A stretch of 64,000 bases of DNA, taken from Blastocatellia bacterium (GTDB taxonomy: Bacteria > Acidobacteriota > Blastocatellia > Chloracidobacteriales > Chloracidobacteriaceae). A model generated the notes under the pieces. The model did not search any database. It saw nothing but the letters and a program-made list of their open reading frames with translations, and was not told the DNA's origin. The position numbers and the translations under genes were made by a program. Positions 1-64,000 of this stretch are shown here, one piece after another; the first letter of the stretch is position 1, and the number at the start of each line of letters is the position of its first letter. The stretch lies in assembly GCA_019695185.1 (NCBI GenBank), contig JAIBAN010000027.1:1-64000 (forward strand), written 5' to 3'.

Positions 1-57
1 CAAGACTTCCAGGACTCCCAAGACTTCCAGGACTTCCAGGACTTCCAGGACTCCCCA
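1..57. repeat. Six 9-nt tandem units (GACTTCCAG family)
   Basis: Six contiguous 9-nt units (4-12, 13-21, 22-30, 31-39, 40-48, 49-57) read GACTTCCAG or the variants GACTCCCAA and GACTCCCCA. The array lies just beyond the stop codon of the leftward gene at 81. On that gene's coding strand it reads in the G-rich orientation, like the stop-side arms elsewhere in the window. Its partner arm would lie outside the window. Confidence 0.9.
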
Positions 58-80
58 GGTTTTCAAGATTTTCAGACGGA

Positions 81-1709
81 TTAGCTGATTTGAATCAGTT
101 GGTCAATCATATCTACCACAGATTCAGGCCGTTGGATATTCCAGACGCCGACTATGCCTTTTTGGTCGATTTCAAGGGTGTCTTCGACCATTTGAATGGC
201 CTCGGCTTCGACATTGACTCCAACATTCAGGAGATTGACGAGGAAGGGACGGTTGAAGCTTTTTCGGACGGATTTAACCAGGGAACGGAGGTAATTCATG
301 GCTGACCGCTGATGCAGGCTGACAAAGAAAATAAAACCCCAGATGTCACCCCGAAGCAATTGGACGACTTCCATCAGGCGATTCTCATCTTCCACATCAT
401 GCGCCGTCAGCAACAGGTCGGAACGCATGACAATCCGGGCCAATTCGTATTCAGGCAACGGGGGAATGGCCAAAGAAGTCCCCCGTTTAATAAACCCTGA
501 CTGAACGGCTGAGATATACCGCAAGGTGTCTGCCAATGCCCCCCGGTAGGCAGTTGGCAGCCCCAAGGTGATCAATTTGGCCCATTGGGCATCATTGCCA
601 AAAGTCGAGTTCAGCACATCAGCCATCAAAATGGTTTCCGCAGCACTGAAATATGGTTGCTCCGGCCTGATGCGCGGGGCCACCGCACCCAGATTGGGAA
701 GCGGAACTTCCGATAGTTCACCGGTTTCCTCGTCAATCACGGCTTTGGTTTGGGGAGGTGCAACCACGGTATCCAGCAAACCGGTGCGAATCATGTAGGA
801 TGTCAGAAACTTCAGCTTTTTAGCCAGTTTCGGGTTGGCGGCCACCACCTCTCGCAACGTATGCCGTCCGTCAAACAGGTCAAATAAGGCAATGGATTCC
901 GCCGAAGCCTCGCCCAAGGCGATTTTGATGCCCAGTTTGGCAGACTTGTCATAAACTGCATCAAGCGCAGGAAGGTTTTCGTCAAACAACAACAAATCCA
1001 CAATATCGGAGGCAATGTCTGGCGAATCCGCTGGCAGTGACAACTCCGACCAGTCACGGGAAACCCGCATGGCATGCATTTGCAATTCCTGCTGCACAAT
1101 GCCCAACAGGGATTCAGGTGAAATCGGCTTGGTCAGGGAAGACATCCCCAACCCATGCAATGCCCGGGACAAGGTGGCATCCGGCATCCGGGTCAGGGCA
1201 ATCACGGGTAAATCATCAATCGTGCGCAGGGTCCGAACCTGCTCGGCCACCGTCAATTCTCCTTCGCCGGGTTCCGTATCCAAAACCACCACGGAAGGTG
1301 AAACCTGTTGCAACACCTCCATAGCATGGTCAGTTGGTGCCACACTGACTTCATAGCCGGCCTGTTCCAGATAGGATTCGCAGGTTCCTGTCAGGTTCGG
1401 ATCACGGGAAATCAGCAGAATATGCCCCCTGGCACCGCTGCTTTCAGAGGAATCAAGCGCCCTGGCCGAGCGTTCTGCCCGTCCTTTGATGAGGCGATAC
1501 ACCCCTTCGCTCCAACTGGAAACAATATCCAAACCGTTTTCCGCCGGTTCGTGATTGACCTCGACACCCTCGATTTTACCGGCTGCAAAAAACACTTCAA
1601 TCCGGGTTGCTCCCCGCTCGCAGACCAAGGTTGAAACCGTTTCGTTTTGCGATAACAGGCGAATCAAACCGGCAATCGTTCCAGGTCGAATTGCTCCAAG
1701 TAAGGCCAT
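81..1709 (-). CDS. DUF4388 (PatA-type N-terminal) plus receiver-domain protein
   Basis: This 542-residue cytoplasmic signalling protein starts with a DUF4388-type domain (about residues 3-78), as found in gliding and twitching regulators of the PatA type. A response-regulator receiver domain follows at about 96-210. The phosphoacceptor is D144 (VVLDTEP), the switch threonine is about T173 (ALTRMP) and the conserved lysine is K194 (LTKPIS). The acidic pocket after strand 1 reads SRD, so one of the usual two acids is missing. The C-terminal 300 residues are helical and match no family I can name. A GAGAAG sequence sits 3 nt before the ATG. The gene is downstream of, and co-oriented with, a helix-hairpin-helix protein gene. 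A role in polarity or motility regulation is only inferred from the N-terminal domain. Confidence 0.8.
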   Translation of the reverse strand: MALLGAIRPGTIAGLIRLLSQNETVSTLVCERGATRIEVFFAAGKIEGVEVNHEPAENGLDIVSSWSEGVYRLIKGRAERSARALDSSESSGARGHILLISRDPNLTGTCESYLEQAGYEVSVAPTDHAMEVLQQVSPSVVVLDTEPGEGELTVAEQVRTLRTIDDLPVIALTRMPDATLSRALHGLGMSSLTKPISPESLLGIVQQELQMHAMRVSRDWSELSLPADSPDIASDIVDLLLFDENLPALDAVYDKSAKLGIKIALGEASAESIALFDLFDGRHTLREVVAANPKLAKKLKFLTSYMIRTGLLDTVVAPPQTKAVIDEETGELSEVPLPNLGAVAPRIRPEQPYFSAAETILMADVLNSTFGNDAQWAKLITLGLPTAYRGALADTLRYISAVQSGFIKRGTSLAIPPLPEYELARIVMRSDLLLTAHDVEDENRLMEVVQLLRGDIWGFIFFVSLHQRSAMNYLRSLVKSVRKSFNRPFLVNLLNVGVNVEAEAIQMVEDTLEIDQKGIVGVWNIQRPESVVDMIDQLIQIS

Positions 1710-1728
1710 ATGCTTCTCACTGAATTCA

Positions 1729-1832
1729 GAAAGTCTCGAGATTTCCGGGAGTTTTGAGGGGCAAAGTACCTTTTGTCACCCTTTCACGCCTGTACCCTTT
1801 CACCCCTTGGACTTCCCAGACTTTCAGGTCTT
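1729..1832. repeat. Paired inverted short-unit arrays, GAGTCT family
   Basis: The gap between two leftward genes holds a degenerate arm (about 1729-1757, AGTCTCGAGATTTCCGGGAG) and an inverted arm (about 1803-1832, GGACTTCCCAGACTTTC). Between them are CACCCTTTCAC-like units at 1776-1806. The same design (GACTCC arms with a TCACC-rich centre) recurs at 20365-20508 and 25998-26123. Confidence 0.65.
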
Positions 1833-1838
1833 GCCCTT

Positions 1839-3443
1839 CTATCTGACTTGAATGGGATGCTCTTCCAAAAACTCCTGCAAGCGCTCAATCCGTTTTTCAA
1901 AAACCAGATTTTTGATTTCCTGGATTAAATCCAACTCGCCCAACTCGGCCAATAAGACATTGACCTGCCACATCTTGCGTTGGCGTTCCTTGCGTGACTG
2001 TTTTTTTCCTTCCGAATTGGAGTTGCTGTACCAGTCTTCAATGGTTGCCTGTTTGAATAGAAACTGCTGGCGTTTCAAGTCATCAATCAATTCATGAAGA
2101 GCCAATAGGCGGTGTTCATTCTGGTCAGTAACCTGTTCCAACTGTCTGGTGGTGGTCTGATATTCCTGGAAGCGCTCCAAAATCCGTTCGGCCAGCCAGA
2201 GTTTGAGCCCGGCTGCAGCCGCCACATCGCTGGGGGAAGCCAGATAGTACAAGTCCAGACTGGTCATCCCAATGGCGAACAGTTTCTTGATGGTGCCCTG
2301 CCCCACACCTTTGACCTGTTTGAGCAGCGAGTTGATGATGATTCCTTCAGGCGAATCGGTCGTTTCGGGAATGCCAAAGGTTTGCGGCAGAAGTTCTTCC
2401 AAGTCAGCGTAGGATTTGAGGAGTTTGGCCTGCCAGTTGATTTTGATGGCCCGGTTGTCCGGTTCATTTTGAGCACTGGCCAGCAATTCATCAAAGTTCC
2501 GCAGCAACCGGCTCAGTTCGTAATATTCCATTGATTCAGAGGCACGGGCAATGCTCTGCACTGCCGGTCGGCAGATTTCCAACCACTCTTTGGAAACCTT
2601 GCCGCGCCGCAGTTCTGCCATAAATTCCTTGACCGGTTGCACATAGGCAGCGGCAATATTGGCAAACAGGTCTTTCAGGTCATCCGGGGTCTGGATGGCA
2701 AACTCACCTGTTGGCGGGCTGGTGGGAACACTGGCCAGCATGTCGGCGGCCTGCACTTCTGACAGCTCATGATCAAAGGTGCCGGTTGAAAACCCAATAA
2801 AACTGTTTTCTTCTTTGAGCGCTGTATCAAAAGCGTCATCCAGCCCGCCAATCACATCCTCAAAAAAGTCTTCGCCCAGAGCCAGTTCGTCAAAGGGGTC
2901 ATCATCGACAGCAAAAAGTGGTTCCTGGGGTTCCGGGCTTGGGGCAGGTGCCAGGGTTGAAGGTCCCTGGGCAACTGAAGCCGATATCGAACCTTGACTT
3001 AGCAGCTCCCGCAAATGGTGGGTGATACGGTGAATCTGCGTCAAATCAAAGGGAACTTCCAGGTTGTTCAGGCTTTTCACCACGCCTTCAAAACAAGAAG
3101 TGGCATGCGTCGAGGCTTCCAGCACTTCTGTTGGATTGGAAACCTGTTGGGTAGCCAGACGCAAGGCTGAATATTGCAGCAATTCAGCCAAGTCAGAGAG
3201 TCCCTCCACACTGGCTGCCAAATGAAACGTTGCCCAAGGCACCAGCTCACCATCCATGGTGTAGAGGCTTTTTCTCAACACATACACCGCTTCGTTGATT
3301 TCTTCGCTATGCTGGCAGATGGCTTCACAATAAGTCGCCGCCTTCCCCGGAGACCGGCGCAACCGGTCAAAGTAGAGCTTGAGCAAAGTGGTGCTGTCTT
3401 CAATATTGACGATAAACGTTTCGATTGTATTGAGTTGATCCAT
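1839..3443 (-). CDS. Helix-hairpin-helix protein of unknown function
   Basis: The protein has 534 residues from the chosen start (MDQLNTIETF). An upstream in-frame ATG at 3512 would add 23 unconvincing residues. The N-terminal 160 residues are helical. Residues about 160-260 form an acidic, Pro-rich linker. Residues about 373-426 form a helix-hairpin-helix module with the signature VKGVGQGTIKKLFAIG. A charged, probably coiled-coil C-terminus follows. HhH modules often bind DNA without sequence specificity but also serve as protein-interaction folds, so the role is open. A second protein of similar architecture lies at 42497-43942. Both sit in leftward clusters near regulatory genes. Confidence 0.75.
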   Translation of the reverse strand: MDQLNTIETFIVNIEDSTTLLKLYFDRLRRSPGKAATYCEAICQHSEEINEAVYVLRKSLYTMDGELVPWATFHLAASVEGLSDLAELLQYSALRLATQQVSNPTEVLEASTHATSCFEGVVKSLNNLEVPFDLTQIHRITHHLRELLSQGSISASVAQGPSTLAPAPSPEPQEPLFAVDDDPFDELALGEDFFEDVIGGLDDAFDTALKEENSFIGFSTGTFDHELSEVQAADMLASVPTSPPTGEFAIQTPDDLKDLFANIAAAYVQPVKEFMAELRRGKVSKEWLEICRPAVQSIARASESMEYYELSRLLRNFDELLASAQNEPDNRAIKINWQAKLLKSYADLEELLPQTFGIPETTDSPEGIIINSLLKQVKGVGQGTIKKLFAIGMTSLDLYYLASPSDVAAAAGLKLWLAERILERFQEYQTTTRQLEQVTDQNEHRLLALHELIDDLKRQQFLFKQATIEDWYSNSNSEGKKQSRKERQRKMWQVNVLLAELGELDLIQEIKNLVFEKRIERLQEFLEEHPIQVR

Positions 3444-3652
3444 AGCGACCCGGAAGGCAAGCCTACCCAAACAGTTTGTTTTTGAAGCAGTTGGACGCCA
3501 GACAAGGCACACATGCAGCGGTTTCTGAAACCGGTCCCGAAAGCATAAATGACAAGGGAAACAGCTAGTTGGAAAAGCGGGAAAGCAATGTCCGGACAGA
3601 TTCGCACTCTAGCACAGGTTGCTTGCAATTGTGGAGCGGATTTGAATTTTCC

Positions 3653-3806
3653 AGGACTGAGCGCCGAGGACGAGGAACAGAGGATTATGTGACGGCTGAG
3701 GACTGAGTTTTGGGCAGGTGGGAACAAACATTTCAGCCTGTGCGTGGACGGCGGATGGGACAGGCGGTCTTTTAAACTCAGTCCTCAGTCCTCAATTCTC
3801 AGTCCT
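3653..3806. repeat. Paired inverted heptad arrays, GGACTGA family
   Basis: The left part (3653-3710) contains GGACTGA-like units, ending in GAGGACTGAGTTT. The right arm (3775-3806) contains TCAGTCC units plus one TCAATTC unit. The first heptad of the right arm supplies the TGA stop codon of the leftward gene at 3799 (codons GAC TGA). The 3444-3652 stretch next to it holds no gene that I can see. Confidence 0.85.
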
Positions 3807-4131
3807 GTATCAGATTGTCCGGAACCTCGACTTCAAGGCGGAGCATGGCAGTACTGTAGGTTTTGCCTTGGGCATCGGTTTTAAGCGAAAGCGTTCCGCC
3901 TCCACCCAAAGAATGGTGCAGCAAAAAATTTAAGGCCCCCAGATTGGGGAGTTCAAATCGTTCCACCTCCCCCAGGCAAATTCCGGTAAAGTGCGCTTTG
4001 ACGCGAGTGACAGTCAGTTGGTCCACCAGAACCGGATACCATTCCGGTCGCAAGGCAATGACACCAACGTTGGCCGTGTCGCCTTTGTCACCGGAACGGG
4101 CATGGGCGATTTTGTAAAGAGGTAGTTTCAT
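3799..4131 (-). CDS. Stand-alone AtuA-like C-terminal (ferredoxin-fold) protein
   Basis: This 110-residue protein matches the C-terminal domain of AtuA/DUF1446 proteins (acyclic terpene utilisation). The typical opening is visible, YKIAHARSGDKGDTANVGVIA, and so is the glycine-rich LHHSLGGGGTLSL segment. In canonical AtuA this domain follows a larger N-terminal domain, whereas here it is encoded alone. A GGAG Shine-Dalgarno lies 6 nt before the ATG. The gene is 20 nt downstream of a small gene of unknown function. In some lineages the AtuA C-terminal domain is an independent gene, so this need not be a truncation. Confidence 0.8.
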   Translation of the reverse strand: MKLPLYKIAHARSGDKGDTANVGVIALRPEWYPVLVDQLTVTRVKAHFTGICLGEVERFELPNLGALNFLLHHSLGGGGTLSLKTDAQGKTYSTAMLRLEVEVPDNLIQD

Positions 4132-4151
4132 AATGGTCTCCGGGTTGGTTG

Positions 4152-4454
4152 TTATTTTTGACGCCGAATAAGTCGTTGAAAAAAGTCCGCCACCGTTTCA
4201 AAGGAACCACTTATGACTGGTTGGGGAACTGCGTCCGGCACGGAAAGCTGTCCGGTTTGAGCGGCGGAGGGGATTTCCACCTGAGGAGGTTCTTCCTGCA
4301 ACAACAAGACGGTTTCCCGGTTTTTGGGTCGGTGGATCCCCTCCAAAACCGGTTCCAGGTTCACCCGGTCCGCCGGTGGCACACGACTGGTCCCTTGTAA
4401 ATCCCGCAGCAACCGGGCTGCTTCCAATGTTTCAAAATATGCTTTTCCTGCCAT
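4152..4454 (-). CDS. Hypothetical 100-residue protein
   Basis: A short, soluble, proline-rich protein without recognisable domain, signal peptide or membrane segment. The N-terminus (MAGKAYFETLEAARLL) and the C-terminus (FETVADFFQRLIRRQK) look helical, with a Pro/Val/Glu-rich middle. It sits between a V4R-like gene (31 nt upstream) and the AtuA-like gene (20 nt downstream) on the same strand. The tight spacing suggests a three-gene transcription unit. The function is unknown. Confidence 0.6.
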   Translation of the reverse strand: MAGKAYFETLEAARLLRDLQGTSRVPPADRVNLEPVLEGIHRPKNRETVLLLQEEPPQVEIPSAAQTGQLSVPDAVPQPVISGSFETVADFFQRLIRRQK

Positions 4455-4485
4455 AGTTTATTGCCTTGAGTGTGAGGAATCGGGG

Positions 4486-5145
4486 CTACCTGGGTTCAAG
4501 GGTCAGAGCCGCCAAATTTTCCAGAAGGGTGACCAGCGGCATGCCGGCCTGTTTCCACTCGGACACAATTTCAATCGTTTCCGGACTGGCCAGCAAATAC
4601 CGGACCGGCTCCTCCTCGGCAGCTCTTCCCAATTCCAGGCTTGCAATTTCAAATCCAGCGGCAGTACTAAAAAAACTGCTGAAAAATCCGGCATAAAAAG
4701 CCTGAATCCGGTTGAGTGGCCCAGTTGGGCCTCCCGGTAAAACCGCCGGAGCGTCAAGCAGGACAAAAACCTGACCGTATTCTTCGCGCAACCAGAAATT
4801 TCCCCAACCTGTCGCCGAGAAATCACGGGCGCATAAACTGGCAAACAGTTTATACGGCATCCGCTGGACATCTGGGAACCCCAGGGTTGTCACAAAATCA
4901 CGGGCAAATTGGGCGCAATATCCCTGCCCCCAAGCTTGACCCGTATGAAACAAAACCTGATCGGCATCCCGTTCCAAAAGCTGCCCCAACACATTGCCCA
5001 AAGCAGTCAGCATTTCCGTGCCCACCACCATCATCCGGACCCCTTCGTGAGAATACAGCGTTCCGGCATCAAGATCGTGGGAAACGGGGCCATGCGATTT
5101 TGTGGAAGGCGCAGATCGCAACAGGGGTCCTGGTTCAGCCGTCAT
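4486..5145 (-). CDS. V4R-like domain protein lacking the cysteines
   Basis: The protein has 219 residues. The start at MTAEPGPLLR is preceded by AGGGAAAG. An in-frame extension to 5214 merely translates the GAATTGA heptad array (peptide SQFSILNSQF) and is rejected. The second half has the V4R (4-vinyl reductase type ligand-binding) pattern IQAFYAGFFSSFFSTAAGFEIASLEL. The two cysteines usual at the end of the fold are replaced, with LELGRAAEEEPVRYLL in place of a Cys-x(n)-G-x-x-C motif. It is a diverged relative of the next upstream gene (5300-5938), which keeps them. A small-molecule or metal sensor role is inferred for the family. Loss of cysteines suggests this copy does not bind metal. Confidence 0.65.
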   Translation of the reverse strand: MTAEPGPLLRSAPSTKSHGPVSHDLDAGTLYSHEGVRMMVVGTEMLTALGNVLGQLLERDADQVLFHTGQAWGQGYCAQFARDFVTTLGFPDVQRMPYKLFASLCARDFSATGWGNFWLREEYGQVFVLLDAPAVLPGGPTGPLNRIQAFYAGFFSSFFSTAAGFEIASLELGRAAEEEPVRYLLASPETIEIVSEWKQAGMPLVTLLENLAALTLEPR

Positions 5146-5164
5146 AGTCTTTCCCTTTTGTCTG

Positions 5165-5304
5165 AATTGAGAATTGAGAATTGAGAATTGAGAATTTTGG
5201 AACTGAGAAATCAATCAAGCTGAGGTAGTGATCTTCAGCCAAAATCAATTCGGTCAACAATCACCCCATCTTGAGTTCTCAATTCCCAATGCTCAATTCT
5301 CAAG
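5165..5304. repeat. Paired inverted heptad arrays, GAATTGA family
   Basis: The left arm (5165-5196) has about four GAATTGA units and the right arm (5271-5304) has three degenerate TCAATTC units. They flank about 75 nt of unique sequence. The TGA stop of the upstream V4R gene is directly followed by the GAATTGA unit on its coding strand. Confidence 0.9.
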
Positions 5305-5938
5305 ATTGGTTGTTTTGTTGCAGGATCCGCAGAATGGACTCATAGGATGCCCCTTGGGCCTGCAAATTCCGTACTGATTCAATCATTGGGGCCCCTCCCT
5401 GTAAAAATCGGCAGGAGGAAGCTCCATGCGCCAGACAGAACAATTCAATACATTCCAGATGGGTTCCTGACAGACGCGAAAAAATCCCCGCAAAAATCCC
5501 GGCAAACACATGGTCGGCTGGTTCCTGAGTTTCACCCAGCATCTGAGCTATCGGGGAATTATAAAGGTTGATGAATATCTGGCCATGTGCCTGAACCAGT
5601 TCCACATGTCCCCAACCACGTTCGGCCCAAATCTCGTCGCAGGTTTTGACAAAATCCCGGACGGAAAGTTCTGCAATACTGCGGATTCCAGGACGCCGCA
5701 TCTCAATCCGTGCAGCAATCGGGCTGAAAAGCTGTTCGCCCCAGGACCGGCCAAAACTGTAGAGCATCTCGGCGGCTTTGGGTCCCCACTGGTCCCGAAA
5801 AGCGGTGTGCAACGCCCGGACCGGGTCTTCCGTCATGAGAAACACCCGTTCGTGACGATGGTCGTGGAGCATTCCGCGCTCCTGGTCACGCTTCAAATGT
5901 TCGATGGAGAGTGGGGTTTGAGTCAAAAATGAGTTCAT
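5300..5938 (-). CDS. V4R-domain protein
   Basis: The protein has 212 residues from MNSFLTQTPL. Upstream in-frame codons to 6040 overlap the purF stop region and are not convincing. The C-terminal half follows the V4R ligand-binding pattern: HVFAGIFAGIFSRLSG, then ECIELFCLAHGASSCRFL with both conserved cysteines. V4R domains occur in BchJ-type proteins and in regulators that sense hydrocarbons, and they are thought to bind small molecules. No DNA-binding or catalytic partner domain is fused. It is paralogous to 4486-5145 and co-oriented with it, which suggests a paired or heteromeric function. Confidence 0.7.
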   Translation of the reverse strand: MNSFLTQTPLSIEHLKRDQERGMLHDHRHERVFLMTEDPVRALHTAFRDQWGPKAAEMLYSFGRSWGEQLFSPIAARIEMRRPGIRSIAELSVRDFVKTCDEIWAERGWGHVELVQAHGQIFINLYNSPIAQMLGETQEPADHVFAGIFAGIFSRLSGTHLECIELFCLAHGASSCRFLQGGAPMIESVRNLQAQGASYESILRILQQNNQS

Positions 5939-6040
5939 AAAATCTGTATGTCGGCGATTTGAGGCTGTGGGTTGGGACCGGATGATATTACAAAAACAGA
6001 TGGGGAGGGAACACCTCACAACCAATTCGGTACCCGGCAA

Positions 6041-7426
6041 TCAACTTACATCCGGACGCTGGTGGGGAACTTCCAGCGGGTATCGCCCTGTGTAACAGGC
6101 GGTACAAAAATGCAGACCTTCATCGGCTCCGCACGCCAACAGCAAACCCTCATGACTCAGGTACCCCAAACTGTCAGCATTGATGAAGGTCCGGATTTCC
6201 TCAAGTGTCGAGTTGGCAGCAATCAATTCCTTATGAGTCGGTGTGTCCACCCCGTAATAGCAGGGTGAAATTGTGGGCGGACAACTGATTCGCAGGTGAA
6301 CTTCGGTTGCACCGGCCCGCCGCACCATTTCGACAATCTTGCGGCTGGTGGTTCCCCGCACAATTGAATCATCCACCAGAATCACCCGCTTCCCCTCAAT
6401 CAAATCACGCACGGGATTCAATTTGACCTTGACGCCGAAATGGCGAATTGACTGTTGTGGTTCAATAAAGGTGCGTCCCACATAATGATTGCGGACCAAG
6501 CCAAAACGGAAATTGATTTTTGACTGGGAAGAATATCCAATTGCGGCAGCCACTCCCGAGTCAGGAATGGGAACCACAATGTCGGCTTCAACCGGATGCT
6601 CCAATGCCAGCCGTTTCCCCATTTTGTGACGGCTTTTATTGACACTGCGGCCAAAAACCCGGCTGTCAGGCCGTGAAAAATAGACATGCTCAAAGATACA
6701 ATAGGCTGATTCGCGGGCCGGCAGGGGAAATTCCGTATGCAGACCGTCTTTGTCAACCACAATCACCTCTCCCGGCTGGACCTCCCGCACATAGGTGGCT
6801 CCAATCAGGTCAAAAGCACAGGTTTCCGAGGCTATCACCCAACGTCCGTCAAGTTCACCCAGGCACATCGGGCGAAAACCCCGCACATCCCGCACCGCAA
6901 TCAGACCTTCGGGCGTCAAAATTAAAATTGAATAGGCTCCCTCAATCGTCCGAAAGGTTTCAACCACTGCGGTATAAAGTGAATCACAGCGGGAGCGGGC
7001 CAGTTTATGGAGGACCACTTCCGTGTCACTGGTGGATGAAAAAATCGCCCCCTCGGCTTCCAGTTCTTTCCGCAAGGCATCAGCAAAGGGAAGGTTTCCA
7101 TTGTGGCAGATGGCGATTTCGCCCCGATGGCATTTGATCGAAAAGGGCTGGGCCTCGTTCAGACTGACATCGCCGGCGGTTGAATAACGGACATGGCCGA
7201 TAGCCGATGGTCCAGGTAACCGACGGAAAACCTCTTCGGTAAAAACCTCGCTGACATGACCCATTCCCCGCTCACTGAACAATTTTTTTCCATCGGTGGA
7301 AACAATGCCGGTTGACTCCTGTCCCCGATGTTGGAGGGAATAGAGGCCCAAATAGGTCAGGCGCGCCGCTTCGGGATGGTTCCAAATTCCAAAAACGCCG
7401 CACTCATCATGAAACTTATCAAACAT
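6041..7426 (-). CDS. purF: Amidophosphoribosyltransferase
   Basis: This enzyme performs the first committed step of purine synthesis: PRPP plus glutamine gives 5-phosphoribosylamine. The 461-residue length is normal. Cys9 (DECGVFGIW) is the glutaminase nucleophile after a short propeptide. The type-II glutaminase signature LQHRGQESTGI is present, and the PRPP loop VILVDDSIVRGTTS is at about residue 350. The C-terminal cysteines (ACGADEGLHFCTACYTGRYP) resemble those of the Bacillus-type [4Fe-4S] enzymes. No strong Shine-Dalgarno is visible. No other pur gene is nearby. Confidence 0.97.
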   Translation of the reverse strand: MFDKFHDECGVFGIWNHPEAARLTYLGLYSLQHRGQESTGIVSTDGKKLFSERGMGHVSEVFTEEVFRRLPGPSAIGHVRYSTAGDVSLNEAQPFSIKCHRGEIAICHNGNLPFADALRKELEAEGAIFSSTSDTEVVLHKLARSRCDSLYTAVVETFRTIEGAYSILILTPEGLIAVRDVRGFRPMCLGELDGRWVIASETCAFDLIGATYVREVQPGEVIVVDKDGLHTEFPLPARESAYCIFEHVYFSRPDSRVFGRSVNKSRHKMGKRLALEHPVEADIVVPIPDSGVAAAIGYSSQSKINFRFGLVRNHYVGRTFIEPQQSIRHFGVKVKLNPVRDLIEGKRVILVDDSIVRGTTSRKIVEMVRRAGATEVHLRISCPPTISPCYYGVDTPTHKELIAANSTLEEIRTFINADSLGYLSHEGLLLACGADEGLHFCTACYTGRYPLEVPHQRPDVS

Positions 7427-7448
7427 AGGATTGAGTTTGGGGGTTTGA

Positions 7449-7560
7449 ATTGCGGGTTTTGAGTTGCAGGCACGATTCTTTGCAATCTATTTGCCACTTC
7501 AGACCACACACCGCTTCGGTGGCTGCGCGTCAGAACTCAAAACTCACTTCTCAAAATTGA
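7449..7560. repeat. Paired inverted heptad arrays, TTTTGAG family (short)
   Basis: A short left arm (about 7449-7472, GCGGGTTTTGAGTTGC) faces a right arm (7531-7560, CAGAACTCAAAACTCAC plus TCTCAAAATTG). It lies between purF and the small gene at 7564, with the right arm directly after that gene's stop. Confidence 0.7.
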
Positions 7561-7563
7561 TCT

Positions 7564-7734
7564 TCAGGGAAAAAGATACATGAGCCAGGCAATGACCATG
7601 CCGATACCAACAAACGAGGCAAAGACCCGCATTCCATAAAAGAGACATTTTTTCGGATGCCTTATATCGCCACTGATTCCGGCAAACACCGCCGAAACAA
7701 AAAAGGCGAAAAGAACCATGGCTAAGAGGTGCAT
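7564..7734 (-). CDS. Small two-helix membrane protein (56 residues)
   Basis: An uninterrupted leftward frame encodes 56 residues. It starts MHLLAMVLFAFFVSAVFAG and ends with a second hydrophobic stretch, VFASFVGIGMVIAWLMYLF, before TGA. A short basic loop (DIRHPKKC) lies between the two helices, a typical layout for a small integral membrane protein. It fills the gap exactly between two inverted heptad arrays, as true genes here do. No family is recognised. The neighbouring gene 7888-8301 also encodes a small membrane protein. Confidence 0.65.
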   Translation of the reverse strand: MHLLAMVLFAFFVSAVFAGISGDIRHPKKCLFYGMRVFASFVGIGMVIAWLMYLFP

Positions 7735-7748
7735 AATTTTTTTGGATG

Positions 7749-7880
7749 CTGGGTTCAGGAGTTCAGGGGTTCAGGGGTTTATGATTTATGATTTTTGATC
7801 TGAAGTCCAGTTTGTATCTGAAGGTTCCGGTCTTTGAAACTCTGAACCTAAACCCTGAGTCCTCGACCCTGAACCCAGAA
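7749..7880. repeat. Paired inverted heptad arrays, GGGTTCA family
   Basis: The left arm (7749-7780) has GGGTTCAGGAGTTCAGG-type units. The right arm (7837-7880) has TGAACCTAAACCCTGAG-type units. A second short motif, TTATGATTTATGATTTTTGAT, adjoins the left arm inside the spacer. The arms fill the gap between the 56-residue gene and the DUF6677 gene. Confidence 0.85.
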
Positions 7881-7887
7881 TTGATTC

Positions 7888-8301
7888 TTATGGCTTGCGC
7901 CCGGAAGCAATGTCGAATGCGTCCAGAACCACCAGATAATTCAACAGACCGGCGACTGCGATAAAATTGTTGCCGTATTCAAATGTGGTTAACACTGGCT
8001 GGACTTTTTGCCCAACATTTAAAAGAAACAACAGCGGGTACAATAAGCCAATTCCCAGGTCGCTGGTAAAAAACAATGGCGAAAGCCGGTCTGAATCGGT
8101 CGGCAAATACAAGTGACCATTCATGAGCAACCCGACCAGCGTCATGCCATAAATACAAACGGCAAACAACACTCCGCGTCCGTAACGTCCCAGGACCACA
8201 TGCCCAGCTCCAGGAGCCAAAAACCCGGCGACGCAGGCCATCAGCCGTTTCATCCCATCCACTGGTTTCAATTGTATTTCCGGTTTGGTGTTTTCTGTCA
8301 T
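7888..8301 (-). CDS. DUF6677-type membrane protein
   Basis: The 137-residue protein has an N-terminal soluble stretch and hydrophobic segments at about residues 19-35 (LMACVAGFLAPGAGHVVLG), 44-62, 85-95 and 110-125. The GFLAPGAGHVVLGRYGRG motif and the GHLYLP segment match the DUF6677 family as I know it, which is common in Acidobacteriota. The function is unknown. It is co-oriented with nrnA upstream and separated from it by a heptad-array gap. Confidence 0.7.
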   Translation of the reverse strand: MTENTKPEIQLKPVDGMKRLMACVAGFLAPGAGHVVLGRYGRGVLFAVCIYGMTLVGLLMNGHLYLPTDSDRLSPLFFTSDLGIGLLYPLLFLLNVGQKVQPVLTTFEYGNNFIAVAGLLNYLVVLDAFDIASGRKP

Positions 8302-8306
8302 TTCTA

Positions 8307-8434
8307 TTCAGGGTCTGGAGTTCAGGGTTCAGGGTTTTGTTTAAACCAGCTTTGAAGTAGTTGACCTTAATTTGACAACCTGTATTGCAACTTCTTGGGG
8401 TTGGTTTTTGCCCTTGGCCCCTGAACCCTGAACG
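8307..8434. repeat. Paired inverted heptad arrays, GGGTTCA family
   Basis: The left arm (8307-8338) reads CAGGGTCTGGAGTTCAGGG and onward. The right arm (8418-8434) reads CCCCTGAACCCTGAACG. The spacer is about 80 nt. The right arm starts 7 nt beyond the nrnA stop codon. Confidence 0.85.
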
Positions 8435-8441
8435 CTGTGTT

Positions 8442-9410
8442 TCAATCCGCTGCCACCGGGATAATTCCCATGGCAGTTTGCAGTGAACCCAAAATCTGTT
8501 GTTCAGCAATTTCCAGCTTTCCTTTGACCGAACAACCCGAAGCATTTTTATGACCGCCACCGCCGAATTTTTCAGCTATTTTGGCAACGTTGACGGTTCC
8601 TTTTGACCGAAGGCTGATGCGAAAATGTTCCGGCTGCATTTCCTTGAAAAAGGCCACCACTTCGACCTCACCTACCGACAACGGATAATTCACAATGCCA
8701 TCCAGGTCATCCTCGGTGGCTCCGATTTGGCCCATCAGGTTGTGCGGCATGACAACCCAGGCAATCCGCCCGGTTTCGTCCCGTTCCAGACTGGCCAACA
8801 CTTTGCCTAATAACTTTATTTTGCTGTAGGGATTTGAATAAAAGAGGGAATGTGAAATATGGGCCGGGCGGGCCCCGCGCTTGACCAGCTCCGAGGCGAT
8901 TTTGAAGGTGCGCTCAGTTGTGTTTGAGAAATGAAACGAACCCGTATCAGTCAACAGTGCCGTATACACACATTCTGCAATTTCCTGATTAACCGTCACT
9001 CCCAAGGCTTTGCAGAGGTTGTAAATCATTTCGCCCACGGCGGCTGCCGTCGAATCAATCCAATTGATGTTTCCAAAAAGAGCGGTGGTGCTGTGGTGGT
9101 CAATATTGACGACAAACTGTTTTTCCAGACCGCCAATTGCCGGGCGGTTCATGTCGCTGCACTCAATCACAAAGATGGCGTCAAAGGGTTCCTCCACCTC
9201 GGCCATGCGTTGCACTTCCTGCGCACCTGGTAAATCCCGATAGGAGTAGGGGACGTTATCCTTAAAGGCGACCACAACCTCTTTCCCTAACGATTGCAAT
9301 GTCCAAAAGAGCGCCAGCGACGATCCCATACTATCGCCGTCCGGTCGTACATGGGAGGTAATCAAAAAGCGTTGTTTCGACTCAATAAGTTCAACCACTT
9401 GACTGAGCAT
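8442..9410 (-). CDS. nrnA: DHH/DHHA1 phosphoesterase, NrnA-type oligoribonuclease
   Basis: The 322-residue protein has the DHH-family motifs. They are VRPDGDSMGSSLAL near the N-terminus, a conserved Asp in FVIECSD, the NIDHHSTT motif, and the DHHA1 substrate loop GGGGHKNASGC at about residue 285. NrnA proteins degrade nano-RNA and dephosphorylate 3'-phosphoadenosine 5'-phosphate. An AAGGGGAA Shine-Dalgarno lies 6 nt before the ATG. Position downstream of rbfA is typical, as nrnA often follows infB-rbfA. The 124-nt gap to rbfA shows nothing notable. Confidence 0.92.
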   Translation of the reverse strand: MLSQVVELIESKQRFLITSHVRPDGDSMGSSLALFWTLQSLGKEVVVAFKDNVPYSYRDLPGAQEVQRMAEVEEPFDAIFVIECSDMNRPAIGGLEKQFVVNIDHHSTTALFGNINWIDSTAAAVGEMIYNLCKALGVTVNQEIAECVYTALLTDTGSFHFSNTTERTFKIASELVKRGARPAHISHSLFYSNPYSKIKLLGKVLASLERDETGRIAWVVMPHNLMGQIGATEDDLDGIVNYPLSVGEVEVVAFFKEMQPEHFRISLRSKGTVNVAKIAEKFGGGGHKNASGCSVKGKLEIAEQQILGSLQTAMGIIPVAAD

Positions 9411-9534
9411 AGTTATTTCCCCTTTTCAGCAAGGTGAAGCCCAGGACGACAAGCTACCAGACCAAGGCTCCAAAGTTCTTCTGACTTTCTGCAGAAACCT
9501 GGCGGTTGCCGAACCCCTCCCCTGACCTTTCCCA

Positions 9535-9966
9535 TTAGATGGTCTGAGGTGGTTCATCAGTGCCCGGTTCAGCCCCTTCACTGGTGGTAACTCCTTCCTC
9601 TTTCAATAATTGCTCAATCCGCAAGGCGGCGGCGAGCGTCGCATCGAAAACAAAATGCAACTGGGGGGCTTTGCGTAAATTCAATCTCAAAAGGAGCTGG
9701 CGTCGAATAAATGAGGCGGCATGATTGAGTGCGGCCACCGTGTCCTCGATTTCAGACTCGGTTCCATCAATCAACACATACACTTTGGCATGGTCGGAGG
9801 TTAGCTTGACGGCGCTCACTTCACAGGAGGTGTGAATCCGTTCATCGTCCAATTCAAAATTGACGACTTCATTCAATTCTTCGCGGATGGCCTCAACCAA
9901 TCGTTCCTGCCGATGGGAGCCGGCGGGACGAGGGGCTCCCCCGCGCTGTGATCCAATACGAGACAT
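9535..9966 (-). CDS. rbfA: Ribosome-binding factor A
   Basis: The 143-residue protein has the KH-like RbfA fold. Conserved parts include VEAIREELNEVVNFELDDERI, VSAVKLTSDHAKVYV, and LRLNLRKAPQLHFVFD near the end. RbfA assists maturation of the 30S subunit and 16S rRNA 5'-end processing. It has a Gly/Arg-rich N-terminal tail and an acidic C-terminal tail. It is downstream of infB in the usual order but separated from it by a 162-nt heptad-array gap instead of the common tight spacing. Confidence 0.95.
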   Translation of the reverse strand: MSRIGSQRGGAPRPAGSHRQERLVEAIREELNEVVNFELDDERIHTSCEVSAVKLTSDHAKVYVLIDGTESEIEDTVAALNHAASFIRRQLLLRLNLRKAPQLHFVFDATLAAALRIEQLLKEEGVTTSEGAEPGTDEPPQTI

Positions 9967-9973
9967 ATTTCTT

Positions 9974-10128
9974 TAATTGAAAATTGAGAATTGAGAATTG
10001 AGAATTGAAGAAATTGGGCTTGAATTCGTTGAGGGTTGAAAATAATTCCACCTGCTGGCTTGGAACGACTTCACCCATTCAGTCTGAATCGCACAAGTTC
10101 TCAATTCTCAATTCTCAATTCTCAATTG
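9974..10128. repeat. Paired inverted heptad arrays, GAATTGA family
   Basis: The left arm (9974-10009) and right arm (10097-10128) each hold about four GAATTGA or TCAATTC units, in perfect inverted orientation around about 87 nt of unique sequence. This one lies inside the infB-rbfA operon. The infB stop TAA is followed directly by the array. Confidence 0.93.
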
Positions 10129-13056
10129 TTAGAGTTCAGTGGGCAGGACTTTTTCGTTGGTAAAGACTTCAAACACATCCCCTGCCTTGACATCATTAAA
10201 GCGGTCAATACCAATCCCGCACTCAAATCCGGTTTTCACTTCCGAAACATCTTCTTTGAACCGGCGCAACGAGCCTAAATGGCCTTCATAGATGACTTTG
10301 CTGTCGCGGAGCACGCGCACCTGACACGTCCGTTTGATAATTCCATCCGAGACGATACAGCCAGCAATATTGCCCACCTTGGGAATCCGGATCACCTGCC
10401 GAACTTCGGCACGGCCCAGATAGACTTCCTTGGTCGTCGGATCGAGCAAACCAATCATGGCTTTGCGCATTTCCTCTTCGACCTTGTAAATGATGGTGTG
10501 CAACCGGATATCCACTTTTTCCTGTTTGGCCAAGTCGGCCACACGGGGAGCTGGTCTGACGTTAAAACCAATGATGACGCTGGTATGCGCCATGTCATTG
10601 GAGGCCGAAGCCAGCAACACGTCCGATTCGGTGATGGCCCCAACGTCGGATCGGATGACCCGGACTTTGACTTTCTCGGTGGAAAGTTTTTCCAGCGTAT
10701 CGCGCAACACTTCCACCGAACCTTGCACGTCGGCTTTCAGAATGACCAGCAATTCCTTGAGTTTGCCAGCCTTCATCTGCTCGAACACTTCTTCCAAACC
10801 ACGGGCTGAACTGCTTTGCAGGAGCGCCATGCGATGTTTTGATTGACGCCACACTGCAATTTCCTGGGCCTTGGCTGCATCCTTGACCACCTGAAAGAGG
10901 TCGCCGGCTTTTGGAACTCCTTGCAAACCAAGCACTTCAACCGGAACTGCCGGTCCGGCCTCGGTGACAATCCGGCCCCGGTCATCAAACAGGGCGCGAA
11001 CGCGTCCAAAATTGAGTCCGGCGATCATGGTTTCTCCGATTCGAAGGGTGCCATGTTGTACGAGCACGCTGGCTACCGGCCCCCGGCCTTTATCCAGCCG
11101 GGCTTCCAAAACCACCCCGGAAGCCAACCGTTTGGGACTTGCTTTCAAATCCAGGATGTCAGAGGTGAGCAGCACCATTTCCAGCAAACTGTCGAGGTTG
11201 ATGCGTTTCTTGGCCGAGATTTCGACCATGACGGTTTCACCACCCCAACCGTCCCACAGGAGTCCATGTTCGGACAGAGCGTTTTTCACCCGATCCACAT
11301 TGGCGTCAGGCTTGTCAATCTTATTGATAGCCACCACCATCGGCACCCCGGCAGCCCGGGCATGGTCAATGGCTTCAACCGTCTGAGGCATCACCCCGTC
11401 ATCCGCCGCCACCACGATGATGGCCACGTCGGCACCTTTGGCACCACGGGCGCGCATGAGGGTAAAAGCTTCGTGGCCGGGAGTGTCCAGAAAGACAATC
11501 CGGCGCATCACCGAACGGTCGTCGGGGTCAGGCACCCGAACACTGTAGGCCCCAATATGCTGGGTAATCCCGCCAGCTTCACCAGCCGCCACCTGGGTGT
11601 TCCGGATGGCGTCGAGCAAACTGGTTTTCCCGTGGTCAACGTGTCCCATGACGGTGACCACCGGGGCCCGTGGTTCCTCGTTCCCGCCACTCCCCTGGTC
11701 GTCAAAAAATTCCTGCTCCGTCACCATCTCCTCAAACCCGGCAATGGTGACCTCATACCCGTATTCGCGGCCCACTTCGCGCATCATTTCTTCCGAAATG
11801 GTCTGATTGATGGTCACCATCAATCCTTTGCCAAACAACAGTGCGACCACATCTTTTGGTTTGACATCCAGCTTTTCCGCCAACTCTTTGACAGTGGTTC
11901 CTTCTGTCACTTTCAACGGTTTGAATTCCGTAAAAACCGGACGGGAAGGAATTGAAGAAGTGACTCTGCCCGGACGCAAGTTCAATTCGCGTTCATGATG
12001 TTCCTTCTTCCCCGCAGCAAATTGACCGCCGCCACCGCCTGGACGAGCTCCGGGCCGCCGGCTCTTGTTATGCTTTTGGTCTTTCGGTGGAATATACGTC
12101 GTGCGTTGTGGAACTGCGGCTGGAGCCGTTGATTCGGTCTTTTCCGGAGCTTCGGCAGCCACCCCCGGTGCATTTCCACGCCCAAGCGGAGGAGCCGGTC
12201 GCCGGTCAACCCGCTCAAACCGCTCTGGTCGAGTTTCTTTATTTTCCATGGGAGGCCGGGTTTTACCTGGGAGTGGCGGCGGTGCGGCAATCGGACGCAC
12301 GGTAAAGGTACCACCTCCGCTTGTCTGCGACGGAGCCTGCGGCCGGGGCGGGAGAACCGGTTTGACCGGTTGCGGCGGCGGCTTGGGAATTGTGATTTCC
12401 CGAATTGTGGGTTGTTGGAGCACCGGTTGCGGCGGCGGTTGTGGGAGCGGCGGCGGTTGCGGTGTCGGTGGTGTCTCAATTTGAACTAAACGGGTCATTT
12501 GCTCTTTTTCTTCCGCAACAACAGGCGGAGTCGGTGGCTCAACCGGTTCGCTTTCCTCAACTGGGGGTGGTACCGGAATGATTTGGGTCTGGACCACCGG
12601 CGGTGGCGGTGCCACCAGTGGTGTGATAATCTGAGTCGTCGTCGCCGGAGCCGCAACGGTCATTGCCGGTGGCTCCTCAACCGGTTGCAAAGTCGGGACA
12701 GTTGGAAATCCGACCGGTGTCGGGGTTGTTTCGGCGGACTGTCCGATGGGGGCCTCCACTTTTTTATGAACCTTAATCAACTTGGGGCCAGCCAAGGGCG
12801 GACGCTCAGGAACTAACGGTCCCTTGGCTCCGGACTGCGTTTCCGGCCCGCCATGACTGGTTTTAACCAGCTTGACCGGGTTCTGGGTCCCAGCCCGTTT
12901 CGGAAAGTATTGATTTCGAACCTTTTCTGCGATGTCGTCGGGAACTGAGTTGGAAGCCATCCGAACATCACAGCCGAATCGGCGGACCTCATCCATGACC
13001 TTCTTACTATCGAGTTTGAGTTCTTTTGCAAGATCGTAAATTCTGATCTTTGACAT
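10129..13056 (-). CDS. infB: Translation initiation factor IF-2
   Basis: The 975-residue GTPase places initiator tRNA on the ribosome. An IF2_N module ([20 protein letters not shown]) opens the protein and a second one lies at about residue 385. Between them is a long Pro-rich, low-complexity linker (about 70-370). The G domain shows G1 [10 protein letters not shown]3 DTPGHEAF and G4 NKIDKPDA, followed by domains II, III and IV. GGAG lies 5 nt before the ATG. It is 57 nt downstream of nusA, so co-transcription is likely. Confidence 0.98.
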
Positions 13057-13113
13057 GCACGCTCCGTTTGGATTGGTTGATGAGTCCCGCCCAGCGAAAC
13101 CGGTGACGAAAGG

Positions 13114-14571
13114 TTAGGCTTCGTCTTCCGCTTCGGTTGTTTCCGGACTGTCCGAAACTTCATCAGGTTGTGAAGCAGCCGCTGTGGGTGCTTCGGCGGA
13201 CGCTTCTGTCTCAGATGCGGCAGCCGCTTCTGTTTCCGCCGTCTCCAGGTCTTCATTGGAGGTAGCGGCTTCCTGCCCGACTTGTGTCCGGGCAGCATGG
13301 TCCAGCTTCATTTGCATAATTTGACGAGCCTGCTCAAGCAGGGCCTGGGCCTCGTCAAGGCTGACGTCCAGCGTGTGTGAAACATCATCCACGGTTTGTT
13401 GCGCCAGTAACTCCACTGTATCGATTCCCGCATCCGACAACTGTTTGGTATAGGCCGGGTTGATGTCTCCGACCGCCACCAGTGGAACGGATGGCGCAGA
13501 CAGCAAGGCTTCCATCTGGCTTGCCACCTGACGTTTCATCTCGCCTTCGCTGCGAATGTCGATGTGCCACCCCACCAGACGGGCGGCAAGGCGGACATTC
13601 TGGCCGCGTTTTCCAATCGCAAGACTTAATTGAGAGTCTTCGACCACCACTTCCAGTTGCTGGCGTTGAAAGTCTGTGATTTGGACCTTGCTCACCTTTG
13701 CCGGGGAAAGGGCGTTGGCGGCAAACACGACCGGATCTTCGGACCAGGGAATAATGTCAATTTTTTCTCCGCGCAACTCACGAATGACAGCTTGGACCCG
13801 TGACCCTTTCATCCCAACGCAGGCCCCAACCGGATCCACATCCGGGTCGTTGGAAACCACCGCCACCTTGGCCCGGTCACCCGGTTCCCGGACAGCAGCC
13901 TTGACAATCACGGTGCCATCATAAATTTCCGGGACTTCGGTTTCAAACAACCGCTTCAGGAGTTCGGGGCTCGTGCGCGAAACCTCCACCTGGGGACCTT
14001 TGGCTTCTTTATTGACACTGTTGATGACCACCCGGATGCGGTCACCCTGATTGAAGCTTTCAACTGGGGACTGTTGCGAACGGGGCAGCAACGATTCAAT
14101 TTTCCCCAGGTCCACAATCATGTTGCCGCGTTCAAACCGCTTGACAAAACCGTTAATCATTTCGCCGACGCGCTCAATGTATTCGTTGTATACATTATTA
14201 CGCTCGGCTTCGCGGACCTTTTGAAAGATAATCTGTTTGGCAGTTTGCGCAGCAATGCGGCCCATTTCCTCCATCGGACGAGGAAATTGCAAAATATCGC
14301 CGACTTCCACTTCGTCACCAAAAAATTCCCGCGCTTCTTCAAAGGAAATCTGGGTATCCGGGTTGGTTACCTCCTCGGTAACTTCCTTGCGAGCATACAA
14401 TTCCAGCTCCTCGGACTCTTCGTTATAAACTGCATGCAGGTCTTCTTTGGTCTTGAAGTGCTTGCGTGCAGCCGTGGTCACGGCGTCCATCATTGCATTG
14501 ATGACGATTTGCGAATCAATATTTTTTTCGCGGCACAACAAATCAATTGTTTCCGCCAACAAACTGGCCAT
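13114..14571 (-). CDS. nusA: Transcription termination/antitermination factor NusA
   Basis: The 485-residue protein has the NusA N-terminal RNA-polymerase-binding domain (about 1-125), an S1 domain (about 135-200, GFVKRFERGNMIVDLGKIES) and two KH domains (about 200-345, with GACVGMKGSRVQAVIRELRGE and LAIGKRGQNVRLAARL). A helical repeat follows, then an acidic Ala/Glu-rich tail. GGGAG lies 5 nt before the ATG. The ylxR and ylxQ genes that often lie between nusA and infB are absent. Confidence 0.97.
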   Translation of the reverse strand: MASLLAETIDLLCREKNIDSQIVINAMMDAVTTAARKHFKTKEDLHAVYNEESEELELYARKEVTEEVTNPDTQISFEEAREFFGDEVEVGDILQFPRPMEEMGRIAAQTAKQIIFQKVREAERNNVYNEYIERVGEMINGFVKRFERGNMIVDLGKIESLLPRSQQSPVESFNQGDRIRVVINSVNKEAKGPQVEVSRTSPELLKRLFETEVPEIYDGTVIVKAAVREPGDRAKVAVVSNDPDVDPVGACVGMKGSRVQAVIRELRGEKIDIIPWSEDPVVFAANALSPAKVSKVQITDFQRQQLEVVVEDSQLSLAIGKRGQNVRLAARLVGWHIDIRSEGEMKRQVASQMEALLSAPSVPLVAVGDINPAYTKQLSDAGIDTVELLAQQTVDDVSHTLDVSLDEAQALLEQARQIMQMKLDHAARTQVGQEAATSNEDLETAETEAAAASETEASAEAPTAAASQPDEVSDSPETTEAEDEA

Positions 14572-14586
14572 AGCTTCTCCCTCATG

Positions 14587-14675
14587 GTGAGGACTGCGGA
14601 CTGCGGACTGCGAATGAAAACGAGCTTTCAGGTTTCTTCCAGGATAACAAATTGTTTGCTCAGTCTTCAGTCCTT
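14587..14675. repeat. Paired inverted heptad arrays, GGACTGC/GGACTGA family
   Basis: The left arm (14587-14612) has three GGACTGC units. The right arm (14659-14675) has CAGTCTTCAGTCC. The rimP stop codon TGA lies within the right arm (codons GAC TGA). The spacer is only about 45 nt. Confidence 0.85.
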
Positions 14676-15212
14676 GTCTTGTTCTTTTGCTTTTTCTTGC
14701 GCAACCCGAAACAGGTCTTTCAACTCCACTTCGAGGCTGGCTTTTTCAATCCAGGAAAACGGAATTTCAAGCTCTGTAGGGCCTTCCTTGCGGGTGCCTT
14801 TGATGGTCACAACCACCAGGGGTTCAGCCGGATCACCCGAGGCTTCAATCGTTTCCCGGACAGCCGCCAAGGTGCCGCGAAAATTGCGCTGGCTCTCGAT
14901 GGCGACTCTCGTTTTGAGTTTGACTTTGTGTCCGAGAAAACGGTGATAGTCGCGCAGGCGATACAGGCCGCGTTCAACCCCAGGCGAAGAAACTTCCAAT
15001 GTGTATGCGAAAGGAATCAAATCCGCCTGATCCAAATGAACGCTCAGTTGCTGACTGAGAAAGGAACAACCGTCAAGCGTGACCCCTTTCGGATGGTCCA
15101 CCAGGACACGCAGCACTTTTTGCTTGTCGCTGGTACCCAGTTCGCAATGAACCAATTCGTACCCTTCAGAGGTGATGATTTTTTCGATAAGTGCAATGAC
15201 TTGATCGTTCAC
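14667..15212 (-). CDS. rimP: Ribosome maturation factor RimP
   Basis: RimP helps assemble the 30S subunit. A GTG start (NDQVIALIEKI) gives 181 residues, normal for RimP. The only upstream in-frame ATG, at 15368, lies within the predicted promoter -35 region and would add 52 atypical residues. Conserved segments include EGYELVHCELGTSDKQKVLRV, the FLSQQLSVHLD region and YTLEVSSPGVERGLYRLRDY. The C-terminus is Lys/Glu-rich. It is the first gene of rimP-nusA-infB-rbfA. The Shine-Dalgarno is weak (GGAG 14 nt upstream), so the exact start is less certain. Confidence 0.93.
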   Translation of the reverse strand: MNDQVIALIEKIITSEGYELVHCELGTSDKQKVLRVLVDHPKGVTLDGCSFLSQQLSVHLDQADLIPFAYTLEVSSPGVERGLYRLRDYHRFLGHKVKLKTRVAIESQRNFRGTLAAVRETIEASGDPAEPLVVVTIKGTRKEGPTELEIPFSWIEKASLEVELKDLFRVAQEKAKEQDKD

Positions 15213-15299
15213 GTTTGCCGCTGTCGCTCCGGCTGACGCGCACGATTTGTGGGGGTGCGCGTGGGCCTGCTCTCCAAAAACTTGTGACCTAATGAAATC

Positions 15300-15324
15300 A
15301 AGGTGGGCTGTTTCGGCCCACCTT
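15300..15324 (-). other. Perfect stem-loop in the rimP leader
   Basis: A perfect 9-bp inverted repeat (AAGGTGGGC and GCCCACCTT) with a 7-nt loop would form at the very 5' end of the rimP transcript, about 9 nt after the predicted start point. It lacks a following U-tract, so it is not a standard terminator. It could stabilise the mRNA or act as a regulatory leader. Confidence 0.6.
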
Positions 15325-15339
15325 CCGAACAAGCCGCGA

Positions 15340-15368
15340 AGTATATATGTGGATTTCCATAAGAGCAA
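15340..15368 (-). promoter_or_regulatory. Predicted sigma70-type promoter for rimP-nusA-infB-rbfA
   Basis: On the minus strand, TTGCTC (-35, 15363-15368) and TATACT (-10, 15340-15345) are separated by exactly 17 nt. The transcript would begin near 15333, leaving a leader of about 120 nt that contains the stem-loop at 15300-15324 before the GTG of rimP. Confidence 0.6.
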
Positions 15369-15440
15369 GAGGAATTGTCGCTTGGGGTACAGCCTCGGCA
15401 GCTCTTCTTTCTTTTTCAGCCCAAGAGCTGGGCTCCAGGC

Positions 15441-18104
15441 CTAGACGATTTTGGCATGCAGGGCTTTCAGCGCCCGCAGTGCCTCGTCCGGAGCCAGATG
15501 GTCCACATCCAGGGCCCGCAACTCATCAATCACGCTGTCATTGGCTTTGTCGAACAGCGTCGGCTGGCCTTTTTTCCATTCCTTGCGCGAAGGCAGATGG
15601 CGCGCCAGCTTGGGTTTGCCCAGCACGTCCAGTTCGTTGGCTTCGAGATTTTCCAGAATTTCGCGGGCCCGTTGCAACACCGTCTGGGGTAATCCCGCCA
15701 GCTTGGCCACATCAATCCCATAGGATTTGCTGGCACTGCCGGCAATTACCTTGTGCAGAAACACCAGATGCCCATCGGTCGCCGAAACCGCCAATTGCAC
15801 ATTGCGCACGCCAGGAAGAATGCGCTCCAGTTCGGTCATTTCATGATAATGGGTGGCAAAGAGGGTTTTGGCTGCGTGCTGCGGGTGATTGTGAAGGTAT
15901 TCCGCCATCGCCCAGGCAATGGACAACCCGTCAAACGTGGCAGTTCCGCGCCCGATTTCATCAAGCACAATCAGACTGCGCGGTGTGGCCGTGTTGAGAA
16001 TGTTGGCGGCTTCGGTCATTTCCACCATAAAGGTCGAGCGCCCACGAGCCAGATTGTCCGAAGCCCCCACCCGGGTAAACACCCGGTCCAGGAGCGGCAA
16101 CCTTGCTTCTTTGGCCGGAACGAAACAGCCGCTTTGCGCGAGCACCACAATCAGGGCTGTTTGCCGCAAATACACGCTTTTCCCGCCCATATTCGGGCCC
16201 GTGATGATGACCAGCCGCTCGGTGGTATTGTTCAGGCTGACATCATTCGGCACAAACCTCGTCGTGTAGGTTTCCACCACCGGGTGCCGCCCTTGGACAA
16301 TCACCAGTTCGTCGCCTTCGTGCAGGTGCGGGCGGACATAATTGCGCGCGGCGGCCAGTTCGGCGAAGGCAGCCAGTACGTCAAGCGTGGCCAAAATCCG
16401 GGCGACGGTTTGAATCCGCCCGGTTTCAGCGGCAATCCGCCGCCGCAGGTCCAAAAAGAGCGCGGTTTCCAGTTCCAGAATCCGCTCTTCGGCACTCAGG
16501 ATTTTTTCCTCATAGGCTTTCAGTTCCGGCGTAATGAACCGCTCTCCGGTGGCCACGGTCTGTTTGCGTTGGTAATCGTCCGGCACGTTTTTGAGGTTGG
16601 CTTTGGTGACTTCGATAAAATAGCCAAATACGTTATTGGAACGGACCTTGAGCGATTGAATGCCGGTGCGTTCGCGTTCGCGGCGTTCAACCTCGGCAAT
16701 ATAACCTTGGGCGTTGCTCCGCAGCAGGCGTAATTCATCCAATTCCTCATTGAAGCCTGCCCGAATGACGCTCCCCTCCTCGATTTTGACCGGCGGGTTT
16801 TCCATTAAAGCGTCGCTAATCCAGGTGCGCACGTCGGTCAGTTCGTCCAGATTGTCAAACAGAACCTGCAATAACGAACTGTTCATCGGCGCGAGGGCGG
16901 TTTTGATGCCCGGTACGGGTTCCAGGCTGGCCCTGAGTGCCGTTACATCACGCGGCGTGGCTGTTCCGAGTGAAACCCGCCCGAGCAACCGCTCCACGTC
17001 GTACACCTGTTTGAGCGCCTGCCGCAGTTTGTCGCGGACCACGGTTCCAGCCCGAAGTTCGCCCACGGCATCCAGCCGGGCATTGAGTTCCCCCAAACGG
17101 AGCGAAGGCCGCAGCAACCAGGTTTTGAGCAACCGGGCACCCATGCCGGTTTCGGTCATATCAATCGTGCCGAGCACCGTTTCCCGGCGTCCGCCCTGAA
17201 TGGCTTCGACCAATTCCAGGTTGCGTACGGTGGCGGCATCAAGTTGCATGTATTCACCTGGCTCAAAATAGGAAATTTCCGTGATGTGCCGGGCTTCGCA
17301 CATCTGGGTTTCGCGCACGTAGCGCACCACTCCGGCGGCAGCACAAATGGACCAGGTTTTGTTTTTCAGGCCAAATCCTTCCAGCGTATTGGTCCCGAAA
17401 TGGTTTTGCAGAAACGATTCGCTGGTTTCCACCGCAAAATTCCAATCATCCACCGGCGTCAGCGCAGCCGCCAACCGGGGGCGGCTGTCATCAGCTTCTT
17501 CGTCAACCGCTTCATTTTTCTGAACCGGCGTCAGAAATGGAGCCAGCAGTTTTTCCAACGAACGTGGACAGACAATTTCACGAGGGTCAAACCGTTCAAT
17601 CTGGCCAAGGGTTTCCGGAAGGGCTTCCGGACCCGAAAATTCAGTTACCTGAAACTCGCCGGTCGAAAGGTCCAGAAAAGCCACGGCCATGTGCTCTCCG
17701 GCTCCGGTGATGCCAGCCAGATAGCGCGTATCCGCACCCTCCAGAAATTGCTCGTCCACGGCGGTTCCCGGCGTAATAACCCGGATGACTTTTCGTTCCA
17801 CCAGTTTGGTGGTGGCTTTGGCATCCTCCACTTGGTCACAAATTGCCACCCGGTACCCTTTTTTAATCAGTTTGGCCACGTAGAATTTGGCGGAGTGATG
17901 TGGCACACCGCACATCGGAACCGGATTTCCGCTTTCCTTGTGACGGGCGGTGAGGGTGATTTGCAGTTCGCGGGCGGCCAGTTCGGCATCCTCGTAAAAC
18001 ATTTCGTAAAAATCGCCCAGCCGAAAAAACAGCAAGGTACCCGGATGGTTTTTCTTGATTTCGTGGTATTGCCGCAACATCGGCGTATTGTGAGGGATGG
18101 TCAT
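15441..18104 (-). CDS. mutS: DNA mismatch repair protein MutS
   Basis: The 887-residue protein recognises mismatches and is an ATPase. The mismatch-reading Phe-x-Glu is in GDFYEMFYEDAELAAREL near residue 30. Walker A is GPNMGGKSVYLRQTAL, Walker B is DEIGRGTATFDGLSIAWA, and the helix-turn-helix dimer region follows. The start at MTIPHNTPML is chosen because the in-frame extension to 18305 translates the GACAGGT array and is not MutS-like. Transcription reaches rimP, but a separate rimP promoter is predicted in between. MutL is not in the window. Confidence 0.97.
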   Translation of the reverse strand: MTIPHNTPMLRQYHEIKKNHPGTLLFFRLGDFYEMFYEDAELAARELQITLTARHKESGNPVPMCGVPHHSAKFYVAKLIKKGYRVAICDQVEDAKATTKLVERKVIRVITPGTAVDEQFLEGADTRYLAGITGAGEHMAVAFLDLSTGEFQVTEFSGPEALPETLGQIERFDPREIVCPRSLEKLLAPFLTPVQKNEAVDEEADDSRPRLAAALTPVDDWNFAVETSESFLQNHFGTNTLEGFGLKNKTWSICAAAGVVRYVRETQMCEARHITEISYFEPGEYMQLDAATVRNLELVEAIQGGRRETVLGTIDMTETGMGARLLKTWLLRPSLRLGELNARLDAVGELRAGTVVRDKLRQALKQVYDVERLLGRVSLGTATPRDVTALRASLEPVPGIKTALAPMNSSLLQVLFDNLDELTDVRTWISDALMENPPVKIEEGSVIRAGFNEELDELRLLRSNAQGYIAEVERRERERTGIQSLKVRSNNVFGYFIEVTKANLKNVPDDYQRKQTVATGERFITPELKAYEEKILSAEERILELETALFLDLRRRIAAETGRIQTVARILATLDVLAAFAELAAARNYVRPHLHEGDELVIVQGRHPVVETYTTRFVPNDVSLNNTTERLVIITGPNMGGKSVYLRQTALIVVLAQSGCFVPAKEARLPLLDRVFTRVGASDNLARGRSTFMVEMTEAANILNTATPRSLIVLDEIGRGTATFDGLSIAWAMAEYLHNHPQHAAKTLFATHYHEMTELERILPGVRNVQLAVSATDGHLVFLHKVIAGSASKSYGIDVAKLAGLPQTVLQRAREILENLEANELDVLGKPKLARHLPSRKEWKKGQPTLFDKANDSVIDELRALDVDHLAPDEALRALKALHAKIV

Positions 18105-18228
18105 AGCAAACGAGTCTTGAGCCTGGATTTTGATTTCAGAGGTCCCTGGAGAGATAAACCTGAGTGTTGGAAAGGGCCGTTTCTGGCACAGTTCAGGATT
18201 ATTTTCAAACGGTTTTGGACAACCAGGA

Positions 18229-18330
18229 AGGGTGACAAGTCTCAAGCGACAGGTGACAGGAAAGAAAAAACCCCGTGCGGGTCCCCTGTTTTTTGACCTT
18301 GTCACCTGTCACCTGCCACCTGTCACTCCA
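18229..18330. repeat. Paired inverted short-unit arrays, GACAGGT family
   Basis: The left arm (18229-18262) has GACAAGT, GACAGGT and GACAGG units. The right arm (18296-18330) has TCACCTGTCACCTGCCACC-type units. The 30-nt centre is terminator-like (see 18265-18294). Confidence 0.85.
18265..18294. terminator. Terminator-like core inside the GACAGGT foldback
   Basis: Between the two arms a run AAAAAAC (18265-18271) faces GTTTTTT (18288-18294) around a GC-rich CCCGTGCGGG core. On either strand this gives a GC hairpin followed by a T-tract. The inner stem is short with a tight loop, so the call is weak. The location after the stop of 18343-19278 fits a terminator. Confidence 0.35.
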
Positions 18331-18342
18331 TCAATCATTGTT

Positions 18343-19278
18343 TCAGGATTGCCGGGGAAACCGGGGAAGCCACCGGTTTACCTGTTGCCGATAGGAGGCA
18401 TACGACTCGCCAAACATCCGGCTGAGGGCCGGTTCTTCATAAAAAATCACAAACAGGTGGGTGACCAGCCAAAAAAGTGCGGCTTCAAGCAGAAGGGCTG
18501 CTGAATGAAAGAACATGGTTTCCCCCAACAGAACGGTCAGGACCGCCACATACATCGGGTTCCGGACAAACCGATACAACCCTTGTACCACCAGCACTTT
18601 TGGAGGGTCCACCGGAGCCAGGGTTCCCTTCCCAACGGCATAAAACTCCCAAATGCACCGCAGCAGTCCCAACATCCCGGCCACCAGCAGAATTGCTCCC
18701 GGCAACCAGGTCCATGCAGCAGCGGGAAAATTCCAGGACCGTCCGGAAACCAGCAACCAAACCGGAATCCCCACAGTGACGGTTCCAGGAAACAAAAGGG
18801 TGAAAAAAAGACTACGGAGGAACAGCATAAGGGAAAACCTGGGTGGGTCGTCCGATTGCGGGACAGATTGGGCCAGCCAGCGGGAAACCGGCACCACGCC
18901 CTGTTCCAACTGTTCAAGGTCGTGCAAAACCTGGGTTTCCACCATCTGCCGGTCCTGTTGGTCGAAATCCTGGTGATAGTGCTTCTCAATGCCCATCTGG
19001 GTCAACGTGTAGTGCAAGGTTGGGGTGATTCCCCGCTCTTGCAGGCAATGGCGGGCGCACTGCAACGGACAACCATCCAGAGCAATAATCCGGCGACCGG
19101 ACTTCGCTTTTTTGACCAGCGGCTTGACACCTCCGCCAACCCCTGCAATGCAGGACATTTCCGCCCGGCCTGCCCGGTCCAAATCAAGCGCCACCTGATT
19201 GGCCAGTTGGGCAATGCTTGAACAGCCTGAACAGGCATAAACAATCGGTTTTTCCAGATTGGGGTGGGACCGTTTCAT
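18343..19278 (-). CDS. DGC zinc-binding domain fused to an isoprenylcysteine methyltransferase-like membrane domain
   Basis: The 311-residue protein has two parts. Residues about 10-120 match the DGC (putative zinc-binding) family, with YACSGCSSIAQLANQ, MSCIAGVGG and the name-giving ALDGCPLQCARHCL. After a linker, residues about 148-311 form a membrane domain with about four hydrophobic helices. It carries the ICMT/PEMT signature: YRFVRNPMYVAV, then EEPALSRMFGESYASYRQQVNRWLPRF. The latter enzymes methylate prenylcysteine or phospholipid using SAM. I do not know a described fusion of these two. A GGGAGG Shine-Dalgarno precedes the ATG. It is divergent from the MerR gene at 19611. Confidence 0.8.
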   Translation of the reverse strand: MKRSHPNLEKPIVYACSGCSSIAQLANQVALDLDRAGRAEMSCIAGVGGGVKPLVKKAKSGRRIIALDGCPLQCARHCLQERGITPTLHYTLTQMGIEKHYHQDFDQQDRQMVETQVLHDLEQLEQGVVPVSRWLAQSVPQSDDPPRFSLMLFLRSLFFTLLFPGTVTVGIPVWLLVSGRSWNFPAAAWTWLPGAILLVAGMLGLLRCIWEFYAVGKGTLAPVDPPKVLVVQGLYRFVRNPMYVAVLTVLLGETMFFHSAALLLEAALFWLVTHLFVIFYEEPALSRMFGESYASYRQQVNRWLPRFPRQS

Positions 19279-19556
19279 AGGGAAGACCTCCCTTGGTTGC
19301 GGAAAGGTGAAAGTTTATTTGAGCAGCAAATCCCAGGCCAGCCACATCGACCGTTCAAGTATTTGGATTTTGAGCGGCATCTCCTTTCTTTTCAGCAGGA
19401 CGAATTTTCAGAAAGGAATTTGTGACAGTCAGTAATGCCCCAACTCTGCGCACAATCACCCCATTGGTTGAGCAAAATGCCACAACCGTTTTACACGGAT
19501 TGCTTCCGGAGAAATTGTAGAAACCGGTTTTATTTCAAATCGGGAAAAAAATGTGC
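19279..19556. other. Divergent intergenic region without a gene
   Basis: This 278-nt stretch lies between the leftward fusion gene and the rightward merR-type gene. It carries the GGGAGG ribosome-binding site of the former near 19290. I see no heptad array, gene or clear leftward promoter in it. Confidence 0.6.
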
Positions 19557-19587
19557 TTGCGTCTGACGTAACGTCAGACCGTAGGAT
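19557..19587 (+). promoter_or_regulatory. MerR-type promoter with operator palindrome
   Basis: TTGCGT (-35, 19557-19562) and TAGGAT (-10, 19582-19587) are separated by 19 nt, the over-long spacer typical of promoters activated by MerR-family proteins. The spacer is occupied by the perfect 19-nt palindrome GTCTGACGTAACGTCAGAC (19561-19579). The regulator gene starts 23 nt downstream, so autoregulation is the simplest reading. Confidence 0.85.
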
Positions 19588-19610
19588 GATGACCAAGTAA
19601 AGGAACAACC

Positions 19611-20363
19611 ATGAAAACCGATGTAAAAGCACTTTATCAGGCTCACGAATTTGCCCAACGGGCTGGAACCACGGTTCGCACGCTTCACCATTACGACCGG
19701 ATGGGGTTGTTGAAACCCACCGGCTATACGCGGGCAGGGTTCCGGCTTTATGGGCAGGCGGACCTGATTCGGCTGCAACAAATCGTGACGCTCAAATTCA
19801 TTGGGTTTTCCTTAAAAGAAATCAAACAGCTTCTCAGTCGCAACGGGATGAACCTGGTGGATTCACTGGCCCGGCAAAAACAGCTCATTGAGGAAAAACG
19901 CCGTCACCTTGACCGGGCTATTTCCGCACTGGCCTATGCCGAAGCCATTCTCAAGGAAGAAAAACGAACGGACTGGGATGCCTTTCACGACATCATCGAG
20001 GTCATCAATATGCAGCAGGATATGAAATGGGTAAAAAGTTACTATACGGAAGAACAACTGGCGGATTTAGCCAAACGGTATGACCCGGAACTGGCTCGCA
20101 AAGCCGAACAGGACTGGAAACAATTGTTTGCCGATGTCGAGGCCGCACTTGGCGAAGACCCTGGCAGCGAAAAAGTCCAGCAACTGGCCGCCAGATGGGA
20201 GGCACTCATCACTGCTTTCACCGGTGGCGACCCTGGCATCCGGGAAAACCTGGGCCGGCTTTATGCCGACCAGTCCAATTGGCAAGGAGATTTTAAACGT
20301 CCCTGGAGTGATGAAATCGGGGCCTTTATGAATCAGGCTTTAGCCATTTACCGCCAAAAATAA
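19611..20363 (+). CDS. MerR-family regulator with TipAS ligand-binding domain
   Basis: The 250-residue protein has an N-terminal MerR winged helix (about 9-80: AHEFAQRAGTTVRTLHHYDRMGLL, TRAGFRLYGQADLIRLQQI, KEIKQLL). A linker helix and a C-terminal TipAS domain follow (about 130-250, YTEEQLADLAKRYDPE and DPGIRENLGRLYADQ). TipAS-bearing regulators such as TipAL, Mta and SkgA bind drugs or respond to stress and activate transcription by distorting a long-spacer promoter. Such a promoter lies directly upstream. AAGGA lies 6 nt before the ATG. No drug exporter is adjacent. Confidence 0.93.
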   Translation: MKTDVKALYQAHEFAQRAGTTVRTLHHYDRMGLLKPTGYTRAGFRLYGQADLIRLQQIVTLKFIGFSLKEIKQLLSRNGMNLVDSLARQKQLIEEKRRHLDRAISALAYAEAILKEEKRTDWDAFHDIIEVINMQQDMKWVKSYYTEEQLADLAKRYDPELARKAEQDWKQLFADVEAALGEDPGSEKVQQLAARWEALITAFTGGDPGIRENLGRLYADQSNWQGDFKRPWSDEIGAFMNQALAIYRQK

Positions 20364-20364
20364 A

Positions 20365-20508
20365 GTCTGGGGAGTCTGGGGAGTCTTGAGAGTCTTGGGA
20401 GTCTGGGGAGTCTGGGGAGTCCAGGTGCCTTCCTTACCCTGTCACCCTATCACTCTGTCAGTTCTTTGACTCCCTAGACTCCCCAAACTCCCTAGACTCC
20501 CTAGACTG
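20365..20508. repeat. Paired inverted 10-nt arrays, GGAGTCTGGG family
   Basis: This gap is between converging genes. The left arm (20365-20421) has six GGGGAGTCTG-like units and the right arm (20467-20508) has four CTAGACTCCC-like units. The centre (20437-20460) holds TGTCACCCTATCACTCTGTC. From each of the two converging stop codons the array reads in the same G-rich orientation. Confidence 0.92.
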
Positions 20509-20513
20509 TTTCC

Positions 20514-21263
20514 TTACATTCCCAACTCGCGCAACACAGCCCGCGCCTTTTGCTGATGGAGGTATTTGCGAATATTCAGCACTGGAGAGGTCAAACCCCA
20601 GGCAGCCCGCAAAGCGGCAGGGAATCTGAACCGATACTCGCTGCCGCTCCGGTAAATTTCGGCCCCGCGTTCGGCCCGTTCGGCAAATCCCTGCCATTCA
20701 GAATTGTAAAAGAACCCCCATTCCTCGCCCATTTGGGGAAACACCGTTTGGGTTTGGGGTGCAAACCGGATGGCCCGTTCCCGGTGAATCTGAAACAGGT
20801 AGCGTACATCTTTGACTTCGGGGAATGTTTGCCCGTGGATACGTGGCAGCCGCTGGTAAAACATGCTCGCACCATCGGAATTGTAGGTGATGACCTCATG
20901 CCCATCCAGATATTTGGTCACAAAAAAAGTGACCGGAACTTTGAGGGTTTTGGCACCGGCGGTGGCTTCAATCATGGCGACTTTCGCCATATCGCGGGTG
21001 CGGGGATTGAACATGACTGCCGTAAAAGACTTTCCCCCGCTTTTGAGAGCAAACTCAAGATAATACAGGGTAAAGAAACCTTGACCGCCTAGAATAAACT
21101 CGCATTGGGACAAATAGCGCCGGGCATCGGGTGGAAACTCTTCAGGTCGGCGTGGAATATACTGAGGCATCACAGGAAAGGTGGAGGTGGAGTAAACCAG
21201 ATAGGGTCCGTATAAAAACGGCCAGGCCACGGCACCTCCAATCAGAAGCAATAACAGTGTCAT
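20514..21263 (-). CDS. Hypothetical membrane-anchored protein
   Basis: The protein has 249 residues from MTLLLLLIGG. An upstream ATG at 21413 would prepend 50 Arg-rich residues and is less likely. One N-terminal hydrophobic helix (about 2-22) acts as signal anchor. The remaining 225 residues are soluble and aromatic-rich, probably exported. No domain is recognised. Visible segments include QCEFILGGQGFFTLYYLEF and GEEWGFFYNSEWQGFAE. The stop codon is followed by the heptad-type array. The 159-nt gap upstream shows nothing notable. Confidence 0.6.
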   Translation of the reverse strand: MTLLLLLIGGAVAWPFLYGPYLVYSTSTFPVMPQYIPRRPEEFPPDARRYLSQCEFILGGQGFFTLYYLEFALKSGGKSFTAVMFNPRTRDMAKVAMIEATAGAKTLKVPVTFFVTKYLDGHEVITYNSDGASMFYQRLPRIHGQTFPEVKDVRYLFQIHRERAIRFAPQTQTVFPQMGEEWGFFYNSEWQGFAERAERGAEIYRSGSEYRFRFPAALRAAWGLTSPVLNIRKYLHQQKARAVLRELGM

Positions 21264-21422
21264 ATTGTTTACCCGAAGATAGAAATTTTGAAAGAGGGAG
21301 CGAAGATGGGCACCCAATGCCGAGCCTTTTTCCGCACGTCTATACAGCTTTTTGGAAGCCCATCTTCGTCGGAAGTGGTCCGACTGTTGGCTTACGCGGC
21401 AAAAAGTTTGCATTTGGTTGAA

Positions 21423-22391
21423 CTAAAATAAAACAGCCAGCGAGCCCTGGCGCTGCAAGGTGGGGCTTCCGACTGCTTCCAAAAGATCAAAGGTCCCGTT
21501 CGGGTTCTGCGCCGACAGGGCCGGTTTTCCATGTAAACCGGCAGTCACAGGATAGATGGCAGTTTTGGTCACCTGTTTGTTCTCAACCGTTGCCAGCAGC
21601 AAAACGGCCTCGGTTTCGGCGGTGCAGTCGCAATTGAAAGCCAGATTTCCCAATCCCCAGGCAATGGCGGTTTGCCCTTTGCGTTCAACCGGACCAATGG
21701 CATGGGTACCATGTGCAACCACAACGGAGGCACCAGCCCCGATTGCCACTTGTGCCGCCTGTTTCAATTCCGGTCGCGGAAGATAGGACGCCGGACCTGT
21801 GACGTGAAAGGTAGCCACCAAAAGGTCTCCCTGTTTCCGGGCGGCGGCCAGTTCTTCTTCCAGCTTTGGAGGAATACCACCAGTCAAATCGTGCGCGGTG
21901 AAAACCAGCTTCATTCCTGCACGTTCAAGGATTGCGGCTCCGGCAGGTCCGCCAATCGGGTGGAATCCAATTTTTTTCAAAACCGCAGCGGTCTGCTCCA
22001 GGCTGTTTGGGCCGTTGTCCAGGGCGTGATTATTGGCAATCCCCACCAACTCCACTCCGGCCTCATGCAAATTATTGAGGTTTGATTCGGAGTTCACGAG
22101 CTTCAACCCATTTTTCCCGGATGGGCTTTCTGCAATTGCACCTTCCAGATTGACAAACCCAATCCGTCCATCAGTCATGGGTTTCAACCGGGTCAAAATG
22201 TTTTTGGCGGATGTGGTTCCCAAATGGACATCACCGCCAAACCACAGTTCCAGTTTGGGGAAAACTGCTCTGACCGGCGGCTGGCTGGAACAACCAAACA
22301 GAAAAAAGAAACTGGCAAGGAAAAGTGCCGGGAGTCCGGCTTTCCAACGCTGGCTTCCTTTGCTTGGAAGGTTGCTCCTTGTGTGTTTCAT
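21423..22391 (-). CDS. CapA-like metallophosphatase-fold lipoprotein
   Basis: The 322-residue protein has a lipoprotein signal peptide with lipobox LFGC at about residue 34, so it is probably membrane-tethered outside the cytoplasm. The mature part matches the CapA/PgsA family (poly-gamma-glutamate capsule type) of calcineurin-like folds. The motifs are ELWFGGDVHLG, GFVNLEGAIAES, VGIANNHALDNG and VVAHGTHAIGPVER. No pgs/cap ligase genes are adjacent, so polyglutamate synthesis itself is not supported. Some relatives act in other envelope or lipid processes. Confidence 0.85.
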   Translation of the reverse strand: MKHTRSNLPSKGSQRWKAGLPALFLASFFFLFGCSSQPPVRAVFPKLELWFGGDVHLGTTSAKNILTRLKPMTDGRIGFVNLEGAIAESPSGKNGLKLVNSESNLNNLHEAGVELVGIANNHALDNGPNSLEQTAAVLKKIGFHPIGGPAGAAILERAGMKLVFTAHDLTGGIPPKLEEELAAARKQGDLLVATFHVTGPASYLPRPELKQAAQVAIGAGASVVVAHGTHAIGPVERKGQTAIAWGLGNLAFNCDCTAETEAVLLLATVENKQVTKTAIYPVTAGLHGKPALSAQNPNGTFDLLEAVGSPTLQRQGSLAVLF

Positions 22392-22420
22392 CCTACTTGG
22401 CCCAACCCAAAACTGATGTA

Positions 22421-22508
22421 TCCACGCAGAACACCAAGAAACACCAGGAAGGGCCTAAGAATTTTCGATTTTCTTGGTTTCCTTTGGGTTTCTTCGTGTC
22501 CTTCGCGG
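22421..22508. repeat. Paired inverted short-unit arrays, ACACCAAGAA family
   Basis: The left arm (22421-22454, CACGCAGAACACCAAGAAAC and onward) faces the right arm (22471-22508, TTCTTGGTTTCC and TTCTTCGTGTCC). Unit length is about 9-10 nt and less regular than in other gaps. It fills the gap between eno and the CapA-like gene. Confidence 0.75.
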
Positions 22509-22522
22509 ATAAAAGCAGAAAA

Positions 22523-23995
<1,473 letters not shown>

Positions 23996-23999
<4 letters not shown>

Positions 24000-24940
24000 T
24001 CATAAATTCGGCTTGTGATTGGGGTACGTTGTGCGTAATTGGTTGACCCGACATAGGTTTTCCGGTTCGGATCAGCGCGGTGGAGCTTTTTGGAAATGGC
24101 TTCAAGCGCCAAAGCACGTTTTTCCGAAGGCGGATGGGTCCGCAAAATTGAATCGGCGAGACCGGTCAAGGGGTCGCGGACTCCGCTCGGATTGAGTGCT
24201 TTGAGCCGACGCTGAACCGCAGCTCCCTCGCTCGGTTCGTAGCGGGCCTTAAAGGCCAGTCCTGCACCAAGTTCATCGGCCTGCGATTCCTGTGGTTCAT
24301 TGTAGGAAAAGGTCAGGACCTTCGAAGCCAGCGCGGCAATCATCACCGCCACATCCGCAAACGGCAGTTGAGAGGCAGCCACGACCGGCTTGTAAAAATC
24401 AACCGTATGTTCGGCGTCCACGTGGGAAATTTCATGTCCCAGCACGACCGCCAGTTGGGCTTCGGAATTGATACATTTATTGAGCAGACCACGATAAACA
24501 AAGACGTGGCCTCCGGCAATGGCAAAGGCGTTGGGAACGTTTTCCTCCACCACATGGAATTTATACTTGATGCCTTTGCGCCTGACATTGACCGCCAGCG
24601 TATTGCCAATGCTGGTCAGGTAGGCCACATCCGCCGCATTGCGGTCCAGCTTGGCCCCCAGTTTCTTGCGGATTTCCTTGAAAAAGGCGTCCCCGATTTC
24701 CATCTCCTGCCGTGGTGAGATGGTCACGGTATCAAGCATTGGTTTGACAATCGCCCGGAGCGCCTCTTTTCCCAAAGGAACGGCTTCGGCCACAGCATCC
24801 AGAATGCTTTCTTCCTTTGGGTTGCTTTTTTGGGGGGTGGAAACCAACCTGCTGTTGCCCGAAGGTGAAGCAGCCAACGGCCAGGGACAAAGCACCAGGG
24901 CCAACAAAACAACCAATCCAGAACGGAACACAGAACGCAT
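23996..24940 (-). CDS. M48-family metallopeptidase, exported
   Basis: The 314-residue protein begins with a signal peptide (SGLVVLLALVLCPWPLAAS). The catalytic zinc motif is VVLGHEISHVDAEHT (about residue 170), and the third zinc ligand is in the SQADELGAGLAF region. Preceding sequence such as PNAFAIAGGHVFVYRGLL is characteristic of M48 (Oma1/HtpX/BepA-like) proteases, which degrade or chaperone envelope proteins. No TPR region is present, unlike BepA. AAGGAG lies 9 nt before the ATG. It follows the serine acetyltransferase gene by 20 nt, so the two are probably co-transcribed. Confidence 0.93.
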
Positions 24941-24960
24941 AGGTCCAAGCTCCTTCCTTG

Positions 24961-25887
24961 TTAAGTACCGCTTTTTGCCGGGCGGGTAATGATGCGGATT
25001 TCCGGTTCCTCGATGACAACCTTGCTGCCCGGAGCCACGGAATGGGTCAGCCAGACGTTCCCGCCAATCACGCTGCTGCGCCCGATGACCGTCTCGCCGC
25101 CTAAAATCGTGGCTCCCGAATAAATCACCACTTCGTCTTCAATCGTCGGATGGCGTTTACTATCACGCACCAATTGACCGTCCGGGGTTTTCGGGAAGGA
25201 AAGGGCTCCGAGGGTCACGCCCTGATAAAGTTTGACGTTGTTGCCGATGATACAGGTTTCGCCAATCACCACACCGGTTCCGTGGTCAATAAAAAACCGT
25301 TCCCCGATTTGGGCTCCCGGATGGATGTCAATCCCGGTTCGCCCGTGGGAATACTCAGACATAATCCGGGGAATCAGCGGAACGTTGCGCCGATAAAGGC
25401 TGTGGGCAATCCGGTGAATCATGACCGCCTGCAAGCCCGGATAGCTCAGAATGATTTCGTCAAAACTGCGGGCTGCCGGGTCGCCAATGTAGGCCGCCTC
25501 CACATCTCCCGCCAGCTTGCGCCGGAGTTCGGGCAGTTCATCCACAATTTCCGCCACAATTTTGCGAGCCGTCTGGCGGCATTCGTCGCAATCGGAAGCA
25601 ATTTCCGCCCTGAGCTTGCGTTCGTGGCATAAACATAAAAAGACCTGTTGGGTCAGGTCTTCGCCGATTTCGGTCACCAAATCACGGACCCGCCGCCGGA
25701 CGCCCGCCGCATCCAACCCGGCCATGCCAAAATATCCGGGGAAGAAGACCTCCCGAAAAGCGCCGAGAATATTGATGATGACGGTCCGCGAAGGCAGAAC
25801 ACCGCGTTCGATGTGGTGCAAAACAGGTTTACAAGTGTCGTAGGAATCAAAGATGGCTTGTGTGACGGCATCCAGTTTCGAATTCAT
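24961..25887 (-). CDS. Serine O-acetyltransferase (EpsC/CysE type)
   Basis: The enzyme makes O-acetylserine for cysteine synthesis. In the 308-residue protein a helical N-terminal domain is followed by a left-handed beta-helix. Key parts are [18 protein letters not shown], the catalytic [13 protein letters not shown] (His/Asp), [15 protein letters not shown], and hexapeptide repeats to [17 protein letters not shown]. It resembles the EpsC-type group with the longer N-terminus. The ATG lacks a Shine-Dalgarno. An AAGGAG at 25928-25933 instead serves a possible 10-codon frame that ends in the overlapping ATGA (see findings). No cysK is nearby. Confidence 0.93.
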
Positions 25888-25997
25888 GAAGCACGAGCGG
25901 CAGTTGAGGGGGTCAACCGTTTCGCTACTCCTTACATATTTCAGGAAAGATCAAAGGTAGGAACAGTCTAGTATGTTGCCGGATGGAAAACAATAAC

Positions 25998-26123
25998 GGT
26001 CTTGGGAGTCTTGAGAGTCTTGGGGGTCTTGGGGGTCCAAACATATCTGTCACCTTGTCACCTTGCCACCTTGTCAGAGTTTTGACTCCCAAGACTCCCA
26101 AGCCCCCAAGACGCCCAAGACTT
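25998..26123. repeat. Paired inverted 9-10-nt arrays, GTCTTGGGA family
   Basis: The left arm (25998-26038) has four GTCTTGGGAG-like units. The right arm (26083-26123) has four CTCCCAAGA-like units. The centre (26050-26075) holds four TGTCACCT-like units. The right arm runs directly into the stop codon of the leftward sigma-factor gene. Confidence 0.92.
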
Positions 26124-27054
26124 ATCCCCATATTGCCTTCAGTTTGCTCGGAGCCAGAAACGTATTGATTTGATGGATTTGCCCCTGGGGATTGACTTCG
26201 CATTGGATGACAAACCGTTTGGCAAACTTCGGTTTCCCATCGTCCCGCTCCACCAGCAGTGCCGGCAGGCCGTTAATCATGCGGAAGGAAACCCGTGGAG
26301 GGGAAGTCTGTTTCGCCCCTTGGACAAAAAAGAGGCGCAGCACCCGGTCACGTCCGCGAATCGGGGCAAAGGCTGCCGCCACTTCCCCGCCCCCGTCACT
26401 CAGATTGACAATATCCGCCGTGAGCAGCCGTTCCAGACCAGCCGTGTCGTGGGTGCTCAGGTAAAAGACGAACTGCTGCAACGCCTGCTGGGTGACCGAT
26501 TGGCGGTGTTGACTCAGCCGAATTCGCTGACGGTCATAGCGTTCCATCACCTTGCGTGCCCGATGCAGCACCACTTTGACATTGGCTTCACTGGTTTGCA
26601 GCAGTTCAGCCGTTTCCTGGGTTGAATAATCAAACACATCCCGCAAGAGCAAAACCGCCCGTTGCATTGGGGTGAGGGCTTCGAGCGCAATCAGAAAGGC
26701 CAGCGAAATGCTTTCGAGCAAATCGTAGCGGGCAGCAGGTGAGGCGACGATTTCAACCTGGGGAATCTCATAGATTTCCACTTCTGCCTGGTCGGTCGGA
26801 ATCGGGGTCGGAAGCCAGGTTCCTTTATACTCGCGCCGCCGTCGCCAGCGGAGGTGGTCGCGGCTTAAATTCAAGGCCACACTGGTCAGCCAGGGCCGCC
26901 AGGGTTCCGCCGTGTTGCGGGGCGGACGCTCCATGGCCCGGACAAATGTTTCCTGGACAATATCCTCAGCATCGGCGGCATTGGCCGTCATGCGATAGCA
27001 CAGCCCCCACAAAAATTTATGCTCGGATTGGTAGATTTCACTTGGAATCGTCAT
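26122..27054 (-). CDS. ECF41-like sigma factor with SnoaL-type C-terminal domain
   Basis: The 310-residue protein has sigma region 2 (about 10-75, LCYRMTANAADAEDIVQETF) and region 4 (about 125-190, LLRDVFDYSTQETAELLQTSEANVKVVLHRAR). A SnoaL-like C-terminal extension starts at about 205. The motifs WLPTPI after region 2 and DGGGEV in the extension resemble the WLPEP and DGGGK hallmarks of ECF41 sigma factors. In that group the extension controls activity in place of an anti-sigma factor. ECF41 genes usually sit next to oxidoreductases, and an FAD oxidoreductase gene lies directly upstream on the same strand, 64 nt away. Confidence 0.88.
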   Translation of the reverse strand: MTIPSEIYQSEHKFLWGLCYRMTANAADAEDIVQETFVRAMERPPRNTAEPWRPWLTSVALNLSRDHLRWRRRREYKGTWLPTPIPTDQAEVEIYEIPQVEIVASPAARYDLLESISLAFLIALEALTPMQRAVLLLRDVFDYSTQETAELLQTSEANVKVVLHRARKVMERYDRQRIRLSQHRQSVTQQALQQFVFYLSTHDTAGLERLLTADIVNLSDGGGEVAAAFAPIRGRDRVLRLFFVQGAKQTSPPRVSFRMINGLPALLVERDDGKPKFAKRFVIQCEVNPQGQIHQINTFLAPSKLKAIWG

Positions 27055-27118
27055 GCTGAATGTACCGTTTTGTTTTTTCTTTCTTCACCGCAGAGGCGCG
27101 GAGTTTGCGGTGAAAAAA

Positions 27119-28477
27119 TCATGCAGAAATCGCCATCGGCTTTGAAGCTGCCTGAAATGAACCATTCACCAAAAATCGGGCCGTTTGCAAAGCTGCTTCT
27201 TTGGCGCTGGCAATACTGGCATCAATCAACAGTCCGCGACTGCCCACCCAGTCACCCGCCAGAAAGAGTCCGGCTATGTCCGGGACGGCAACCCCCGGTC
27301 GCCCCAGCGTTCCCCGCATTTCCGTGGTCGGTGTGGCATGAGTCACCGGAATTTCCGGCAAAAACCGTTGGTGAACCAGAAATTCACGCCAGCCGGGTTG
27401 GACCAAATCCAGCAGTCCTTCCAGTTCGGCCCGCACCTGTTTCGGGTCTTCCGCTGCCTGTGGTGGCAGATATTTGGCAACATGCAACAAGACGCCTTCA
27501 CCTGGAGCCAGCCGGGCCGTTGCCGAATGAACCGAGTAATACCACGGCTGGTCAATTCCAAGGGCAAAAAGATGTTTGGCTTCCGGCAGACGGGTCAGGG
27601 CCACATCCAGGCAAGCGGCATTGATGGGAACCAGTTGCCGCGACCAGCGTGCCAAGGATGAATCCGGTTTGTCAGCCACCAGACTGCTGGCAATCTGTGG
27701 GCTGGCACATACGATGGCTGCCGCTGCCGGAACGGCTTCACCGGTTGCCAGTTGCACACCGGTCACCTGACCGGCTTCATCCCGTGTGATGTGCCGAACC
27801 TGCACGCCGGAACGAATCTCAACCCCGGCAGCCAGAGCTTTTTGTTCAAGTTGTCGCACGAGTGACTCCCAGCCGCCGTGCAGGTACAGCACCTGATGTT
27901 TAAGGGCGAACTGGATTTGGGCCAGCACGGTTCCGACACTCATCAGTTCGGGGGCGTTCCCGTAGGTCGTCACCCGGACAAAGGCTTTCACAAAATTCCG
28001 GGTTGTTTCGTGCTGAAAGGTGCGGTTCACCCAATCCTGCACACTGGTGTCGAGCAACTGCGCTGTATCAATTGACTCCAGCGTGGTGAAGAAACGGATG
28101 ACTTCCATTTTCTCCGCCAGTGAAAAAAGCCCGGTGGTAAAAATTGAAACCGGGCTGAACGGCAATTGAAAGAGTCTGTTCCGGTTGACGGCCAGGCTGC
28201 CGGAAACCGATGGGAAGCCGCCGTCAACCTGGACACCCATTTCCGAAAGAATCGTATAGGCCACATCCCCATGACGAATTGCATGGGGTCCCAAGTTAAA
28301 GGAAAACCCTTCTTTATGTTGCGTTTGGGCGCGTCCGCCGAGGTTTGGGGACCGTTCCAGCAACAGAACGTTGTGGTTGGATTGAGCCAGAAAAACTGCT
28401 GCCGTCAGTCCGGCCAAACCTCCGCCAATCACAACCACCGGTTTTACAGCGGAAAAAGTGCCGTTCGTCATAACCAT
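27119..28477 (-). CDS. FAD-dependent amine-oxidase/phytoene-desaturase-like oxidoreductase
   Basis: The 452-residue protein has an N-terminal Rossmann FAD motif VVVIGGGLAGLTAAVFLAQ followed by the LLERSPNLGGRAQT segment. The C-terminal FAD-contact motif is GLFLAGDWVGSRGLLIDASIAS. This layout is shared by phytoene desaturases, protoporphyrinogen oxidases and flavin amine oxidases, and I cannot assign the substrate. An AAAGGAG Shine-Dalgarno lies 6 nt before the ATG. The gene is followed by the ECF41-like sigma factor gene, which may regulate it. Confidence 0.87.
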   Translation of the reverse strand: MVMTNGTFSAVKPVVVIGGGLAGLTAAVFLAQSNHNVLLLERSPNLGGRAQTQHKEGFSFNLGPHAIRHGDVAYTILSEMGVQVDGGFPSVSGSLAVNRNRLFQLPFSPVSIFTTGLFSLAEKMEVIRFFTTLESIDTAQLLDTSVQDWVNRTFQHETTRNFVKAFVRVTTYGNAPELMSVGTVLAQIQFALKHQVLYLHGGWESLVRQLEQKALAAGVEIRSGVQVRHITRDEAGQVTGVQLATGEAVPAAAAIVCASPQIASSLVADKPDSSLARWSRQLVPINAACLDVALTRLPEAKHLFALGIDQPWYYSVHSATARLAPGEGVLLHVAKYLPPQAAEDPKQVRAELEGLLDLVQPGWREFLVHQRFLPEIPVTHATPTTEMRGTLGRPGVAVPDIAGLFLAGDWVGSRGLLIDASIASAKEAALQTARFLVNGSFQAASKPMAISA

Positions 28478-28562
28478 ATGCTGCTCCTTTTTGTAAATCT
28501 GTCAGGTAAAAATCCGTCTTTTACCTGCATCACGTTTGAGGAGTGCAAAAGGTTACAGGTTC

Positions 28563-28747
28563 GGAGTTCAGCCTTTAGGCTGCTGTTTGGAGTTCAGCCT
28601 TTAGGCTGCTGTTTGGAGTTCAGCCTTTAGGCTGCTGTTTGGAGTTCAGCCTTTAGGCTGCTGCTGCTGTATTTCCTGAAAATATCAAGAATATGAAACC
28701 CAGCCGCCTGAAGGCGGAACTCCAAACTGCCGCCTGAAGGCGGAACT
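28563..28747. repeat. 26-nt hairpin units in facing arrays
   Basis: Four tandem 26-nt units start at 28563, 28589, 28615 and 28641. Each has the hairpin CAGCCTTTAGGCTG followed by CTGTTTGGAGTT. About 50 nt further, two inverted units (about 28700-28747) carry the variant hairpin CCGCCTGAAGGCGG. The stem differs from the first set by paired changes (A-T to C-G). The array abuts the stop of the leftward AarF gene. Relatives lie at 31596-31666. Confidence 0.92.
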
Positions 28748-28754
28748 CTGAACT

Positions 28755-30443
28755 TCAGGAAACCCCATCCGGATTGCTCGGTGCCCGGTTGAAATAGGTC
28801 CGGTAGGCCAACTTGGCCAGATTCCAGACCTTGGTCCACGAAATTTTCCCTTCCTCACCGCGAATCAGTTTTCCCAGAATCTGGTTGCGCAGATGGGCCG
28901 ACTCGCGTTTCAGCATGAATTCCTTGGCGTGCGGACGGGCGGCATCGAAAAAGCTGAATTTCGGCTCGACCAGCAGGCCGATGCCTTCGATGGTGGTCAG
29001 GGCGCGGATGATAAAGGTGAAATTCGAGGGAATATGAAACGGATAGCTGTACATGGTTTCGGCCAGCGCGTAGGTCAAATCCCGAAACTTGATGCTGCCC
29101 AGCTTGACGCCGACATATTGCGCAAAAATGGCTTCAACGACCGGCTTGAATTCCTCCGGTTCAAAACCGGGCCGCAAAAAACCGAGTTCGATGGCGGCTC
29201 CGACCAGTCCCGGAATGTCACGCTCAACGATATGAAAGAAGGCATCAATCATGCCGCTCCGCATTTCCTCGGTGATTTGGCCGACCATGCCGAAATCGAA
29301 GAAGGCCAGCCTTCCGTCCGGCAGCACCCGGACATTGCCCGGATGGGGGTCGGCGTGAAAGAAACCGTCTTCCAAAAGCTGTTTCAGATAGGTTCGGGTG
29401 AGCAGTTTCACGACTTCCACCGGAGGATTCCCCGCCGCCTTGAGGTTTTCGACATCGGTCACTTTGTAACCGCCGATGTATTCCATCACGATGAGCCGGG
29501 CGGTTGAATATTCCGGATAAATTTTCGGCACATAGACCGTTTCCTGCCACGTCGCAAAATTGGCCCGGAACCGCTCGGCGTTCCGGACTTCACGCTCGTA
29601 GTCAATTTCCTGGAAAATCATCTGCTCAAACTCATCCACCACCCCCATCCAGTCAATGCCCTGCACCCATTCGGGATGCCGCTCCAGGATGGCCGCCAGA
29701 TAGCGCATCACCGCCAAATCAAGCCGGATGATGGATTCCAGGTTCGGGCGCTGGACTTTAATCACCACATCGGCCCCGTCTTTGAGCCGGGCCCGGTACA
29801 CCTGCCCCAGGCTGGCCGCCGCCAACGGGTCGCTGTCCACGCTGTGAAAAACTTCGTTTGGTTTGCGGCCCAGTTCTTCGGTCATGCGTGCCCAGGCTTG
29901 TTCGTTTGGAAAGGGAGGAACCGCGTCCTGGAGCAAGGTCAGTTCTTTGATATAGGCCAACGGCATCAAATCGGGGCGGACCGCCAAGGTCTGGCCAATT
30001 TTGATAAAGGTGGGGCCGAGTCGGGTCAGGCGCTCACGGAGCCAGACAGCGTGCCGGGCAGTTTGTTCCTCCTGGCCGATTTTGCTTCGCTTGTGATTCC
30101 AGCGCACCACCCGATGCAGAAGCCGCTGCCACCAGTGCGGGAGCGACGCCCGTTTCTGCGTGCGAAACCATTCACTCACAAGCGGCCAGGCAAACAGGAT
30201 TCCCGCCCAACAGACATCCCACAACCGCCGGTACCCCTGCCAGCCAAAGGCCCGGAGTTCAGCCTTGACCAAGGCATAATCCCGGCTTGGAGTTGCAGGA
30301 TGTACATCGGGTTTCTGATTGGTGGAAACGGGAAGCGCTTCCCCGGATGATTCAGCCGGAAGCAGGTCCGAAGCGACTTCATCCGTCATTTCAAGGGCTG
30401 GGGTCTGAGCTTGTGGGGCAATCAGTTTTGATTCGGATTCCAT
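28755..30443 (-). CDS. ABC1/AarF/UbiB-family atypical kinase
   Basis: The 562-residue protein has the UbiB/ABC1 kinase-like fold. LTRLGPTFIKIGQTLAVRPD carries the KxGQ motif, AAASLGQVYRARL is the Ala-rich nucleotide loop, and the catalytic-type GFFHADPHPGNVRVL is followed by LAFFDFGMVGQIT. Family members support ubiquinone or prenyl-lipid metabolism. An N-terminal extension of about 90 residues contains a hydrophobic segment (LWDVCWAGILFAWPLVSEW). No ubiquinone or menaquinone synthesis gene is adjacent. Confidence 0.92.
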   Translation of the reverse strand: MESESKLIAPQAQTPALEMTDEVASDLLPAESSGEALPVSTNQKPDVHPATPSRDYALVKAELRAFGWQGYRRLWDVCWAGILFAWPLVSEWFRTQKRASLPHWWQRLLHRVVRWNHKRSKIGQEEQTARHAVWLRERLTRLGPTFIKIGQTLAVRPDLMPLAYIKELTLLQDAVPPFPNEQAWARMTEELGRKPNEVFHSVDSDPLAAASLGQVYRARLKDGADVVIKVQRPNLESIIRLDLAVMRYLAAILERHPEWVQGIDWMGVVDEFEQMIFQEIDYEREVRNAERFRANFATWQETVYVPKIYPEYSTARLIVMEYIGGYKVTDVENLKAAGNPPVEVVKLLTRTYLKQLLEDGFFHADPHPGNVRVLPDGRLAFFDFGMVGQITEEMRSGMIDAFFHIVERDIPGLVGAAIELGFLRPGFEPEEFKPVVEAIFAQYVGVKLGSIKFRDLTYALAETMYSYPFHIPSNFTFIIRALTTIEGIGLLVEPKFSFFDAARPHAKEFMLKRESAHLRNQILGKLIRGEEGKISWTKVWNLAKLAYRTYFNRAPSNPDGVS

Positions 30444-30587
30444 AGCGTCCCATTACGCTTTGTGTAATTTTCAGGTTTCTCCAAAAGAAGGCGATAGATG
30501 AATCACATCGGCAATGTGGATTGCGCGTCAATACCACCTGTGGAAGCCTTGTCTTTCCCTGCTTTGACAAAACCGGTTGGTTCGTCT

Positions 30588-30799
30588 GCTCCTGCCGGAG
30601 CAGGATATGGTAGCCAGGGCGTGTAGCGCAGCGGAACCCCTGGGAATGAACGGTAAAAAAAGCCCCCGCGCTCCGGCAGGAGCGCAAATCTTCATGAAGC
30701 AATCGCCCCTCCAGGGCGCAGGGATTTTGTTGGACTGATTTCCAGGGGTTTCGCTGCGCTCCACGCCCTGGCTACCATAATATGCTCCTTCCGGAGCAT
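30588..30799. repeat. Composite foldback of the TAGCCAGGGCGT family
   Basis: Most of the 421-nt gap before the AarF gene is one imperfect foldback. The left arm (30588-30643) runs GCTCCTGCCGGAGC, then TATGGTAGCCAGGGCGTG, then a CGCAGCGGAACCCCTGG segment. The right arm (30741-30799) repeats these inverted, ending TATGCTCCTTCCGGAGCA. A smaller hairpin, CGCTCCGGCAGGAGCG, lies between. No gene is seen here. The layout resembles REP/BIME-type or miniature inverted-repeat elements. Confidence 0.85.
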
Positions 30800-30810
30800 T
30801 TGGATTCCGG

Positions 30811-30866
30811 CTCAGTCCTCAGTCCTCAGTCCTCAGTCCTGATTTTGCCCTCAGTCCTCAGTCTTT
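30811..30866. repeat. One-sided heptad array, TCAGTCC family
   Basis: Six TCAGTCC units, four of them contiguous, lie immediately after the stop codon of the leftward LytTR gene, reading GGACTGA on its coding strand. No facing arm is present. The TAGCCAGGGCGT foldback adjoins it instead, suggesting replacement or insertion. Confidence 0.9.
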
Positions 30867-31590
30867 ATTTCATCCGTTTCCGCAGTTGGGTGGCAAAGCG
30901 GCGGCTGACGGTCACCGGGTCGGTGACTCCGGTGACATAGACCTGAAACGAGAAATTAAACCAGCCTTCCACCCGGTCCACATATTCAAAATTGATAATG
31001 GCCGAGCGATGCACCCGGATAAACTGTTTTTCCGGCAGCCGGTCCTCCCATTCCTTGAGCGATAGATTGGTGAGCGCTCCCTGGTTGGTTGCGGTCCAGA
31101 CCTTCGAATAGTTCCCCTCGGCAAAAATACACTTGATGGTGTTGATTTTCAGGAATTCAGACCGATTGTTAATCTTGAGCAACAACCGGTCGTCATATTC
31201 AAGCTGAAGCAAAGGTTCACGCTGGACCGAATTTCCTTTCAAGAGCTTTTGAATCGCCTGGTCAAGCCGTTGCCGTGACACCGGCTTCATCACGTAATCC
31301 AACGCATTCACATCAAAAGCCCGCACGGCATATCCGCCAAAAGCCGTCACAAACACGACTCTGGTCGCCGAATCCAGGTAATCAAGCAACTCAAAGCCGG
31401 TCTCATGGTGCATTTCAACATCCAGAAAGACGACATCGGGTTGATGCTGCTGGAGGAGGTGGCGGGCTTCCTGAATGCCTCCGGCCTCGCCGACCACCTG
31501 CAAACCAGGGTAATCCGTGAGGATAAGGGAAAGAAGCTGCCGGGCCAGCGGTTCATCATCAACTAAAATTACTTTGAGTGGTGGAAGCAT
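30865..31590 (-). CDS. LytTR-family response regulator
   Basis: The protein has 241 residues from MLPPLKVILV. The in-frame extension to 31689 translates the 25-nt hairpin repeats and is rejected. Receiver domain: acidic pair D11/D12, phosphoacceptor D57 (VVFLDVEMHH) and lysine in DYVMKPVSRQ. A LytTR DNA-binding domain follows from about 140 (KINTIKCIFAEGNYSKVWT, FIRVHRSAIINFEYVDRVE). Such regulators normally pair with a LytS-type histidine kinase, and none is adjacent. The histidine kinase at 36012 is of another (HisKA) type and lies 4.4 kb away. Confidence 0.93.
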   Translation of the reverse strand: MLPPLKVILVDDEPLARQLLSLILTDYPGLQVVGEAGGIQEARHLLQQHQPDVVFLDVEMHHETGFELLDYLDSATRVVFVTAFGGYAVRAFDVNALDYVMKPVSRQRLDQAIQKLLKGNSVQREPLLQLEYDDRLLLKINNRSEFLKINTIKCIFAEGNYSKVWTATNQGALTNLSLKEWEDRLPEKQFIRVHRSAIINFEYVDRVEGWFNFSFQVYVTGVTDPVTVSRRFATQLRKRMK

Positions 31591-31595
31591 GTGCT

Positions 31596-31666
31596 GAGTT
31601 CCGCCTTCAGGCGGCTGTTTGAGTTCCGCCTTCAGGCGGCTGTTTGGTGTCCGGCCTTGAGGCCGG
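31596..31666. repeat. 25-nt hairpin units
   Basis: Two tandem 25-nt units (31596 and 31621, GAGTTCCGCCTTCAGGCGGC) and a third diverged one (GTCCGGCCTTGAGGCCGG) lie upstream of the LytTR start and overlap its possible leader. They are the same family as 28563-28747. The rest of the 31667-31840 gap shows nothing notable. Confidence 0.9.
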
Positions 31667-31840
31667 ATTCGCTGCTTGCCGTTTATCAATAAAACAGGCC
31701 GTTCGTCCAGTAAAACAACCGCTGGTTGAATACTTGTTTCATTTTTTCCTGCCTTCTCGAAAATGTCCAGGTAAGCAGGCTTCCCAGGCCCGGCTCTTCC
31801 CAGTCAAAACCACTTTTTTACGAAACACGGATACGAAGAT

Positions 31841-34800
31841 ATGCGGCAAACCTCCAGTTCATTTCAGCAAAAATCAAAAAAATCCTTTTCCATGCGCTTG
31901 TTTCATTTCCCAGCCCGTTTGCGCTGGCTGGCTGCCTGCGTTCTGGTTTTGCTGGCTTACACGGCCTGGAATATCCAGCGCCCCGTGCCGGTGGCTGCTG
32001 CCGGAACCATCAGTCTGACCACCATCGGCGCGACCTACAGCCAGGATTTTAACTCCCTGTCAAACAGCTCGCCGTCAAGTACGGTTCCCATCGGCTGGGA
32101 TTTTGTGGAAACCGGCGGCTTGGCAGATGGATCCTATGCTGCGGATGACGGCTCTCTCCCAAGTGGGGACACCTACAGCTATGGTTCCACTGGGGCGAGC
32201 GACCGGGCCTTTGGCACGCTCAGACAGGACGGTTTTACTTCCTCGGTCATCGGAGCTTCGTTCACCAACAATACCGGCAATACAATCGTGGGGCTCAATA
32301 TCGCCTACACGGGGAAACAATGGCGACTGGGGACCACCGGGCGGGTTGACCGGCTGAATTTTGAATACAGCCTTGATGCCTCCAGCCTCTCAACCGGCAC
32401 CTGGACCCCGGTGACCGCCCTCAATTTCACCGCGCCGCTCACGACTGGACTCATCGGAGCCAAGGACGGAAACGCCGGCGGGAACCGTACGGCCATCGCC
32501 TCGGCTATTTCCGGTTTGTCCATTGCAAACGGGGCCACTTTCTGGATTCGCTGGACGGATTTTGACGCCACCGGTGCCGAAGACGGGCTGGCGGTGGATG
32601 ACTTCTCCCTGACGCCCAGCACCTGCACCCAAACGGTGACCAACGGCAATGACAGCGGGCCCGGTTCGCTTCGGGATGCCATTGCCAATGTCTGTACCGG
32701 AGGGCTGATTACGTTCCAAGCCGGTGTCACCACGGTGAATCTGACCAGCACGCAACTCTTCATTAACAAGACCCTGACGATTGACGGCGGGGTTTCCGGC
32801 GTGACGGTCACGCGGATGGTGGGCAGTCCGAATTTCCGGATTTTCCTCGTTAACAGCGGAACCGCCGCCGTTCTCAGGAATCTTACCGTTTCGAATGGGA
32901 ACCTCAGCTCCGGCACTGGCGGCGGTTTTTTAGTCGGTGGCACGCTCATGCTGACCAACTGCACCATCAGCAACAACTCAGCTCCATTTGGCAACGGCGG
33001 CGGGCTCAATTGCAATTCCAGCAGCATGGTGACGCTGACCAACTGCACCATCAGCAACAACTCAGCTTCAGGTGGCAGCGGCGGCGGGCTCAATTGCAAT
33101 TCCGGCAGCACGGCGACGCTGACCAACTGCACCGTCAGCAACAACTCAGCTTCATCAGGCACCGGCGGCGGGCTCTATTGCAATTCCGGCAGCACGGTGA
33201 CGCTGACCAACTGCACCGTCAGCAACAACTCAGCTTCACCAGGCGGCGGCGGCGGGCTCAACAACATCGGCACGCCGACGCTCAACAACACGATTGTGGC
33301 GCAAAACACCGCTTCCAATAATTCAAACATTCAGGGAACTGTTGGCGGAACAAGCTCATTCAACCTCATCGGAGTCGGCGGAACCGGCGGACTGACGAAC
33401 GGCGTCAACGGCAATCAAGTGGGTGTGGCCGCACCCGGACTCGGCACTCTGGGTTTGAACGGCGGAGCCACTCCAACCGTGCCGCTCCTGGCCGGGAGCC
33501 CCGCGATTGATGCCGGAACCGCCACCGGAGCGCCTGCCACCGACCAGCGCGGCTTTGGCCGTGCGGGAGCCACCGACATCGGAGCCTTTGAATTCAACGG
33601 CAGCGACCCCGGCACAACCGTGATTTCCATCAACCGCAACGGAGCGGCCATCCTCTGTGGCGGCACGTCGGTCAGTTGGACGGTAACCTTTGCCGCCCCG
33701 GTGACGGGCGTCGCCAGCAGCAATTTCGCCCTCGCCAACTCCGGCTTGACCGGCCCCGCCATCACCGGGGTGACTGGTTCGGGCAACCAGTGGACAGTGA
33801 TGGCCAACGTCGGGACCGGCCCCGGAAACCTCGGTTTGAATATGGTCAACAGCAGCGGGGTGGTTCCGATTGTGTCCAACCTGCCTTTCACCGGACAAGT
33901 CTTTTCGGTTGGTTCGAGTCTGACCGTCACCGCCGGGAGCAACTCCCCGCTGGTGGCCGGAGCCACCCTCAACCTGACCGCCACCCCAGGCGGAGCCGGT
34001 ACGTTTACCTTTGCCTGGACCGGTCCCGGCGGATTTACCTCCAGCCAGCAAAATCCCAGCCTGAGCAATGTCACGGCAGCCAACAGCGGCACCTACACCG
34101 TGACCATGACTGAAACCGGTTCGGGCTGCACCGGCATGGCCAGCACCCAGGTCGCACTGGAACTGAGCGGCTCAGTTGGACTTGGAGTGGGTTCCACCAA
34201 CTACACGGGTGGCACGCCGCCCGTCAATCCGGCCAATCCGAGTTACGGCACCTTCCTCATCAACACGACGCTCACCAACACGTCGGGCGGAACCCTGCAA
34301 GCGCCCCTCTTCTTCCGGGTCACCATACTTGAAAAGGTTCCGGTTGTTCCAAGTGACCCGATGCCCTACTGGCTTGATTCGCGGGACGCCGGTTCCCCGC
34401 CCGATGTGGGTGCCGTGCAAACCGTCGCGGCCCCGCTGGCCAACAATGCCAGCACGCCGGTCACCTTCCGCGTGGCGGTGGCCCAGTCCAACCGCGCCAC
34501 CTTCCGCTTGTTTGTGGATTTCTTCGGCGCGACGAATACTTCACCGGTCGTCAGAAAAATCGGCGGGTTTGAACTCACTCCCCAGTTCCCCGTTCAAAAC
34601 CTGAGCAGTGAGAATTCTCAGCCCTCAATTCTCAGTCCTCAGTTCGGGGATGACACTCAGTCCTCAGTCCTCAGTCCTCAGTCCTCACTGATTGGAGGTG
34701 CCGGTTTGCAATCCGGTTCAACCGTGGCGGTGGACCCGAAAGAACCACGTCGCATGGCGGTTGCGGCCAACAATTATGAACTGGGCACGGTGGCCGTCCG

Positions 34801-35851
34801 CTACACGGAGGATGGCGGTGCCAGTTGGCGTGAATACCGGGCCAGCCGGACCCTGGGCAGCAGCACCTATGCCACGGCCTTTGACCCGGCCCTTGGGTAT
34901 GACCGCAACGGTTCGCTTTTTGTGACCTATGCCCTCGCCAACGTGACCGACAACTCTTCCGCTGTGGCCATCGCCAGCAAGGGACTCGACCGGCTCACCT
35001 TCAGTCCGGCGGTGGCGCTGGCCAGTTACAGCCACGCTGAACAAACCTTGCCCAGTCGCACGGCACTCGCCATTGAGGGAAGCAAAATTGTTGCCGTCTG
35101 GGAAAGTCTCAGCGGCGGCAGCCAGACCAGCCGCATCCATGCCATGACACTCGCTCCCCGGCGTTCCGTGGTGGTGGCCGAAGGTGGCGTCTCTCAGCCC
35201 ACCGTGACCGTCACTCCCGAAGGCCGGATTGTGGTTGGCTGGAACGACTGGGCGAATCGCCAGTTGAAGGTGGCCACCAGCCTGGACAATTCAACCTACA
35301 GCGACCCGGTGACCGTGGCGGAAACCGGCATCGGGTACGGACACCGGATTCCAGCCCTGGCCGATGTGCTGGCCCTTTCAGGTTTTTCCATCAAGGCCGA
35401 CCCGACCGGCAACGGAAGGCTCTATGCCTGCTTCACGAGTCTCGGAAACGGTCTGGATGTGTTTCTCAGCCGTTCATCCGACAACGGCAAAACCTGGGAC
35501 AGCCCCGCCCTGGTGAATGACGACAAGAGCGACGCCAACCAGTTCAATCCGGCTTTGGCCGTCGATGCCAGCGGCAACGTAGCGATTAGCTTCTGCGACA
35601 CCCGGCTGGACGGCACCGGCTCCACCACCCATGTCTTTCTGGCTCGTTCCCGGAATTCAGGAGTCAGCTTTGAACCCAACGAACAGGTCACGACAGAAGC
35701 CTCCAATACCTCCGCCTCCAGAATAACCCGCATCCGGGGAGCAAACCTCGGCGAACGCATGGGGATTGCGCCAGCCGCCAAAAGTGGATGGATACTCGTC
35801 TGGACCGACACCCGGCTCGGCAGCGAGGATATTTTCCTCACGACCAAATAG
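31841..35851 (+). CDS. Large exported beta-helix / Ig-like / BNR-repeat protein
   Basis: The 1336-residue protein has a signal anchor at about residues 27-48 (LRWLAACVLVLLAYTAWNI). A choice-of-anchor-like beta-sandwich (about 55-260) follows. A CSLREA-like segment (SGPGSLRDAIANVC) leads into a right-handed parallel beta-helix (about 285-560) with 28-residue repeats LTNCTISNNSAS. Ig/PKD-like stretches (about 690-770) and a C-terminal sialidase-type BNR region (about 950-1336, SRSSDNGKTWDSPALV) complete it. It is probably a secreted or surface protein for adhesion or polysaccharide contact. A heptad array is translated at about residues 921-949. An alternative start is 31892. The gene is divergent from the LytTR regulator. 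Confidence 0.85.
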   Translation: MRQTSSSFQQKSKKSFSMRLFHFPARLRWLAACVLVLLAYTAWNIQRPVPVAAAGTISLTTIGATYSQDFNSLSNSSPSSTVPIGWDFVETGGLADGSYAADDGSLPSGDTYSYGSTGASDRAFGTLRQDGFTSSVIGASFTNNTGNTIVGLNIAYTGKQWRLGTTGRVDRLNFEYSLDASSLSTGTWTPVTALNFTAPLTTGLIGAKDGNAGGNRTAIASAISGLSIANGATFWIRWTDFDATGAEDGLAVDDFSLTPSTCTQTVTNGNDSGPGSLRDAIANVCTGGLITFQAGVTTVNLTSTQLFINKTLTIDGGVSGVTVTRMVGSPNFRIFLVNSGTAAVLRNLTVSNGNLSSGTGGGFLVGGTLMLTNCTISNNSAPFGNGGGLNCNSSSMVTLTNCTISNNSASGGSGGGLNCNSGSTATLTNCTVSNNSASSGTGGGLYCNSGSTVTLTNCTVSNNSASPGGGGGLNNIGTPTLNNTIVAQNTASNNSNIQGTVGGTSSFNLIGVGGTGGLTNGVNGNQVGVAAPGLGTLGLNGGATPTVPLLAGSPAIDAGTATGAPATDQRGFGRAGATDIGAFEFNGSDPGTTVISINRNGAAILCGGTSVSWTVTFAAPVTGVASSNFALANSGLTGPAITGVTGSGNQWTVMANVGTGPGNLGLNMVNSSGVVPIVSNLPFTGQVFSVGSSLTVTAGSNSPLVAGATLNLTATPGGAGTFTFAWTGPGGFTSSQQNPSLSNVTAANSGTYTVTMTETGSGCTGMASTQVALELSGSVGLGVGSTNYTGGTPPVNPANPSYGTFLINTTLTNTSGGTLQAPLFFRVTILEKVPVVPSDPMPYWLDSRDAGSPPDVGAVQTVAAPLANNASTPVTFRVAVAQSNRATFRLFVDFFGATNTSPVVRKIGGFELTPQFPVQNLSSENSQPSILSPQFGDDTQSSVLSPQSSLIGGAGLQSGSTVAVDPKEPRRMAVAANNYELGTVAVRYTEDGGASWREYRASRTLGSSTYATAFDPALGYDRNGSLFVTYALANVTDNSSAVAIASKGLDRLTFSPAVALASYSHAEQTLPSRTALAIEGSKIVAVWESLSGGSQTSRIHAMTLAPRRSVVVAEGGVSQPTVTVTPEGRIVVGWNDWANRQLKVATSLDNSTYSDPVTVAETGIGYGHRIPALADVLALSGFSIKADPTGNGRLYACFTSLGNGLDVFLSRSSDNGKTWDSPALVNDDKSDANQFNPALAVDASGNVAISFCDTRLDGTGSTTHVFLARSRNSGVSFEPNEQVTTEASNTSASRITRIRGANLGERMGIAPAAKSGWILVWTDTRLGSEDIFLTTK
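32951..33286 (+). repeat. Four near-identical 84-nt coding repeats
   Basis: Units start at 32951, 33035, 33119 and 33203, each opening CTGACCAACTGCACC and encoding 28 residues of beta-helix. Near-identity at DNA level, including third positions, points to recent tandem duplication or ongoing homogenisation, so copy number may vary between strains. Confidence 0.92.
34601..34688 (+). repeat. Heptad array translated inside the beta-helix protein
   Basis: Inside the reading frame, inverted-type units of the GAGAATT and TCAGTCC families run from 34601 to 34688, including four contiguous TCAGTCC units at 34657-34684. They encode a Ser/Pro/Gln-rich linker (SILSPQF, SSVLSPQSS) between the Ig-like and BNR regions. 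The heptad is not a multiple of three, yet the frame stays open. Confidence 0.93.
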
Positions 35852-35855
35852 CATT

Positions 35856-35977
35856 CGGTCGCGTCAGCGACCGCTGATTGTAGCCGTGGGTTTCAACCCA
35901 CGGAACAACGGGAAATGGTTCGTCACCCGTTCCGTGGGTTGAAACCCACGGCTACAATCAACCGCCGCGAAGCGGCG
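35856..35977. repeat. Composite foldback of the GTAGCCGTGGG family
   Basis: Between the beta-helix gene and the converging histidine-kinase gene lie the hairpin GGTCGCGTCAGCGACC, an inverted pair of GTAGCCGTGGGTTTCAACCC (from 35880) and its complement (ending 35955), and the palindrome CGCCGCGAAGCGGCG (35963-35977). It may act as a bidirectional transcript end for the converging genes. Confidence 0.9.
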
Positions 35978-36011
35978 AAGACAAAATCCACAAAACGCTT
36001 ATCCGAGAAGC

Positions 36012-39000
36012 TCAAACCGGATTGTCCGGTGCCTTCAATTCAAACCAAAACGTGCTGCCTTGGCCCGGCTGGCTTTCAACGCCAACCTTGCCGCCGTGGG
36101 CTTCCACCAGTTGTTTGACAATGGATAACCCCAATCCGGTCGAAGACTCTCCGCCGGTCGGACGGGCGCTCAGACGTTCAAATGCGCCAAACAATCGTTT
36201 TTTGTCATTTTCGGTCAATCCCGGACCTTCATCCCGCACGCTGACCCGAACCCAACCGTTTCCGTTGGAGACGGTGACTTCAATTGTTTTTCCAAGGGGC
36301 GAATACTTGACGGCGTTGCTGATGAGATTATCAAGCACCTGGGTGATGCGCTCCGGGTCGGCGTTGACCGGAGCGGCGGAACTTCCCTGGCAAACCAGCT
36401 TTTGGTTTTTGGCTTCAGCCTGGGGCAAATGCCAGCCCGTCACGGTTCCAACCAGGAGCAGGAGGTCAACTGGTTGGGGAGTCAGGTTGATGGCACCGGA
36501 ATCGAGTGTTGCCATTTGCAGCAGCGAATTGATGAGGGCAATCACTCGTTCCGTTTCGCGTTTGATATGGCCGACGTATTCGCCACAGGCTCCTACGGCG
36601 GCGTTGGTTTTGAACGCTTCCAGCGTCAGTTCGGCAAATCCGGCAATCGTAAAGAGCGGGTTTTTCAAATCGTGGGCCGCAATGCCCAGCAAGCGGGTTT
36701 TGAATTCGTTGGCTTTTTCGGTTTTCTCTTTTTCAAGGCGCAGGCTTTCGGTTCGCTCGCGGACCAGTTTTTCCAACGCGAACGCCTGTAAAGTCAGTTG
36801 CCGGACGCGGATTTGATACACCGCAAACCCGGCCCCGGCCACCACCAGCAGGACCAAAGCCTGGAACCAGCGGGTTTGGTAGAAAAACGGCCTGATGGTA
36901 AATGAAATGGTTTTTCCGGCTTCATCCCAGATTCCATCGCTGGAACAGGACTTGACCGAAAAGCGATAGGTTCCCGGTCCCAGATTGGTGAAAAACGCAG
37001 TCCGCCGGGTACCAACCTGAATCCAGTTGGAATCGGAGCCTTCCAGCCGATACTGAAACCGGATTTTTTCAGGTACGGCAAAACTGAACCCGGTGTAAGT
37101 GATTTCCAGGCGGTTCACTCCCGGCTCAAACGTCAGTTCCGGCAAGGCATTTCGGTCCACACCGTTTACCGAAATGGTTTCAATGAGCGTACCGGGCGGC
37201 TTTCCGTCTCCTTGGTCCAACGTCAGGCGGGTGACGCCGTTGATCGTGGGGTACAAAACGGTGCCATCCGTCAAACGGCAAAAAGCGTTTTGAAATCCCC
37301 CGTTGGTTTCGCTGGCGGACATGCCGTCGGCCTTTGTGTAACCAGTGCTGAAGACCCGTGAAATCCGCCCTTCACAAAAATCCTCCAGTTCCCGGCGATT
37401 GACACGCGACAGTCCGCGATTGCCGCTCAACCAGAAATTGCCCTGCCGATCCTCAAAAACCGAAGACACAATGTCGTCAAACAAGCCGTCCTGGGTTCCG
37501 ATTTTTGTGACCCGCCCATTTTTGACCCGATAGAGGCCGCCACCGTAGGTGCCGGCCCACAAGGTCTTTTCCGCATCCAGATAGAGCCCTCTCACATTCG
37601 GATTGCTGAGGCCGTTTGCGGTGGTGATGGAGGTAAAAACGCCGTCCTTGAAACGAAACAACCCGTTGTCGGTCCCCATCCAGAGCGAACCATCGGGAGC
37701 AGCCAGCAAATGACGCACCCAACTTTGCGGTGCATTGGGCAAATGGGAAAAGCCGTGAAACTTTCCGTCCGGAGTGCGTTGGGCGAGTCCGGCTCTGGTT
37801 CCGATCCACAGCGTCAGCCCATCGGCGGCCACCAGCACCGAGGCGATACCGGAATCAAGCAGGCCGTCCCGATCCCTGTGCAACGTGACCTCTCCGTTTT
37901 GGTATCGGCGCAGTCCGTGCTCAAAAAGCCCCATCCAAATGGCCCCGGTTTTATCCTCGGCCATCGCCCACACACACCGGATGAGCAGACTTTCCACCAC
38001 GCCGCCCTGCAACCGGTGGATGCCGTTGCAACTGGTGCTCATCCAGATTGCGCCGGTCCGGTCCTGAAACACCGCCGTCACGCTGGGGTCTGTGACGGCC
38101 TTGATCGGAATGGCTGAGAGCTTGCCTTGCGCCAGACAAAACAATCCCTGAACCGCAGTACCAATCCAAAAATTGCCCTCCCGGTCCTGGAACAGGCTTT
38201 GAATTGGGGTGTTGGTCAAACCTGGTACTGACAGTGGGCGAATTCCCTTGTCGGTGCAAATGGCCACGCCATTCTTGGTGGCAACCCACAGGTTTCCGTC
38301 CCGGTCTTCCAGTAAATCCACCACCGTGTTGTCGGGCAAACCGTCCACTGTCTGGTAGCGGCGGATCCGCCCATCCGGCTGGATAACACAGAGCCCCTGT
38401 TCAAAATTTCCAAACCACAGATTTTGACGGTGATCCACGATCAAGGGAGCGGTGGGCACTCCAGGAAGCCCTGGAACCAACTGAAACCTTCCTTGTTGAA
38501 AAACAACCAGACCCTGTTCGCTTCCGATGAAAATCCGCCCGTCGGGATAGGCAACCACGGCTTGCATCTTGAAGCGGGGGTCCTCTGGGAGCGGTACAAA
38601 ACGGGTTCCATCCCAACAACGCAGCACCTCACCGCAAATCCAGAGATTGCCGGCGGCGTCCTCACAAAAACTGTTCACGTTGCGCAAAGCCTGGGCTTCA
38701 GGTTCGGTGAAAACATGGATTTCATCCCGCACGGGATCAAGATACATGAGACCCGGACCTTCGGCACCGCACCAAAGCCACCCACGCCGGTCCCGAAAGA
38801 CAGTTATCAAACGATTGGTGGGGAAAGACGGACTGTGGTCCGTGTAGGTCCGAAACCGGACTCCATCAAACCGGGCCAACCCCCCAAACGTGACAATCCA
38901 GAGATAGCCGTCGCGGGTTTGGGTCATGCCCATGATGGTATTTTGCGGCACCCCCTGCTCAACCTGCCATTGCCGACAGGTGGAAAAGTGAAAGGGGCTG

Positions 39001-39158
39001 CCGGTGGGCAGGGATTCCCGATGGAAGCAGGGCGGTACCCCTTCGCGGACCTCAGCCCAGCCCGGCAGATTAAACGCCAGGAGTTGGCACAAAATCCCGA
39101 AAATACAGAACCGGACATGACGATGTTTCATCAGCTTGGATGGCCGGGAACAGGTCAA
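36012..39158 (-). CDS. Propeller (Reg_prop) sensor histidine kinase
   Basis: The 1048-residue protein has an N-terminal signal peptide, then about 600 residues of two-component-regulator propeller repeats (RDRRGWLWCGAEGPGLMYL, DREGNFWIGTAVQGLFCL and others) forming periplasmic beta-propellers. A Y_Y_Y domain (about 690-755) and one transmembrane helix (about 763-782, WFQALVLLVVAGAGFAVYQI) follow. The cytoplasmic part is a HisKA domain with phosphoacceptor His at about 826 (GIAAHDLKNPLFTIAGF) and an HATPase domain (LDNLISNAVKYSPLG, GLGLSIVKQL). No receiver or AraC domain is fused, unlike the Bacteroides hybrids, so a separate regulator is needed. It converges on the beta-helix protein gene. 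Confidence 0.95.
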   Translation of the reverse strand: MTCSRPSKLMKHRHVRFCIFGILCQLLAFNLPGWAEVREGVPPCFHRESLPTGSPFHFSTCRQWQVEQGVPQNTIMGMTQTRDGYLWIVTFGGLARFDGVRFRTYTDHSPSFPTNRLITVFRDRRGWLWCGAEGPGLMYLDPVRDEIHVFTEPEAQALRNVNSFCEDAAGNLWICGEVLRCWDGTRFVPLPEDPRFKMQAVVAYPDGRIFIGSEQGLVVFQQGRFQLVPGLPGVPTAPLIVDHRQNLWFGNFEQGLCVIQPDGRIRRYQTVDGLPDNTVVDLLEDRDGNLWVATKNGVAICTDKGIRPLSVPGLTNTPIQSLFQDREGNFWIGTAVQGLFCLAQGKLSAIPIKAVTDPSVTAVFQDRTGAIWMSTSCNGIHRLQGGVVESLLIRCVWAMAEDKTGAIWMGLFEHGLRRYQNGEVTLHRDRDGLLDSGIASVLVAADGLTLWIGTRAGLAQRTPDGKFHGFSHLPNAPQSWVRHLLAAPDGSLWMGTDNGLFRFKDGVFTSITTANGLSNPNVRGLYLDAEKTLWAGTYGGGLYRVKNGRVTKIGTQDGLFDDIVSSVFEDRQGNFWLSGNRGLSRVNRRELEDFCEGRISRVFSTGYTKADGMSASETNGGFQNAFCRLTDGTVLYPTINGVTRLTLDQGDGKPPGTLIETISVNGVDRNALPELTFEPGVNRLEITYTGFSFAVPEKIRFQYRLEGSDSNWIQVGTRRTAFFTNLGPGTYRFSVKSCSSDGIWDEAGKTISFTIRPFFYQTRWFQALVLLVVAGAGFAVYQIRVRQLTLQAFALEKLVRERTESLRLEKEKTEKANEFKTRLLGIAAHDLKNPLFTIAGFAELTLEAFKTNAAVGACGEYVGHIKRETERVIALINSLLQMATLDSGAINLTPQPVDLLLLVGTVTGWHLPQAEAKNQKLVCQGSSAAPVNADPERITQVLDNLISNAVKYSPLGKTIEVTVSNGNGWVRVSVRDEGPGLTENDKKRLFGAFERLSARPTGGESSTGLGLSIVKQLVEAHGGKVGVESQPGQGSTFWFELKAPDNPV

Positions 39159-39201
39159 CCAAATTCAAAATGAGGATTCCACAAAACCAAAACTCAACAA
39201 A

Positions 39202-39666
39202 TTACCAGCGGTGGTAGGCAGGATGCCCCGGCTTAACCGCCACAAAAGTTCCCCGGCAGGTGGCGCAGACCTTTTCTCCGGCAATTAGTTTCGCATCAAT
39301 TACCGCCCGGTCGTCGGTGGATTCGGTCACCACAGCCACCAGCTTGACCGGCCCCTTGCTCGGTGTGGGGCGAAACAGCTTGATGGCGTAATCAGCCGTC
39401 ACGGTACAGGGCGGGCGGTCTGCTCCGGCCCGGTTCATCAAATGCCACGCGGCAGCCCAGTTTGAATGACAGTCCAGCAGCGAGCCGATGATGCCGCCGT
39501 TGAGCATGCCGGGAAAGGCTTCGTGGTGCGGTTCGGGCGTCCATTCGGCGATGACTTCTTCGCCTTGGGGAAAGCTGCGAATGCGCAGCCCTTTTTGGTT
39601 TGAAGGTCCACAGCCAAAACATTCACTGTGGGGTGCGTAAGTTTCCTGAAGGCTTTTTTCGCTCAT
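39202..39666 (-). CDS. PaaI-type hotdog thioesterase
   Basis: The 154-residue protein has a single hotdog fold. NGGIIGSLLDCHSNWAAAWHL provides the active-site loop and acid, and VTADYAIKLFRPTP the central helix end. Family members hydrolyse acyl-CoA thioesters. The N-terminus CFGCGPSNQKGLRI has two cysteines, as seen in several hotdog proteins of this type. The substrate is unknown. It is 43 nt upstream of the propeller kinase on the same strand. Confidence 0.85.
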   Translation of the reverse strand: MSEKSLQETYAPHSECFGCGPSNQKGLRIRSFPQGEEVIAEWTPEPHHEAFPGMLNGGIIGSLLDCHSNWAAAWHLMNRAGADRPPCTVTADYAIKLFRPTPSKGPVKLVAVVTESTDDRAVIDAKLIAGEKVCATCRGTFVAVKPGHPAYHRW

Positions 39667-39671
39667 AGAAA

Positions 39672-39879
39672 TTCAGGGTTCAGGGTTCAGGGTTCAGGGT
39701 TCAGGGTCTGGGGTTCAGGGTCTGGGGTTTTTGAGAGGCAGAAGAAACCAGGCAGAATCGAAAACCGGATTTGAGATTGCGGATTGAGAATTGAGAATTG
39801 ACAACCAATTGAAACTTCAATTTTCGGCTCTTCGAAAACCCTGAACCCTGAACCCTAGACCCTGGACCCTGGACCCTGT
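39672..39879. repeat. Nested paired heptad arrays, GGGTTCA outside and GAATTGA inside
   Basis: The outer left arm (39672-39730) has six or more CAGGGTT units. The outer right arm (39834-39879) has CCCTGAA, then CCCTGGA units. Within the spacer lies a smaller pair: GAGAATTGAGAATTGA (about 39786-39802) facing CTTCAATTTTC (39818-39828). Two unit families are thus nested in one foldback. Confidence 0.9.
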
Positions 39880-39883
39880 GATA

Positions 39884-40837
39884 TCAACTTACCGCCAGAT
39901 TCTTTCTGACGGCGGTGTGTTCAAAATACTTCCGGGCGCGCTCGGCATCGCGGTTGATTTGGGCGCGCAGGGCGTCGAGGCCGGAAAATTTCTTTTCATC
40001 CCGCAGGCGGTGCAAAAAGCGGGTGCGGAGGTTCTGACCGTATAAATCGCCGCTGTAATCCAGTACATGGGTTTCCACCACCCGATTTAACTCACCACCC
40101 ACTGTTGGGCGAACTCCGACATTGGTCACGCTCCGCCGCCACGTTCCATCAATCAGGCTGGCTGTGACATAAACGCCATCGGCAGGCACGACCCGGTTGA
40201 TGATTTCCAGATTGGCGGTGGGAAACGAAAGGGTCCGACCCAGCTTGCGCCCCTCCACCACTTTGCCTTCCACGCCGTAGGGCCGTCCGAGCATGCGCCG
40301 GGCCAGCGTGACCCGTCCCGCACGTATCAGGCGGCGAATCATGGTGGAACTGATGCGGCGTCCGCGCAACAGGACTTCACCGACTTCTTCGGCAGTAAAG
40401 CCAAAGCGTTCACCACAGATTTTGAGGGTTTCAATTTTGCCGCCCCGGTTCCGGCCAAAAGCAAATCCCTTGCCCAGATAGACCTCGCGGGCCCGCAGCC
40501 GTTCAAAAATAATGTGCTCAATAAACTCGTCGGCTGTGAGGGCAGCCAGTTCGCGGGTAAAGGGCAGGACCAGCACCTGCCTGATTCCTAAAATTCCCAT
40601 TCCCTCAATCCGCTGCTGAATGGTTTGCAACAAGGGAGGGGCGGTTTCAGGATGCAAAACTGCCCGTGGATGCGGGTCAAACGTGATAACAGTCGGAATG
40701 CAACCGGTTTCCAGTGCCCGGTCAGCCACCTGCTTCATAATGGCTTGATGCCCCAAATGGAGGCCATCAAAGACGCCGAGGGTCAAAATGGTTGGTCCGG
40801 TAATGCCTGGGTCATTCAAATCAAAAAATGTTTTCAT
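39884..40837 (-). CDS. ribF: Bifunctional riboflavin kinase / FMN adenylyltransferase
   Basis: The 317-residue protein makes FMN and FAD. The N-terminal adenylyltransferase part shows [27 protein letters not shown] and [15 protein letters not shown]. The C-terminal riboflavin kinase part (from about 185) shows the [12 protein letters not shown] motif and the conserved Glu in [17 protein letters not shown]. In many bacteria ribF follows rbfA-truB, but here it is 30 kb away and truB is absent from the window. Confidence 0.96.
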
Positions 40838-40843
40838 AGGGAA

Positions 40844-40946
40844 AAGCTGTCAGCCGTCAGCTCTCAGTTCACAGCTTTTTTATCTTCCTGCCGGAATTTC
40901 CTGAGCAAGCTGGGACCCGAGAGATGAAGGTCGGAAACTGAAAGCT
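40844..40946. repeat. Weak paired heptad arrays, GTCAGCC family
   Basis: The left part (40844-40876) has GTCAGCCGTCAGCTCTCAGTT units. The right part (40933-40946) has only AACTGAAAGCT. The inverse pairing is short, and the spacer is otherwise unremarkable. Confidence 0.5.
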
Positions 40947-41697
40947 AAATTTCAAATGTCAGCCCATCGTAGGCCAATTCCACGCCGGAGGGAAGTTCAG
41001 CCGATAATCCGGCATGGCTCACCCGGTGTGACATGTGAGTGAAATAGGTATGGCGGGGAGTCAGTTTGGCAACGTACCGCAGACTTTCTTCCAGATTCAA
41101 ATGGGTCGGGTGCGGATTGTAGTGTAAACAATCCAAAATCAACACATCCAAGTCACGCAACCCTTCACAGGCTGCCTCCGGAATCAAATTGCAGTCGGTC
41201 ACATAGGCCATGCGTCCAATCCGAAAGGCCAGCACGGGCAAATTTCCATGAATCACCTCCAGCGGCTGGATTTCCAGCCCAAACAGGGAAAACGGCCCGT
41301 AAATCGTATGCGGGACGATTTCCGGCTGACTCGATGCCCCCCGGGGACGGAAAATGTAACTGAACATTTCGCGCATCCCAATCCAGGCAATTTCGTTGGC
41401 AAAAAACGGAATCGGCCCCACCTTCTGGTTGATTGGGCGCACATCGTCAATCCCAAACACATGGTCGGCATGACAATGGGTAATCAGCACGGCATGGAGT
41501 TCTTTAAGCCCAACCCGGAGGGCCTGCTGGCGGAAATCCGCTGATGTGTCAATCAGGATGTTTCGCCCCTCATGCTCAATTAAAAGCGAAACCCGCAGAC
41601 GTTTGTCTCGCGGGTCGGTGGAACGGCAGATTTCGCAATCACATCCAATCGCAGGAACACCGGTTGAGGTCCCGGTGCCAAGGAAAGTTACTTTCAT
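40945..41697 (-). CDS. MBL-fold metallohydrolase, PhnP-like
   Basis: The protein has 250 residues from MKVTFLGTGT. The in-frame extension to 41862 translates the GAATTGA array (SQFSILNSQF) and is rejected. The metal-binding motif LITHCHADHVFGIDDV sits at about residue 77. The N-terminal GTGTSTGVPAIGCDCEICRS with paired cysteines and the C-terminal THMSHRVSH segment match the PhnP / cyclic-phosphodiesterase branch of the metallo-beta-lactamase fold. No phn genes are nearby, so a general phosphodiesterase role is likelier than phosphonate use. Confidence 0.88.
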   Translation of the reverse strand: MKVTFLGTGTSTGVPAIGCDCEICRSTDPRDKRLRVSLLIEHEGRNILIDTSADFRQQALRVGLKELHAVLITHCHADHVFGIDDVRPINQKVGPIPFFANEIAWIGMREMFSYIFRPRGASSQPEIVPHTIYGPFSLFGLEIQPLEVIHGNLPVLAFRIGRMAYVTDCNLIPEAACEGLRDLDVLILDCLHYNPHPTHLNLEESLRYVAKLTPRHTYFTHMSHRVSHAGLSAELPSGVELAYDGLTFEI

Positions 41698-41701
41698 AGG
41701 C

Positions 41702-41886
41702 AATTGAGAATTGAGAACTGAGCCTTGAGCCTTGAGCCTTGAGAATTGAGAATTGAGAATTGAGAATTGAGAATTGAGAATTGTACCAATCCCTGTCTTC
41801 AGGTTGAAATTGATTTTTTCCACAAACCTAAAGAATTTTGAACTGGTTTTATTAATTCTCAATTCTCAATTCTCAATTCTCAATTA
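41702..41886. repeat. Paired inverted heptad arrays, GAATTGA with GAGCCTT variant
   Basis: The left arm (41702-41783) has GAGAATT units, a block of three GAGCCTT units, then six more GAGAATT units. The right arm (41854-41886) has four TCAATTC units. The arms are unequal (about eleven units against four), showing that unit number changes independently on each side. Confidence 0.95.
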
Positions 41887-41888
41887 TT

Positions 41889-42359
41889 TCACGGAAGTTG
41901 TTGACTCAAACGGACAAACTGAACCTGAAGGTTTTTCAAAACATCGTCCAGGGTTTGGCGCTCCTCTTCGGAAAGATTGTTATGGGTCTTTTGTTTCAGC
42001 ACCATGAGAACCTCTATCATGTGCTGGGCGCTCGGCAGGTCCGGCTCCATCGGACCAAATTGTTTGACCAGACCGAGGCACATCATGGCGTTGCCAGCCA
42101 AGCTCATGACGAAATCGTTGAATGTGACGGTCCCGGTGCTGATACCGTAAGGGTCGTCCAATTCCGGCAACGGTGCCTCAGCCTGGGTGGTTGGGATCGA
42201 ATCCAACCCGACCGCCGGTGTCGGGGCGACCGTGGCCGTCACTTTGTTGATTGGTAACGACGGTTCCTCAGTCTCATCAATATCAAACCGGGAAGTGCCA
42301 TCCGGATTGAATAAACGGCGGTCACTCACCTTAAAAGTTGATTCCTTCTCTGCCCCCAT
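41889..42359 (-). CDS. DUF1844 family protein
   Basis: The 156-residue protein has a disordered N-terminal half. The C-terminal DUF1844 region includes FNDFVMSLAGNAMMCLGLVK, IEVLMVLKQKTHNNLSEEERQTLDDVL and NLQVQFVRL. The family is widespread in Acidobacteriota, delta-group bacteria and others. It has no established function. It is downstream of and co-oriented with an HhH protein gene. Confidence 0.9.
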   Translation of the reverse strand: MGAEKESTFKVSDRRLFNPDGTSRFDIDETEEPSLPINKVTATVAPTPAVGLDSIPTTQAEAPLPELDDPYGISTGTVTFNDFVMSLAGNAMMCLGLVKQFGPMEPDLPSAQHMIEVLMVLKQKTHNNLSEEERQTLDDVLKNLQVQFVRLSQQLP

Positions 42360-42370
42360 AGCCCTCCTTC

Positions 42371-42495
42371 ATTTGCCATTTGCCATTTGCCATTTGCCAG
42401 GGTTCATCGCATGTGGCGGATCCGCCACATTTTCCGGACCCAGTACAGTCCGGCCAGCAGTCAATGGCAAATCGCAAATCGCAAATCGCAAATGC
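42371..42495. repeat. Paired inverted heptad arrays, ATTTGCC family, with central palindrome
   Basis: The left arm (42371-42400) has four ATTTGCC units. The right arm (42464-42495) has GGCAAAT, then GCAAATC units. The spacer contains the perfect 20-nt palindrome ATGTGGCGGATCCGCCACAT (42411-42430) and a CCGGAC/GTCCGG pair just beyond it. Unlike other gaps, the two arms use slightly different units (ATTTGCC against ATTTGCG). Confidence 0.93.
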
Positions 42496-42496
42496 T

Positions 42497-43942
42497 TTAG
42501 TTTTCATTTTCCGGATTATTCAGGCGTCCCCGTGCGACCCTTGGCCGTCTTTTGCGCCGTAAATCGGAAATCTCAATTTCCAGGTCACGGATGTCACGCA
42601 CCGAATCCTCCATTTGGCCGTAAATAATATCCAACTTCTTCATTGCGACAAGAATAACCTCCGTCACCTGCCGGAGGGCCTGAAACATGCCTTTGTGGAC
42701 TGCCAGGGCCTCCTGGCTTTCCTCATCGCCAACTCCACCCTGTTCAAAAAACTGTTTCAGTTCATCACGGTGAAACTCCAATTCCCCATGCAGGCGTTCC
42801 CGTTCAACCCGCAAGCGCAGCAGAGCCCGGTGAGTTCGCTCCAGTTCGGCATTGAGATTGGTGGCGGCCTGACCATAACTGCCGATTTCCTGCTGCATGA
42901 TCTCAAGCGTCTGCATCAGGCGCTCCCGCTCACCGGGCGGCGGCGGCACTTCGGGAAAATAAATTGCCGCCGGTTGGGGCGAAACGGGTTCTTCATCCAG
43001 CCGCAGGTCGGCCAGGGCACTCCCCAGTTCCCGTTCGGATGGTTCCGGCTCCGGGCGAATCGGCGGTTTCACCATCACTTTGACCGGAGCGGAAATTGGG
43101 ATTGCCGGAGCGGCGGGTGCAGGTGGCGGGTCCACCGGAGCCTGCATTAACGCCCGCAGGGTGCAGATTTTCATTTTTTCCGCAGCTTGCACCGAAATTC
43201 CGGAAGCCTCCGAAATTTCCTGCGGAGAGGCAATCACCAAATCGCTTAACCGGGTAATACCCGCCGAATAGACCTTTTGCACGTCTTCGGGTTCAATTTC
43301 CTTGAAAAACGGCAACATTTCGGAAATCAGATAGGTGCTGGCCGTGCGGAACCGCTCTTTAACATCATTGACCTGCTGCGGCAACAGCGGACGCGGGCCG
43401 GATTCCGCACTCGTATTCTGATGAATCAGCCGTTTCAATTCGTTAAAATCACGGAGCAGGTTTTTGGTGTCCCGGTCGGTAAGGGTCTGCCGTTTTCCCA
43501 GTTGCACGTCCAGCAAGGGCCGTTCAATCGCTTTCAGCACGTCATAGATATCATGGTATTTGATGGCGTCGGCGGCATTGACCAGCGGCTTGAGCGCACC
43601 GATACAGGCTTCCACATTTCCTCGCAAAGCCTGGTCTTTTTCAGTCGGGTCCCCATTTTTGGCGACCCATTCCGTCAGGGCCTGAAGCGAAAACCCCACC
43701 GGATCCAAAAACTGCATCACTATATTATTGAAGGTTTCCTTTAATTCGACATCGGCTTGGCGGTCATGGGTCAACCGGTCCACCGCAACACCAGGAAAAA
43801 CGCCTGAGGAAGCAATCAGGCCATCAATTGCAGCCGAAATATCTTCGTCACCCAGTTCCGAAAACCGTGCCGCCAGCTCCCCTGAAACGGTGCGGCCCCG
43901 CCGGGTGTCTTCCCCTGGAAATCGTCTTTCCTGTTCGCTCAT
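42497..43942 (-). CDS. Helix-hairpin-helix and coiled-coil protein
   Basis: The protein has 481 residues from MSEQERRFPG (AGGGGAA upstream). It is mostly helical. An HhH module at about 221-266 (VYSAGITRLSDLVIASPQEISEASGISVQAAEKM) is of the type found in DUF4332-like proteins. A Pro-rich linker (about 268-340) and a long coiled coil (about 350-460, LMQTLEIMQQEIGSYGQ and onward) follow. The C-terminus is Arg-rich. It resembles 1839-3443 in architecture. The genomic neighbours are DUF1844 and lpxD. Confidence 0.75.
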   Translation of the reverse strand: MSEQERRFPGEDTRRGRTVSGELAARFSELGDEDISAAIDGLIASSGVFPGVAVDRLTHDRQADVELKETFNNIVMQFLDPVGFSLQALTEWVAKNGDPTEKDQALRGNVEACIGALKPLVNAADAIKYHDIYDVLKAIERPLLDVQLGKRQTLTDRDTKNLLRDFNELKRLIHQNTSAESGPRPLLPQQVNDVKERFRTASTYLISEMLPFFKEIEPEDVQKVYSAGITRLSDLVIASPQEISEASGISVQAAEKMKICTLRALMQAPVDPPPAPAAPAIPISAPVKVMVKPPIRPEPEPSERELGSALADLRLDEEPVSPQPAAIYFPEVPPPPGERERLMQTLEIMQQEIGSYGQAATNLNAELERTHRALLRLRVERERLHGELEFHRDELKQFFEQGGVGDEESQEALAVHKGMFQALRQVTEVILVAMKKLDIIYGQMEDSVRDIRDLEIEISDLRRKRRPRVARGRLNNPENEN

Positions 43943-43954
43943 AGATTCCCCTTT

Positions 43955-44055
43955 AGGACTGAGGACTGAGGACTGAGCCCACATCAACTGTTCTTTTGCA
44001 ATGATGAGGTGGAAATCCGTCGTAATGACGTGCTCGGCCCTCAGTCCTCAGTCCT
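43955..44055. repeat. Paired inverted heptad arrays, GGACTGA family
   Basis: The left arm (43955-43977) has three GGACTGA units. The right arm (44038-44055) has two TCAGTCC units. The spacer is about 60 nt and the arms pair perfectly over two units. Confidence 0.9.
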
Positions 44056-44059
44056 GGTT

Positions 44060-45088
44060 TTATGTCTTTTCCTGCTCAAGTGCGGCCACCCGTTCCTGCA
44101 AAGCCCGGATGGTTTTATATAATTCAGGCAGTTTTTGGAAGACGACCGAGGCTTTTAACCAGTCCCGGTTGTCAATGGCGGGATACCCGGAAACAATTTT
44201 TTTGGGTTCAACCGAATTCGGAATCCCGGTTTGAGCGGTTGCAACCACATCATCGCCGATTGTGAGGTGTCCGGCAACCCCAACTTGTCCGGCCAGAGTG
44301 ACCCGATTTCCAACCTGACTGCTGCCAGCCAATCCAACCTGCGCACACAGTAATGTATCCTCGCCAACAGTGGAGCCATGCCCGACCTGCACCAGGTTGT
44401 CAATTTTGGCTCCCCGGCAAATCCGGGTTTCCCCAATACTGGCCCGGTCAATCTGGGAACCGGCCCCGATTTCAACATCGTCTTCAAGCACTACGGTTCC
44501 AGCCTGAACAATTTTGAACCAGGCCCCGGAGGGTTGTTTGGCATAGCCAAACCCGTCACTTCCAACCGTCACCTGGTTTTGCAGGCGGCAGCGGGCACCG
44601 ATTGTGACAAATTCCCGCACCACACAATTGGCATGCAGATAACTGTCAGCTCCAATTGTCACGCCAGGGTAAATCGTGCAATGGGCCTGAATTGTCACCC
44701 GGTCCCCAATTACGGCATTTGCCCCAATCACGACATAGGGGCCAAGCGAAACCTGGTCGCCCAACCGGGCGGTGGGGTCAATCACAGCAGTCGGATGAAT
44801 ACCCGGCGGAGGGTCCGGCGGTTGGTAAAACAAGGCCAAGACATGGGCAAAAGCGAGATAGGCATCGGGAGCCCGCAGGAGTGGCCGGGTGGCTTCCACC
44901 TGCACCTTGGCCCCCACAATGACGGCTCCGGCGTGGGTGGTTTTGAGTTTGGGGGCATAGCGCGGGTTTGACAGAAAGGAAAGCTCCGTCGGACCAGCTT
45001 CGTCCAATCCGGCCACGCCCGTTATTTCACAGTCCGCATTCCCCTCCAGGGTTAAACCGAGTTTTTCGGCAATTTCACCAAGTTTCAT
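44060..45088 (-). CDS. lpxD: UDP-3-O-acylglucosamine N-acyltransferase
   Basis: The 342-residue protein performs the third step of lipid A synthesis. The N-terminal uridine-binding domain is followed by a left-handed beta-helix of hexapeptide repeats from about residue 100 (PTARLGDQVSLGPYVVIGANAVIGDRV). The catalytic-His region is at about 245 (NLVQVGHGSTVGEDTLLCAQVGLAGSS). The C-terminal helix is present (LYKTIRALQERVAALEQE). It shows that the organism makes a lipid A-type outer membrane. No lpxA, lpxB or fabZ is adjacent. Confidence 0.95.
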   Translation of the reverse strand: MKLGEIAEKLGLTLEGNADCEITGVAGLDEAGPTELSFLSNPRYAPKLKTTHAGAVIVGAKVQVEATRPLLRAPDAYLAFAHVLALFYQPPDPPPGIHPTAVIDPTARLGDQVSLGPYVVIGANAVIGDRVTIQAHCTIYPGVTIGADSYLHANCVVREFVTIGARCRLQNQVTVGSDGFGYAKQPSGAWFKIVQAGTVVLEDDVEIGAGSQIDRASIGETRICRGAKIDNLVQVGHGSTVGEDTLLCAQVGLAGSSQVGNRVTLAGQVGVAGHLTIGDDVVATAQTGIPNSVEPKKIVSGYPAIDNRDWLKASVVFQKLPELYKTIRALQERVAALEQEKT

Positions 45089-45095
45089 AAAAAAG

Positions 45096-45283
45096 AGTTC
45101 AGGGTTCAGGATGCTGAATCCAGGGTTCAGGGTTCAGGGTTCAGGGTTCAGGGTTTCCATTTGGGAATTGGGAATTGGGGTTTGAGTATACCCCCGCTAG
45201 TATCGTCCCCAATTTCCGCTATGCGAAAACCCTGAACCCTGAACCCTGAACCCTGAACCCTGAACCCTGAGCTCTGAACCCTG
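45096..45283. repeat. Nested paired heptad arrays, GGGTTCA outside and GGGAATT inside
   Basis: The left arm (45096-45156) has about six GGGTTCA units. The right arm (45227-45283) has about seven TGAACCC units. An inner pair, GGGAATTGGGAATTGGGG (45163-45180) and CCCCAATTTCC (45207-45217), lies between. This is one of the longest near-perfect foldbacks in the window. Confidence 0.95.
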
Positions 45284-45286
45284 TTT

Positions 45287-46588
45287 TTAAGCGTACAAAC
45301 CACGGGTCTGCAAATCGTAGGCCATCCGGCTCAACCCCAGAGTATAGGCCGCCATGCGCATATTCAGGCTGTATTTTTCACCTGTCAGCACGACTTCCCG
45401 GAAGGCATTTGTGATCTTGTCCTCCAGCCGTTCCATGACGACATCTTTGCGCCAGGTGAAGCCCATCCGGTTTTGTACCCATTCGAAGTAACGGACAATT
45501 GCTCCTCCGCCTTCGCCCAAAGTGGCGGGAATCACAAAAATTCCCCGGTAGTCCAGAATTGCCTCGGCCAGCCCGGTGGTTGCCCCGTAAGCGGCTTCGC
45601 ACAAAATCTTGCATTTGGCTTTTTTGGCAATTTCGCCCGTGATTTGCTGCTGACGGAAAGCTGGCAGCAGAACCTCACCTTCCATCGTCAGCAATTCCTC
45701 GTCGTTAATGGCGTCACCGTCCTTGTACCCGGCCAAGGTTCCGTTGAGGGCAAAATATTCCAACACTTCCGGAATATTCAGACCTTTCGGGTTATAGACC
45801 CCGCCGCCAAAATCGGCGATGGCCGTCACGGGGAATCCTTGGGCGTGGAGGAATGCAGCAGCATTTCCACCCCGGCGGCCAGCACCCTGGATATTGACGC
45901 GGGTTTTTTCAGGCGTCATGCCGAGTTTCTTGATGGCTTCCCGAATGCAGACCATGGCTCCGAACCCAATCGCTTCGATTGAACCTTGGGAACCACCCAT
46001 TTCAACCGGTTTGCCGGTCACAATGGAACGCACGGTATGCCGGGCGTGCATCGAATAGGTGTCCATAATCCAGGCCATGACCTGTTGGTCCGTGCTCAAA
46101 TCGGGTGCCAGAATATCCCGTTCGGGGCCCAGAATGTCCAACATTTCAGTCATATAGCGCCGGGTCATGCGCTCCAGTTCGGATTTGGACATTTCCTTCG
46201 GGTTGCATTGGATTCCTCCCATCGAACCGCCGAAGGGAATATCCACCACCCCGCAAGTATAGGTTGCCAGCAAGGCCAGGGCACGCATTTCCTCAACCGT
46301 GATATCAGGTCGGTAACGCAAACCGCCCTGCATGGGGCCGCTGGCAATGTGATGCTGAACGCGAAAAGCCGGGAAAACATGGATTTCGCCATTGTCGAGC
46401 TGAACCGGCAAATTCACCTGGACTTCACGTCCCGGCACACGCATGCTCGTGGCCAGTTTTGAATCAAGGTTGAGTTTCTCGGCAGCCAGGTCAAAACATG
46501 AAAGGAGCGATTCAATCAGCCCCATTTCGGTCAAGAGAATTTGGGATTGCTCACTGGAAATTGGATGCAGTGGTCGCTGTTCTGGCAT
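45287..46588 (-). CDS. Glutamate/Leu dehydrogenase-like protein lacking active-site lysines
   Basis: The 433-residue protein has the full Glu/Leu/Phe/Val dehydrogenase fold and normal length, with the NAD-binding domain at about 185-350 (VNIQGAGRRGGNAAAFLH). In active enzymes three lysines bind and activate glutamate, within the patterns KGGxR, MTxK and GGAKGG. Here they read GPMQGGLRY (Gln), LATYTCGVV (Thr) and FGGSMGG (Met). The aspartate in ILAPDLSTD is kept. It may be a regulatory subunit or have a different reaction. No second dehydrogenase gene is in the window. An AAGGA lies 12 nt before the ATG. Confidence 0.88.
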   Translation of the reverse strand: MPEQRPLHPISSEQSQILLTEMGLIESLLSCFDLAAEKLNLDSKLATSMRVPGREVQVNLPVQLDNGEIHVFPAFRVQHHIASGPMQGGLRYRPDITVEEMRALALLATYTCGVVDIPFGGSMGGIQCNPKEMSKSELERMTRRYMTEMLDILGPERDILAPDLSTDQQVMAWIMDTYSMHARHTVRSIVTGKPVEMGGSQGSIEAIGFGAMVCIREAIKKLGMTPEKTRVNIQGAGRRGGNAAAFLHAQGFPVTAIADFGGGVYNPKGLNIPEVLEYFALNGTLAGYKDGDAINDEELLTMEGEVLLPAFRQQQITGEIAKKAKCKILCEAAYGATTGLAEAILDYRGIFVIPATLGEGGGAIVRYFEWVQNRMGFTWRKDVVMERLEDKITNAFREVVLTGEKYSLNMRMAAYTLGLSRMAYDLQTRGLYA

Positions 46589-47057
46589 ATCGTGGATTCC
46601 TTAGAGTTGAGTTCGTGCCGTCTGCACACAGCCGTCAACACTTCCTTGAGTTGGCCCAAAAGCCCGCAGGATGGTCGAAGCTGTGAAGATTCAGGAAATG
46701 AAAAATAATAGATGAGAGCATGTGAAGATTGGCTGGCAACTATACACAAATGCGCTTTCGGGCGAAAGCACTTCCATGTATCATCCAACCTGTTACAACT
46801 GACCGGCAATCAGTCTGATGCAGCCAGGCGAAACAAACCTGTCGGTGCCGCATAAAACCTTTTGTTCAAGCCCGGTCTGAAACGGTACGATGTGAATTGG
46901 GGGATCACCCCCGACATTCCTATCGTTATCAGTTTGACACAGTAAAATCAACGTTCTCCCGGACGTTCCTCCTTGAAAATGCAGAGTTTTTTACAGCAAT
47001 CCGGCACGGAGAAGTTTTTCCCGGCAAATCCTGTTACGTGTTATCTGGAGACTTTGT
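46589..47057. other. Divergent intergenic region, 469 nt, no gene
   Basis: This region between two divergent genes lacks heptad arrays. An inverted repeat GCTTTCG-GG-CGAAAGC (46754-46769) lies upstream of a possible leftward -10 element TATAGT (rc at about 46739-46744) and could be an operator for the dehydrogenase-like gene. A GGGGGATCACCCCC hairpin lies at 46899-46912. TTGACA at 46934-46939 has no matching -10 element. GGAG precedes the plus-strand ATG at 47058. Confidence 0.4.
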
Positions 47058-48338
47058 ATGAAATGCCCTGAATGTGGAACCGATGCCCGCACCGGCACCC
47101 GCTTTTGCCGCAATTGCGGTGAGATGCTGCCCGCCGAAGAGACCCTGGCGATGGAAGCCCCCAAACCAGGGGCTGCCCCTGCGTCATCCGTTCCCCCAAG
47201 TGCCGTAGCACAGTCCACCGTTCCGATGAGCGCCCTCAAGACCGGCCCCAATGCACCGGCCAACCTTCCGACCATGCCCATGCAATCGGCTTTTCCAGGT
47301 GCGGTGATGGCAGAACCGGCCAAACCGGCTCCGGCACCCGAAACTCCACGTCCCGTGCAAATGTTTCAGGCCCAATCGCCAAGTCCGGCTCCACCCCCAA
47401 ACACCCCGCCCCAGCCACCGGCTCCGGCGCTGTCCACCCCGCCCCAGCCAACTCCCCTGCAAGCCACCATTGCCGCTCCCCAGCCTCCATTGAAACCACC
47501 TTCTGCGCCGGCTTTTCCACCTGCGGCTCCGCCTGCTCCCCCAGCCAACCAGGGCTACGGGCCGCCGCTCGCCAGTTTTGCCCCGCCACCCCAGGCGCAT
47601 AATCATAATTTAGCGCCGCCGCCGCAGGGTATTCCGCAACCACCTGGGTTTCCCGGAGCCGGGAGCGGTACGCCGGGGCTTTCCGGTCCAGGGTACGGTG
47701 CCCATCCGGGAATGCCAGTCGGTCCCGGAATGGGAAACGCACCACTCCGTCAGCCGCAGGGAATGCCTTCCCCGCCGCCCTCGCCTCCGTCAACAGCTCC
47801 GCGCAAAAAGAACAATACGGGGCTTTTTGTCCTGATTGGCGGAGTTGCGGTGGTGGGAGTTCTCATGCTGGGCCTGATTATCGCTGGTTTTGTGATTACC
47901 TCCCGGTCTCCGGCTCCGACCGAGAAAAAACCCGTGGCCACCAATCCGACCAAATCAACGCGCGGCGAAACAAAGATTTTTGAAAGCTACCTGAGCAAGG
48001 TTGAAGTGAGTTACATGAACTCCGCACCGAAAAATAACGACGATATTTATTTCGATGCGGACCATCAGGGAACCGAATTCCCGTCCGGCATTCGTGCCCT
48101 GGTGTTGCATTTGGAGGGCAATCCCCCCGCTGATGCCGATTTGACCGTGTACTGGTCCCGAAGCGGTTCCCAAATCAAAGAGCAGGATATTGGAACCGAC
48201 CTCCGGCGGGGCCGGGATTTGAACCTGAGCATCTATAAAACCGACGGCGGCACCATCGGGAACGGCAACTATCAGGTTGAAATCCGCCAGAAGGATGGCT
48301 CTGTCGCCGCCCGTGTCACCTTTTACGTTGGGGAGTAA
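47058..48338 (+). CDS. Zinc-ribbon, proline-rich single-pass membrane protein
   Basis: The 426-residue protein starts with a zinc ribbon (C3, C6, C17, C20: CPECGTDARTGTRFCRNCG). About 210 Pro/Ala/Gly-rich, presumably disordered residues follow. A transmembrane helix (about 254-280, LFVLIGGVAVVGVLMLGLIIAGFVI) and a C-terminal domain of about 130 residues complete it. That domain is probably extracytoplasmic (TKIFESYLSKVEVSYMNSAP, GNYQVEIRQKDGSVAARVTFYVGE) and looks like a beta-sandwich. The function is unknown. GGAG lies 6 nt before the ATG. It is followed by another zinc-ribbon membrane protein. Confidence 0.8.
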   Translation: MKCPECGTDARTGTRFCRNCGEMLPAEETLAMEAPKPGAAPASSVPPSAVAQSTVPMSALKTGPNAPANLPTMPMQSAFPGAVMAEPAKPAPAPETPRPVQMFQAQSPSPAPPPNTPPQPPAPALSTPPQPTPLQATIAAPQPPLKPPSAPAFPPAAPPAPPANQGYGPPLASFAPPPQAHNHNLAPPPQGIPQPPGFPGAGSGTPGLSGPGYGAHPGMPVGPGMGNAPLRQPQGMPSPPPSPPSTAPRKKNNTGLFVLIGGVAVVGVLMLGLIIAGFVITSRSPAPTEKKPVATNPTKSTRGETKIFESYLSKVEVSYMNSAPKNNDDIYFDADHQGTEFPSGIRALVLHLEGNPPADADLTVYWSRSGSQIKEQDIGTDLRRGRDLNLSIYKTDGGTIGNGNYQVEIRQKDGSVAARVTFYVGE

Positions 48339-48349
48339 CAAAACCACAG

Positions 48350-48382
48350 AATTGAGGACTGAGGACTGAGGACTGGGTACTG
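48350..48382. repeat. One-sided heptad array, GGACTGA family
   Basis: Three GGACTGA units preceded by one AATTGA follow the stop codon of 47058-48338, reading in the same sense as the gene. No good facing arm precedes the next start, only CCCAGGACTCAAACG at about 48480. Confidence 0.85.
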
Positions 48383-48494
48383 AAAACCGAGATTGCCCCA
48401 GAATTCTCGCGTAATCCGACAATTCCGGCTCCACACCAGGTTACCGAACCAAGCCGGTTTGAATCCAACCATCAAAACCCAGGACTCAAACGCA

Positions 48495-49265
48495 ATGACC
48501 TCTACACTTCATTGTCCGCGTTGCGGATTTGTCAATTCCGTCACGGTTACAGCCTGCATTCAATGTGGATCCGGGCTCTTTACACAACAAGCTCCAAATC
48601 CTTACCTGCCGACGGCAGCACCCGTTGCCCCGCAGCAGCCCCATGCGCCGCCACCAGCTTTCGGAGGCTATTCAACCGCTTCGCCTCCTGCTTATGGAAT
48701 GGTGCCCAGTTATGGGCTTCCTCCTCAACAACTTGGCTTTGGAACCTTCAACCCATTGCCGGACAATGGGATTTGGCAACATGGCAACGAGCTGGTCATG
48801 CACAAACAAGCCGTCCTGCCTGATGTCTGTGTCGTCTGCAATTGCCCGGCGGAGGGTGTTCGCCTGCGCAAAAAACTTCGCTGGCACAGTCCCTGGCTCT
48901 TACTTTTGCTTTTGGTGAATGTCATTGTTTTTGCAGTGGTAGCCTCCATTCTGCAAAAAAGAGCGACGGTTGATCTGGGTGTCTGTGAAAAACACCTCAT
49001 GCGGCATAAAAATTTTTACTGGATGAGTTGGCTGTTGTGTGTAACCGGGATTATCGGTCTGCTGGTTTCCATCAGCCAATCAAGTGGTTGGATTGCTTTG
49101 GGCGGAGTCGGGCTGATTGTGGCTGGTGCGGTCTGTGGCACAATGTCCAAACTGATTGGGGTTAGCCGTATTGATGAGACACATATCTGGCTCAAAAAGG
49201 TCCATCCCGATTTGATGGCCCAGTTCCCCAACTGGCTTTCAAACCCCTATCGGCCTATGAAATAA
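48495..49265 (+). CDS. Zinc-ribbon multi-pass membrane protein
   Basis: The protein has 256 residues from MTSTLHCPRCG. The upstream in-frame ATG at 48393 adds 34 unlikely residues. The zinc ribbon uses C7, C10, C22 and C25. A Pro-rich linker (about 30-75) leads to a soluble segment with another cysteine set (LPDVCVVCNCPAEG). Hydrophobic helices follow at about 136-157 (LLLLLLVNVIVFAVVASIL), 178-195 and 200-220. A conserved-looking C-terminal tail reads ETHIWLKKVHPDLMAQFPNW. The function is unknown. It is co-oriented with 47058-48338 and shares its N-terminal ribbon. Confidence 0.78.
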   Translation: MTSTLHCPRCGFVNSVTVTACIQCGSGLFTQQAPNPYLPTAAPVAPQQPHAPPPAFGGYSTASPPAYGMVPSYGLPPQQLGFGTFNPLPDNGIWQHGNELVMHKQAVLPDVCVVCNCPAEGVRLRKKLRWHSPWLLLLLLVNVIVFAVVASILQKRATVDLGVCEKHLMRHKNFYWMSWLLCVTGIIGLLVSISQSSGWIALGGVGLIVAGAVCGTMSKLIGVSRIDETHIWLKKVHPDLMAQFPNWLSNPYRPMK

Positions 49266-49377
49266 AGACTGCGGGCTGAGCCGGAAAACCAGCCAGCACT
49301 TTTCCTTTTTGACCGAACACCGTTCCTATGAAACGTCCCAAACCTCAGTCCGCTGTCCCCAGCCCGCAGTCCTTGAA
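49266..49377. repeat. Paired array whose start-side arm lies in coding sequence
   Basis: After the stop of 48495-49265 comes GACTGCGGGCTGAG (49268-49281). Its inverted partner CTCAGTCCGCTGTCCCCAGC (from 49344) with CCCGCAGTCC lies within the first codons of the MFS gene. The MFS N-terminal peptide PQSAVPSPQSL is therefore translated repeat. Confidence 0.75.
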
Positions 49378-50590
49378 GCCCGCTTCCCAGCCCTCACATC
49401 GGATTCCCAGGCCGGTCATCATGCTCGGACTGGTCAGCCTGTTGACCGATGTTGCCAGTGAAATGCTCTATCCGGTGGCTCCGCTTTTTTTGACGCAGAC
49501 GTTGGGTGCGTCAATTGTTGTGCTGGGTACCCTGGAAGGCTTTGTTGAGTTTGTTTCGGGGTTGCTCAAAGGGTATTTTGGCGCACTTTCCGACCGATTG
49601 GGCAGCCGGGCACCGTTTGTTCGGGCAGGATACGCGCTTTCAGCCCTGGCCAAACCCCTCCCAGGGGTTTGGAGCACAGTTGCGGGCGTGGTCACCGGAC
49701 GGCTGGCGGACCGCCTGGGAAAAGGCATCCGGTCGGCACCACGGGACGCATTGCTTTCCGGTTATGGAGACCACACCAACCAGGGGGCGATTTTCGGTCT
49801 GCACCGGGCCATGGACACCACCGGGGCCATCATCGGACCATTGCTGGCATTGGGATTTCTGGCACTCTACCCCGGACAGTACCGGCAATTGTTTCTGTGG
49901 GCCTTCCTGCCTTCGGCTGCCGCCGTTGCGGCCACCTGGTTTGTCCAGGAACTTCCGCAGGCCACCGGACGCAAACAGAAACCATTCGCCCCTTTTGCGG
50001 TTTTTGGTTTCTGGCGCAGGGCTTCAGCTCCGTATCGCTGGTTAGTGGTGGCCCTCACGCTTTTTTCCATCGTCAACAGCAGCGACGTGTTTTTGATACT
50101 GAAAGCCGGGAATGTGGGATTTTCTCCCATTGCGGCAATCGGCGGATATGTGCTCTATAATTTCACTTATGCAGTGGCAGCCTACCCTTTGGGCCGTTGG
50201 TCGGATTCCATTGGGAAAAAACCGGTCTTGCTGGGCGGTTGGCTGATTTACGCTGCTGTGTATGCCGGGTTTGCGCTGGCCACGCAAAGCTGGCATGCCT
50301 GGGTCTTGTTTGGCTGTTATGGAATTTACACCGCTGCCACCGAGGGTGTCGCCAAAGCCTGGATTGCCGATTTGGTTCCGGCTGCGGACCGGGGAGCCGC
50401 CATTGGCTTGCAAACCATGCTGGCCAGTTTTGGAACCCTGCTGGCCAGCACCACTGCCGGATTCCTTTCCCAATATGTCAGCCTCAACGCACCGTTCTGG
50501 TATGCCTGCGCTGGTAGCCTCCTGGGAATTCTGCTGCTGGCGCTGACGCAACCTTCCAGTTCGGCTGAAAACTCGGCCCCAGTCACATGA
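49328..50590 (+). CDS. MFS transporter
   Basis: The 420-residue protein has about 12 transmembrane helices. The MFS motif A-like loop is seen at RLADRLGKGIRSAPRDALLSGY, and a second at YPLGRWSDSIGKKPVLLGG. The IPRPVIMLGLVSLLTDVASEMLYPVAPLFL opening is typical of a family of permeases found in many Acidobacteriota and Proteobacteria. The substrate is unknown. The first 25 residues are translated heptad repeat with no Shine-Dalgarno, so the true start may be the internal ATG at MLGLVSLLTD (49421). Confidence 0.88.
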   Translation: MKRPKPQSAVPSPQSLKPASQPSHRIPRPVIMLGLVSLLTDVASEMLYPVAPLFLTQTLGASIVVLGTLEGFVEFVSGLLKGYFGALSDRLGSRAPFVRAGYALSALAKPLPGVWSTVAGVVTGRLADRLGKGIRSAPRDALLSGYGDHTNQGAIFGLHRAMDTTGAIIGPLLALGFLALYPGQYRQLFLWAFLPSAAAVAATWFVQELPQATGRKQKPFAPFAVFGFWRRASAPYRWLVVALTLFSIVNSSDVFLILKAGNVGFSPIAAIGGYVLYNFTYAVAAYPLGRWSDSIGKKPVLLGGWLIYAAVYAGFALATQSWHAWVLFGCYGIYTAATEGVAKAWIADLVPAADRGAAIGLQTMLASFGTLLASTTAGFLSQYVSLNAPFWYACAGSLLGILLLALTQPSSSAENSAPVT

Positions 50591-50597
50591 GTTCCGT

Positions 50598-50626
50598 TTG
50601 TTTTTCCAATATGCTCTGCATATAAT
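50598..50626 (+). promoter_or_regulatory. Predicted sigma70-type promoter for the propeller-kinase gene
   Basis: TTGTTT (-35, 50598-50603) and a consensus TATAAT (-10, 50621-50626) are separated by 17 nt. Transcription would start near 50633, giving a leader of about 60 nt with GAGGAG just before the ATG at 50695. The gene is thus probably expressed apart from the MFS gene. Confidence 0.65.
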
Positions 50627-50694
50627 CCAGCGAAAAACAGCCTGACGTTTCGTTTCAATCACCCCCAAATCCACCTGAAGCAATTGAGGAGCCC

Positions 50695-53600
50695 ATGAGA
50701 CAGTGGATGCTGGTGTTTTTTCTCGCTGTGGGAGTCATCGGCACGTTGTTCTTACCTGGCGGCGCAACCCAGGCTCCCGCCCTGCCTGCCCCAAAGCTGA
50801 CGATGCCAGCCAACGATTTGCCTCCGGGGCGCAGTTTCTTCCGCTTGCACAATGAACAAAACGGCCTCAGCCAAAAATCGATTGTAGCCATTGCCCAGGA
50901 CCGGCAAGGATATATCTGGATTGGTTCAGACGATGGAGCCGCCTATTACAACGGTCGGACCTGGACGACCGTGAATATGCCAAATCCTCAGGTTTCAAAT
51001 GAAGTCCGGGCCATTTGCCCTTCCCAGGATGGAAGTATCTGGTTTGCGCGGGGAGCCGGCGGGCTGGCCCGCTTGTACCAGAACCGGTGGACCAGTTTTG
51101 ATGAGACAAACTCCAAACTCCCCAAAGGCTCGATCTTGGCGTTGCATGAGACGGTTTCCCCAACGGGAACCCCAATCCTCTGGGTCGCACTGGAAACCGG
51201 TTTGGCCTGTTACACCAACGGCCATTGGTTTGTGGAGGACTCTCCCACATCCGACTTTTCCAAAACCACCATCCTCTGTTTTTTGGAAACCGTTGCTTCC
51301 AACGGAAAACATACGCTGTGGGCGGGAACCAATGCAGGGTTGTTTTATCTTGACCTTGAACAACCCGGTGTGCCAGGCGATTCCAAACGATGGGCAACCC
51401 ATGCGGGGCCACAGGCCGAACTGCTCAAAAAAGAGGTTTACGCTCTTGCCGAACAAACTCTGCCGGGCGGAGAACGGTTTTTGTGGGTTGGCCGGGACCA
51501 AGACCTGATTGCCTTTGCTTTTGAACGAAGCGCCACCCGCCCCTTGCCTGATTGCCTGACGCGCTTCCCGCTCCAATCCTCTCCCTTGCCCGCCAGCATT
51601 TTCTCGCTGTTATCCAGCCGTTCTGCCCAGGGAACGCCGATTTTATGGGTTGGCACCAGCGGGGGACTGGCCCGGATTGAAGGCAGGACGCCCTCAAACA
51701 GCGAAAGGGCCGAAACAATCCCCTTTTCTCCGGTTCCAAACCCGGCTGATTTGGCGGCCTGGACCGTCCTTTCCGATCAAAATTCAAACTTTCCCATCAA
51801 TGGAGCTGCCTGTTTACTCGAAACTGTTTCGGGAGACCGGCATACCTTGTGGGTGGGCACTGCCGGGAATGGAGTGGCGGCCTGGGAGGATGGTCGCTGG
51901 GTCACCTATGACACCGCCAGTTCAGGCGTCCCGAATAATCTGGTTTTTGGTTTGGCTGAAACGGTTCAGCCGGACGGGTCTTCGACCTATTGGTTTGGAA
52001 CGGACGAAAACGGCCTCGCCCGCTACGAAAACGGACGCTGGACCCTTTTCAATTCGCAGAATTCAGGAGTTCCCAAATCCATCAATTGCTTGCTGGGCAC
52101 CAAAACGCCGGACGGTCGCCCGGAACTCTGGTTTGGATCCAAAAATTATTTAATTGGCCGTTTCGACGGGTCAGCCTGGCAGTTTTTCAATCTTTTAGAA
52201 TCCCCTTTGAGCACCAGGACCGTGTGGGACCTGCTGGAAACATTTTCAGTCACCGGAGAACGGACCATTTGGGCGGCTGGCGGGGACAAGGGCACCCTGC
52301 GGTTTCGCGGAAACCAATGGACCTTGCTCGCAGCGGAACATCCCGACCTGCCTCAAAATGAAGTGCGCCAACTGGCACAAACCCGCAATCGCGCCGGTCA
52401 TCCGGTCATCTGGATGGCAACCAGCGGCAGCGGGCTGATTCGCTACGAAGATATTCCGGCCCCTGGAAAAGCTGCCGTTTCGGTTTTCACCACTGCCAAC
52501 TCCGGGTTACCGAATAATCAAGTGTATTCCCTGTTGCCTTCGGTCTCAGCCAATGGCGAACCGGTCCTGTGGGTGGGCACTGCCGCCGGGGTGTGTCGCC
52601 TGAACCTGAATCAGATTCAAGAACCAGGGCTGGTGCTCTCCACCGAAAGTACCCCTTCCATTCCGGACAACACGATTTTCCAAATTCGGGAAGATGCCCA
52701 AAAGCGGCTCTACCTCTTTACGAATAAAGGAATTGTGCGGCTGACCCCGAATGGGGAAACTTCCGGTTTTGAGGTCTCTACCTTTACCACAGAGGACGGA
52801 TTGCCGGTCAACACCTGTAACGGTGAATGCTCGATGGTGGACCGGCGGGGACGGATTTGGGTGGGTACAATCAGAGGTGCAGCGGTCTTTGACCCGGCGA
52901 AACGAATGGAAGACCGCGCGGCCAAACCCCTTGTCATCGAGCATGCCTGGCTGGGCGGCCTTCCGTTTCGCGCCGACCGAAAAGATGTCCTCCCCCATGA
53001 ATCATTGATTGGCCCAGGCGGCGACTCATTGAACGGCGTCAGCTTGGCGTACCATGAAAACCGGCTGGTTTTTGAGGTATCGCTGCTTGGAGCCGGGAAA
53101 AGTTCTGAAACCAGGTATCGCACCCAACTGGTTGGGCTGGAGGAAGAGCCCACCGCCTGGAAATCTGATTTTAAGCGCGAATACCTGTCCCTGCCCGCCG
53201 GAAGTTATACCTTCAGAGTCTGGGGTAAAGATTCCGCCGGCAATGTCAGCGGCCCTCAGGAAGTATCGTTTGTCATCCGGCCCGCACCCTGGCTGACGTG
53301 GTGGGCTTTTGCTGTTTATGCCTTGTGCGCCACCGGACTGGTTTATGGCGGTGTGCGCTGGCGGTTGAACGCGTTGCGCCAGCGCAATGAACTGCTGGAA
53401 CACAGCGTCGTCAAACGGACGGAGGAACTTTCCCACAAAAATCAGGAACTGGACCGCAAAGTCGAAGAACTGGCGCAAAAAAACACGGAACTGGCCCGTT
53501 CCCGCGAGGAAATCCTCCAGTCGTATCAACAAGCCGGGCGGATTTTCAACGCATTGGCTGAAGCCTTGCCCGGCAGCGTCCTGGACGACAAATACCGGCT

Positions 53601-54753
53601 GGAGGAAAAAATCGGGTCCGGCGGATTTGGAGCCGTCTTCCGCGCCACCCATCTGACCCTTAAAAAAAGCGTAGCCGTCAAGGTTTTTCGCCCCATTCAG
53701 GGAAATGCCTCGACTGAAAGCCTGGAGCGCTTCAAACGCGAAGCCGTTTCCACCTGCCGAGTCAATCACCCGAATGCCGTGGCCGTGATTGATTCGGGAG
53801 TGGCCAGCACCGGAGTTGCCTACCTTGTGATGGAATTGCTGAACGGCTGTACTCTGGCTCAGGAACTCAAACAATCCGGAAGATTCACCGCCCTGCGTTG
53901 CGCCGAGGTCGTGTTGCCCATTTGCAGTGTTTTGGCCAAAGCCCACGCCGCCGGAATTGTTCACCGCGACATCAAACCGGACAATATCTTTCTGCACCGC
54001 ACCGCAGAAGGGGAAGAGGTCGTCAAAGTGGTGGACTTTGGGATTGCCAAATTACTGGGAGAAGCTCAGGAAGCTGAAATGGAAACCCTGACGGCAACCA
54101 ACCACATTGTCGGGACGCCGGTGTTTATGGCCCCCGAACGCCTGCTGTGCAAGCCTTATGACGGAATTTCCGATGTCTATAGCGTGGGGGTGCTGGCTTA
54201 CCTCATGCTCACCGGGAAATTTCCATTTTTTTCCCAGGCAGGCATTGGCGGAATCATTCTGCAACAAATGACCCTGGAACCGCCTCCCTTGCGGCAGTTC
54301 AATCCAGGGCTTCCTGAAGCCGTGGAAGCAGCCATCTTGCAAGCATTGGCCAAATCGCCTGAGCACCGCCCCACCCCCGCTGAGTTTGCCCGCAGGTTGG
54401 GGCAGGCAGTGGGCCTGGAAACGCCGCAAGCCGGGCTGACTGATACGGGGGCAGCCGAACGTTTTTCGGCATCCACGGCTGATTCGCAAGTCACCAAAGA
54501 GTTTACCGAAGCCGCTCAAGCGGAAACCCTGGGGCTGCCCCCCGCTTTTGTGGCCACCCTGCAAATTGAGCGCCGGGAAACACCGGACAGCAAGCCCAAA
54601 GCCGCGTTTTACCAATTGGAAACGGCTCAATATGTGACAGCCACCGAAGAGGCGGAAACGGTTCAATCCCCAATGCCTTTTCAGCCGGTGACCAATCCGA
54701 CGAACTCTGACGCCAGCCAAACCGAGGAAAACCCGCTTTCAGATGGTGTGTGA
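50695..54753 (+). CDS. Propeller (Reg_prop) receptor Ser/Thr protein kinase
   Basis: The 1352-residue protein has an N-terminal signal anchor (about 4-22), then about 740 residues of propeller repeats (DRQGYIWIGSDDGAAYY, TLWVGTAGNGVAAWEDGRW and others). A Y_Y_Y domain (about 785-860), a transmembrane helix (about 866-888) and a coiled coil (about 895-955, HKNQELDRKVEELAQKNTEL) follow. The output domain is a Hanks-type kinase (about 963-1232). It has GSGGFGAVF, the Lys in VAVKVF, HRDIKPDNIFL, VDFGIAK and APERLL. A Thr/Pro/Glu-rich tail ends it. The sensing half is that of periplasmic histidine kinases, but the output is Ser/Thr phosphorylation. No phosphatase gene is adjacent. All catalytic motifs are intact. 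Confidence 0.93.
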   Translation: MRQWMLVFFLAVGVIGTLFLPGGATQAPALPAPKLTMPANDLPPGRSFFRLHNEQNGLSQKSIVAIAQDRQGYIWIGSDDGAAYYNGRTWTTVNMPNPQVSNEVRAICPSQDGSIWFARGAGGLARLYQNRWTSFDETNSKLPKGSILALHETVSPTGTPILWVALETGLACYTNGHWFVEDSPTSDFSKTTILCFLETVASNGKHTLWAGTNAGLFYLDLEQPGVPGDSKRWATHAGPQAELLKKEVYALAEQTLPGGERFLWVGRDQDLIAFAFERSATRPLPDCLTRFPLQSSPLPASIFSLLSSRSAQGTPILWVGTSGGLARIEGRTPSNSERAETIPFSPVPNPADLAAWTVLSDQNSNFPINGAACLLETVSGDRHTLWVGTAGNGVAAWEDGRWVTYDTASSGVPNNLVFGLAETVQPDGSSTYWFGTDENGLARYENGRWTLFNSQNSGVPKSINCLLGTKTPDGRPELWFGSKNYLIGRFDGSAWQFFNLLESPLSTRTVWDLLETFSVTGERTIWAAGGDKGTLRFRGNQWTLLAAEHPDLPQNEVRQLAQTRNRAGHPVIWMATSGSGLIRYEDIPAPGKAAVSVFTTANSGLPNNQVYSLLPSVSANGEPVLWVGTAAGVCRLNLNQIQEPGLVLSTESTPSIPDNTIFQIREDAQKRLYLFTNKGIVRLTPNGETSGFEVSTFTTEDGLPVNTCNGECSMVDRRGRIWVGTIRGAAVFDPAKRMEDRAAKPLVIEHAWLGGLPFRADRKDVLPHESLIGPGGDSLNGVSLAYHENRLVFEVSLLGAGKSSETRYRTQLVGLEEEPTAWKSDFKREYLSLPAGSYTFRVWGKDSAGNVSGPQEVSFVIRPAPWLTWWAFAVYALCATGLVYGGVRWRLNALRQRNELLEHSVVKRTEELSHKNQELDRKVEELAQKNTELARSREEILQSYQQAGRIFNALAEALPGSVLDDKYRLEEKIGSGGFGAVFRATHLTLKKSVAVKVFRPIQGNASTESLERFKREAVSTCRVNHPNAVAVIDSGVASTGVAYLVMELLNGCTLAQELKQSGRFTALRCAEVVLPICSVLAKAHAAGIVHRDIKPDNIFLHRTAEGEEVVKVVDFGIAKLLGEAQEAEMETLTATNHIVGTPVFMAPERLLCKPYDGISDVYSVGVLAYLMLTGKFPFFSQAGIGGIILQQMTLEPPPLRQFNPGLPEAVEAAILQALAKSPEHRPTPAEFARRLGQAVGLETPQAGLTDTGAAERFSASTADSQVTKEFTEAAQAETLGLPPAFVATLQIERRETPDSKPKAAFYQLETAQYVTATEEAETVQSPMPFQPVTNPTNSDASQTEENPLSDGV

Positions 54754-54877
54754 AACTTGTGGCGCGCTTTGTTTCATTGCGCTTGTGCCTTGACCATGCA
54801 AATTGGAGAACCAAAGAGTTTTTTCCGGGCGTCATGCAAGAAAGCGCGTCACATTTTTTGAATTTCCCAACACCTGC

Positions 54878-55309
54878 TTATGGTGAGCGAAAAACCGGTT
54901 CATCCCAGACAACCGAGAAATCACACCAGCGGTCCTCCAAACGCACCTGACCTGAGATTTCCAACCGGGAACGGTCCAGCAGTCGCAGGGAAACTGCCCG
55001 CAGGTCAAAATGTTCCAACAGATACAAGCCGGCCTCGGTTTCATCATTATCGGGTTCATCCCATTGAGCTTCGGCCACCGCCCGCTGGGGATTGAGAAAA
55101 ATCTGACATCCGAGCAAATACAAATGTGGCGGATAAAGAATCCAGGACCACTTCCCGGCTTCATCTTCGCCAGCCTCTTCAGCCAGGCGTTCGTCGCCAT
55201 AAATCTCAATGTCCAACCCGGCCATTTCGGCTGCACCAGTTCCCAGCCGCACGGACGATTTTTCCGTATCAATGCCAAAATCGGTTCCATCCAGGAAAAA
55301 ATGATTCAC
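54878..55309 (-). CDS. Hypothetical protein
   Basis: The 143-residue protein is read from a GTG start (VNHFFLDGTDFGID) 17 nt after the TPR gene stop, with AGGACG upstream. A longer frame to 55408 would overlap that gene. A competing frame (54832-55290) has unnatural Arg/Trp/Cys-rich composition. The sequence is acidic and Leu-rich (GLYLLEHFDLRAVSLRLLDRS, VRLEDRWCDFSVVWDEP) with no signal, membrane segment or known domain. The 54754-54877 gap to the converging kinase gene shows no clear terminator. Confidence 0.6.
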   Translation of the reverse strand: MNHFFLDGTDFGIDTEKSSVRLGTGAAEMAGLDIEIYGDERLAEEAGEDEAGKWSWILYPPHLYLLGCQIFLNPQRAVAEAQWDEPDNDETEAGLYLLEHFDLRAVSLRLLDRSRLEISGQVRLEDRWCDFSVVWDEPVFRSP

Positions 55310-55325
55310 AATATGTGTCGTCCTG

Positions 55326-57872
55326 TTAGCCCAGCGGCGGCGAGACAATAAAACGGTTGCCGCCGCCATCTTTGGCCAAATCCAGTGCCAGCGTGGCAGC
55401 CGCGACAATTCCTTCCGGAGTGGACTGAAACGGTCCGGCGGTGACCACCCCGATACTCACAGTGACCCATTCACCTGAAGTCGGATGCGGGAACCACAAG
55501 GCTTCGACCATCCCGCGCATCCGCTCCGCATAGGCGGCTCCGGCTTCCCCATTCATGCCGGTGACCAGGAACAAAAATTCCGCATTACCGCAATAAGCCA
55601 GAAAACGGTCGTCCGGGGTCACTTCAGCAGCCAGCATGTCTGCAATGGGATTCAGATAGGAATTGCGGGTTTCCGGGTCGCCAGTGCCATCGTTTTTTCC
55701 AAAACCATCCACCTTGATTTTGAAAACGGTCAGCGAACTGCCTGTAGCCGATACGAAGTGCCAGGCCAGTTCCAGTTGTTCCAGAAAAAGGGCGTTGCCG
55801 GGCAGTTCCGCCAGCCTGCCGGAAAGATGTTCCACAATGGCAACCGTTGAAATCTCGCCCGTGCGGATATCGGGCGGAAGCGTCCAGACCGGGCCGGAAT
55901 CGGTGGAAACCGGTTCCGGAACATTCTGAAAAGAGACTTTGAAAGCGGTTGAATCCTCTGGCAACACCCATGCCTGTCCTGGGGACGGCTGGTGTTGAGC
56001 CAGATTGGCAGCCAGTTCAATGCGCATCATCGCCGATGCCGGAAGTTCCACGGTGGATTCAGGCAAAACCCAGGTTTTTTCCTCTACCGGAGGCGGCGGC
56101 AGGTTGGCCGTCCGGCTGACGGCCCAATCCGTGGGAGGCAGCGTGGTGGCCACAACCGGAGGCACCGGTAAAGCCGGGGTGGTTTTGACCGGTTCAGACA
56201 AATCAGATGTCTCCAGCGGAGCGGCGGCGGGTTCCGTTTCTGATTCAGTAAAATCGGCCAGGGCGCTGACCATGTCAAACCCTTCAATCGCAGACAGTTT
56301 CTTTCCTAAAGGACTGGTCCAGCCGGTCGGTTGCAATGGTTCCAGGGATGGATCCAGTTGATAGGCTTCGACCCGCATTTCCTCAGCGGATTTGGTCTGG
56401 TGGTGCATTTCATGAATGCGGGCCAGTTCCAGGCATTGCCGGGCGGCCTTCCCTTTGTAACCGGCATCCAGATAACACTGTTTCAACTGCTGGCGGAGTT
56501 CAACACTTTCCGGTTGACCGGCCACCATCCCCTCCAGCAACCCAATCCGGGCGGAAACCAATTCCGGATTTTTGGTAAGCAGGGTTTCCAACAGTTCCAC
56601 ACTGTAATCGCCCGATACCTGCATCGCAGCAGCCTTGTTCGTCAGCCCTTCCAGAGTTTCGGCTTCAACTTCGACTTCCCTTTCAACCGGGTTCACCGGT
56701 CCGATATTGGCCAATTTGATGCGGAAGGTTTTTCGTTTGGGGGCCAAATGCACCAGCCGTTCCAGCGTTTGGCGGGCGGTGGCCTGGGCATGCTGCTGCA
56801 ACGCCATTTCCACCAGTGTGTTGAGGGTGGTGGTCAAATTCCGCTTTTCCCCCATCTGTTCATAAATGTCCGCCAGCACTTGCAAGGCAGTCAGGTTTTT
56901 GTGGTCGGCCTCCAGAATTCCTTTCAACAAAGCCGTGGCCTTTTTCTTATGCCTCCGGTTGGTGATGTAGGGAACACACTGACGAATCACATCCACTGCC
57001 CGATGGTATTTGCGCTCATCCAGAAACAGCCGGGCGACTTCGAACAAATATTCGTAGCGGGAGGAATCCATCCCTGCCAGCCGGAGAAAAGAAACCTCCG
57101 CCTCGTCCAAAAAACGGGCGCTCAGGCAGGTCCGCCCCAACAGCAGCACCAAATCCGCATCATCGGGAAACTGGTGCAGGAGTTCGCGCAGCATTTCCAC
57201 CGCGCCTTGGGCATCGCCATGTTGGAGCGAATAGTCCACCAAGGCTTTGAGTGCGGGTTTGGAAGCCGGTTTGACCAGCAATGCCTTTTGAAAGGCATGC
57301 AGTCCGTCCACCACCTGCCCTTGTTTGTAAAATTCGCGGCCCGCCCAGATATAGGTTTCGTGTGCTTCGTCCACGAAATCGCACCCGAACAGGGCTTCGG
57401 CCAGTTCCATCTGAATGTGAATGTTTTCCGGATAGAGCTTGACAGCCTCTCGCAACACCTTGACGGCATTCACATACTGGTGGGTGTTGCGGCAGGCTTG
57501 GGCGGCGCTTAGATAATATTGCAACGCCTCAGCAGGCTGGCCCTGTTTGCGCACCAAATCAGCCAGGACCATGGCGATTCCGTAATCACTGGGGTCAAGG
57601 CGGTTGATTTTGCGGTACAGGGCGATGGCCTGGGGGGTTTGATTGTTTTTTCGGTAGTTTTCCGCCACCTTGAGGTATTTAAGGATGGCGTCCTTGTTTC
57701 GTTTGACCTGGGCATAGAGACCGGCCAGCGTCAAATGGACAGTCAGGTCCGTGGGCTCGGCCTCAAGAACTTTCTCGTATTCCTTGATGGCAGCCTCAAG
57801 TTTCCCTTGCTGGACGTACTTTTCAGCGGCTTTGACGGACTTTTCCTTACTAAATCCAAAGAAAAAAGACAT
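55326..57872 (-). CDS. TPR protein with degenerate GGDEF domain
   Basis: The protein has 848 residues from ATG at MSFFFGFSKEKS (AAGG 6 nt upstream). A long solenoid of tetratricopeptide repeats (about 12-500, beginning KYVQQGKLEAAIKEYEKVLEAEP) is followed by a Pro-rich linker (about 500-670). The C-terminal domain (about 690-845) has the outline of a diguanylate cyclase: LTVFKIKVDGFGKND, then VTVSIGVVTAGP and LDLAKDGGGNRFIV. The GGDEF signature reads CGNAEF (about 758), so cyclase activity is unlikely. It may bind nucleotide or partner proteins. Confidence 0.85.
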   Translation of the reverse strand: MSFFFGFSKEKSVKAAEKYVQQGKLEAAIKEYEKVLEAEPTDLTVHLTLAGLYAQVKRNKDAILKYLKVAENYRKNNQTPQAIALYRKINRLDPSDYGIAMVLADLVRKQGQPAEALQYYLSAAQACRNTHQYVNAVKVLREAVKLYPENIHIQMELAEALFGCDFVDEAHETYIWAGREFYKQGQVVDGLHAFQKALLVKPASKPALKALVDYSLQHGDAQGAVEMLRELLHQFPDDADLVLLLGRTCLSARFLDEAEVSFLRLAGMDSSRYEYLFEVARLFLDERKYHRAVDVIRQCVPYITNRRHKKKATALLKGILEADHKNLTALQVLADIYEQMGEKRNLTTTLNTLVEMALQQHAQATARQTLERLVHLAPKRKTFRIKLANIGPVNPVEREVEVEAETLEGLTNKAAAMQVSGDYSVELLETLLTKNPELVSARIGLLEGMVAGQPESVELRQQLKQCYLDAGYKGKAARQCLELARIHEMHHQTKSAEEMRVEAYQLDPSLEPLQPTGWTSPLGKKLSAIEGFDMVSALADFTESETEPAAAPLETSDLSEPVKTTPALPVPPVVATTLPPTDWAVSRTANLPPPPVEEKTWVLPESTVELPASAMMRIELAANLAQHQPSPGQAWVLPEDSTAFKVSFQNVPEPVSTDSGPVWTLPPDIRTGEISTVAIVEHLSGRLAELPGNALFLEQLELAWHFVSATGSSLTVFKIKVDGFGKNDGTGDPETRNSYLNPIADMLAAEVTPDDRFLAYCGNAEFLFLVTGMNGEAGAAYAERMRGMVEALWFPHPTSGEWVTVSIGVVTAGPFQSTPEGIVAAATLALDLAKDGGGNRFIVSPPLG

Positions 57873-57892
57873 AGCCAACCTTAGCTGTTTGC

Positions 57893-58090
57893 GAGTTCTG
57901 AATTCTGAGTTCTGAGTTCTGAGTTCTGAATTTTGAGTTTTGAGTTTTGAGTGAACCGGCGCGTCGTTTGCTTTTATATCCGGAAAAACAATGTTGGGTT
58001 CATTGGGTCAGGACAGCTTTTTATGGCGCTAAGACTAGCGCAGTTGGCTTCAAATTCAAAACTCAAAACTCAAAACTCAAAACTCAAAAC
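57893..58090. repeat. Paired inverted heptad arrays, TTTTGAG/GTTCTGA family
   Basis: The left arm (57893-57952) has five GAGTTCT or GAATTCT units, then three GAGTTTT units. The right arm (58051-58090) has five CAAAACT units and begins right at the TAG stop of the M36 gene. Only the TTTTGAG portion is shared by both arms. Confidence 0.94.
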
Positions 58091-61032
58091 TACTTCAGGC
58101 TGCCGCCGCTGACTTTCACATCGTCAAGGTACCATCCATCCCGTTGATTGAACGCATCACTCATCAGGCGAAAGCGGATTTTCAGCTTTTTGGTTCCATC
58201 AAACCGGGAAAGAGGAATCTGCACCGAGGTGAATTCCGGCTGGGTGTCGGAAAAAGCCGCCACCACCTGCCAGGGCTGACCAGCCCCGGTCTTGACTTCG
58301 ACCAAACCAAAATCAAACCCTTTTTCAATGTCAAACCGGTGGTTGAACGTCAAAACAGCTCCAATGGTCTCACTCAAATTGAAGCCCGGCCCTTGCAAAA
58401 TCAGATTGGCACGCGCCGGATAGTCTCCCTTGGGGCTGTCAGTCCATGAATGGGTGGGGCTTTTGGCAAAACGCGTCGTCAGTTCCCAGCCTGCTTTTGG
58501 TTTCCAGCGCTCGGCCCCGGTTTCAAAGGCATCTTCAAAGAGGGTGACCCGTTTTCCGGCTTTGATGCGGGCTGTCAAGGTCCCTCCGGTACCGGAATGG
58601 GTTACCGTGATGTCGCCCCCCAGAGCTGCCTGCACTACCCCGTCGTTTTTGGCTCCGGCGACTCCCACCCGAACCGGAATGGCTCCCTGAAACAGTCCTG
58701 GAATATTTTGGGTTTCCGCCACAGTCAGCAGTTCCTCATCCCCGGTGGTCGTAGTCACGACCACATTCATCGTTCCGGCCCCGGCCAGGGCAGCGGCTCC
58801 CACTGAAAACGTCAGCATTTCCCCATCAGCCACCAGCGCAGCGCCAAAGGTTACCCGCCCGGCATCGTCGGCAAAGGGCGGCAAGTCAAACGCCTGCCGG
58901 ACCGTCATCAGGCCCCCGCCAAACGCCTCGGCGGAAAAGCCCATGCCGCGCTTGGCAAAACCCCGCCAAATCAATGTCTGATTGGCTCCCTGGTTCAGTG
59001 CCCGGTCAGCCAGCAGCAGAGCGTCCCGCCCGTCAATCATGGAAGGTCCGGTCGGAGTCAGGGTGAGCGCGGTCAGAACCAGCCGTTCGATGGCGACCCG
59101 GCCCGGCTCGAAACCATACCGGGCAATGAAATTTGCCCGTACCTCCCACAAGGCGGAGCACCAGACTTCACCGACTTTATGAATCTGGGTCGGGTCGTCG
59201 GGGTATCTCGTCTGAGCCGGGTCAATATCGGCATAGGTCAACGGGTTGACCGTCATGTCCGTGCTGTAGGCAAAGCGGCGCAGCCCGCGTTCGAAGTTTT
59301 GCGAAACATAGCTTCCAAAAGGATAGGCTCCCCGCAGGTCGTCTTCCGGTTTGGTCAGAATCGAGAGCGCAAACCAGTCGGACCAGCCTTCACCCATGCC
59401 GGAACTTTGCAGCGGATTGAGGGCGGTGACATCCGCCGGACCTCCTACCAGCCGGTTGGTCAGGCCGTGGGTATATTCATGACAAATGATTTCGGCATCA
59501 TACGAGGTATCCAGCTTGGGCACGGCGCGGGTCCAGAAATAGAGGTTCATGCGACCCGACGCGCCGTCCTCAGAGGTGGCAAAAGCGGCATTATTGATGC
59601 GGGTCGTGTCCTGGACAATCACAATCACAGGGTCATTTCCCCGCCCGCCCAGGTTGAAATTATCCCGTTGAAAGTTTCCTGCCGCCTCATCAAAACCCAG
59701 CCGATAGAGGTAATCGTGCATGAAGTTGGTCCAGTAAAAAGCACTGGTTACAGCAGCAGATTCAAATTTTTCGGGTTCTTGAAGCGGGTCCCGCAACACC
59801 AGCGGGAAAGAAAAGTCGAGGGTTTCCGAAACCGGCTGAAACCCGTTCTGCTCACTCCCAGTCTGGCTTTTCAAGGCCCGGACGTTGTTCCCTTCGGTGG
59901 TCTTGCGGGCGAGGTCAACCCAACCGGCAGGCGATGCCGCCGGGTCCCCCGATAGTGAACGCGCCGCACGGGTGGTGAGCGCCGGAGTTCCTCCCGTCCG
60001 GGGCAGGTTTGGCTGCGGCGTGAGGCTGAAGACCTGCGCCATCGGCGTTTCATTTGCCACTTCCCACGTGTGATTTGTCATTGAAGTGACAACCGGAACT
60101 TCCGGAATCGAATTGGCTGAACTCTGCTTTCCCTGAATCCTGAACCCTGAACCCTGAACCCTGGATTCAGCGGAATACCAAGTGAGATTCCACTTGCGTA
60201 ACACTTCCCCACGTTCCGCATCCACATACATCCGCCAGACATCGGGAGTTCCCCAGGGCTGAAGAGTCACCTCCCACGCCGGTCGGAGGATTTCACGGGA
60301 AAACGGAACCCAGACAAACCGGGATTTCAAAGGAACCTGCAACTCCGCCACAGTTTCCAGGCCGCATGCCTGCAAGGCCAGCCGGTGGGCAGCCGACGCA
60401 TCAATCCGGTGCGGAGCCTGGACCGAACCGGCGGAAACTTCCGGCGCGTAGATTTCGCCTGCCACCGAAAGCAGTTCTCCGTTCAGAAAAGCCGCTTTCA
60501 ACCCGCCCCCGACTATCGGAGCGCCGGCATAGGACTGGTCCAACCGGAGATGGGTCAGGCCGGTTCCAGGCGTCTGAAATGAATGCACCACGGTCAGTTC
60601 GGTCGCCTGTCTGGCTCCGGACGGATTCCATAAATCGGCATGTTCGGCCACAAAACTCCGGACTGTTGTTTCCGGATGCTGCCGGGACTGACCAAACGTC
60701 AATGTTCCGGTTTCAGCATAGACATACCGGGCGGTTCCGGTGCGGGGACTCCAGCGCACCTGAGCCTGCGGCAAGGAGCGGTGCAAGCGCTCCAGCGCAG
60801 CCTGCTGGCGGGGTTGTTCCGCCTCGCTGGCCTGGACTGCCGCTGTCATCCGGAGCGTTTCACCATCAGGCAGCGCAGCTTCCATCATCAGACCGGCTGA
60901 CGGACCTGACGTTTCCTGAGCCCGTCCCCGCAGCAGGCTTCCGGTCGAAACCAGAACTGCCACCGCCAACAACCACAAACCGAACCGGAACAGACGCCGG
61001 TTTCCCCAACGAAATTGTGACCGAAACAACAT
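58090..61032 (-). CDS. M36 (fungalysin-type) metallopeptidase, exported
   Basis: The 980-residue protein has a signal anchor (about 15-35, FGLWLLAVAVLVSTGSLL) and a fungalysin/thermolysin propeptide region (about 50-270). The peptidase domain carries the zinc motif ICHEYTHGLTNRLVGGPADV (about 513-532, His-Glu-x-x-His with the fungalysin NRLVGG continuation) and the third ligand in GMGEGWSDWFA. A C-terminal beta-sandwich (about 850-980) resembles a carbohydrate- or protein-binding module. It probably acts outside the cell on proteins. About 15 residues between propeptide and peptidase ([12 protein letters not shown]) are translated heptad repeat. Confidence 0.93.
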   Translation of the reverse strand: MLFRSQFRWGNRRLFRFGLWLLAVAVLVSTGSLLRGRAQETSGPSAGLMMEAALPDGETLRMTAAVQASEAEQPRQQAALERLHRSLPQAQVRWSPRTGTARYVYAETGTLTFGQSRQHPETTVRSFVAEHADLWNPSGARQATELTVVHSFQTPGTGLTHLRLDQSYAGAPIVGGGLKAAFLNGELLSVAGEIYAPEVSAGSVQAPHRIDASAAHRLALQACGLETVAELQVPLKSRFVWVPFSREILRPAWEVTLQPWGTPDVWRMYVDAERGEVLRKWNLTWYSAESRVQGSGFRIQGKQSSANSIPEVPVVTSMTNHTWEVANETPMAQVFSLTPQPNLPRTGGTPALTTRAARSLSGDPAASPAGWVDLARKTTEGNNVRALKSQTGSEQNGFQPVSETLDFSFPLVLRDPLQEPEKFESAAVTSAFYWTNFMHDYLYRLGFDEAAGNFQRDNFNLGGRGNDPVIVIVQDTTRINNAAFATSEDGASGRMNLYFWTRAVPKLDTSYDAEIICHEYTHGLTNRLVGGPADVTALNPLQSSGMGEGWSDWFALSILTKPEDDLRGAYPFGSYVSQNFERGLRRFAYSTDMTVNPLTYADIDPAQTRYPDDPTQIHKVGEVWCSALWEVRANFIARYGFEPGRVAIERLVLTALTLTPTGPSMIDGRDALLLADRALNQGANQTLIWRGFAKRGMGFSAEAFGGGLMTVRQAFDLPPFADDAGRVTFGAALVADGEMLTFSVGAAALAGAGTMNVVVTTTTGDEELLTVAETQNIPGLFQGAIPVRVGVAGAKNDGVVQAALGGDITVTHSGTGGTLTARIKAGKRVTLFEDAFETGAERWKPKAGWELTTRFAKSPTHSWTDSPKGDYPARANLILQGPGFNLSETIGAVLTFNHRFDIEKGFDFGLVEVKTGAGQPWQVVAAFSDTQPEFTSVQIPLSRFDGTKKLKIRFRLMSDAFNQRDGWYLDDVKVSGGSLK
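60131..60170 (-). repeat. Heptad array translated inside the M36 peptidase
   Basis: Five CCCTGAA-type units (plus strand) lie in frame within the peptidase gene and encode [12 protein letters not shown] at about residues 288-300, at the propeptide-peptidase junction. The frame is kept although the unit is 7 nt. Confidence 0.92.
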
Positions 61033-61151
61033 ACTGACAAACTTTCCAGGTTTGGACTTTCGGAAAAAGTCCGGGTTATGCCTTCAGGCAGGAAAACCAC
61101 ATTGAACCAAACTCTCTCTGGTTTTTCACGCCGGAAGGAGAACTCTACCCC

Positions 61152-61535
61152 CTAGGCTTGCAGTTCCGCCAGCACCGGCGCGGGATTCCAATAGCCAACC
61201 AGCTTCTGAATTTTTCCGGACTCCTGAAAGGTAAACACATCAATCCCTTCAAATTGAACAGCCCGGCCATTTTTTCCCTGTCCTGTGGCCGACCATCTGA
61301 CAGCCACTTCAGCTCCAACGACAAACATGCTTTCCGCCTGCATGTGGACGGTTTCGAATCCGGCGCTGATGGCCAGAAAAAACTGGCGAATGGCTTCGGT
61401 TCCGTGCAAACCGGGACTGTTGGCCGGGTCGAAATGCGCGGCATCCTCGGCAAACGAACTGACAAACGCCTCAACGTCGAGCGCGCTGACAGCGGCAAAA
61501 TAGTTGATAACAGCTTGTTGCAACAGATCTGACAT
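61152..61535 (-). CDS. SnoaL/NTF2-like family protein
   Basis: The protein has 127 residues from MSDLLQQAVI (AAGGAG 8 nt upstream; a longer frame to 61622 lacks such support). The single NTF2-like fold has the helix VINYFAAVSALDVEAFVSSFAEDAAHFDP and strands such as AVRWSATGQGKNGRAVQFEGIDVFTF and GKIQKLVGYWNP. Such proteins are small hydrolases, isomerases or ligand binders. The ligand is unknown. It follows the SRPBCC gene by 31 nt. The 61033-61151 gap holds only the small hairpin GGACTTTCGGAAAAAGTCC. Confidence 0.82.
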   Translation of the reverse strand: MSDLLQQAVINYFAAVSALDVEAFVSSFAEDAAHFDPANSPGLHGTEAIRQFFLAISAGFETVHMQAESMFVVGAEVAVRWSATGQGKNGRAVQFEGIDVFTFQESGKIQKLVGYWNPAPVLAELQA

Positions 61536-61566
61536 GGGTTGTACTCCTTCTTTCATGGTCATTGTT

Positions 61567-62109
61567 TCATTTGCGAAGGTTATGAGGAAAGGTGGGTCCG
61601 GGCGGAGCCGGAATCCGGGCAAGTTCCTGGTGCGAATTGGCCCGCCGCCGGAGCAATTCCAGCTTGAGACTTTCTTCGCCCCGTGCCATGGCCCACTTGT
61701 GATTGGCCGAAAAAATTGGTTTCAACAGAAAGGAAAGCAGGCGCAGGATTGGTTTTTCCGCCCTGATGCTCCAATCGTAGGTAATCTCGGCAATGCTCCC
61801 GTTCTGAACCAGCGTCCAGACGCCCTGACCAACAAAGTCACCGATGGCTTCGAGGGAAAAGCCATGCGGAGCCTGCGACGTTGTGACCCGAAACGACCAG
61901 CGCAAGGTATACGGCAGCCAGCCTTTGGTGTAGAGGGAAACCAGTTTGCCGACTCCGTTCGGGTCGCCGGGTTCGAGCACGTTGACTTCAAGATAAACTG
62001 ACGGCCACCAAACCGACAGGGATTCAACATCACTGAGAATGTCGGAAACTTCCTGAATGGTTCCGGTGACACGCCAGTGCGTGGTGAAATGATAGTTGTT
62101 GCCAGCCAT
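61567..62109 (-). CDS. SRPBCC (START/polyketide-cyclase-like) protein
   Basis: The 180-residue protein has a helix-grip fold. It starts NNYHFTTHWRVTGTIQEVSDILSDVESLSVWWPSVY, with strands GKLVSLYTKGWLPYTLRWSFRV and GVWTLVQNGSIAEITYDW, and ends in a Pro/Arg-rich tail. The fold binds hydrophobic ligands, but none can be predicted. The start codon has no Shine-Dalgarno and is preceded by CAACTCCTC. It is probably co-transcribed with the downstream SnoaL-like gene. Confidence 0.8.
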   Translation of the reverse strand: MAGNNYHFTTHWRVTGTIQEVSDILSDVESLSVWWPSVYLEVNVLEPGDPNGVGKLVSLYTKGWLPYTLRWSFRVTTSQAPHGFSLEAIGDFVGQGVWTLVQNGSIAEITYDWSIRAEKPILRLLSFLLKPIFSANHKWAMARGEESLKLELLRRRANSHQELARIPAPPGPTFPHNLRK

Positions 62110-62113
62110 GAGG

Positions 62114-62272
62114 AGTTGAGAATTGAGAATTGAGAATTGAGAATTTGCTTTTCCTACGTCGGTACGTGCAATTGAAGATTGCTCATTGCTTCTGAATTTT
62201 TCGCTCCCAGCGAAAAAAAGGGAGGGGACTGAATTCCGGACTTCTCAATTCTCAATTCTCAATTCTCAATTC
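62114..62272. repeat. Paired inverted heptad arrays, GAATTGA family
   Basis: The left arm (62114-62147) has four GAATTGA units. The right arm (62242-62272) has four TCAATTC units. They pair almost perfectly around a spacer of about 95 nt. The left arm starts 5 nt from the SRPBCC start codon. Confidence 0.95.
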
Positions 62273-62274
62273 TT

Positions 62275-62610
62275 TCATTTTCCTGTGGGCAGGAAGGCAA
62301 AATAAACGGCTGCCAGAATCAACAGCATGGCAATCAGGATATTCCAGGTCGGCTGCTGGCGCAGATAGAAAATGGCAAAACCAATAAACACGACCATTGT
62401 GATGACTTCCTGGATGATTTTCAGTTGAAAGGCGGTAAACACACCATAGCCCAGGCGATTGGCCGGAACTTGCAGGCAATATTCGAAAAAGGCAATGCCC
62501 CAACTGATGAGGATGACTTTCCAGAGGGAGGTTTCGCGGTGTTTCAGATGACCATACCAGGCAATGGTCATAAACAGATTACTGGCAACCAGAAGGGCAA
62601 TGGTTTTCAT
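62275..62610 (-). CDS. DUF486 / DMT-type small membrane protein
   Basis: The 111-residue protein has four hydrophobic helices (about 2-18, 30-46, 58-80, 88-106). NLFMTIAWYGHLKHRETSLWKVILISWGIAFFEYCLQVPANRLGYG matches the DUF486 family, related to small drug/metabolite transporters. The start overlaps the stop of the upstream GGDEF gene (ATGA), so translation is probably coupled. Confidence 0.9.
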   Translation of the reverse strand: MKTIALLVASNLFMTIAWYGHLKHRETSLWKVILISWGIAFFEYCLQVPANRLGYGVFTAFQLKIIQEVITMVVFIGFAIFYLRQQPTWNILIAMLLILAAVYFAFLPTGK

Positions 62611-63578
62611 GGAAAATTGGGCAACTGGATTTCAAGTGGTGTGACCCAACGAGAGTTGCGGCGGTCCAGCAAATAAAAGCTGCCGCCTCTGAGTTTGGCC
62701 TGTTTTTTGAGTTCGGCGGCAATCTGGGCAATTTGGCCCGGATGCGAAACATAATGCCCGTCGCTAATCACAACAGCCAGCGCTATCGCCAGCAATGGAA
62801 CCAGCCCGTGATTTCCCTGGCGGTCAGTCACCACCACGCCGCCCCGTGCCAAATCCTCTTCGTTGTAAAAATCTCCAATTTCGGAATCAAAATGCTGAAT
62901 AATGTTTTTGCAGAATTTCTCGCTGCGTTCCGGAGCCGTCACGATAATAAAATCATCGCCGCCGATATGGCCGACAAAATCGGTTTCCAAATCCCCGATT
63001 TCATTCACGGCAGTGGTCAACACATTGGCCGTGTAATTGAGCACTTCGTCGCCTGCCGCATATCCGTAGACATCATTGTAGGCTTTGAAATTGTTCAAAT
63101 CCGCATAAATCACCGAAAACGGAATGCCCGCTTTCAAATTGGTCTTGATAATGGACTGAATCTGGAGGTTTCCCGGCAGCCCGGTCAGCGGGCTGGCCTG
63201 CAACTCGCGCCATTGCCGCCGCAAATGGGAGTCAATCCGGGCAATCAGTTCGGAAAACTTGAAGGGCTTGGTGACGTAATCATCCGCGCCCAGTTTGAAG
63301 CCTTCGACCACATCCTCTTCGCGTTTGCGGGCCGTCAGCATGACAATCGTGGCATGGCAGGTGCGCGGGTTGCGCCGCAATTTGAGGCAGATTTCGTGGC
63401 CGCTCATGCCCGGCATCATGACATCGAGCAAAACCAGCCGGATGTCGCCCTGGGCCGCAATTTTCAGTGCTTCCTCGCCGGAGGCAGCTTCCTCTACCTG
63501 ATAGTGCTTACTGAGCACTGTCACCAACATTTTTCTGAGACTTTGGTCGTCATCAACAACCAGGATTTTATCGGCCAT
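62607..63578 (-). CDS. Response regulator with GGDEF diguanylate cyclase domain
   Basis: The 323-residue PleD-like protein with a single receiver has acidic residues D9-D11, phosphoacceptor D52 (VLLDVMMPG) and K104. The GGDEF domain (about 130-323) carries LTGLPGN, YADLNNFKAYND and an intact GGDDF at 206-210. The usual RxxD inhibitory site five residues upstream reads LETD, so product inhibition is probably absent. It likely makes cyclic di-GMP when phosphorylated. The C-terminal part has an unusual stretch (ARGGVVVTDRQGNHGLVPLLAIAL). No histidine kinase is adjacent. Confidence 0.93.
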   Translation of the reverse strand: MADKILVVDDDQSLRKMLVTVLSKHYQVEEAASGEEALKIAAQGDIRLVLLDVMMPGMSGHEICLKLRRNPRTCHATIVMLTARKREEDVVEGFKLGADDYVTKPFKFSELIARIDSHLRRQWRELQASPLTGLPGNLQIQSIIKTNLKAGIPFSVIYADLNNFKAYNDVYGYAAGDEVLNYTANVLTTAVNEIGDLETDFVGHIGGDDFIIVTAPERSEKFCKNIIQHFDSEIGDFYNEEDLARGGVVVTDRQGNHGLVPLLAIALAVVISDGHYVSHPGQIAQIAAELKKQAKLRGGSFYLLDRRNSRWVTPLEIQLPNFP

Positions 63579-63589
63579 AGGTCTATGCT

Positions 63590-64000
63590 CTAGGATTCAG
63601 AATCAGGGTGCCGCAGGAAAAAGTGCCGGAGGTCATAATAGATAGAGAAACACCAAAACGCAAAAAACATCAAGAAACCAAGGATTTTGGCCACTATTGG
63701 CAGAACTATGCTGATATAAGCCCAGATTCCCAAACCAATCAGAACCAAACCCCATCCACCCAGCCGCAGAAACCCTTTTTCCCACCAACGAATTTCCGAC
63801 GTTATTGGCTCTTTTGAGGCTGGTCGAAATTTTTCGAAACCAGAGCGAAGCCCAAACCACAACATTGGCAAAAAAACTGATGGAATATACCCAATGGGCA
63901 AGTGAATCCAACCATATTCTTGGACCAGATTGAAAAAATAAAATAAGCCGAAAACCCAACTCACCACCGCCCGTATCTGAACCCAGCCAGTGACAGGCAA
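63590..64000 (-). CDS. Hypothetical membrane protein, 5' end outside the window
   Basis: The frame is open to the window edge. The first visible codon is TTG and need not be the start. At least 136 residues with about four hydrophobic segments (VSWVFGLFYFFNLV, YIPSVFLPMLWFGLR, WGLVLIGLGIWAYISIVLPIVAKILGFLMFFAF) and a short His/Arg C-terminal tail are encoded. No family is recognised. It ends 11 nt before the GGDEF gene on the same strand. Confidence 0.6.
   Translation of the reverse strand: MPVTGWVQIRAVVSWVFGLFYFFNLVQEYGWIHLPIGYIPSVFLPMLWFGLRSGFEKFRPASKEPITSEIRWWEKGFLRLGGWGLVLIGLGIWAYISIVLPIVAKILGFLMFFAFWCFSIYYDLRHFFLRHPDSES

Follow-up and report, generated by a model that had tools for sequence, protein, structure and literature searches.

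About half of the intergenic gaps of this Blastocatellia bacterium carry hairpin-forming elements with facing repeat ends made of 7- or 9-letter units, and similar elements are present in several bacterial phyla (the 15 genomes compared were selected for already having a match). We consider it somewhat more probable than not that these are miniature foldback-type repeat elements which occupy dispensable sites and which, between genes, are able to replace 3′ stem-loops. This foldback reading is based on the recurrence of the array–spacer–array plan, its absence from the corresponding sites of relatives, the existence of copies translated in frame, the changes in unit number, and the fixed polarity of the arms.

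The window designates here the whole stretch of 64,000 nucleotides that was analysed. It contains 47 TRF rows, with period 7 predominating, and a stricter custom detector found 31 arrays in it versus 0 in each of two first-order Markov shuffles. An earlier note on this DNA had reported facing arrays in about twenty gaps, which is borne out: of the window's 39 gaps that measure 60 bp or more, 20 have an array inside them or at most 75 bp away when a loose threshold is used (the array at 22557, included in this count, is inside a gene and is probably due to chance). Its expression "nearly every gap" was an overstatement, 19 of the 39 gaps having no array at that threshold. A pair with a G-rich left arm and a C-rich right arm is found in 9/39 of these gaps, with arm units at most one base apart in 9/9, and additional pairs falling outside the pairing rule are visible by reading (5164/5276, 7751 with a degenerate partner, 41702/41854, and 42370/42463). 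Genes were called with a small custom script, and some starts are wrong; the gene overlap called for the 41702–41783 array is probably such a start error. An Rfam search of the 64,000-base window gave 0 matches to known RNA families.

The elements of the window, given without strand unless stated, belong to several unit families. GAATTGA arrays form pairs at 5164–5303 (array 5164–5196, spacer, and facing TTCTCAA array 5276–5303, from TRF and sequence reading); at 9975–10127, in the IF-2/RbfA intergenic gap (9975–10008 and 10098–10127); at 41702–41885 (41702–41783 and 41854–41885); and at 62116–62273 (62116–62145 and 62242–62273). To the GGGTTCA type belong an array at 7751–7779, whose degenerate facing partner, read by eye, lies toward the right end of the gap (7751–7887); a short pair of about two units per arm at 8320–8433 (8320–8336 and 8419–8433); a C-rich GACCCTG arm at 23964–23997, in a gap whose left portion is degenerate; a pair at 39672–39878 (39672–39721 and 39837–39878) with a GAATTGA array, 39783–39801, nested within its spacer; and a pair at 45097–45283 (45097–45155 and 45228–45283) with a TTGGGAA array inside. 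A GGACTGA pair is present at 43955–44055 (43955–43977 and 44039–44055), while for the GGACTGA array at 48353–48383, the GGACTGC array at 14591–14612, and the CTCAGTC array at 30811–30840 the detector returned no partner. Units of 9 nt make up the pair AGTCTGGGG/GACTCCCTA of a convergent gap (20364–20507) and the outer arms GTCTTGGGA/GACTCCCAA of a nested element (25999–26122), which enclose an inner TGTCACCT array at 26048–26076. Two further pairs are CATTTGC/GCAAATC at 42370–42493, where C outnumbers G in the left arm, an exception to the G-first order, and the one at 57893–58091, with GAGTTCT/GAGTTTT on the left and AAAACTC on the right. Finally, two sites are intragenic and not in gaps: the TCAGTCC arrays at 34613–34687 (plus strand), translated within a 1336-aa ORF (31841–35851), and the GGGTTCA array at 60131–60163 (minus strand), translated within a fungalysin-type (M36) peptidase gene (58090–60972).

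The census was extended to a sample of 1,885,643 bases, including 5,000 N, which represents ~22% of the genome and in which long contigs are partly favoured. There, 807 short-unit arrays were found, 667 of them in gaps and 634 with a period of 7. Four unit families account for 513/807 arrays, and GAATTGA (143/807) and GGACTGA (186/807) are both among the commonest units; a scan for facing GAATTGA arrays in contigs that include other bacterial genomes, with a pattern that itself requires the G-first order, gave at least 71 loci. The spacers measure from 7 to 207 bp, mostly 30–114 (834-kb subset). The earlier note had described the arrays as paired and unit-matched within gaps and had proposed to compare arms within and between gaps; run on this ~22% of the genome, the comparison upholds the claim, since the outer arms have an identical unit in 135 of 190 two-armed gaps, versus a mean of 33.5 and a maximum of 51 over 1000 permutations. 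They are within one base of each other in 160/190 gaps (permutation mean 39.2, maximum 56; 1000 permutations), and the 30/190 pairs that are more than one base apart indicate that mixed-family gaps are real. An assembly artefact is unlikely: the complete chromosome of Desulfonema magnum (NZ_CP061800.1) carries a pair, and the element is repeated at one gap in several separately assembled congeners.

The note had also held that distant arms should drift separately and that their match implies a copying process such as foldback synthesis or inversion, or else selection for RNA pairing. The units themselves match, but below the unit level separate drift is largely what we observed: odd units common to both arms are slightly in excess (32 versus 25.0 expected, p 0.0095), the copy numbers of left and right arms are weakly correlated (rho 0.17), and in 4/5 Prevotella species compared at one locus the two arms have diverged. 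With fine variants hardly common to both arms and the Prevotella arms diverged, strong continuous arm conversion is unsupported. A continuous copying process is thus not required per se, and the spread of whole elements explains part of the match; indeed, the arms match at least partly because array, spacer, and array form a single dispersed unit.

This dispersal is visible in the spacers. Once the arrays are masked, 61 of 207 paired gaps of the ~22% sample have a spacer homologue elsewhere, versus 0 in the shuffle, and 146/207 (~70%) have none. Two aligned spacer families, of 11 and 10 gaps, include copies in either orientation along a single contig and share one trait with MITEs, in that homologous copies bounded by terminal inverted repeats are scattered over the genome. 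A genome-wide search with two spacers found one at two places, that of the 41702–41885 pair, whose further copy (C11:73333-73402) has 88% identity, and the other only at itself, the IF-2/RbfA spacer 10009–10097 being single copy. By eye, no target-site duplication was noticed in the spacer-family alignments and the orthologous-gap loci, and the only three longer G..C array brackets of the ~22% sample, looked at as a possible autonomous partner, had no evident transposase.

The same sites in relatives can be occupied or not. A GAATTGA pair occupies a 155-bp gap whose counterpart in a related genus measures 20 bp; conversely, a 58-bp gap corresponds there to 419 bp with nested arrays. At one site, the array counts 4.7 units in one species and 10.7 in another. 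For the two congener loci compared, 5/20 and 1/20 loci were unplaceable. Two congeners have, in the same orthologous gap, spacers that are exact reversals of each other over 45/45 bases, as expected from the inversion proposed in the note. Independent insertion is also compatible with it: since this spacer is identical despite ~15% divergence in the flanking genes, an inversion in place is no more probable than a recent insertion or exchange.

The order of the arms, which the note had overlooked, is nearly invariant. In the ~22% sample, the G-rich arm leads in 204 gaps versus 3, and it does so on either strand; for families other than the search pattern, the G-first ratio is 10:0 in the related genus and 11:0, plus 2 ties, in other phyla. 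By unit family, G exceeds C on the left arm in 39/45, keto exceeds amino in 38, and purine exceeds pyrimidine in 35, so that purine-first was rejected as the rule. With unfiltered pairing, exceptions appear: the C-rich arm leads 4 times versus 58 in the GGACTGA family, and G is below C on the left arm in 4/26 families of this genome. T exceeds A on the left arm in 16 families versus 5 here, whereas the proportion is 3 versus 6 in other phyla, so a template-switch account of polarity is only partly satisfied. Two other sources of polarity were discarded. Background strand skew is one of them, as strong skew is absent from arrayless gaps, the convergent ones presenting a weaker skew of like sign (0.19 to −0.16); array-supplied stop codons are the other, for TGA is contained in the G strands of GAATTGA, GGACTGA, and GAGTTTT, and GGGTTCA does not fit.

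Arrays adjoin stop codons and, among gaps of 90–219 bp, they are present in 188/392 co-oriented and 48/96 convergent gaps, compared with only 3/44 divergent ones. This distribution is what would be expected from selected RNA devices, i.e., transcription terminators acting in both directions or stem-loops at mRNA 3′ ends in which selection for pairing keeps the arms matched, and several other observations go in the same direction. The arms are within one base of each other more often in convergent than in co-oriented pairs (39/41 versus 117/142, p 0.046). Paired gaps fold strongly (z of −6.4 when co-oriented and −7.4 when convergent, versus ~0 for the spacers alone), and structure also exists in arrayless convergent gaps, 81% of which have a z below −2, versus 3% of divergent gaps. 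At the orthologous gap with the reversed spacer, a canonical terminator is found in 8/19 relatives, and an array pair in 4. On the other hand, the array pairs are not short-loop GC-rich stems directly followed by a T run; their loops are mostly 30–114 nt, which is long for intrinsic terminators, and convergent paired gaps have 0.19 terminator hits per strand, no more than the divergent background. Terminators occur in 14/37 paired convergent gaps versus 31/57 (p 0.14) and in 19/121 paired co-oriented gaps versus 71/285 (p 0.050), a small deficit. Moreover, stem stability is independent of which arm is G-rich, which leaves polarity unexplained, the arms are unmatched in 30/190 gaps, and some copies are translated within protein domains. 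Selection for RNA pairing, as suggested in the note, is therefore supported between genes and cannot account for the copies translated in frame; as a general explanation, we judge it quite improbable.

These in-frame copies are a minority, since at most 31 of 588 main-family arrays lie inside called genes, an upper figure given that some gene starts are wrong. Pfam searches on 25 proteins showed that in-frame facing pairs of this genome interrupt two domains, a response-regulator domain, whose match ends at position 70 of a 111-position profile, and an AMP-binding_C domain, whose match ends at 44 of 76, and that, in Prevotella, a methyltransferase match begins directly after the insert. In a set of 50 loci of this methyltransferase (30 best matches and 20 hand-picked, 6 of those for a hinted insert), the loop has 6 residues in 25/50 and longer inserts in 25/50; several of these inserts contain tandem heptamers of differing units, and the reading frame is intact in 50/50.

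That heptamers differ between Prevotella species at one methyltransferase loop resembles growth in place rather than transposition. Mobility could indeed be dispensed with altogether if a heptamer that arose by chance were amplified by slippage and then carried across the gap by intrastrand template switching, which would make and repair a palindrome, gaps and loops being simply where this is tolerated. The unique spacers, which are the majority, and the reversed spacer at an orthologous gap agree with such an origin, and passages of two papers (PMC8604942, PMC8794818) report that template switching homogenises inverted arms and inverts spacers. However, chance seeds would not produce the dominance of a few units (513/807 arrays in four families), and neither the two spacer families described above nor the scarcity of fine variants common to both arms fits it; we regard this origin as unlikely, while a credible one. 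Far less credit can be given to mobilisation of REP/BIME-type palindromes by a RAYT (Y1) transposase. REP/BIME are intergenic inverted repeats of co-oriented and convergent gaps, a preference equal to that found here, and the genome has 11 Y1_Tnp matches. Nevertheless, at the three RAYT loci examined, palindromes do not flank the RAYT gene: an array is absent within ~1.5 kb at two, and at the third it is only in the neighbouring gene. Y1_Tnp also exists in relatives without the GAATTGA 21-mer (e.g., G006, 11 matches), and the elements here have arms of tandem arrays and variable spacers, whereas REPs are palindromes of 20–40 bp (PMC3733652). As for G-quadruplex or i-motif regulatory repeats, the role suggested for the GGGAATC repeats of Xanthomonas and Nostoc, geometry and ORF-adjacent position are the same as described by Rehm et al. 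2015 (PMC4692102). A GGG run, present in GGGTTCA and GGGAGTCTT, is lacking in GAATTGA (143/807) and GGACTGA (186/807), whose polarity is unchanged, which argues against the published explanation being general; Rehm et al. could themselves, in the parts of their paper bearing on this, identify no role in gene regulation, and we give it hardly any credence here.

We therefore favour the foldback reading, whose element would consist of a spacer, mostly of 30–110 bp, between two facing arrays (7 nt mostly, some 9 nt) that resemble terminal inverted repeats. A copying process would duplicate the whole array–spacer–array unit, replication slippage would add and remove units, and arm recombination or template switching could invert the spacer. 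Elements would survive where DNA is dispensable, i.e., right after a stop codon, right before a ribosome site, or in protein loops. An intergenic hairpin could substitute for an intrinsic terminator or another 3′ stem-loop, which would be why arms are well matched in convergent gaps. We conjecture that polarity may arise because the 5′ arm serves as the template from which intrastrand template switching remakes the 3′ arm, together with the tolerance of G-U pairing that has been put forward in the literature for RNA stems. More tentatively, and with the odds rather against it, these elements may form a widespread bacterial foldback class of one plan, G-rich arm 5′, with freely changing units and a copying process, perhaps transposase-free template switching, operating across several phyla; its members would have been recruited many times as hairpins at transcription ends and as protein loops. 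If this is true, a large share of the intergenic DNA of some bacteria consists of a single type of hairpin that copies itself, with a varying unit and a constant plan and polarity. It would offer a testable origin for new terminators and new protein loops and a natural experiment on bacterial template switching, and it would call for caution, as conserved intergenic "RNA hairpins" can be products of DNA copying.

Several known systems share part of these properties. The STRR of filamentous cyanobacteria are, as here, 7-nt tandem units between genes. Eukaryotic foldback transposons (FB, Galileo), as far as described in PMC3573991 and PMC3169594, likewise have long, internally repetitive terminal inverted repeats and a variable middle, and inverted termini of short tandem repeats around a variable middle are what we found; the present elements are far smaller, bacterial, and without a transposase found in ~22% of the genome. 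Rickettsia palindromic elements (RPE), of ~150 bp, are inserted in frame in protein genes, as are some copies here; the part of the MITE review that treats them (PMC10969869) does not mention heptamer-array ends, and gaps are the chief habitat of our elements. The TAACTGA repeats of Beggiatoaceae, cyanobacteria, and Bacteroidetes, for which the sections consulted of MacGregor 2015 (PMC4679880) propose a translational regulation, are also intergenic heptamer arrays located by start/stop codons, with a patchy distribution over phyla and a stronger presence in some species than in others; unlike those described here, they are almost only direct (169 direct sets versus one indirect in the main genome). 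The closest geometry is that of the Xanthomonas GGGAATC arrays, and the earlier note was wrong in knowing of no description of paired arrays: the portions of Rehm et al. 2015 (PMC4692102) that concern them list plus/minus pairs in convergent orientation, 70 in one Xanthomonas genome and 75 in another. Like the GGGAATC and GGGGA(C/T)T repeats of Xanthomonas and Nostoc, our elements are intergenic heptamer arrays beside ORFs (period 7 in 634/807, in gaps in 667/807), scarce between divergent genes, and they converge with the G-rich strand inward (204 versus 3 gaps). Those repeats, as presented there, have one G-quadruplex-capable unit per organism group, whereas here one genome contains many units, matched within gaps and some without G runs, together with spacer families, nested elements, in-frame copies in protein domains, and a reversed spacer.

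Short tandem arrays are abundant in the genome to which the window, contig C151, belongs (8,329,599 bases, 222 contigs). In the window, TRF returned 47 rows, most of them of period 7, and a stricter detector found 31 arrays in the window and 0 in two first-order shuffles. Genome-wide, the exact GAATTGA 21-mer has 325 forward and 425 reverse placements, overlapping ones included. A sample of 1,885,643 bases of this genome (1326 genes called) holds 807 arrays (the period is 7 in 634 of them and 9 in 110), of which 667 lie in gaps; once strands are merged, the top unit families are GGACTGA (186), GAATTGA (143), GGGTTCA (125) and the 9-nt GGGAGTCTT (59). The gap at 22391-22523, whose left part is purine-rich and right part pyrimidine-rich in pieces of roughly 9 nt, looks like a further facing-repeat family under the detector threshold. 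At 32950-33261, the 1336-aa beta-helix ORF contains 3.7 tandem copies of an 84-nt unit, which match at 92%.

The earlier note had claimed that the two arms of a gap share their unit, and this matching far exceeds permutation. In 190 gaps of at most 400 bp, with a G-rich outer left arm and a C-rich outer right arm, the unit is identical on both arms in 135 (permutation mean 33.5, maximum 51) and agrees within one base in 160 (mean 39.2, maximum 56). The latter agreement was observed in 117/142 co-oriented, 39/41 convergent and 4/7 divergent gaps (convergent vs co-oriented, p 0.046). Continuous conversion between arms is unsupported. In pairs of one family, 32 odd units are common to both arms, against 25.0 expected (p 0.0095), and the copy numbers of the two arms give a rho of 0.17. 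At a methyltransferase loop, one species has arms that are 35/36 identical; four others have drifted arms, and among these four the left arms are closer to one another across species than to their own right arms. Therefore, arms are matched at birth and then mostly drift.

Facing pairs also have a polarity. In gaps with both arm kinds, the G-rich arm stands at the left in 204, the opposite order being present in 3; as the arms form an inverted repeat, the G-rich one comes first on both strands alike. A second count, pairing neighbouring arrays without filter, gave 26 unit families in the window's genome, with more G than C on the left arm in 22 and less in 4; GGACTGA is the only one in both orders (58 vs 4). 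Families unused in choosing the sequence are G-first by 10 to 0 in the relative G003; in other phyla, 11 are G-first, none is C-first and 2 are tied. When the unit families of three samples are pooled, the left arm has G>C in 39/45, keto>amino in 38/45 and purine>pyrimidine in 35/45. Arrayless gaps are without strong skew, the convergent ones showing a weaker skew of the same sign. In its excerpted text, the article of Monttinen and Loytynoja (PMC8794818) states that RNA stems have more G-C than C-G and more U-A than A-U pairs, and accounts for this excess by intrastrand template switches following the 5' base. We conjecture that such switching might set the polarity of the arrays. The G-first order fits this expectation; T>A on the left arm is found in 16 families to 5 in the window's genome and is not upheld in other phyla (3 to 6).

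The placement of arrays follows gene orientation. In an 834-kb subset, 132 of the 135 arrays situated between positions -20 and +12 relative to a stop codon are G-rich in gene direction, and 69/77 near a start codon are C-rich. At 90-219 bp, arrays are borne by 188/392 co-oriented, 48/96 convergent and 3/44 divergent gaps, and at 220-399 bp by 19/83 divergent ones. Compared with dinucleotide shuffles, paired gaps fold strongly (median z -6.4 when co-oriented, -7.4 when convergent), and their spacers alone show no excess folding (median z -0.5 and 0.0, respectively). Among arrayless gaps, the convergent ones have a median z of -3.5, with 81% below -2, and 3% of the divergent ones fall below -2. 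Canonical terminators number 0.19 per strand in convergent paired gaps, 0.19 in the divergent background and 0.34 in arrayless convergent gaps; the tests of this deficit in paired vs arrayless gaps are weak (convergent p 0.14, co-oriented p 0.050).

A terminator function is inapplicable to the copies that lie in frame inside proteins. At locus L118, a pair is read through in a 581-aa ORF (5725-7470), whose PF05958 match begins at residue 436, directly past the insert. The loop of this methyltransferase keeps its frame, stop-free, in all 50 sampled congener loci (30 best matches and 20 hand-chosen, from 150 genomes searched); it is 18-base in 25, and others carry different tandem units (AGCCAAC, TCAGCCA, GACATCA, CAAACCT). 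Two Prevotella-group loci, L204 and L233, have a common palindromic piece, CTTGCTACCGGAGGGACGCAAG, nested in this loop. In the window's genome, 31/588 main-family arrays lie in called genes, some probably through start errors. Two domains there are broken by in-frame facing pairs. In a sensor kinase on contig C34, the response-regulator match stops at profile position 70/111 (residue 1184) and the array runs from residue 1185; in a 4182-aa synthase on contig C24, the AMP-binding_C match stops at residue 3431, where the pair starts.

Some spacers are dispersed. Once arrays are masked, homologues in other gaps exist for 61/207 paired gaps at E<0.01 (shuffled, 0) and for 40 at E<1e-4. Homologues were also found for 51/148 single-array gaps and for 130/532 arrayless gaps, where other repeats account for them. 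Good alignments were obtained for two families, one comprising 11 gaps with GGGTTCA arms and the other 10 gaps of the 9-nt GGGAGTCTT type; a member of the second is without outer arms and starts at inner GTGACAA arrays. Beyond these families spacers are rare: of two searched genome-wide, one occurs at two places, with 88% identity along 64 bases, and the other only at its own. A rumen Bacteroidales GAATTGA element, about half of whose 78 letters are array, has six full-length places in its own genome, three in one congener and two in another; its spacer similarity between two loci scores 21, the maximum of 1000 shuffles being 14.5. A second facing-repeat family, whose 25-26-nt units are built around the REP-like palindrome GAGTTCCGCCTTCAGGCGGC, occupies 28559-28663 and 31595-31663; a 20-gap cluster in a smaller sample takes in both. 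In the 1.89-Mb sample, related gaps form clusters of up to 39 members, and 34 gaps of this biggest cluster are without heptamer arrays. The window's genome also has 11 PF01797 matches, including several intact-looking RAYT-type Y1 transposase genes, which are probably tied to the other palindromic repeats and not to the arrays.

Comparison with relatives reveals empty sites and turnover. The GAATTGA 21-mer is present in 9/58 genomes, the window's own included, and two of them, G001 and G003 of the same family, have 21 and 7 placements, respectively; none was found in any of the seven 2.8-3.7-Mb genomes of genus g3 of that family. G003 has the same layout with CAGGGTT, ACTACTG, AGGGATG, AACCACT and other units. 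Between two genes kept in order (48% and 51% identity), the GAATTGA-pair gap is 155 bp here and 20 bp in G003; between two others (66% and 57%), the gap is 58 bp here and 419 bp there, with nested arrays. In G003, at about 6336-6754 of locus L120, the inverted repeat CATAAGCGCCAAGATAAGG lies inside a GGGGTCA array, as if an element had landed in an element. A 139-bp gap with arrays in a Bacteroidales genus could be placed at 15 congener loci (5/20 unplaceable): three have the pair, one a changed left unit and a degenerate right arm, two the left arm only, three are arrayless (43-60 bp) and six have other inserts. In the 1123-bp gap of the congener locus L288, the inverted repeat CGCCAAAGTGTCCCA / TGGGACACTTTGGCG stands at both ends of a long insert, which may contain a reading frame, where other congeners have arrays. 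The gap of locus L059, placed at 19/20 congener loci, holds an array pair in 4, a canonical terminator (GAGTCAGCAGATTTGC...CTGACTTTTTT) in 8, other inverted repeats in 4 and something else in 3; eight folded variants have z from -2.9 to -12.2. Two of its loci, L303 and L308, have the same arms and flanking junctions, and a 45-base spacer exactly reverse-complemented, the trace that an inversion between arms would leave. The element may equally have been inserted or exchanged recently, because this spacer is identical whereas its neighbouring genes diverge by about 15%.

The pattern GAATTGAGAATTGAG-N40-70-CTCAATTCTCAATTC occurs at at least 71 loci (one genome per species). Their hosts are Desulfobacterota, Acidobacteriota, Bacteroidales, Ruminococcaceae, Oscillospiraceae, relatives of Fibrobacter, a Roseilinea MAG and some further bacteria. 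The complete Desulfonema magnum chromosome is among the carriers, and there a 37.6-copy AATTGAA array adjoins the paired GAATTGA element (L075:5295). In the open-access literature (subscription journals and preprints lying outside this scope), we recognised no multi-unit, arm-matched, gap-filling or in-frame version. As far as the excerpted text of Rehm et al. 2015 (PMC4692102) goes, GGGAATC arrays of Xanthomonas lie near ORFs, are rare between divergent genes and form 70 and 75 convergent pairs, their function being left open by the authors; they follow the same plan as the arrays described here, but with one unit.

Follow-up and report, generated by a model that had tools for sequence, protein, structure and literature searches.

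The gene at positions 50695-54753 of the 64,000-nucleotide stretch of DNA analysed here (the window) encodes a receptor Ser/Thr kinase of 1352 amino acids, in which a periplasmic sensor is joined to a Hanks-type kinase by one continuous coiled coil. Comparison of sequences establishes the architecture, the catalytic residues, the interchange of outputs behind related sensors, the common clade of the kinases and the heptad phase of the coil. On this basis we propose, with a probability of roughly three in four, that a phase-fixed coil of the ERT type sets the state of the kinase, which would serve as an interchangeable output module. The most informative part of the protein was overlooked by the first-pass annotation of this DNA: the coil is a signaling helix (S-helix) with strict heptad phasing.

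Architecture of the receptor kinase

The window belongs to an 8.3-Mb draft genome in 222 contigs that is 99.7% complete. The features of the gene, with a propeller histidine kinase of the same window for comparison, are as follows.

50695..54753, +, receptor Ser/Thr kinase gene: 1352 aa plus stop, ATG start, uninterrupted ORF
50686..50691, +, Shine-Dalgarno-like GAGGAG, 3 bases ahead of the ATG
50695..50769, +, signal peptide or N-terminal hydrophobic segment, aa 1-25: the protein's strongest hydropathy peak, mean 2.1
50830..52932, +, periplasmic double beta-propeller of ~14 blades, aa ~46-746, boundaries approximate: Reg_prop (Pfam, 48.9 bits, E = 3e-13), [LI]W.G[TS] blade repeats, AlphaFold2 model and Foldseek match to BT4663
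53095..53277, +, Y_Y_Y beta-sandwich, aa 801-861: 23.7 bits in hmmscan, under the Pfam cut-off of 26.6, and 29.7 bits, above it, in a six-frame genome scan
53302..53361, +, single transmembrane (TM) helix, aa ~870-889: WAFAVYALCATGLVYGGVRW; the continuous helix of the AlphaFold2 model begins here
53395..53427, +, S-helix core LEHSVVKRTEE, aa 901-911: ERT-type motif, signature described in PMC1592074
53371..53556, +, continuous coiled-coil helix from TM to kinase, aa ~893-954: AlphaFold2; LE to LPG spacing of 57 aa, 1 mod 7
53539..53574, +, conserved pre-kinase linker RIFNALAEALPG, aa 949-960: F, L and P invariant in alignments
53593..54387, +, Hanks-type Ser/Thr kinase domain, aa 967-1231: Pfam PF00069, 159.7 bits against a cut-off of 31.7, E = 1e-46; PknB fold
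54427..54750, +, C-terminal Ser/Thr/Glu-rich tail, aa 1245-1352, without a Pfam match
36012..39158, -, comparison gene, a propeller-Y_Y_Y-S-helix histidine kinase: Pfam Reg_prop x8, Y_Y_Y, HisKA and HATPase_c; TTG start

Both regions of the receptor were modelled as monomers with AlphaFold2. The sensor (aa 27-866) was predicted with a pLDDT of 85.5 and a pTM of 0.86, and its best match in the PDB, over the whole length, was the periplasmic domain of BT4663 (4a2l/4a2m; E = 1e-35 to 1e-38, TM-score ~0.7), followed by BT3049. The blade repeats, partly read by eye, fit about 14 blades arranged as two 7-bladed propellers. In the model of aa 866-1242 an unbroken helix (model residues 4-89, pLDDT 87.5) starts in the TM segment, continues as the coil and reaches the pre-kinase linker; a PknB-like kinase follows, its activation loop predicted with low confidence. 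The G-loop, AxK, HRDxxxxN, DFG and APE motifs are all present, and AxK, HRD..N and DFG are kept in 119 of the 119 relatives examined. By its residues the protein is a catalytically complete Hanks kinase, with predicted enzymatic activity; the C-terminal tail is possibly an autophosphorylation or docking region. Pfam, the models and the catalytic motifs thus bear out the first-pass reading that a sensing half shared with histidine kinases, a membrane helix and a coil end here in a complete Hanks kinase, and the gene at 36012-39158 is, as also claimed, a histidine kinase with Reg_prop and Y_Y_Y.

The closest structural counterparts, Bacteroides BT4663 (a heparin sensor) and BT3049, have the same double 7-bladed propeller and Y_Y_Y periplasmic sensor followed by a TM helix, but their output is a histidine kinase with response-regulator parts. 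Pfam detected neither HisKA nor HATPase_c in the 1352-aa receptor, which sets it apart from the Bacteroides-type hybrids and from histidine kinases. Glycan sensing by the receptor, suggested on first reading, is an unproven analogy to BT4663, and the scan of flanking genes turned up none for polysaccharide utilisation. The kinase half resembles Mycobacterium tuberculosis PknB and the PASTA kinases in fold and sequence (36-37% identity). In those proteins, however, the kinase is N-terminal and the sensor, built of PASTA repeats, C-terminal, with no S-helix; in the receptor the order is reversed and Pfam gave no PASTA match, in agreement with the topology first proposed. M. tuberculosis PknD has one six-bladed propeller in a kinase-first order, and is not known to have a Y_Y_Y domain or S-helix. 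Its Ser/Thr kinase is combined with a beta-propeller outside the cell (PMC2877116, PMC6213207), so propeller Ser/Thr kinases as such are already known, and HK/Y_Y_Y receptors are common.

Two other genes of the window deserve mention. A TPR-array protein with a terminal GGDEF domain (55326-57878, -) is convergent to the kinase gene, and beside the propeller histidine kinase lies a gene for 1336 aa (31841-35851, +) that gives beta-helix, Ig-like and BNR-like matches.

A signaling helix upstream of Ser/Thr kinases

The S-helix was described by Anantharaman, Balaji and Aravind (2006, PMC1592074) as a coil of ~40 aa with an ERT signature, placed between two signalling domains. In that survey a S/T kinase was never seen downstream of an S-helix, and the pairing was called incompatible (PMC1592074). 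We assigned S-helices by motif rather than by the original authors' profile, and by this measure a coil of the ERT type lies between the TM/sensor and the kinase, reading KRT in the 1352-aa receptor and ERT in many relatives. Most members carry LExKVxERTxEL just inside the membrane, and alignment positions L36, E37, R43 and T44 of the S-helix are nearly invariant among 54 relatives. As in the published cases, the ERT coil has a sensor on its N-terminal side and a catalytic domain on its C-terminal side; contrary to PMC1592074, the catalytic partner in 71 distinct proteins is a S/T kinase with intact catalytic residues.

Abundance of the architecture and of its kinase module

A profile scan of the source genome gave 144 Pkinase matches, at least 150 Reg_prop matches and 76 frames with Y_Y_Y, 28 of which also hold Pkinase. 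The remaining Y_Y_Y proteins are mostly histidine kinases (HisKA, HisKA_3 and His_kinase types), with single cases each of SpoIIE, GGDEF and AAA-type ATPase outputs. The architecture, whose frequency the first-pass annotation had left to be checked, is not singular, with 28 fusions in its own genome. We found no description of Reg_prop/Y_Y_Y or of an S-helix fused to Pkinase in the open-licence literature, the part that was searched, so priority is not certain.

The coil-kinase module was found in 14 of 14 sampled genomes of the source order, two-contig genomes included. Of 396 genomes sampled across the phylum, only 14 had it (E = 1e-20), 7 of them from the source order. Besides propellers, the inputs of the same kinase module are REC, GAF, PAS, 7TMR-DISM and HisKA-REC: it follows REC in several acidobacterial classes, GAF in Planctomycetes (L198, L207), 7TMR-DISM in L135, L155 and L317, and PAS in L148. 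Among proteins of other genera, the closest relative shares 45% identity with the 50695-54753 protein over 1258 alignment columns. Nothing but the kinase itself matches between the neighbourhoods of the gene and its nearest relative (L002), the flank of L002 being short.

These counts bear on whether the gene could be a chance fusion or an assembly artefact, in which a propeller histidine-kinase gene was joined to a kinase gene. A draft in 222 contigs leaves room for such errors, but the ORF is uninterrupted and preceded by a ribosome site, the architecture occurs 28 times in the source genome, the module is present in every sampled genome of the order, and another genus has a relative that aligns over 1258 columns. 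Because the architecture recurs, we regard the artefact as refuted and extremely improbable.

Several loci hold variants of these proteins. The propeller-Y_Y_Y protein of L105:1264-5385 starts with a CarboxypepD_reg-like domain and ends in an AAA-type ATPase. The propeller protein of L072:708-3875 has no more than a short piece of the kinase; its gene adjoins a full-length paralogue and is likely a decaying duplicate. A propeller-Y_Y_Y-SpoIIE phosphatase directly adjoins a same-clade kinase gene in L076 (1393-4755 and 2-1360), a candidate kinase/phosphatase pair. Tandem Y_Y_Y/S-helix/Ser/Thr-kinase genes (L191:2-2254 and L191:2430-6164), the complete one with Reg_prop, lie on a MAG contig labelled as cyanobacterial; their presence there may reflect transfer, or a binning error or contamination.

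Repeated exchange of outputs

A tree of the sensors of 89 propeller proteins, mostly from the source genome, contains two deep classes, one like the 50695 Ser/Thr kinase and the other like the 36012 histidine kinase. Each class contains both kinds of output: 17 kinases and 21 histidine kinases in the first, 21 kinases and 19 histidine kinases in the second. Across the tree the kinase and HK labels each require 20 changes, and well-supported branches force 11 of these changes for the kinase and 13 for the HK label. The kinase-domain tree unites all propeller-linked kinases with those joined by a coil to REC, PAS or other inputs in one clade (SH-aLRT 100), apart from the other STKs of the genome. 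Receiver-linked kinases branch near the base of this clade with weak support, and for this reason the module possibly originated as a response-regulator-like protein.

The two trees support the domain exchange suggested by the first-pass annotation, as a repeated plug-in of one kinase module, but the pair in the window is not the exchange pair. A direct swap between the 50695 and 36012 genes was ruled out, as their propellers belong to different classes. The 36012 histidine kinase has its nearest relative in a second HK of the source genome. Where sister proteins differ in output, they are ~40-60% identical through Y_Y_Y, the TM helix and the ERT motif and ~20-30% identical beyond. As identity drops after the S-helix, the exchange point lies inside the coil.

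Two loci encode single polypeptides in which HisKA is followed by a receiver and then by the coil and Ser/Thr kinase (L187:2130-5984 and L320:634-2478), possibly a His-Asp relay ending in a Hanks kinase. In L067, adjacent genes (617-4651 and 4938-8558) have sister propeller sensors, one with a histidine kinase output and the other with a Ser/Thr kinase. One might then suppose that the kinase serves mainly to tune, by Ser/Thr phosphorylation, the histidine-kinase pathways that use the same sensors; the union of HisKA, REC and this kinase module in single proteins, and the many sister propeller HKs of the genome, including the tandem HK/STK pair, speak for it. The 1352-aa receptor, however, has no REC or HisKA, and no two-component gene is its immediate neighbour on either side. 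We consider such a tuning role doubtful and favour a receptor whose own coil sets the state of its kinase.

A heptad rule at the sensor-kinase junction

The spacing from LE of the ERT motif to LPG of the linker, counted L to L, is 1 mod 7 in 71 of 71 proteins and takes ten lengths (43, 50, 57, 64, 71, 78, 85, 92, 106 and 120 residues). On the kinase tree, where many branches are weak, this amounts to at least 34 length changes, each a multiple of seven. The bare minimum for ten lengths is 9 changes, and the probability that nine independent, heptad-blind changes would all fit is 7^-9 (~2e-8). One pattern hit, L160, was dropped, its motif being a false one inside a TM helix.

Upstream of the coil, the distance from the TM tryptophan to LE is 31 aa in 48 of 50 proteins, and the other two proved on inspection to be anchor misassignments. 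Control distances in the same proteins (HRD-DFG, HRD-APE, G-loop-HRD and Y_Y_Y-LE) differ for the most part by 1-3 residues and show no seven-residue periodicity. An artefact of pattern matching is ruled out by the TM tryptophan, an independent anchor with the same outcome, together with the non-periodic controls.

Other junctions obey rules of the same kind. The distance from REC to LPG is 60, 67, 74 or 81 residues, 4 mod 7 in 16 of 16 receiver-linked kinases. Receiver proteins with a Ser/Thr kinase output occur in several acidobacterial classes (L130, L134, L146, L154, L166, L192 and L212), always with the receiver-to-kinase distance at 4 mod 7. In the propeller HKs the distance from LE to the phosphorylated His ranges from 34 to 83 residues and is 6 mod 7 in 16 of 16 genuine motifs; three HKs at 0 mod 7 were excluded, the matched sequence lying inside an inserted domain rather than at the juxtamembrane motif. 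One core position of the kinase-linked coil is hydrophobic in 91% of heptads in the S-helix half and 77% in the kinase half, in the same phase. Juxtamembrane segments of a second type, which lack ERT, fall into two phases four residues apart, a coiled-coil stutter (13/19 versus 5/19, with one other), so the register is not universal.

The heptad rule could be read more simply: the coil would be a stable dimerisation spacer, ligand would gather receptors, and spacing would change by heptads through the need for an unbroken coiled coil rather than through transmission of register. A continuous coiled coil would by itself penalise non-heptad indels, and kinases of the PknB/PknD type are activated by dimerisation (PMC6213207). 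There is also a slight excess of matching codons at +7 (393 versus 353 expected), too weak a signal to sustain recent 21-base slippage as the source of the rule, although coiled-coil stability or 21-base slippage could account in part for length changes by heptads only. Against a mere spacer, natural coils tolerate stutters and skips and the sister linker type has them, yet none of the 71 ERT linkers does, despite lengths of 43-120 aa. Histidine kinases with shared sensors obey the same rule, and in the related histidine kinase YF1 linker length governs activity with seven-residue periodicity, the coil register controlling signalling (PMC6798134). We therefore judge the spacer reading unlikely, and prefer a coil whose phase sets the kinase. 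The seven-residue dependence on sensor-kinase coil length is shared with YF1 and the LOV histidine kinases (PMC6798134); for YF1, a histidine kinase, it was tested by experiment, whereas for the Ser/Thr kinase set it is known from comparative sequence alone. No report of a strict coil phase in the Hanks kinase family was found in the open-licence literature, although priority is not certain.

Proposed mechanism and implications

In the proposed mechanism, the double propeller and Y_Y_Y sandwich would bind a ligand and alter the packing of a receptor dimer; for BT4663, a model in which the sensor closes like scissors has been put forward (Lowe et al. 2012, as cited in PMC8534201). The change in packing would pass through the TM helix into the single continuous cytoplasmic coiled coil, the ERT signaling helix. 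With its register fixed relative to the kinase, the coil would set whether the two Hanks domains trans-autophosphorylate, so that, as in histidine kinases, the signal would reach the kinase through coiled-coil register. Dimerisation, activation by rotation or scissoring of the coil, the direction of control, the ligand and the substrates are all inferred parts of this scheme. The gene itself would be one of dozens that arose by joining an S-helix or coil, the RIFxALxEALPG linker and the kinase to inputs of the histidine-kinase type.

Little is understood of how sensors switch bacterial receptor Ser/Thr kinases, the leading idea being dimerisation. On balance we favour, with somewhat less assurance than the proposal for this receptor, a wider class of receptors and receivers in which a phase-locked signaling helix controls Ser/Thr kinases, one kinase module can take the place of histidine kinases, SpoIIE phosphatases or diguanylate cyclases on shared sensors, and activity depends on register. 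Such a class, if real, would contradict the published rule against pairing S-helices with S/T kinases. In more than 70 proteins the helix from sensor to kinase has been lengthened or shortened many times, by whole heptads only, beside sister histidine-kinase receptors; this predicts that the response to insertions in the coil will have a period of seven. If this is true, Hanks kinases would come under the coiled-coil grammar of two-component systems, and bacterial receptor Ser/Thr kinases could then be designed along such lines.
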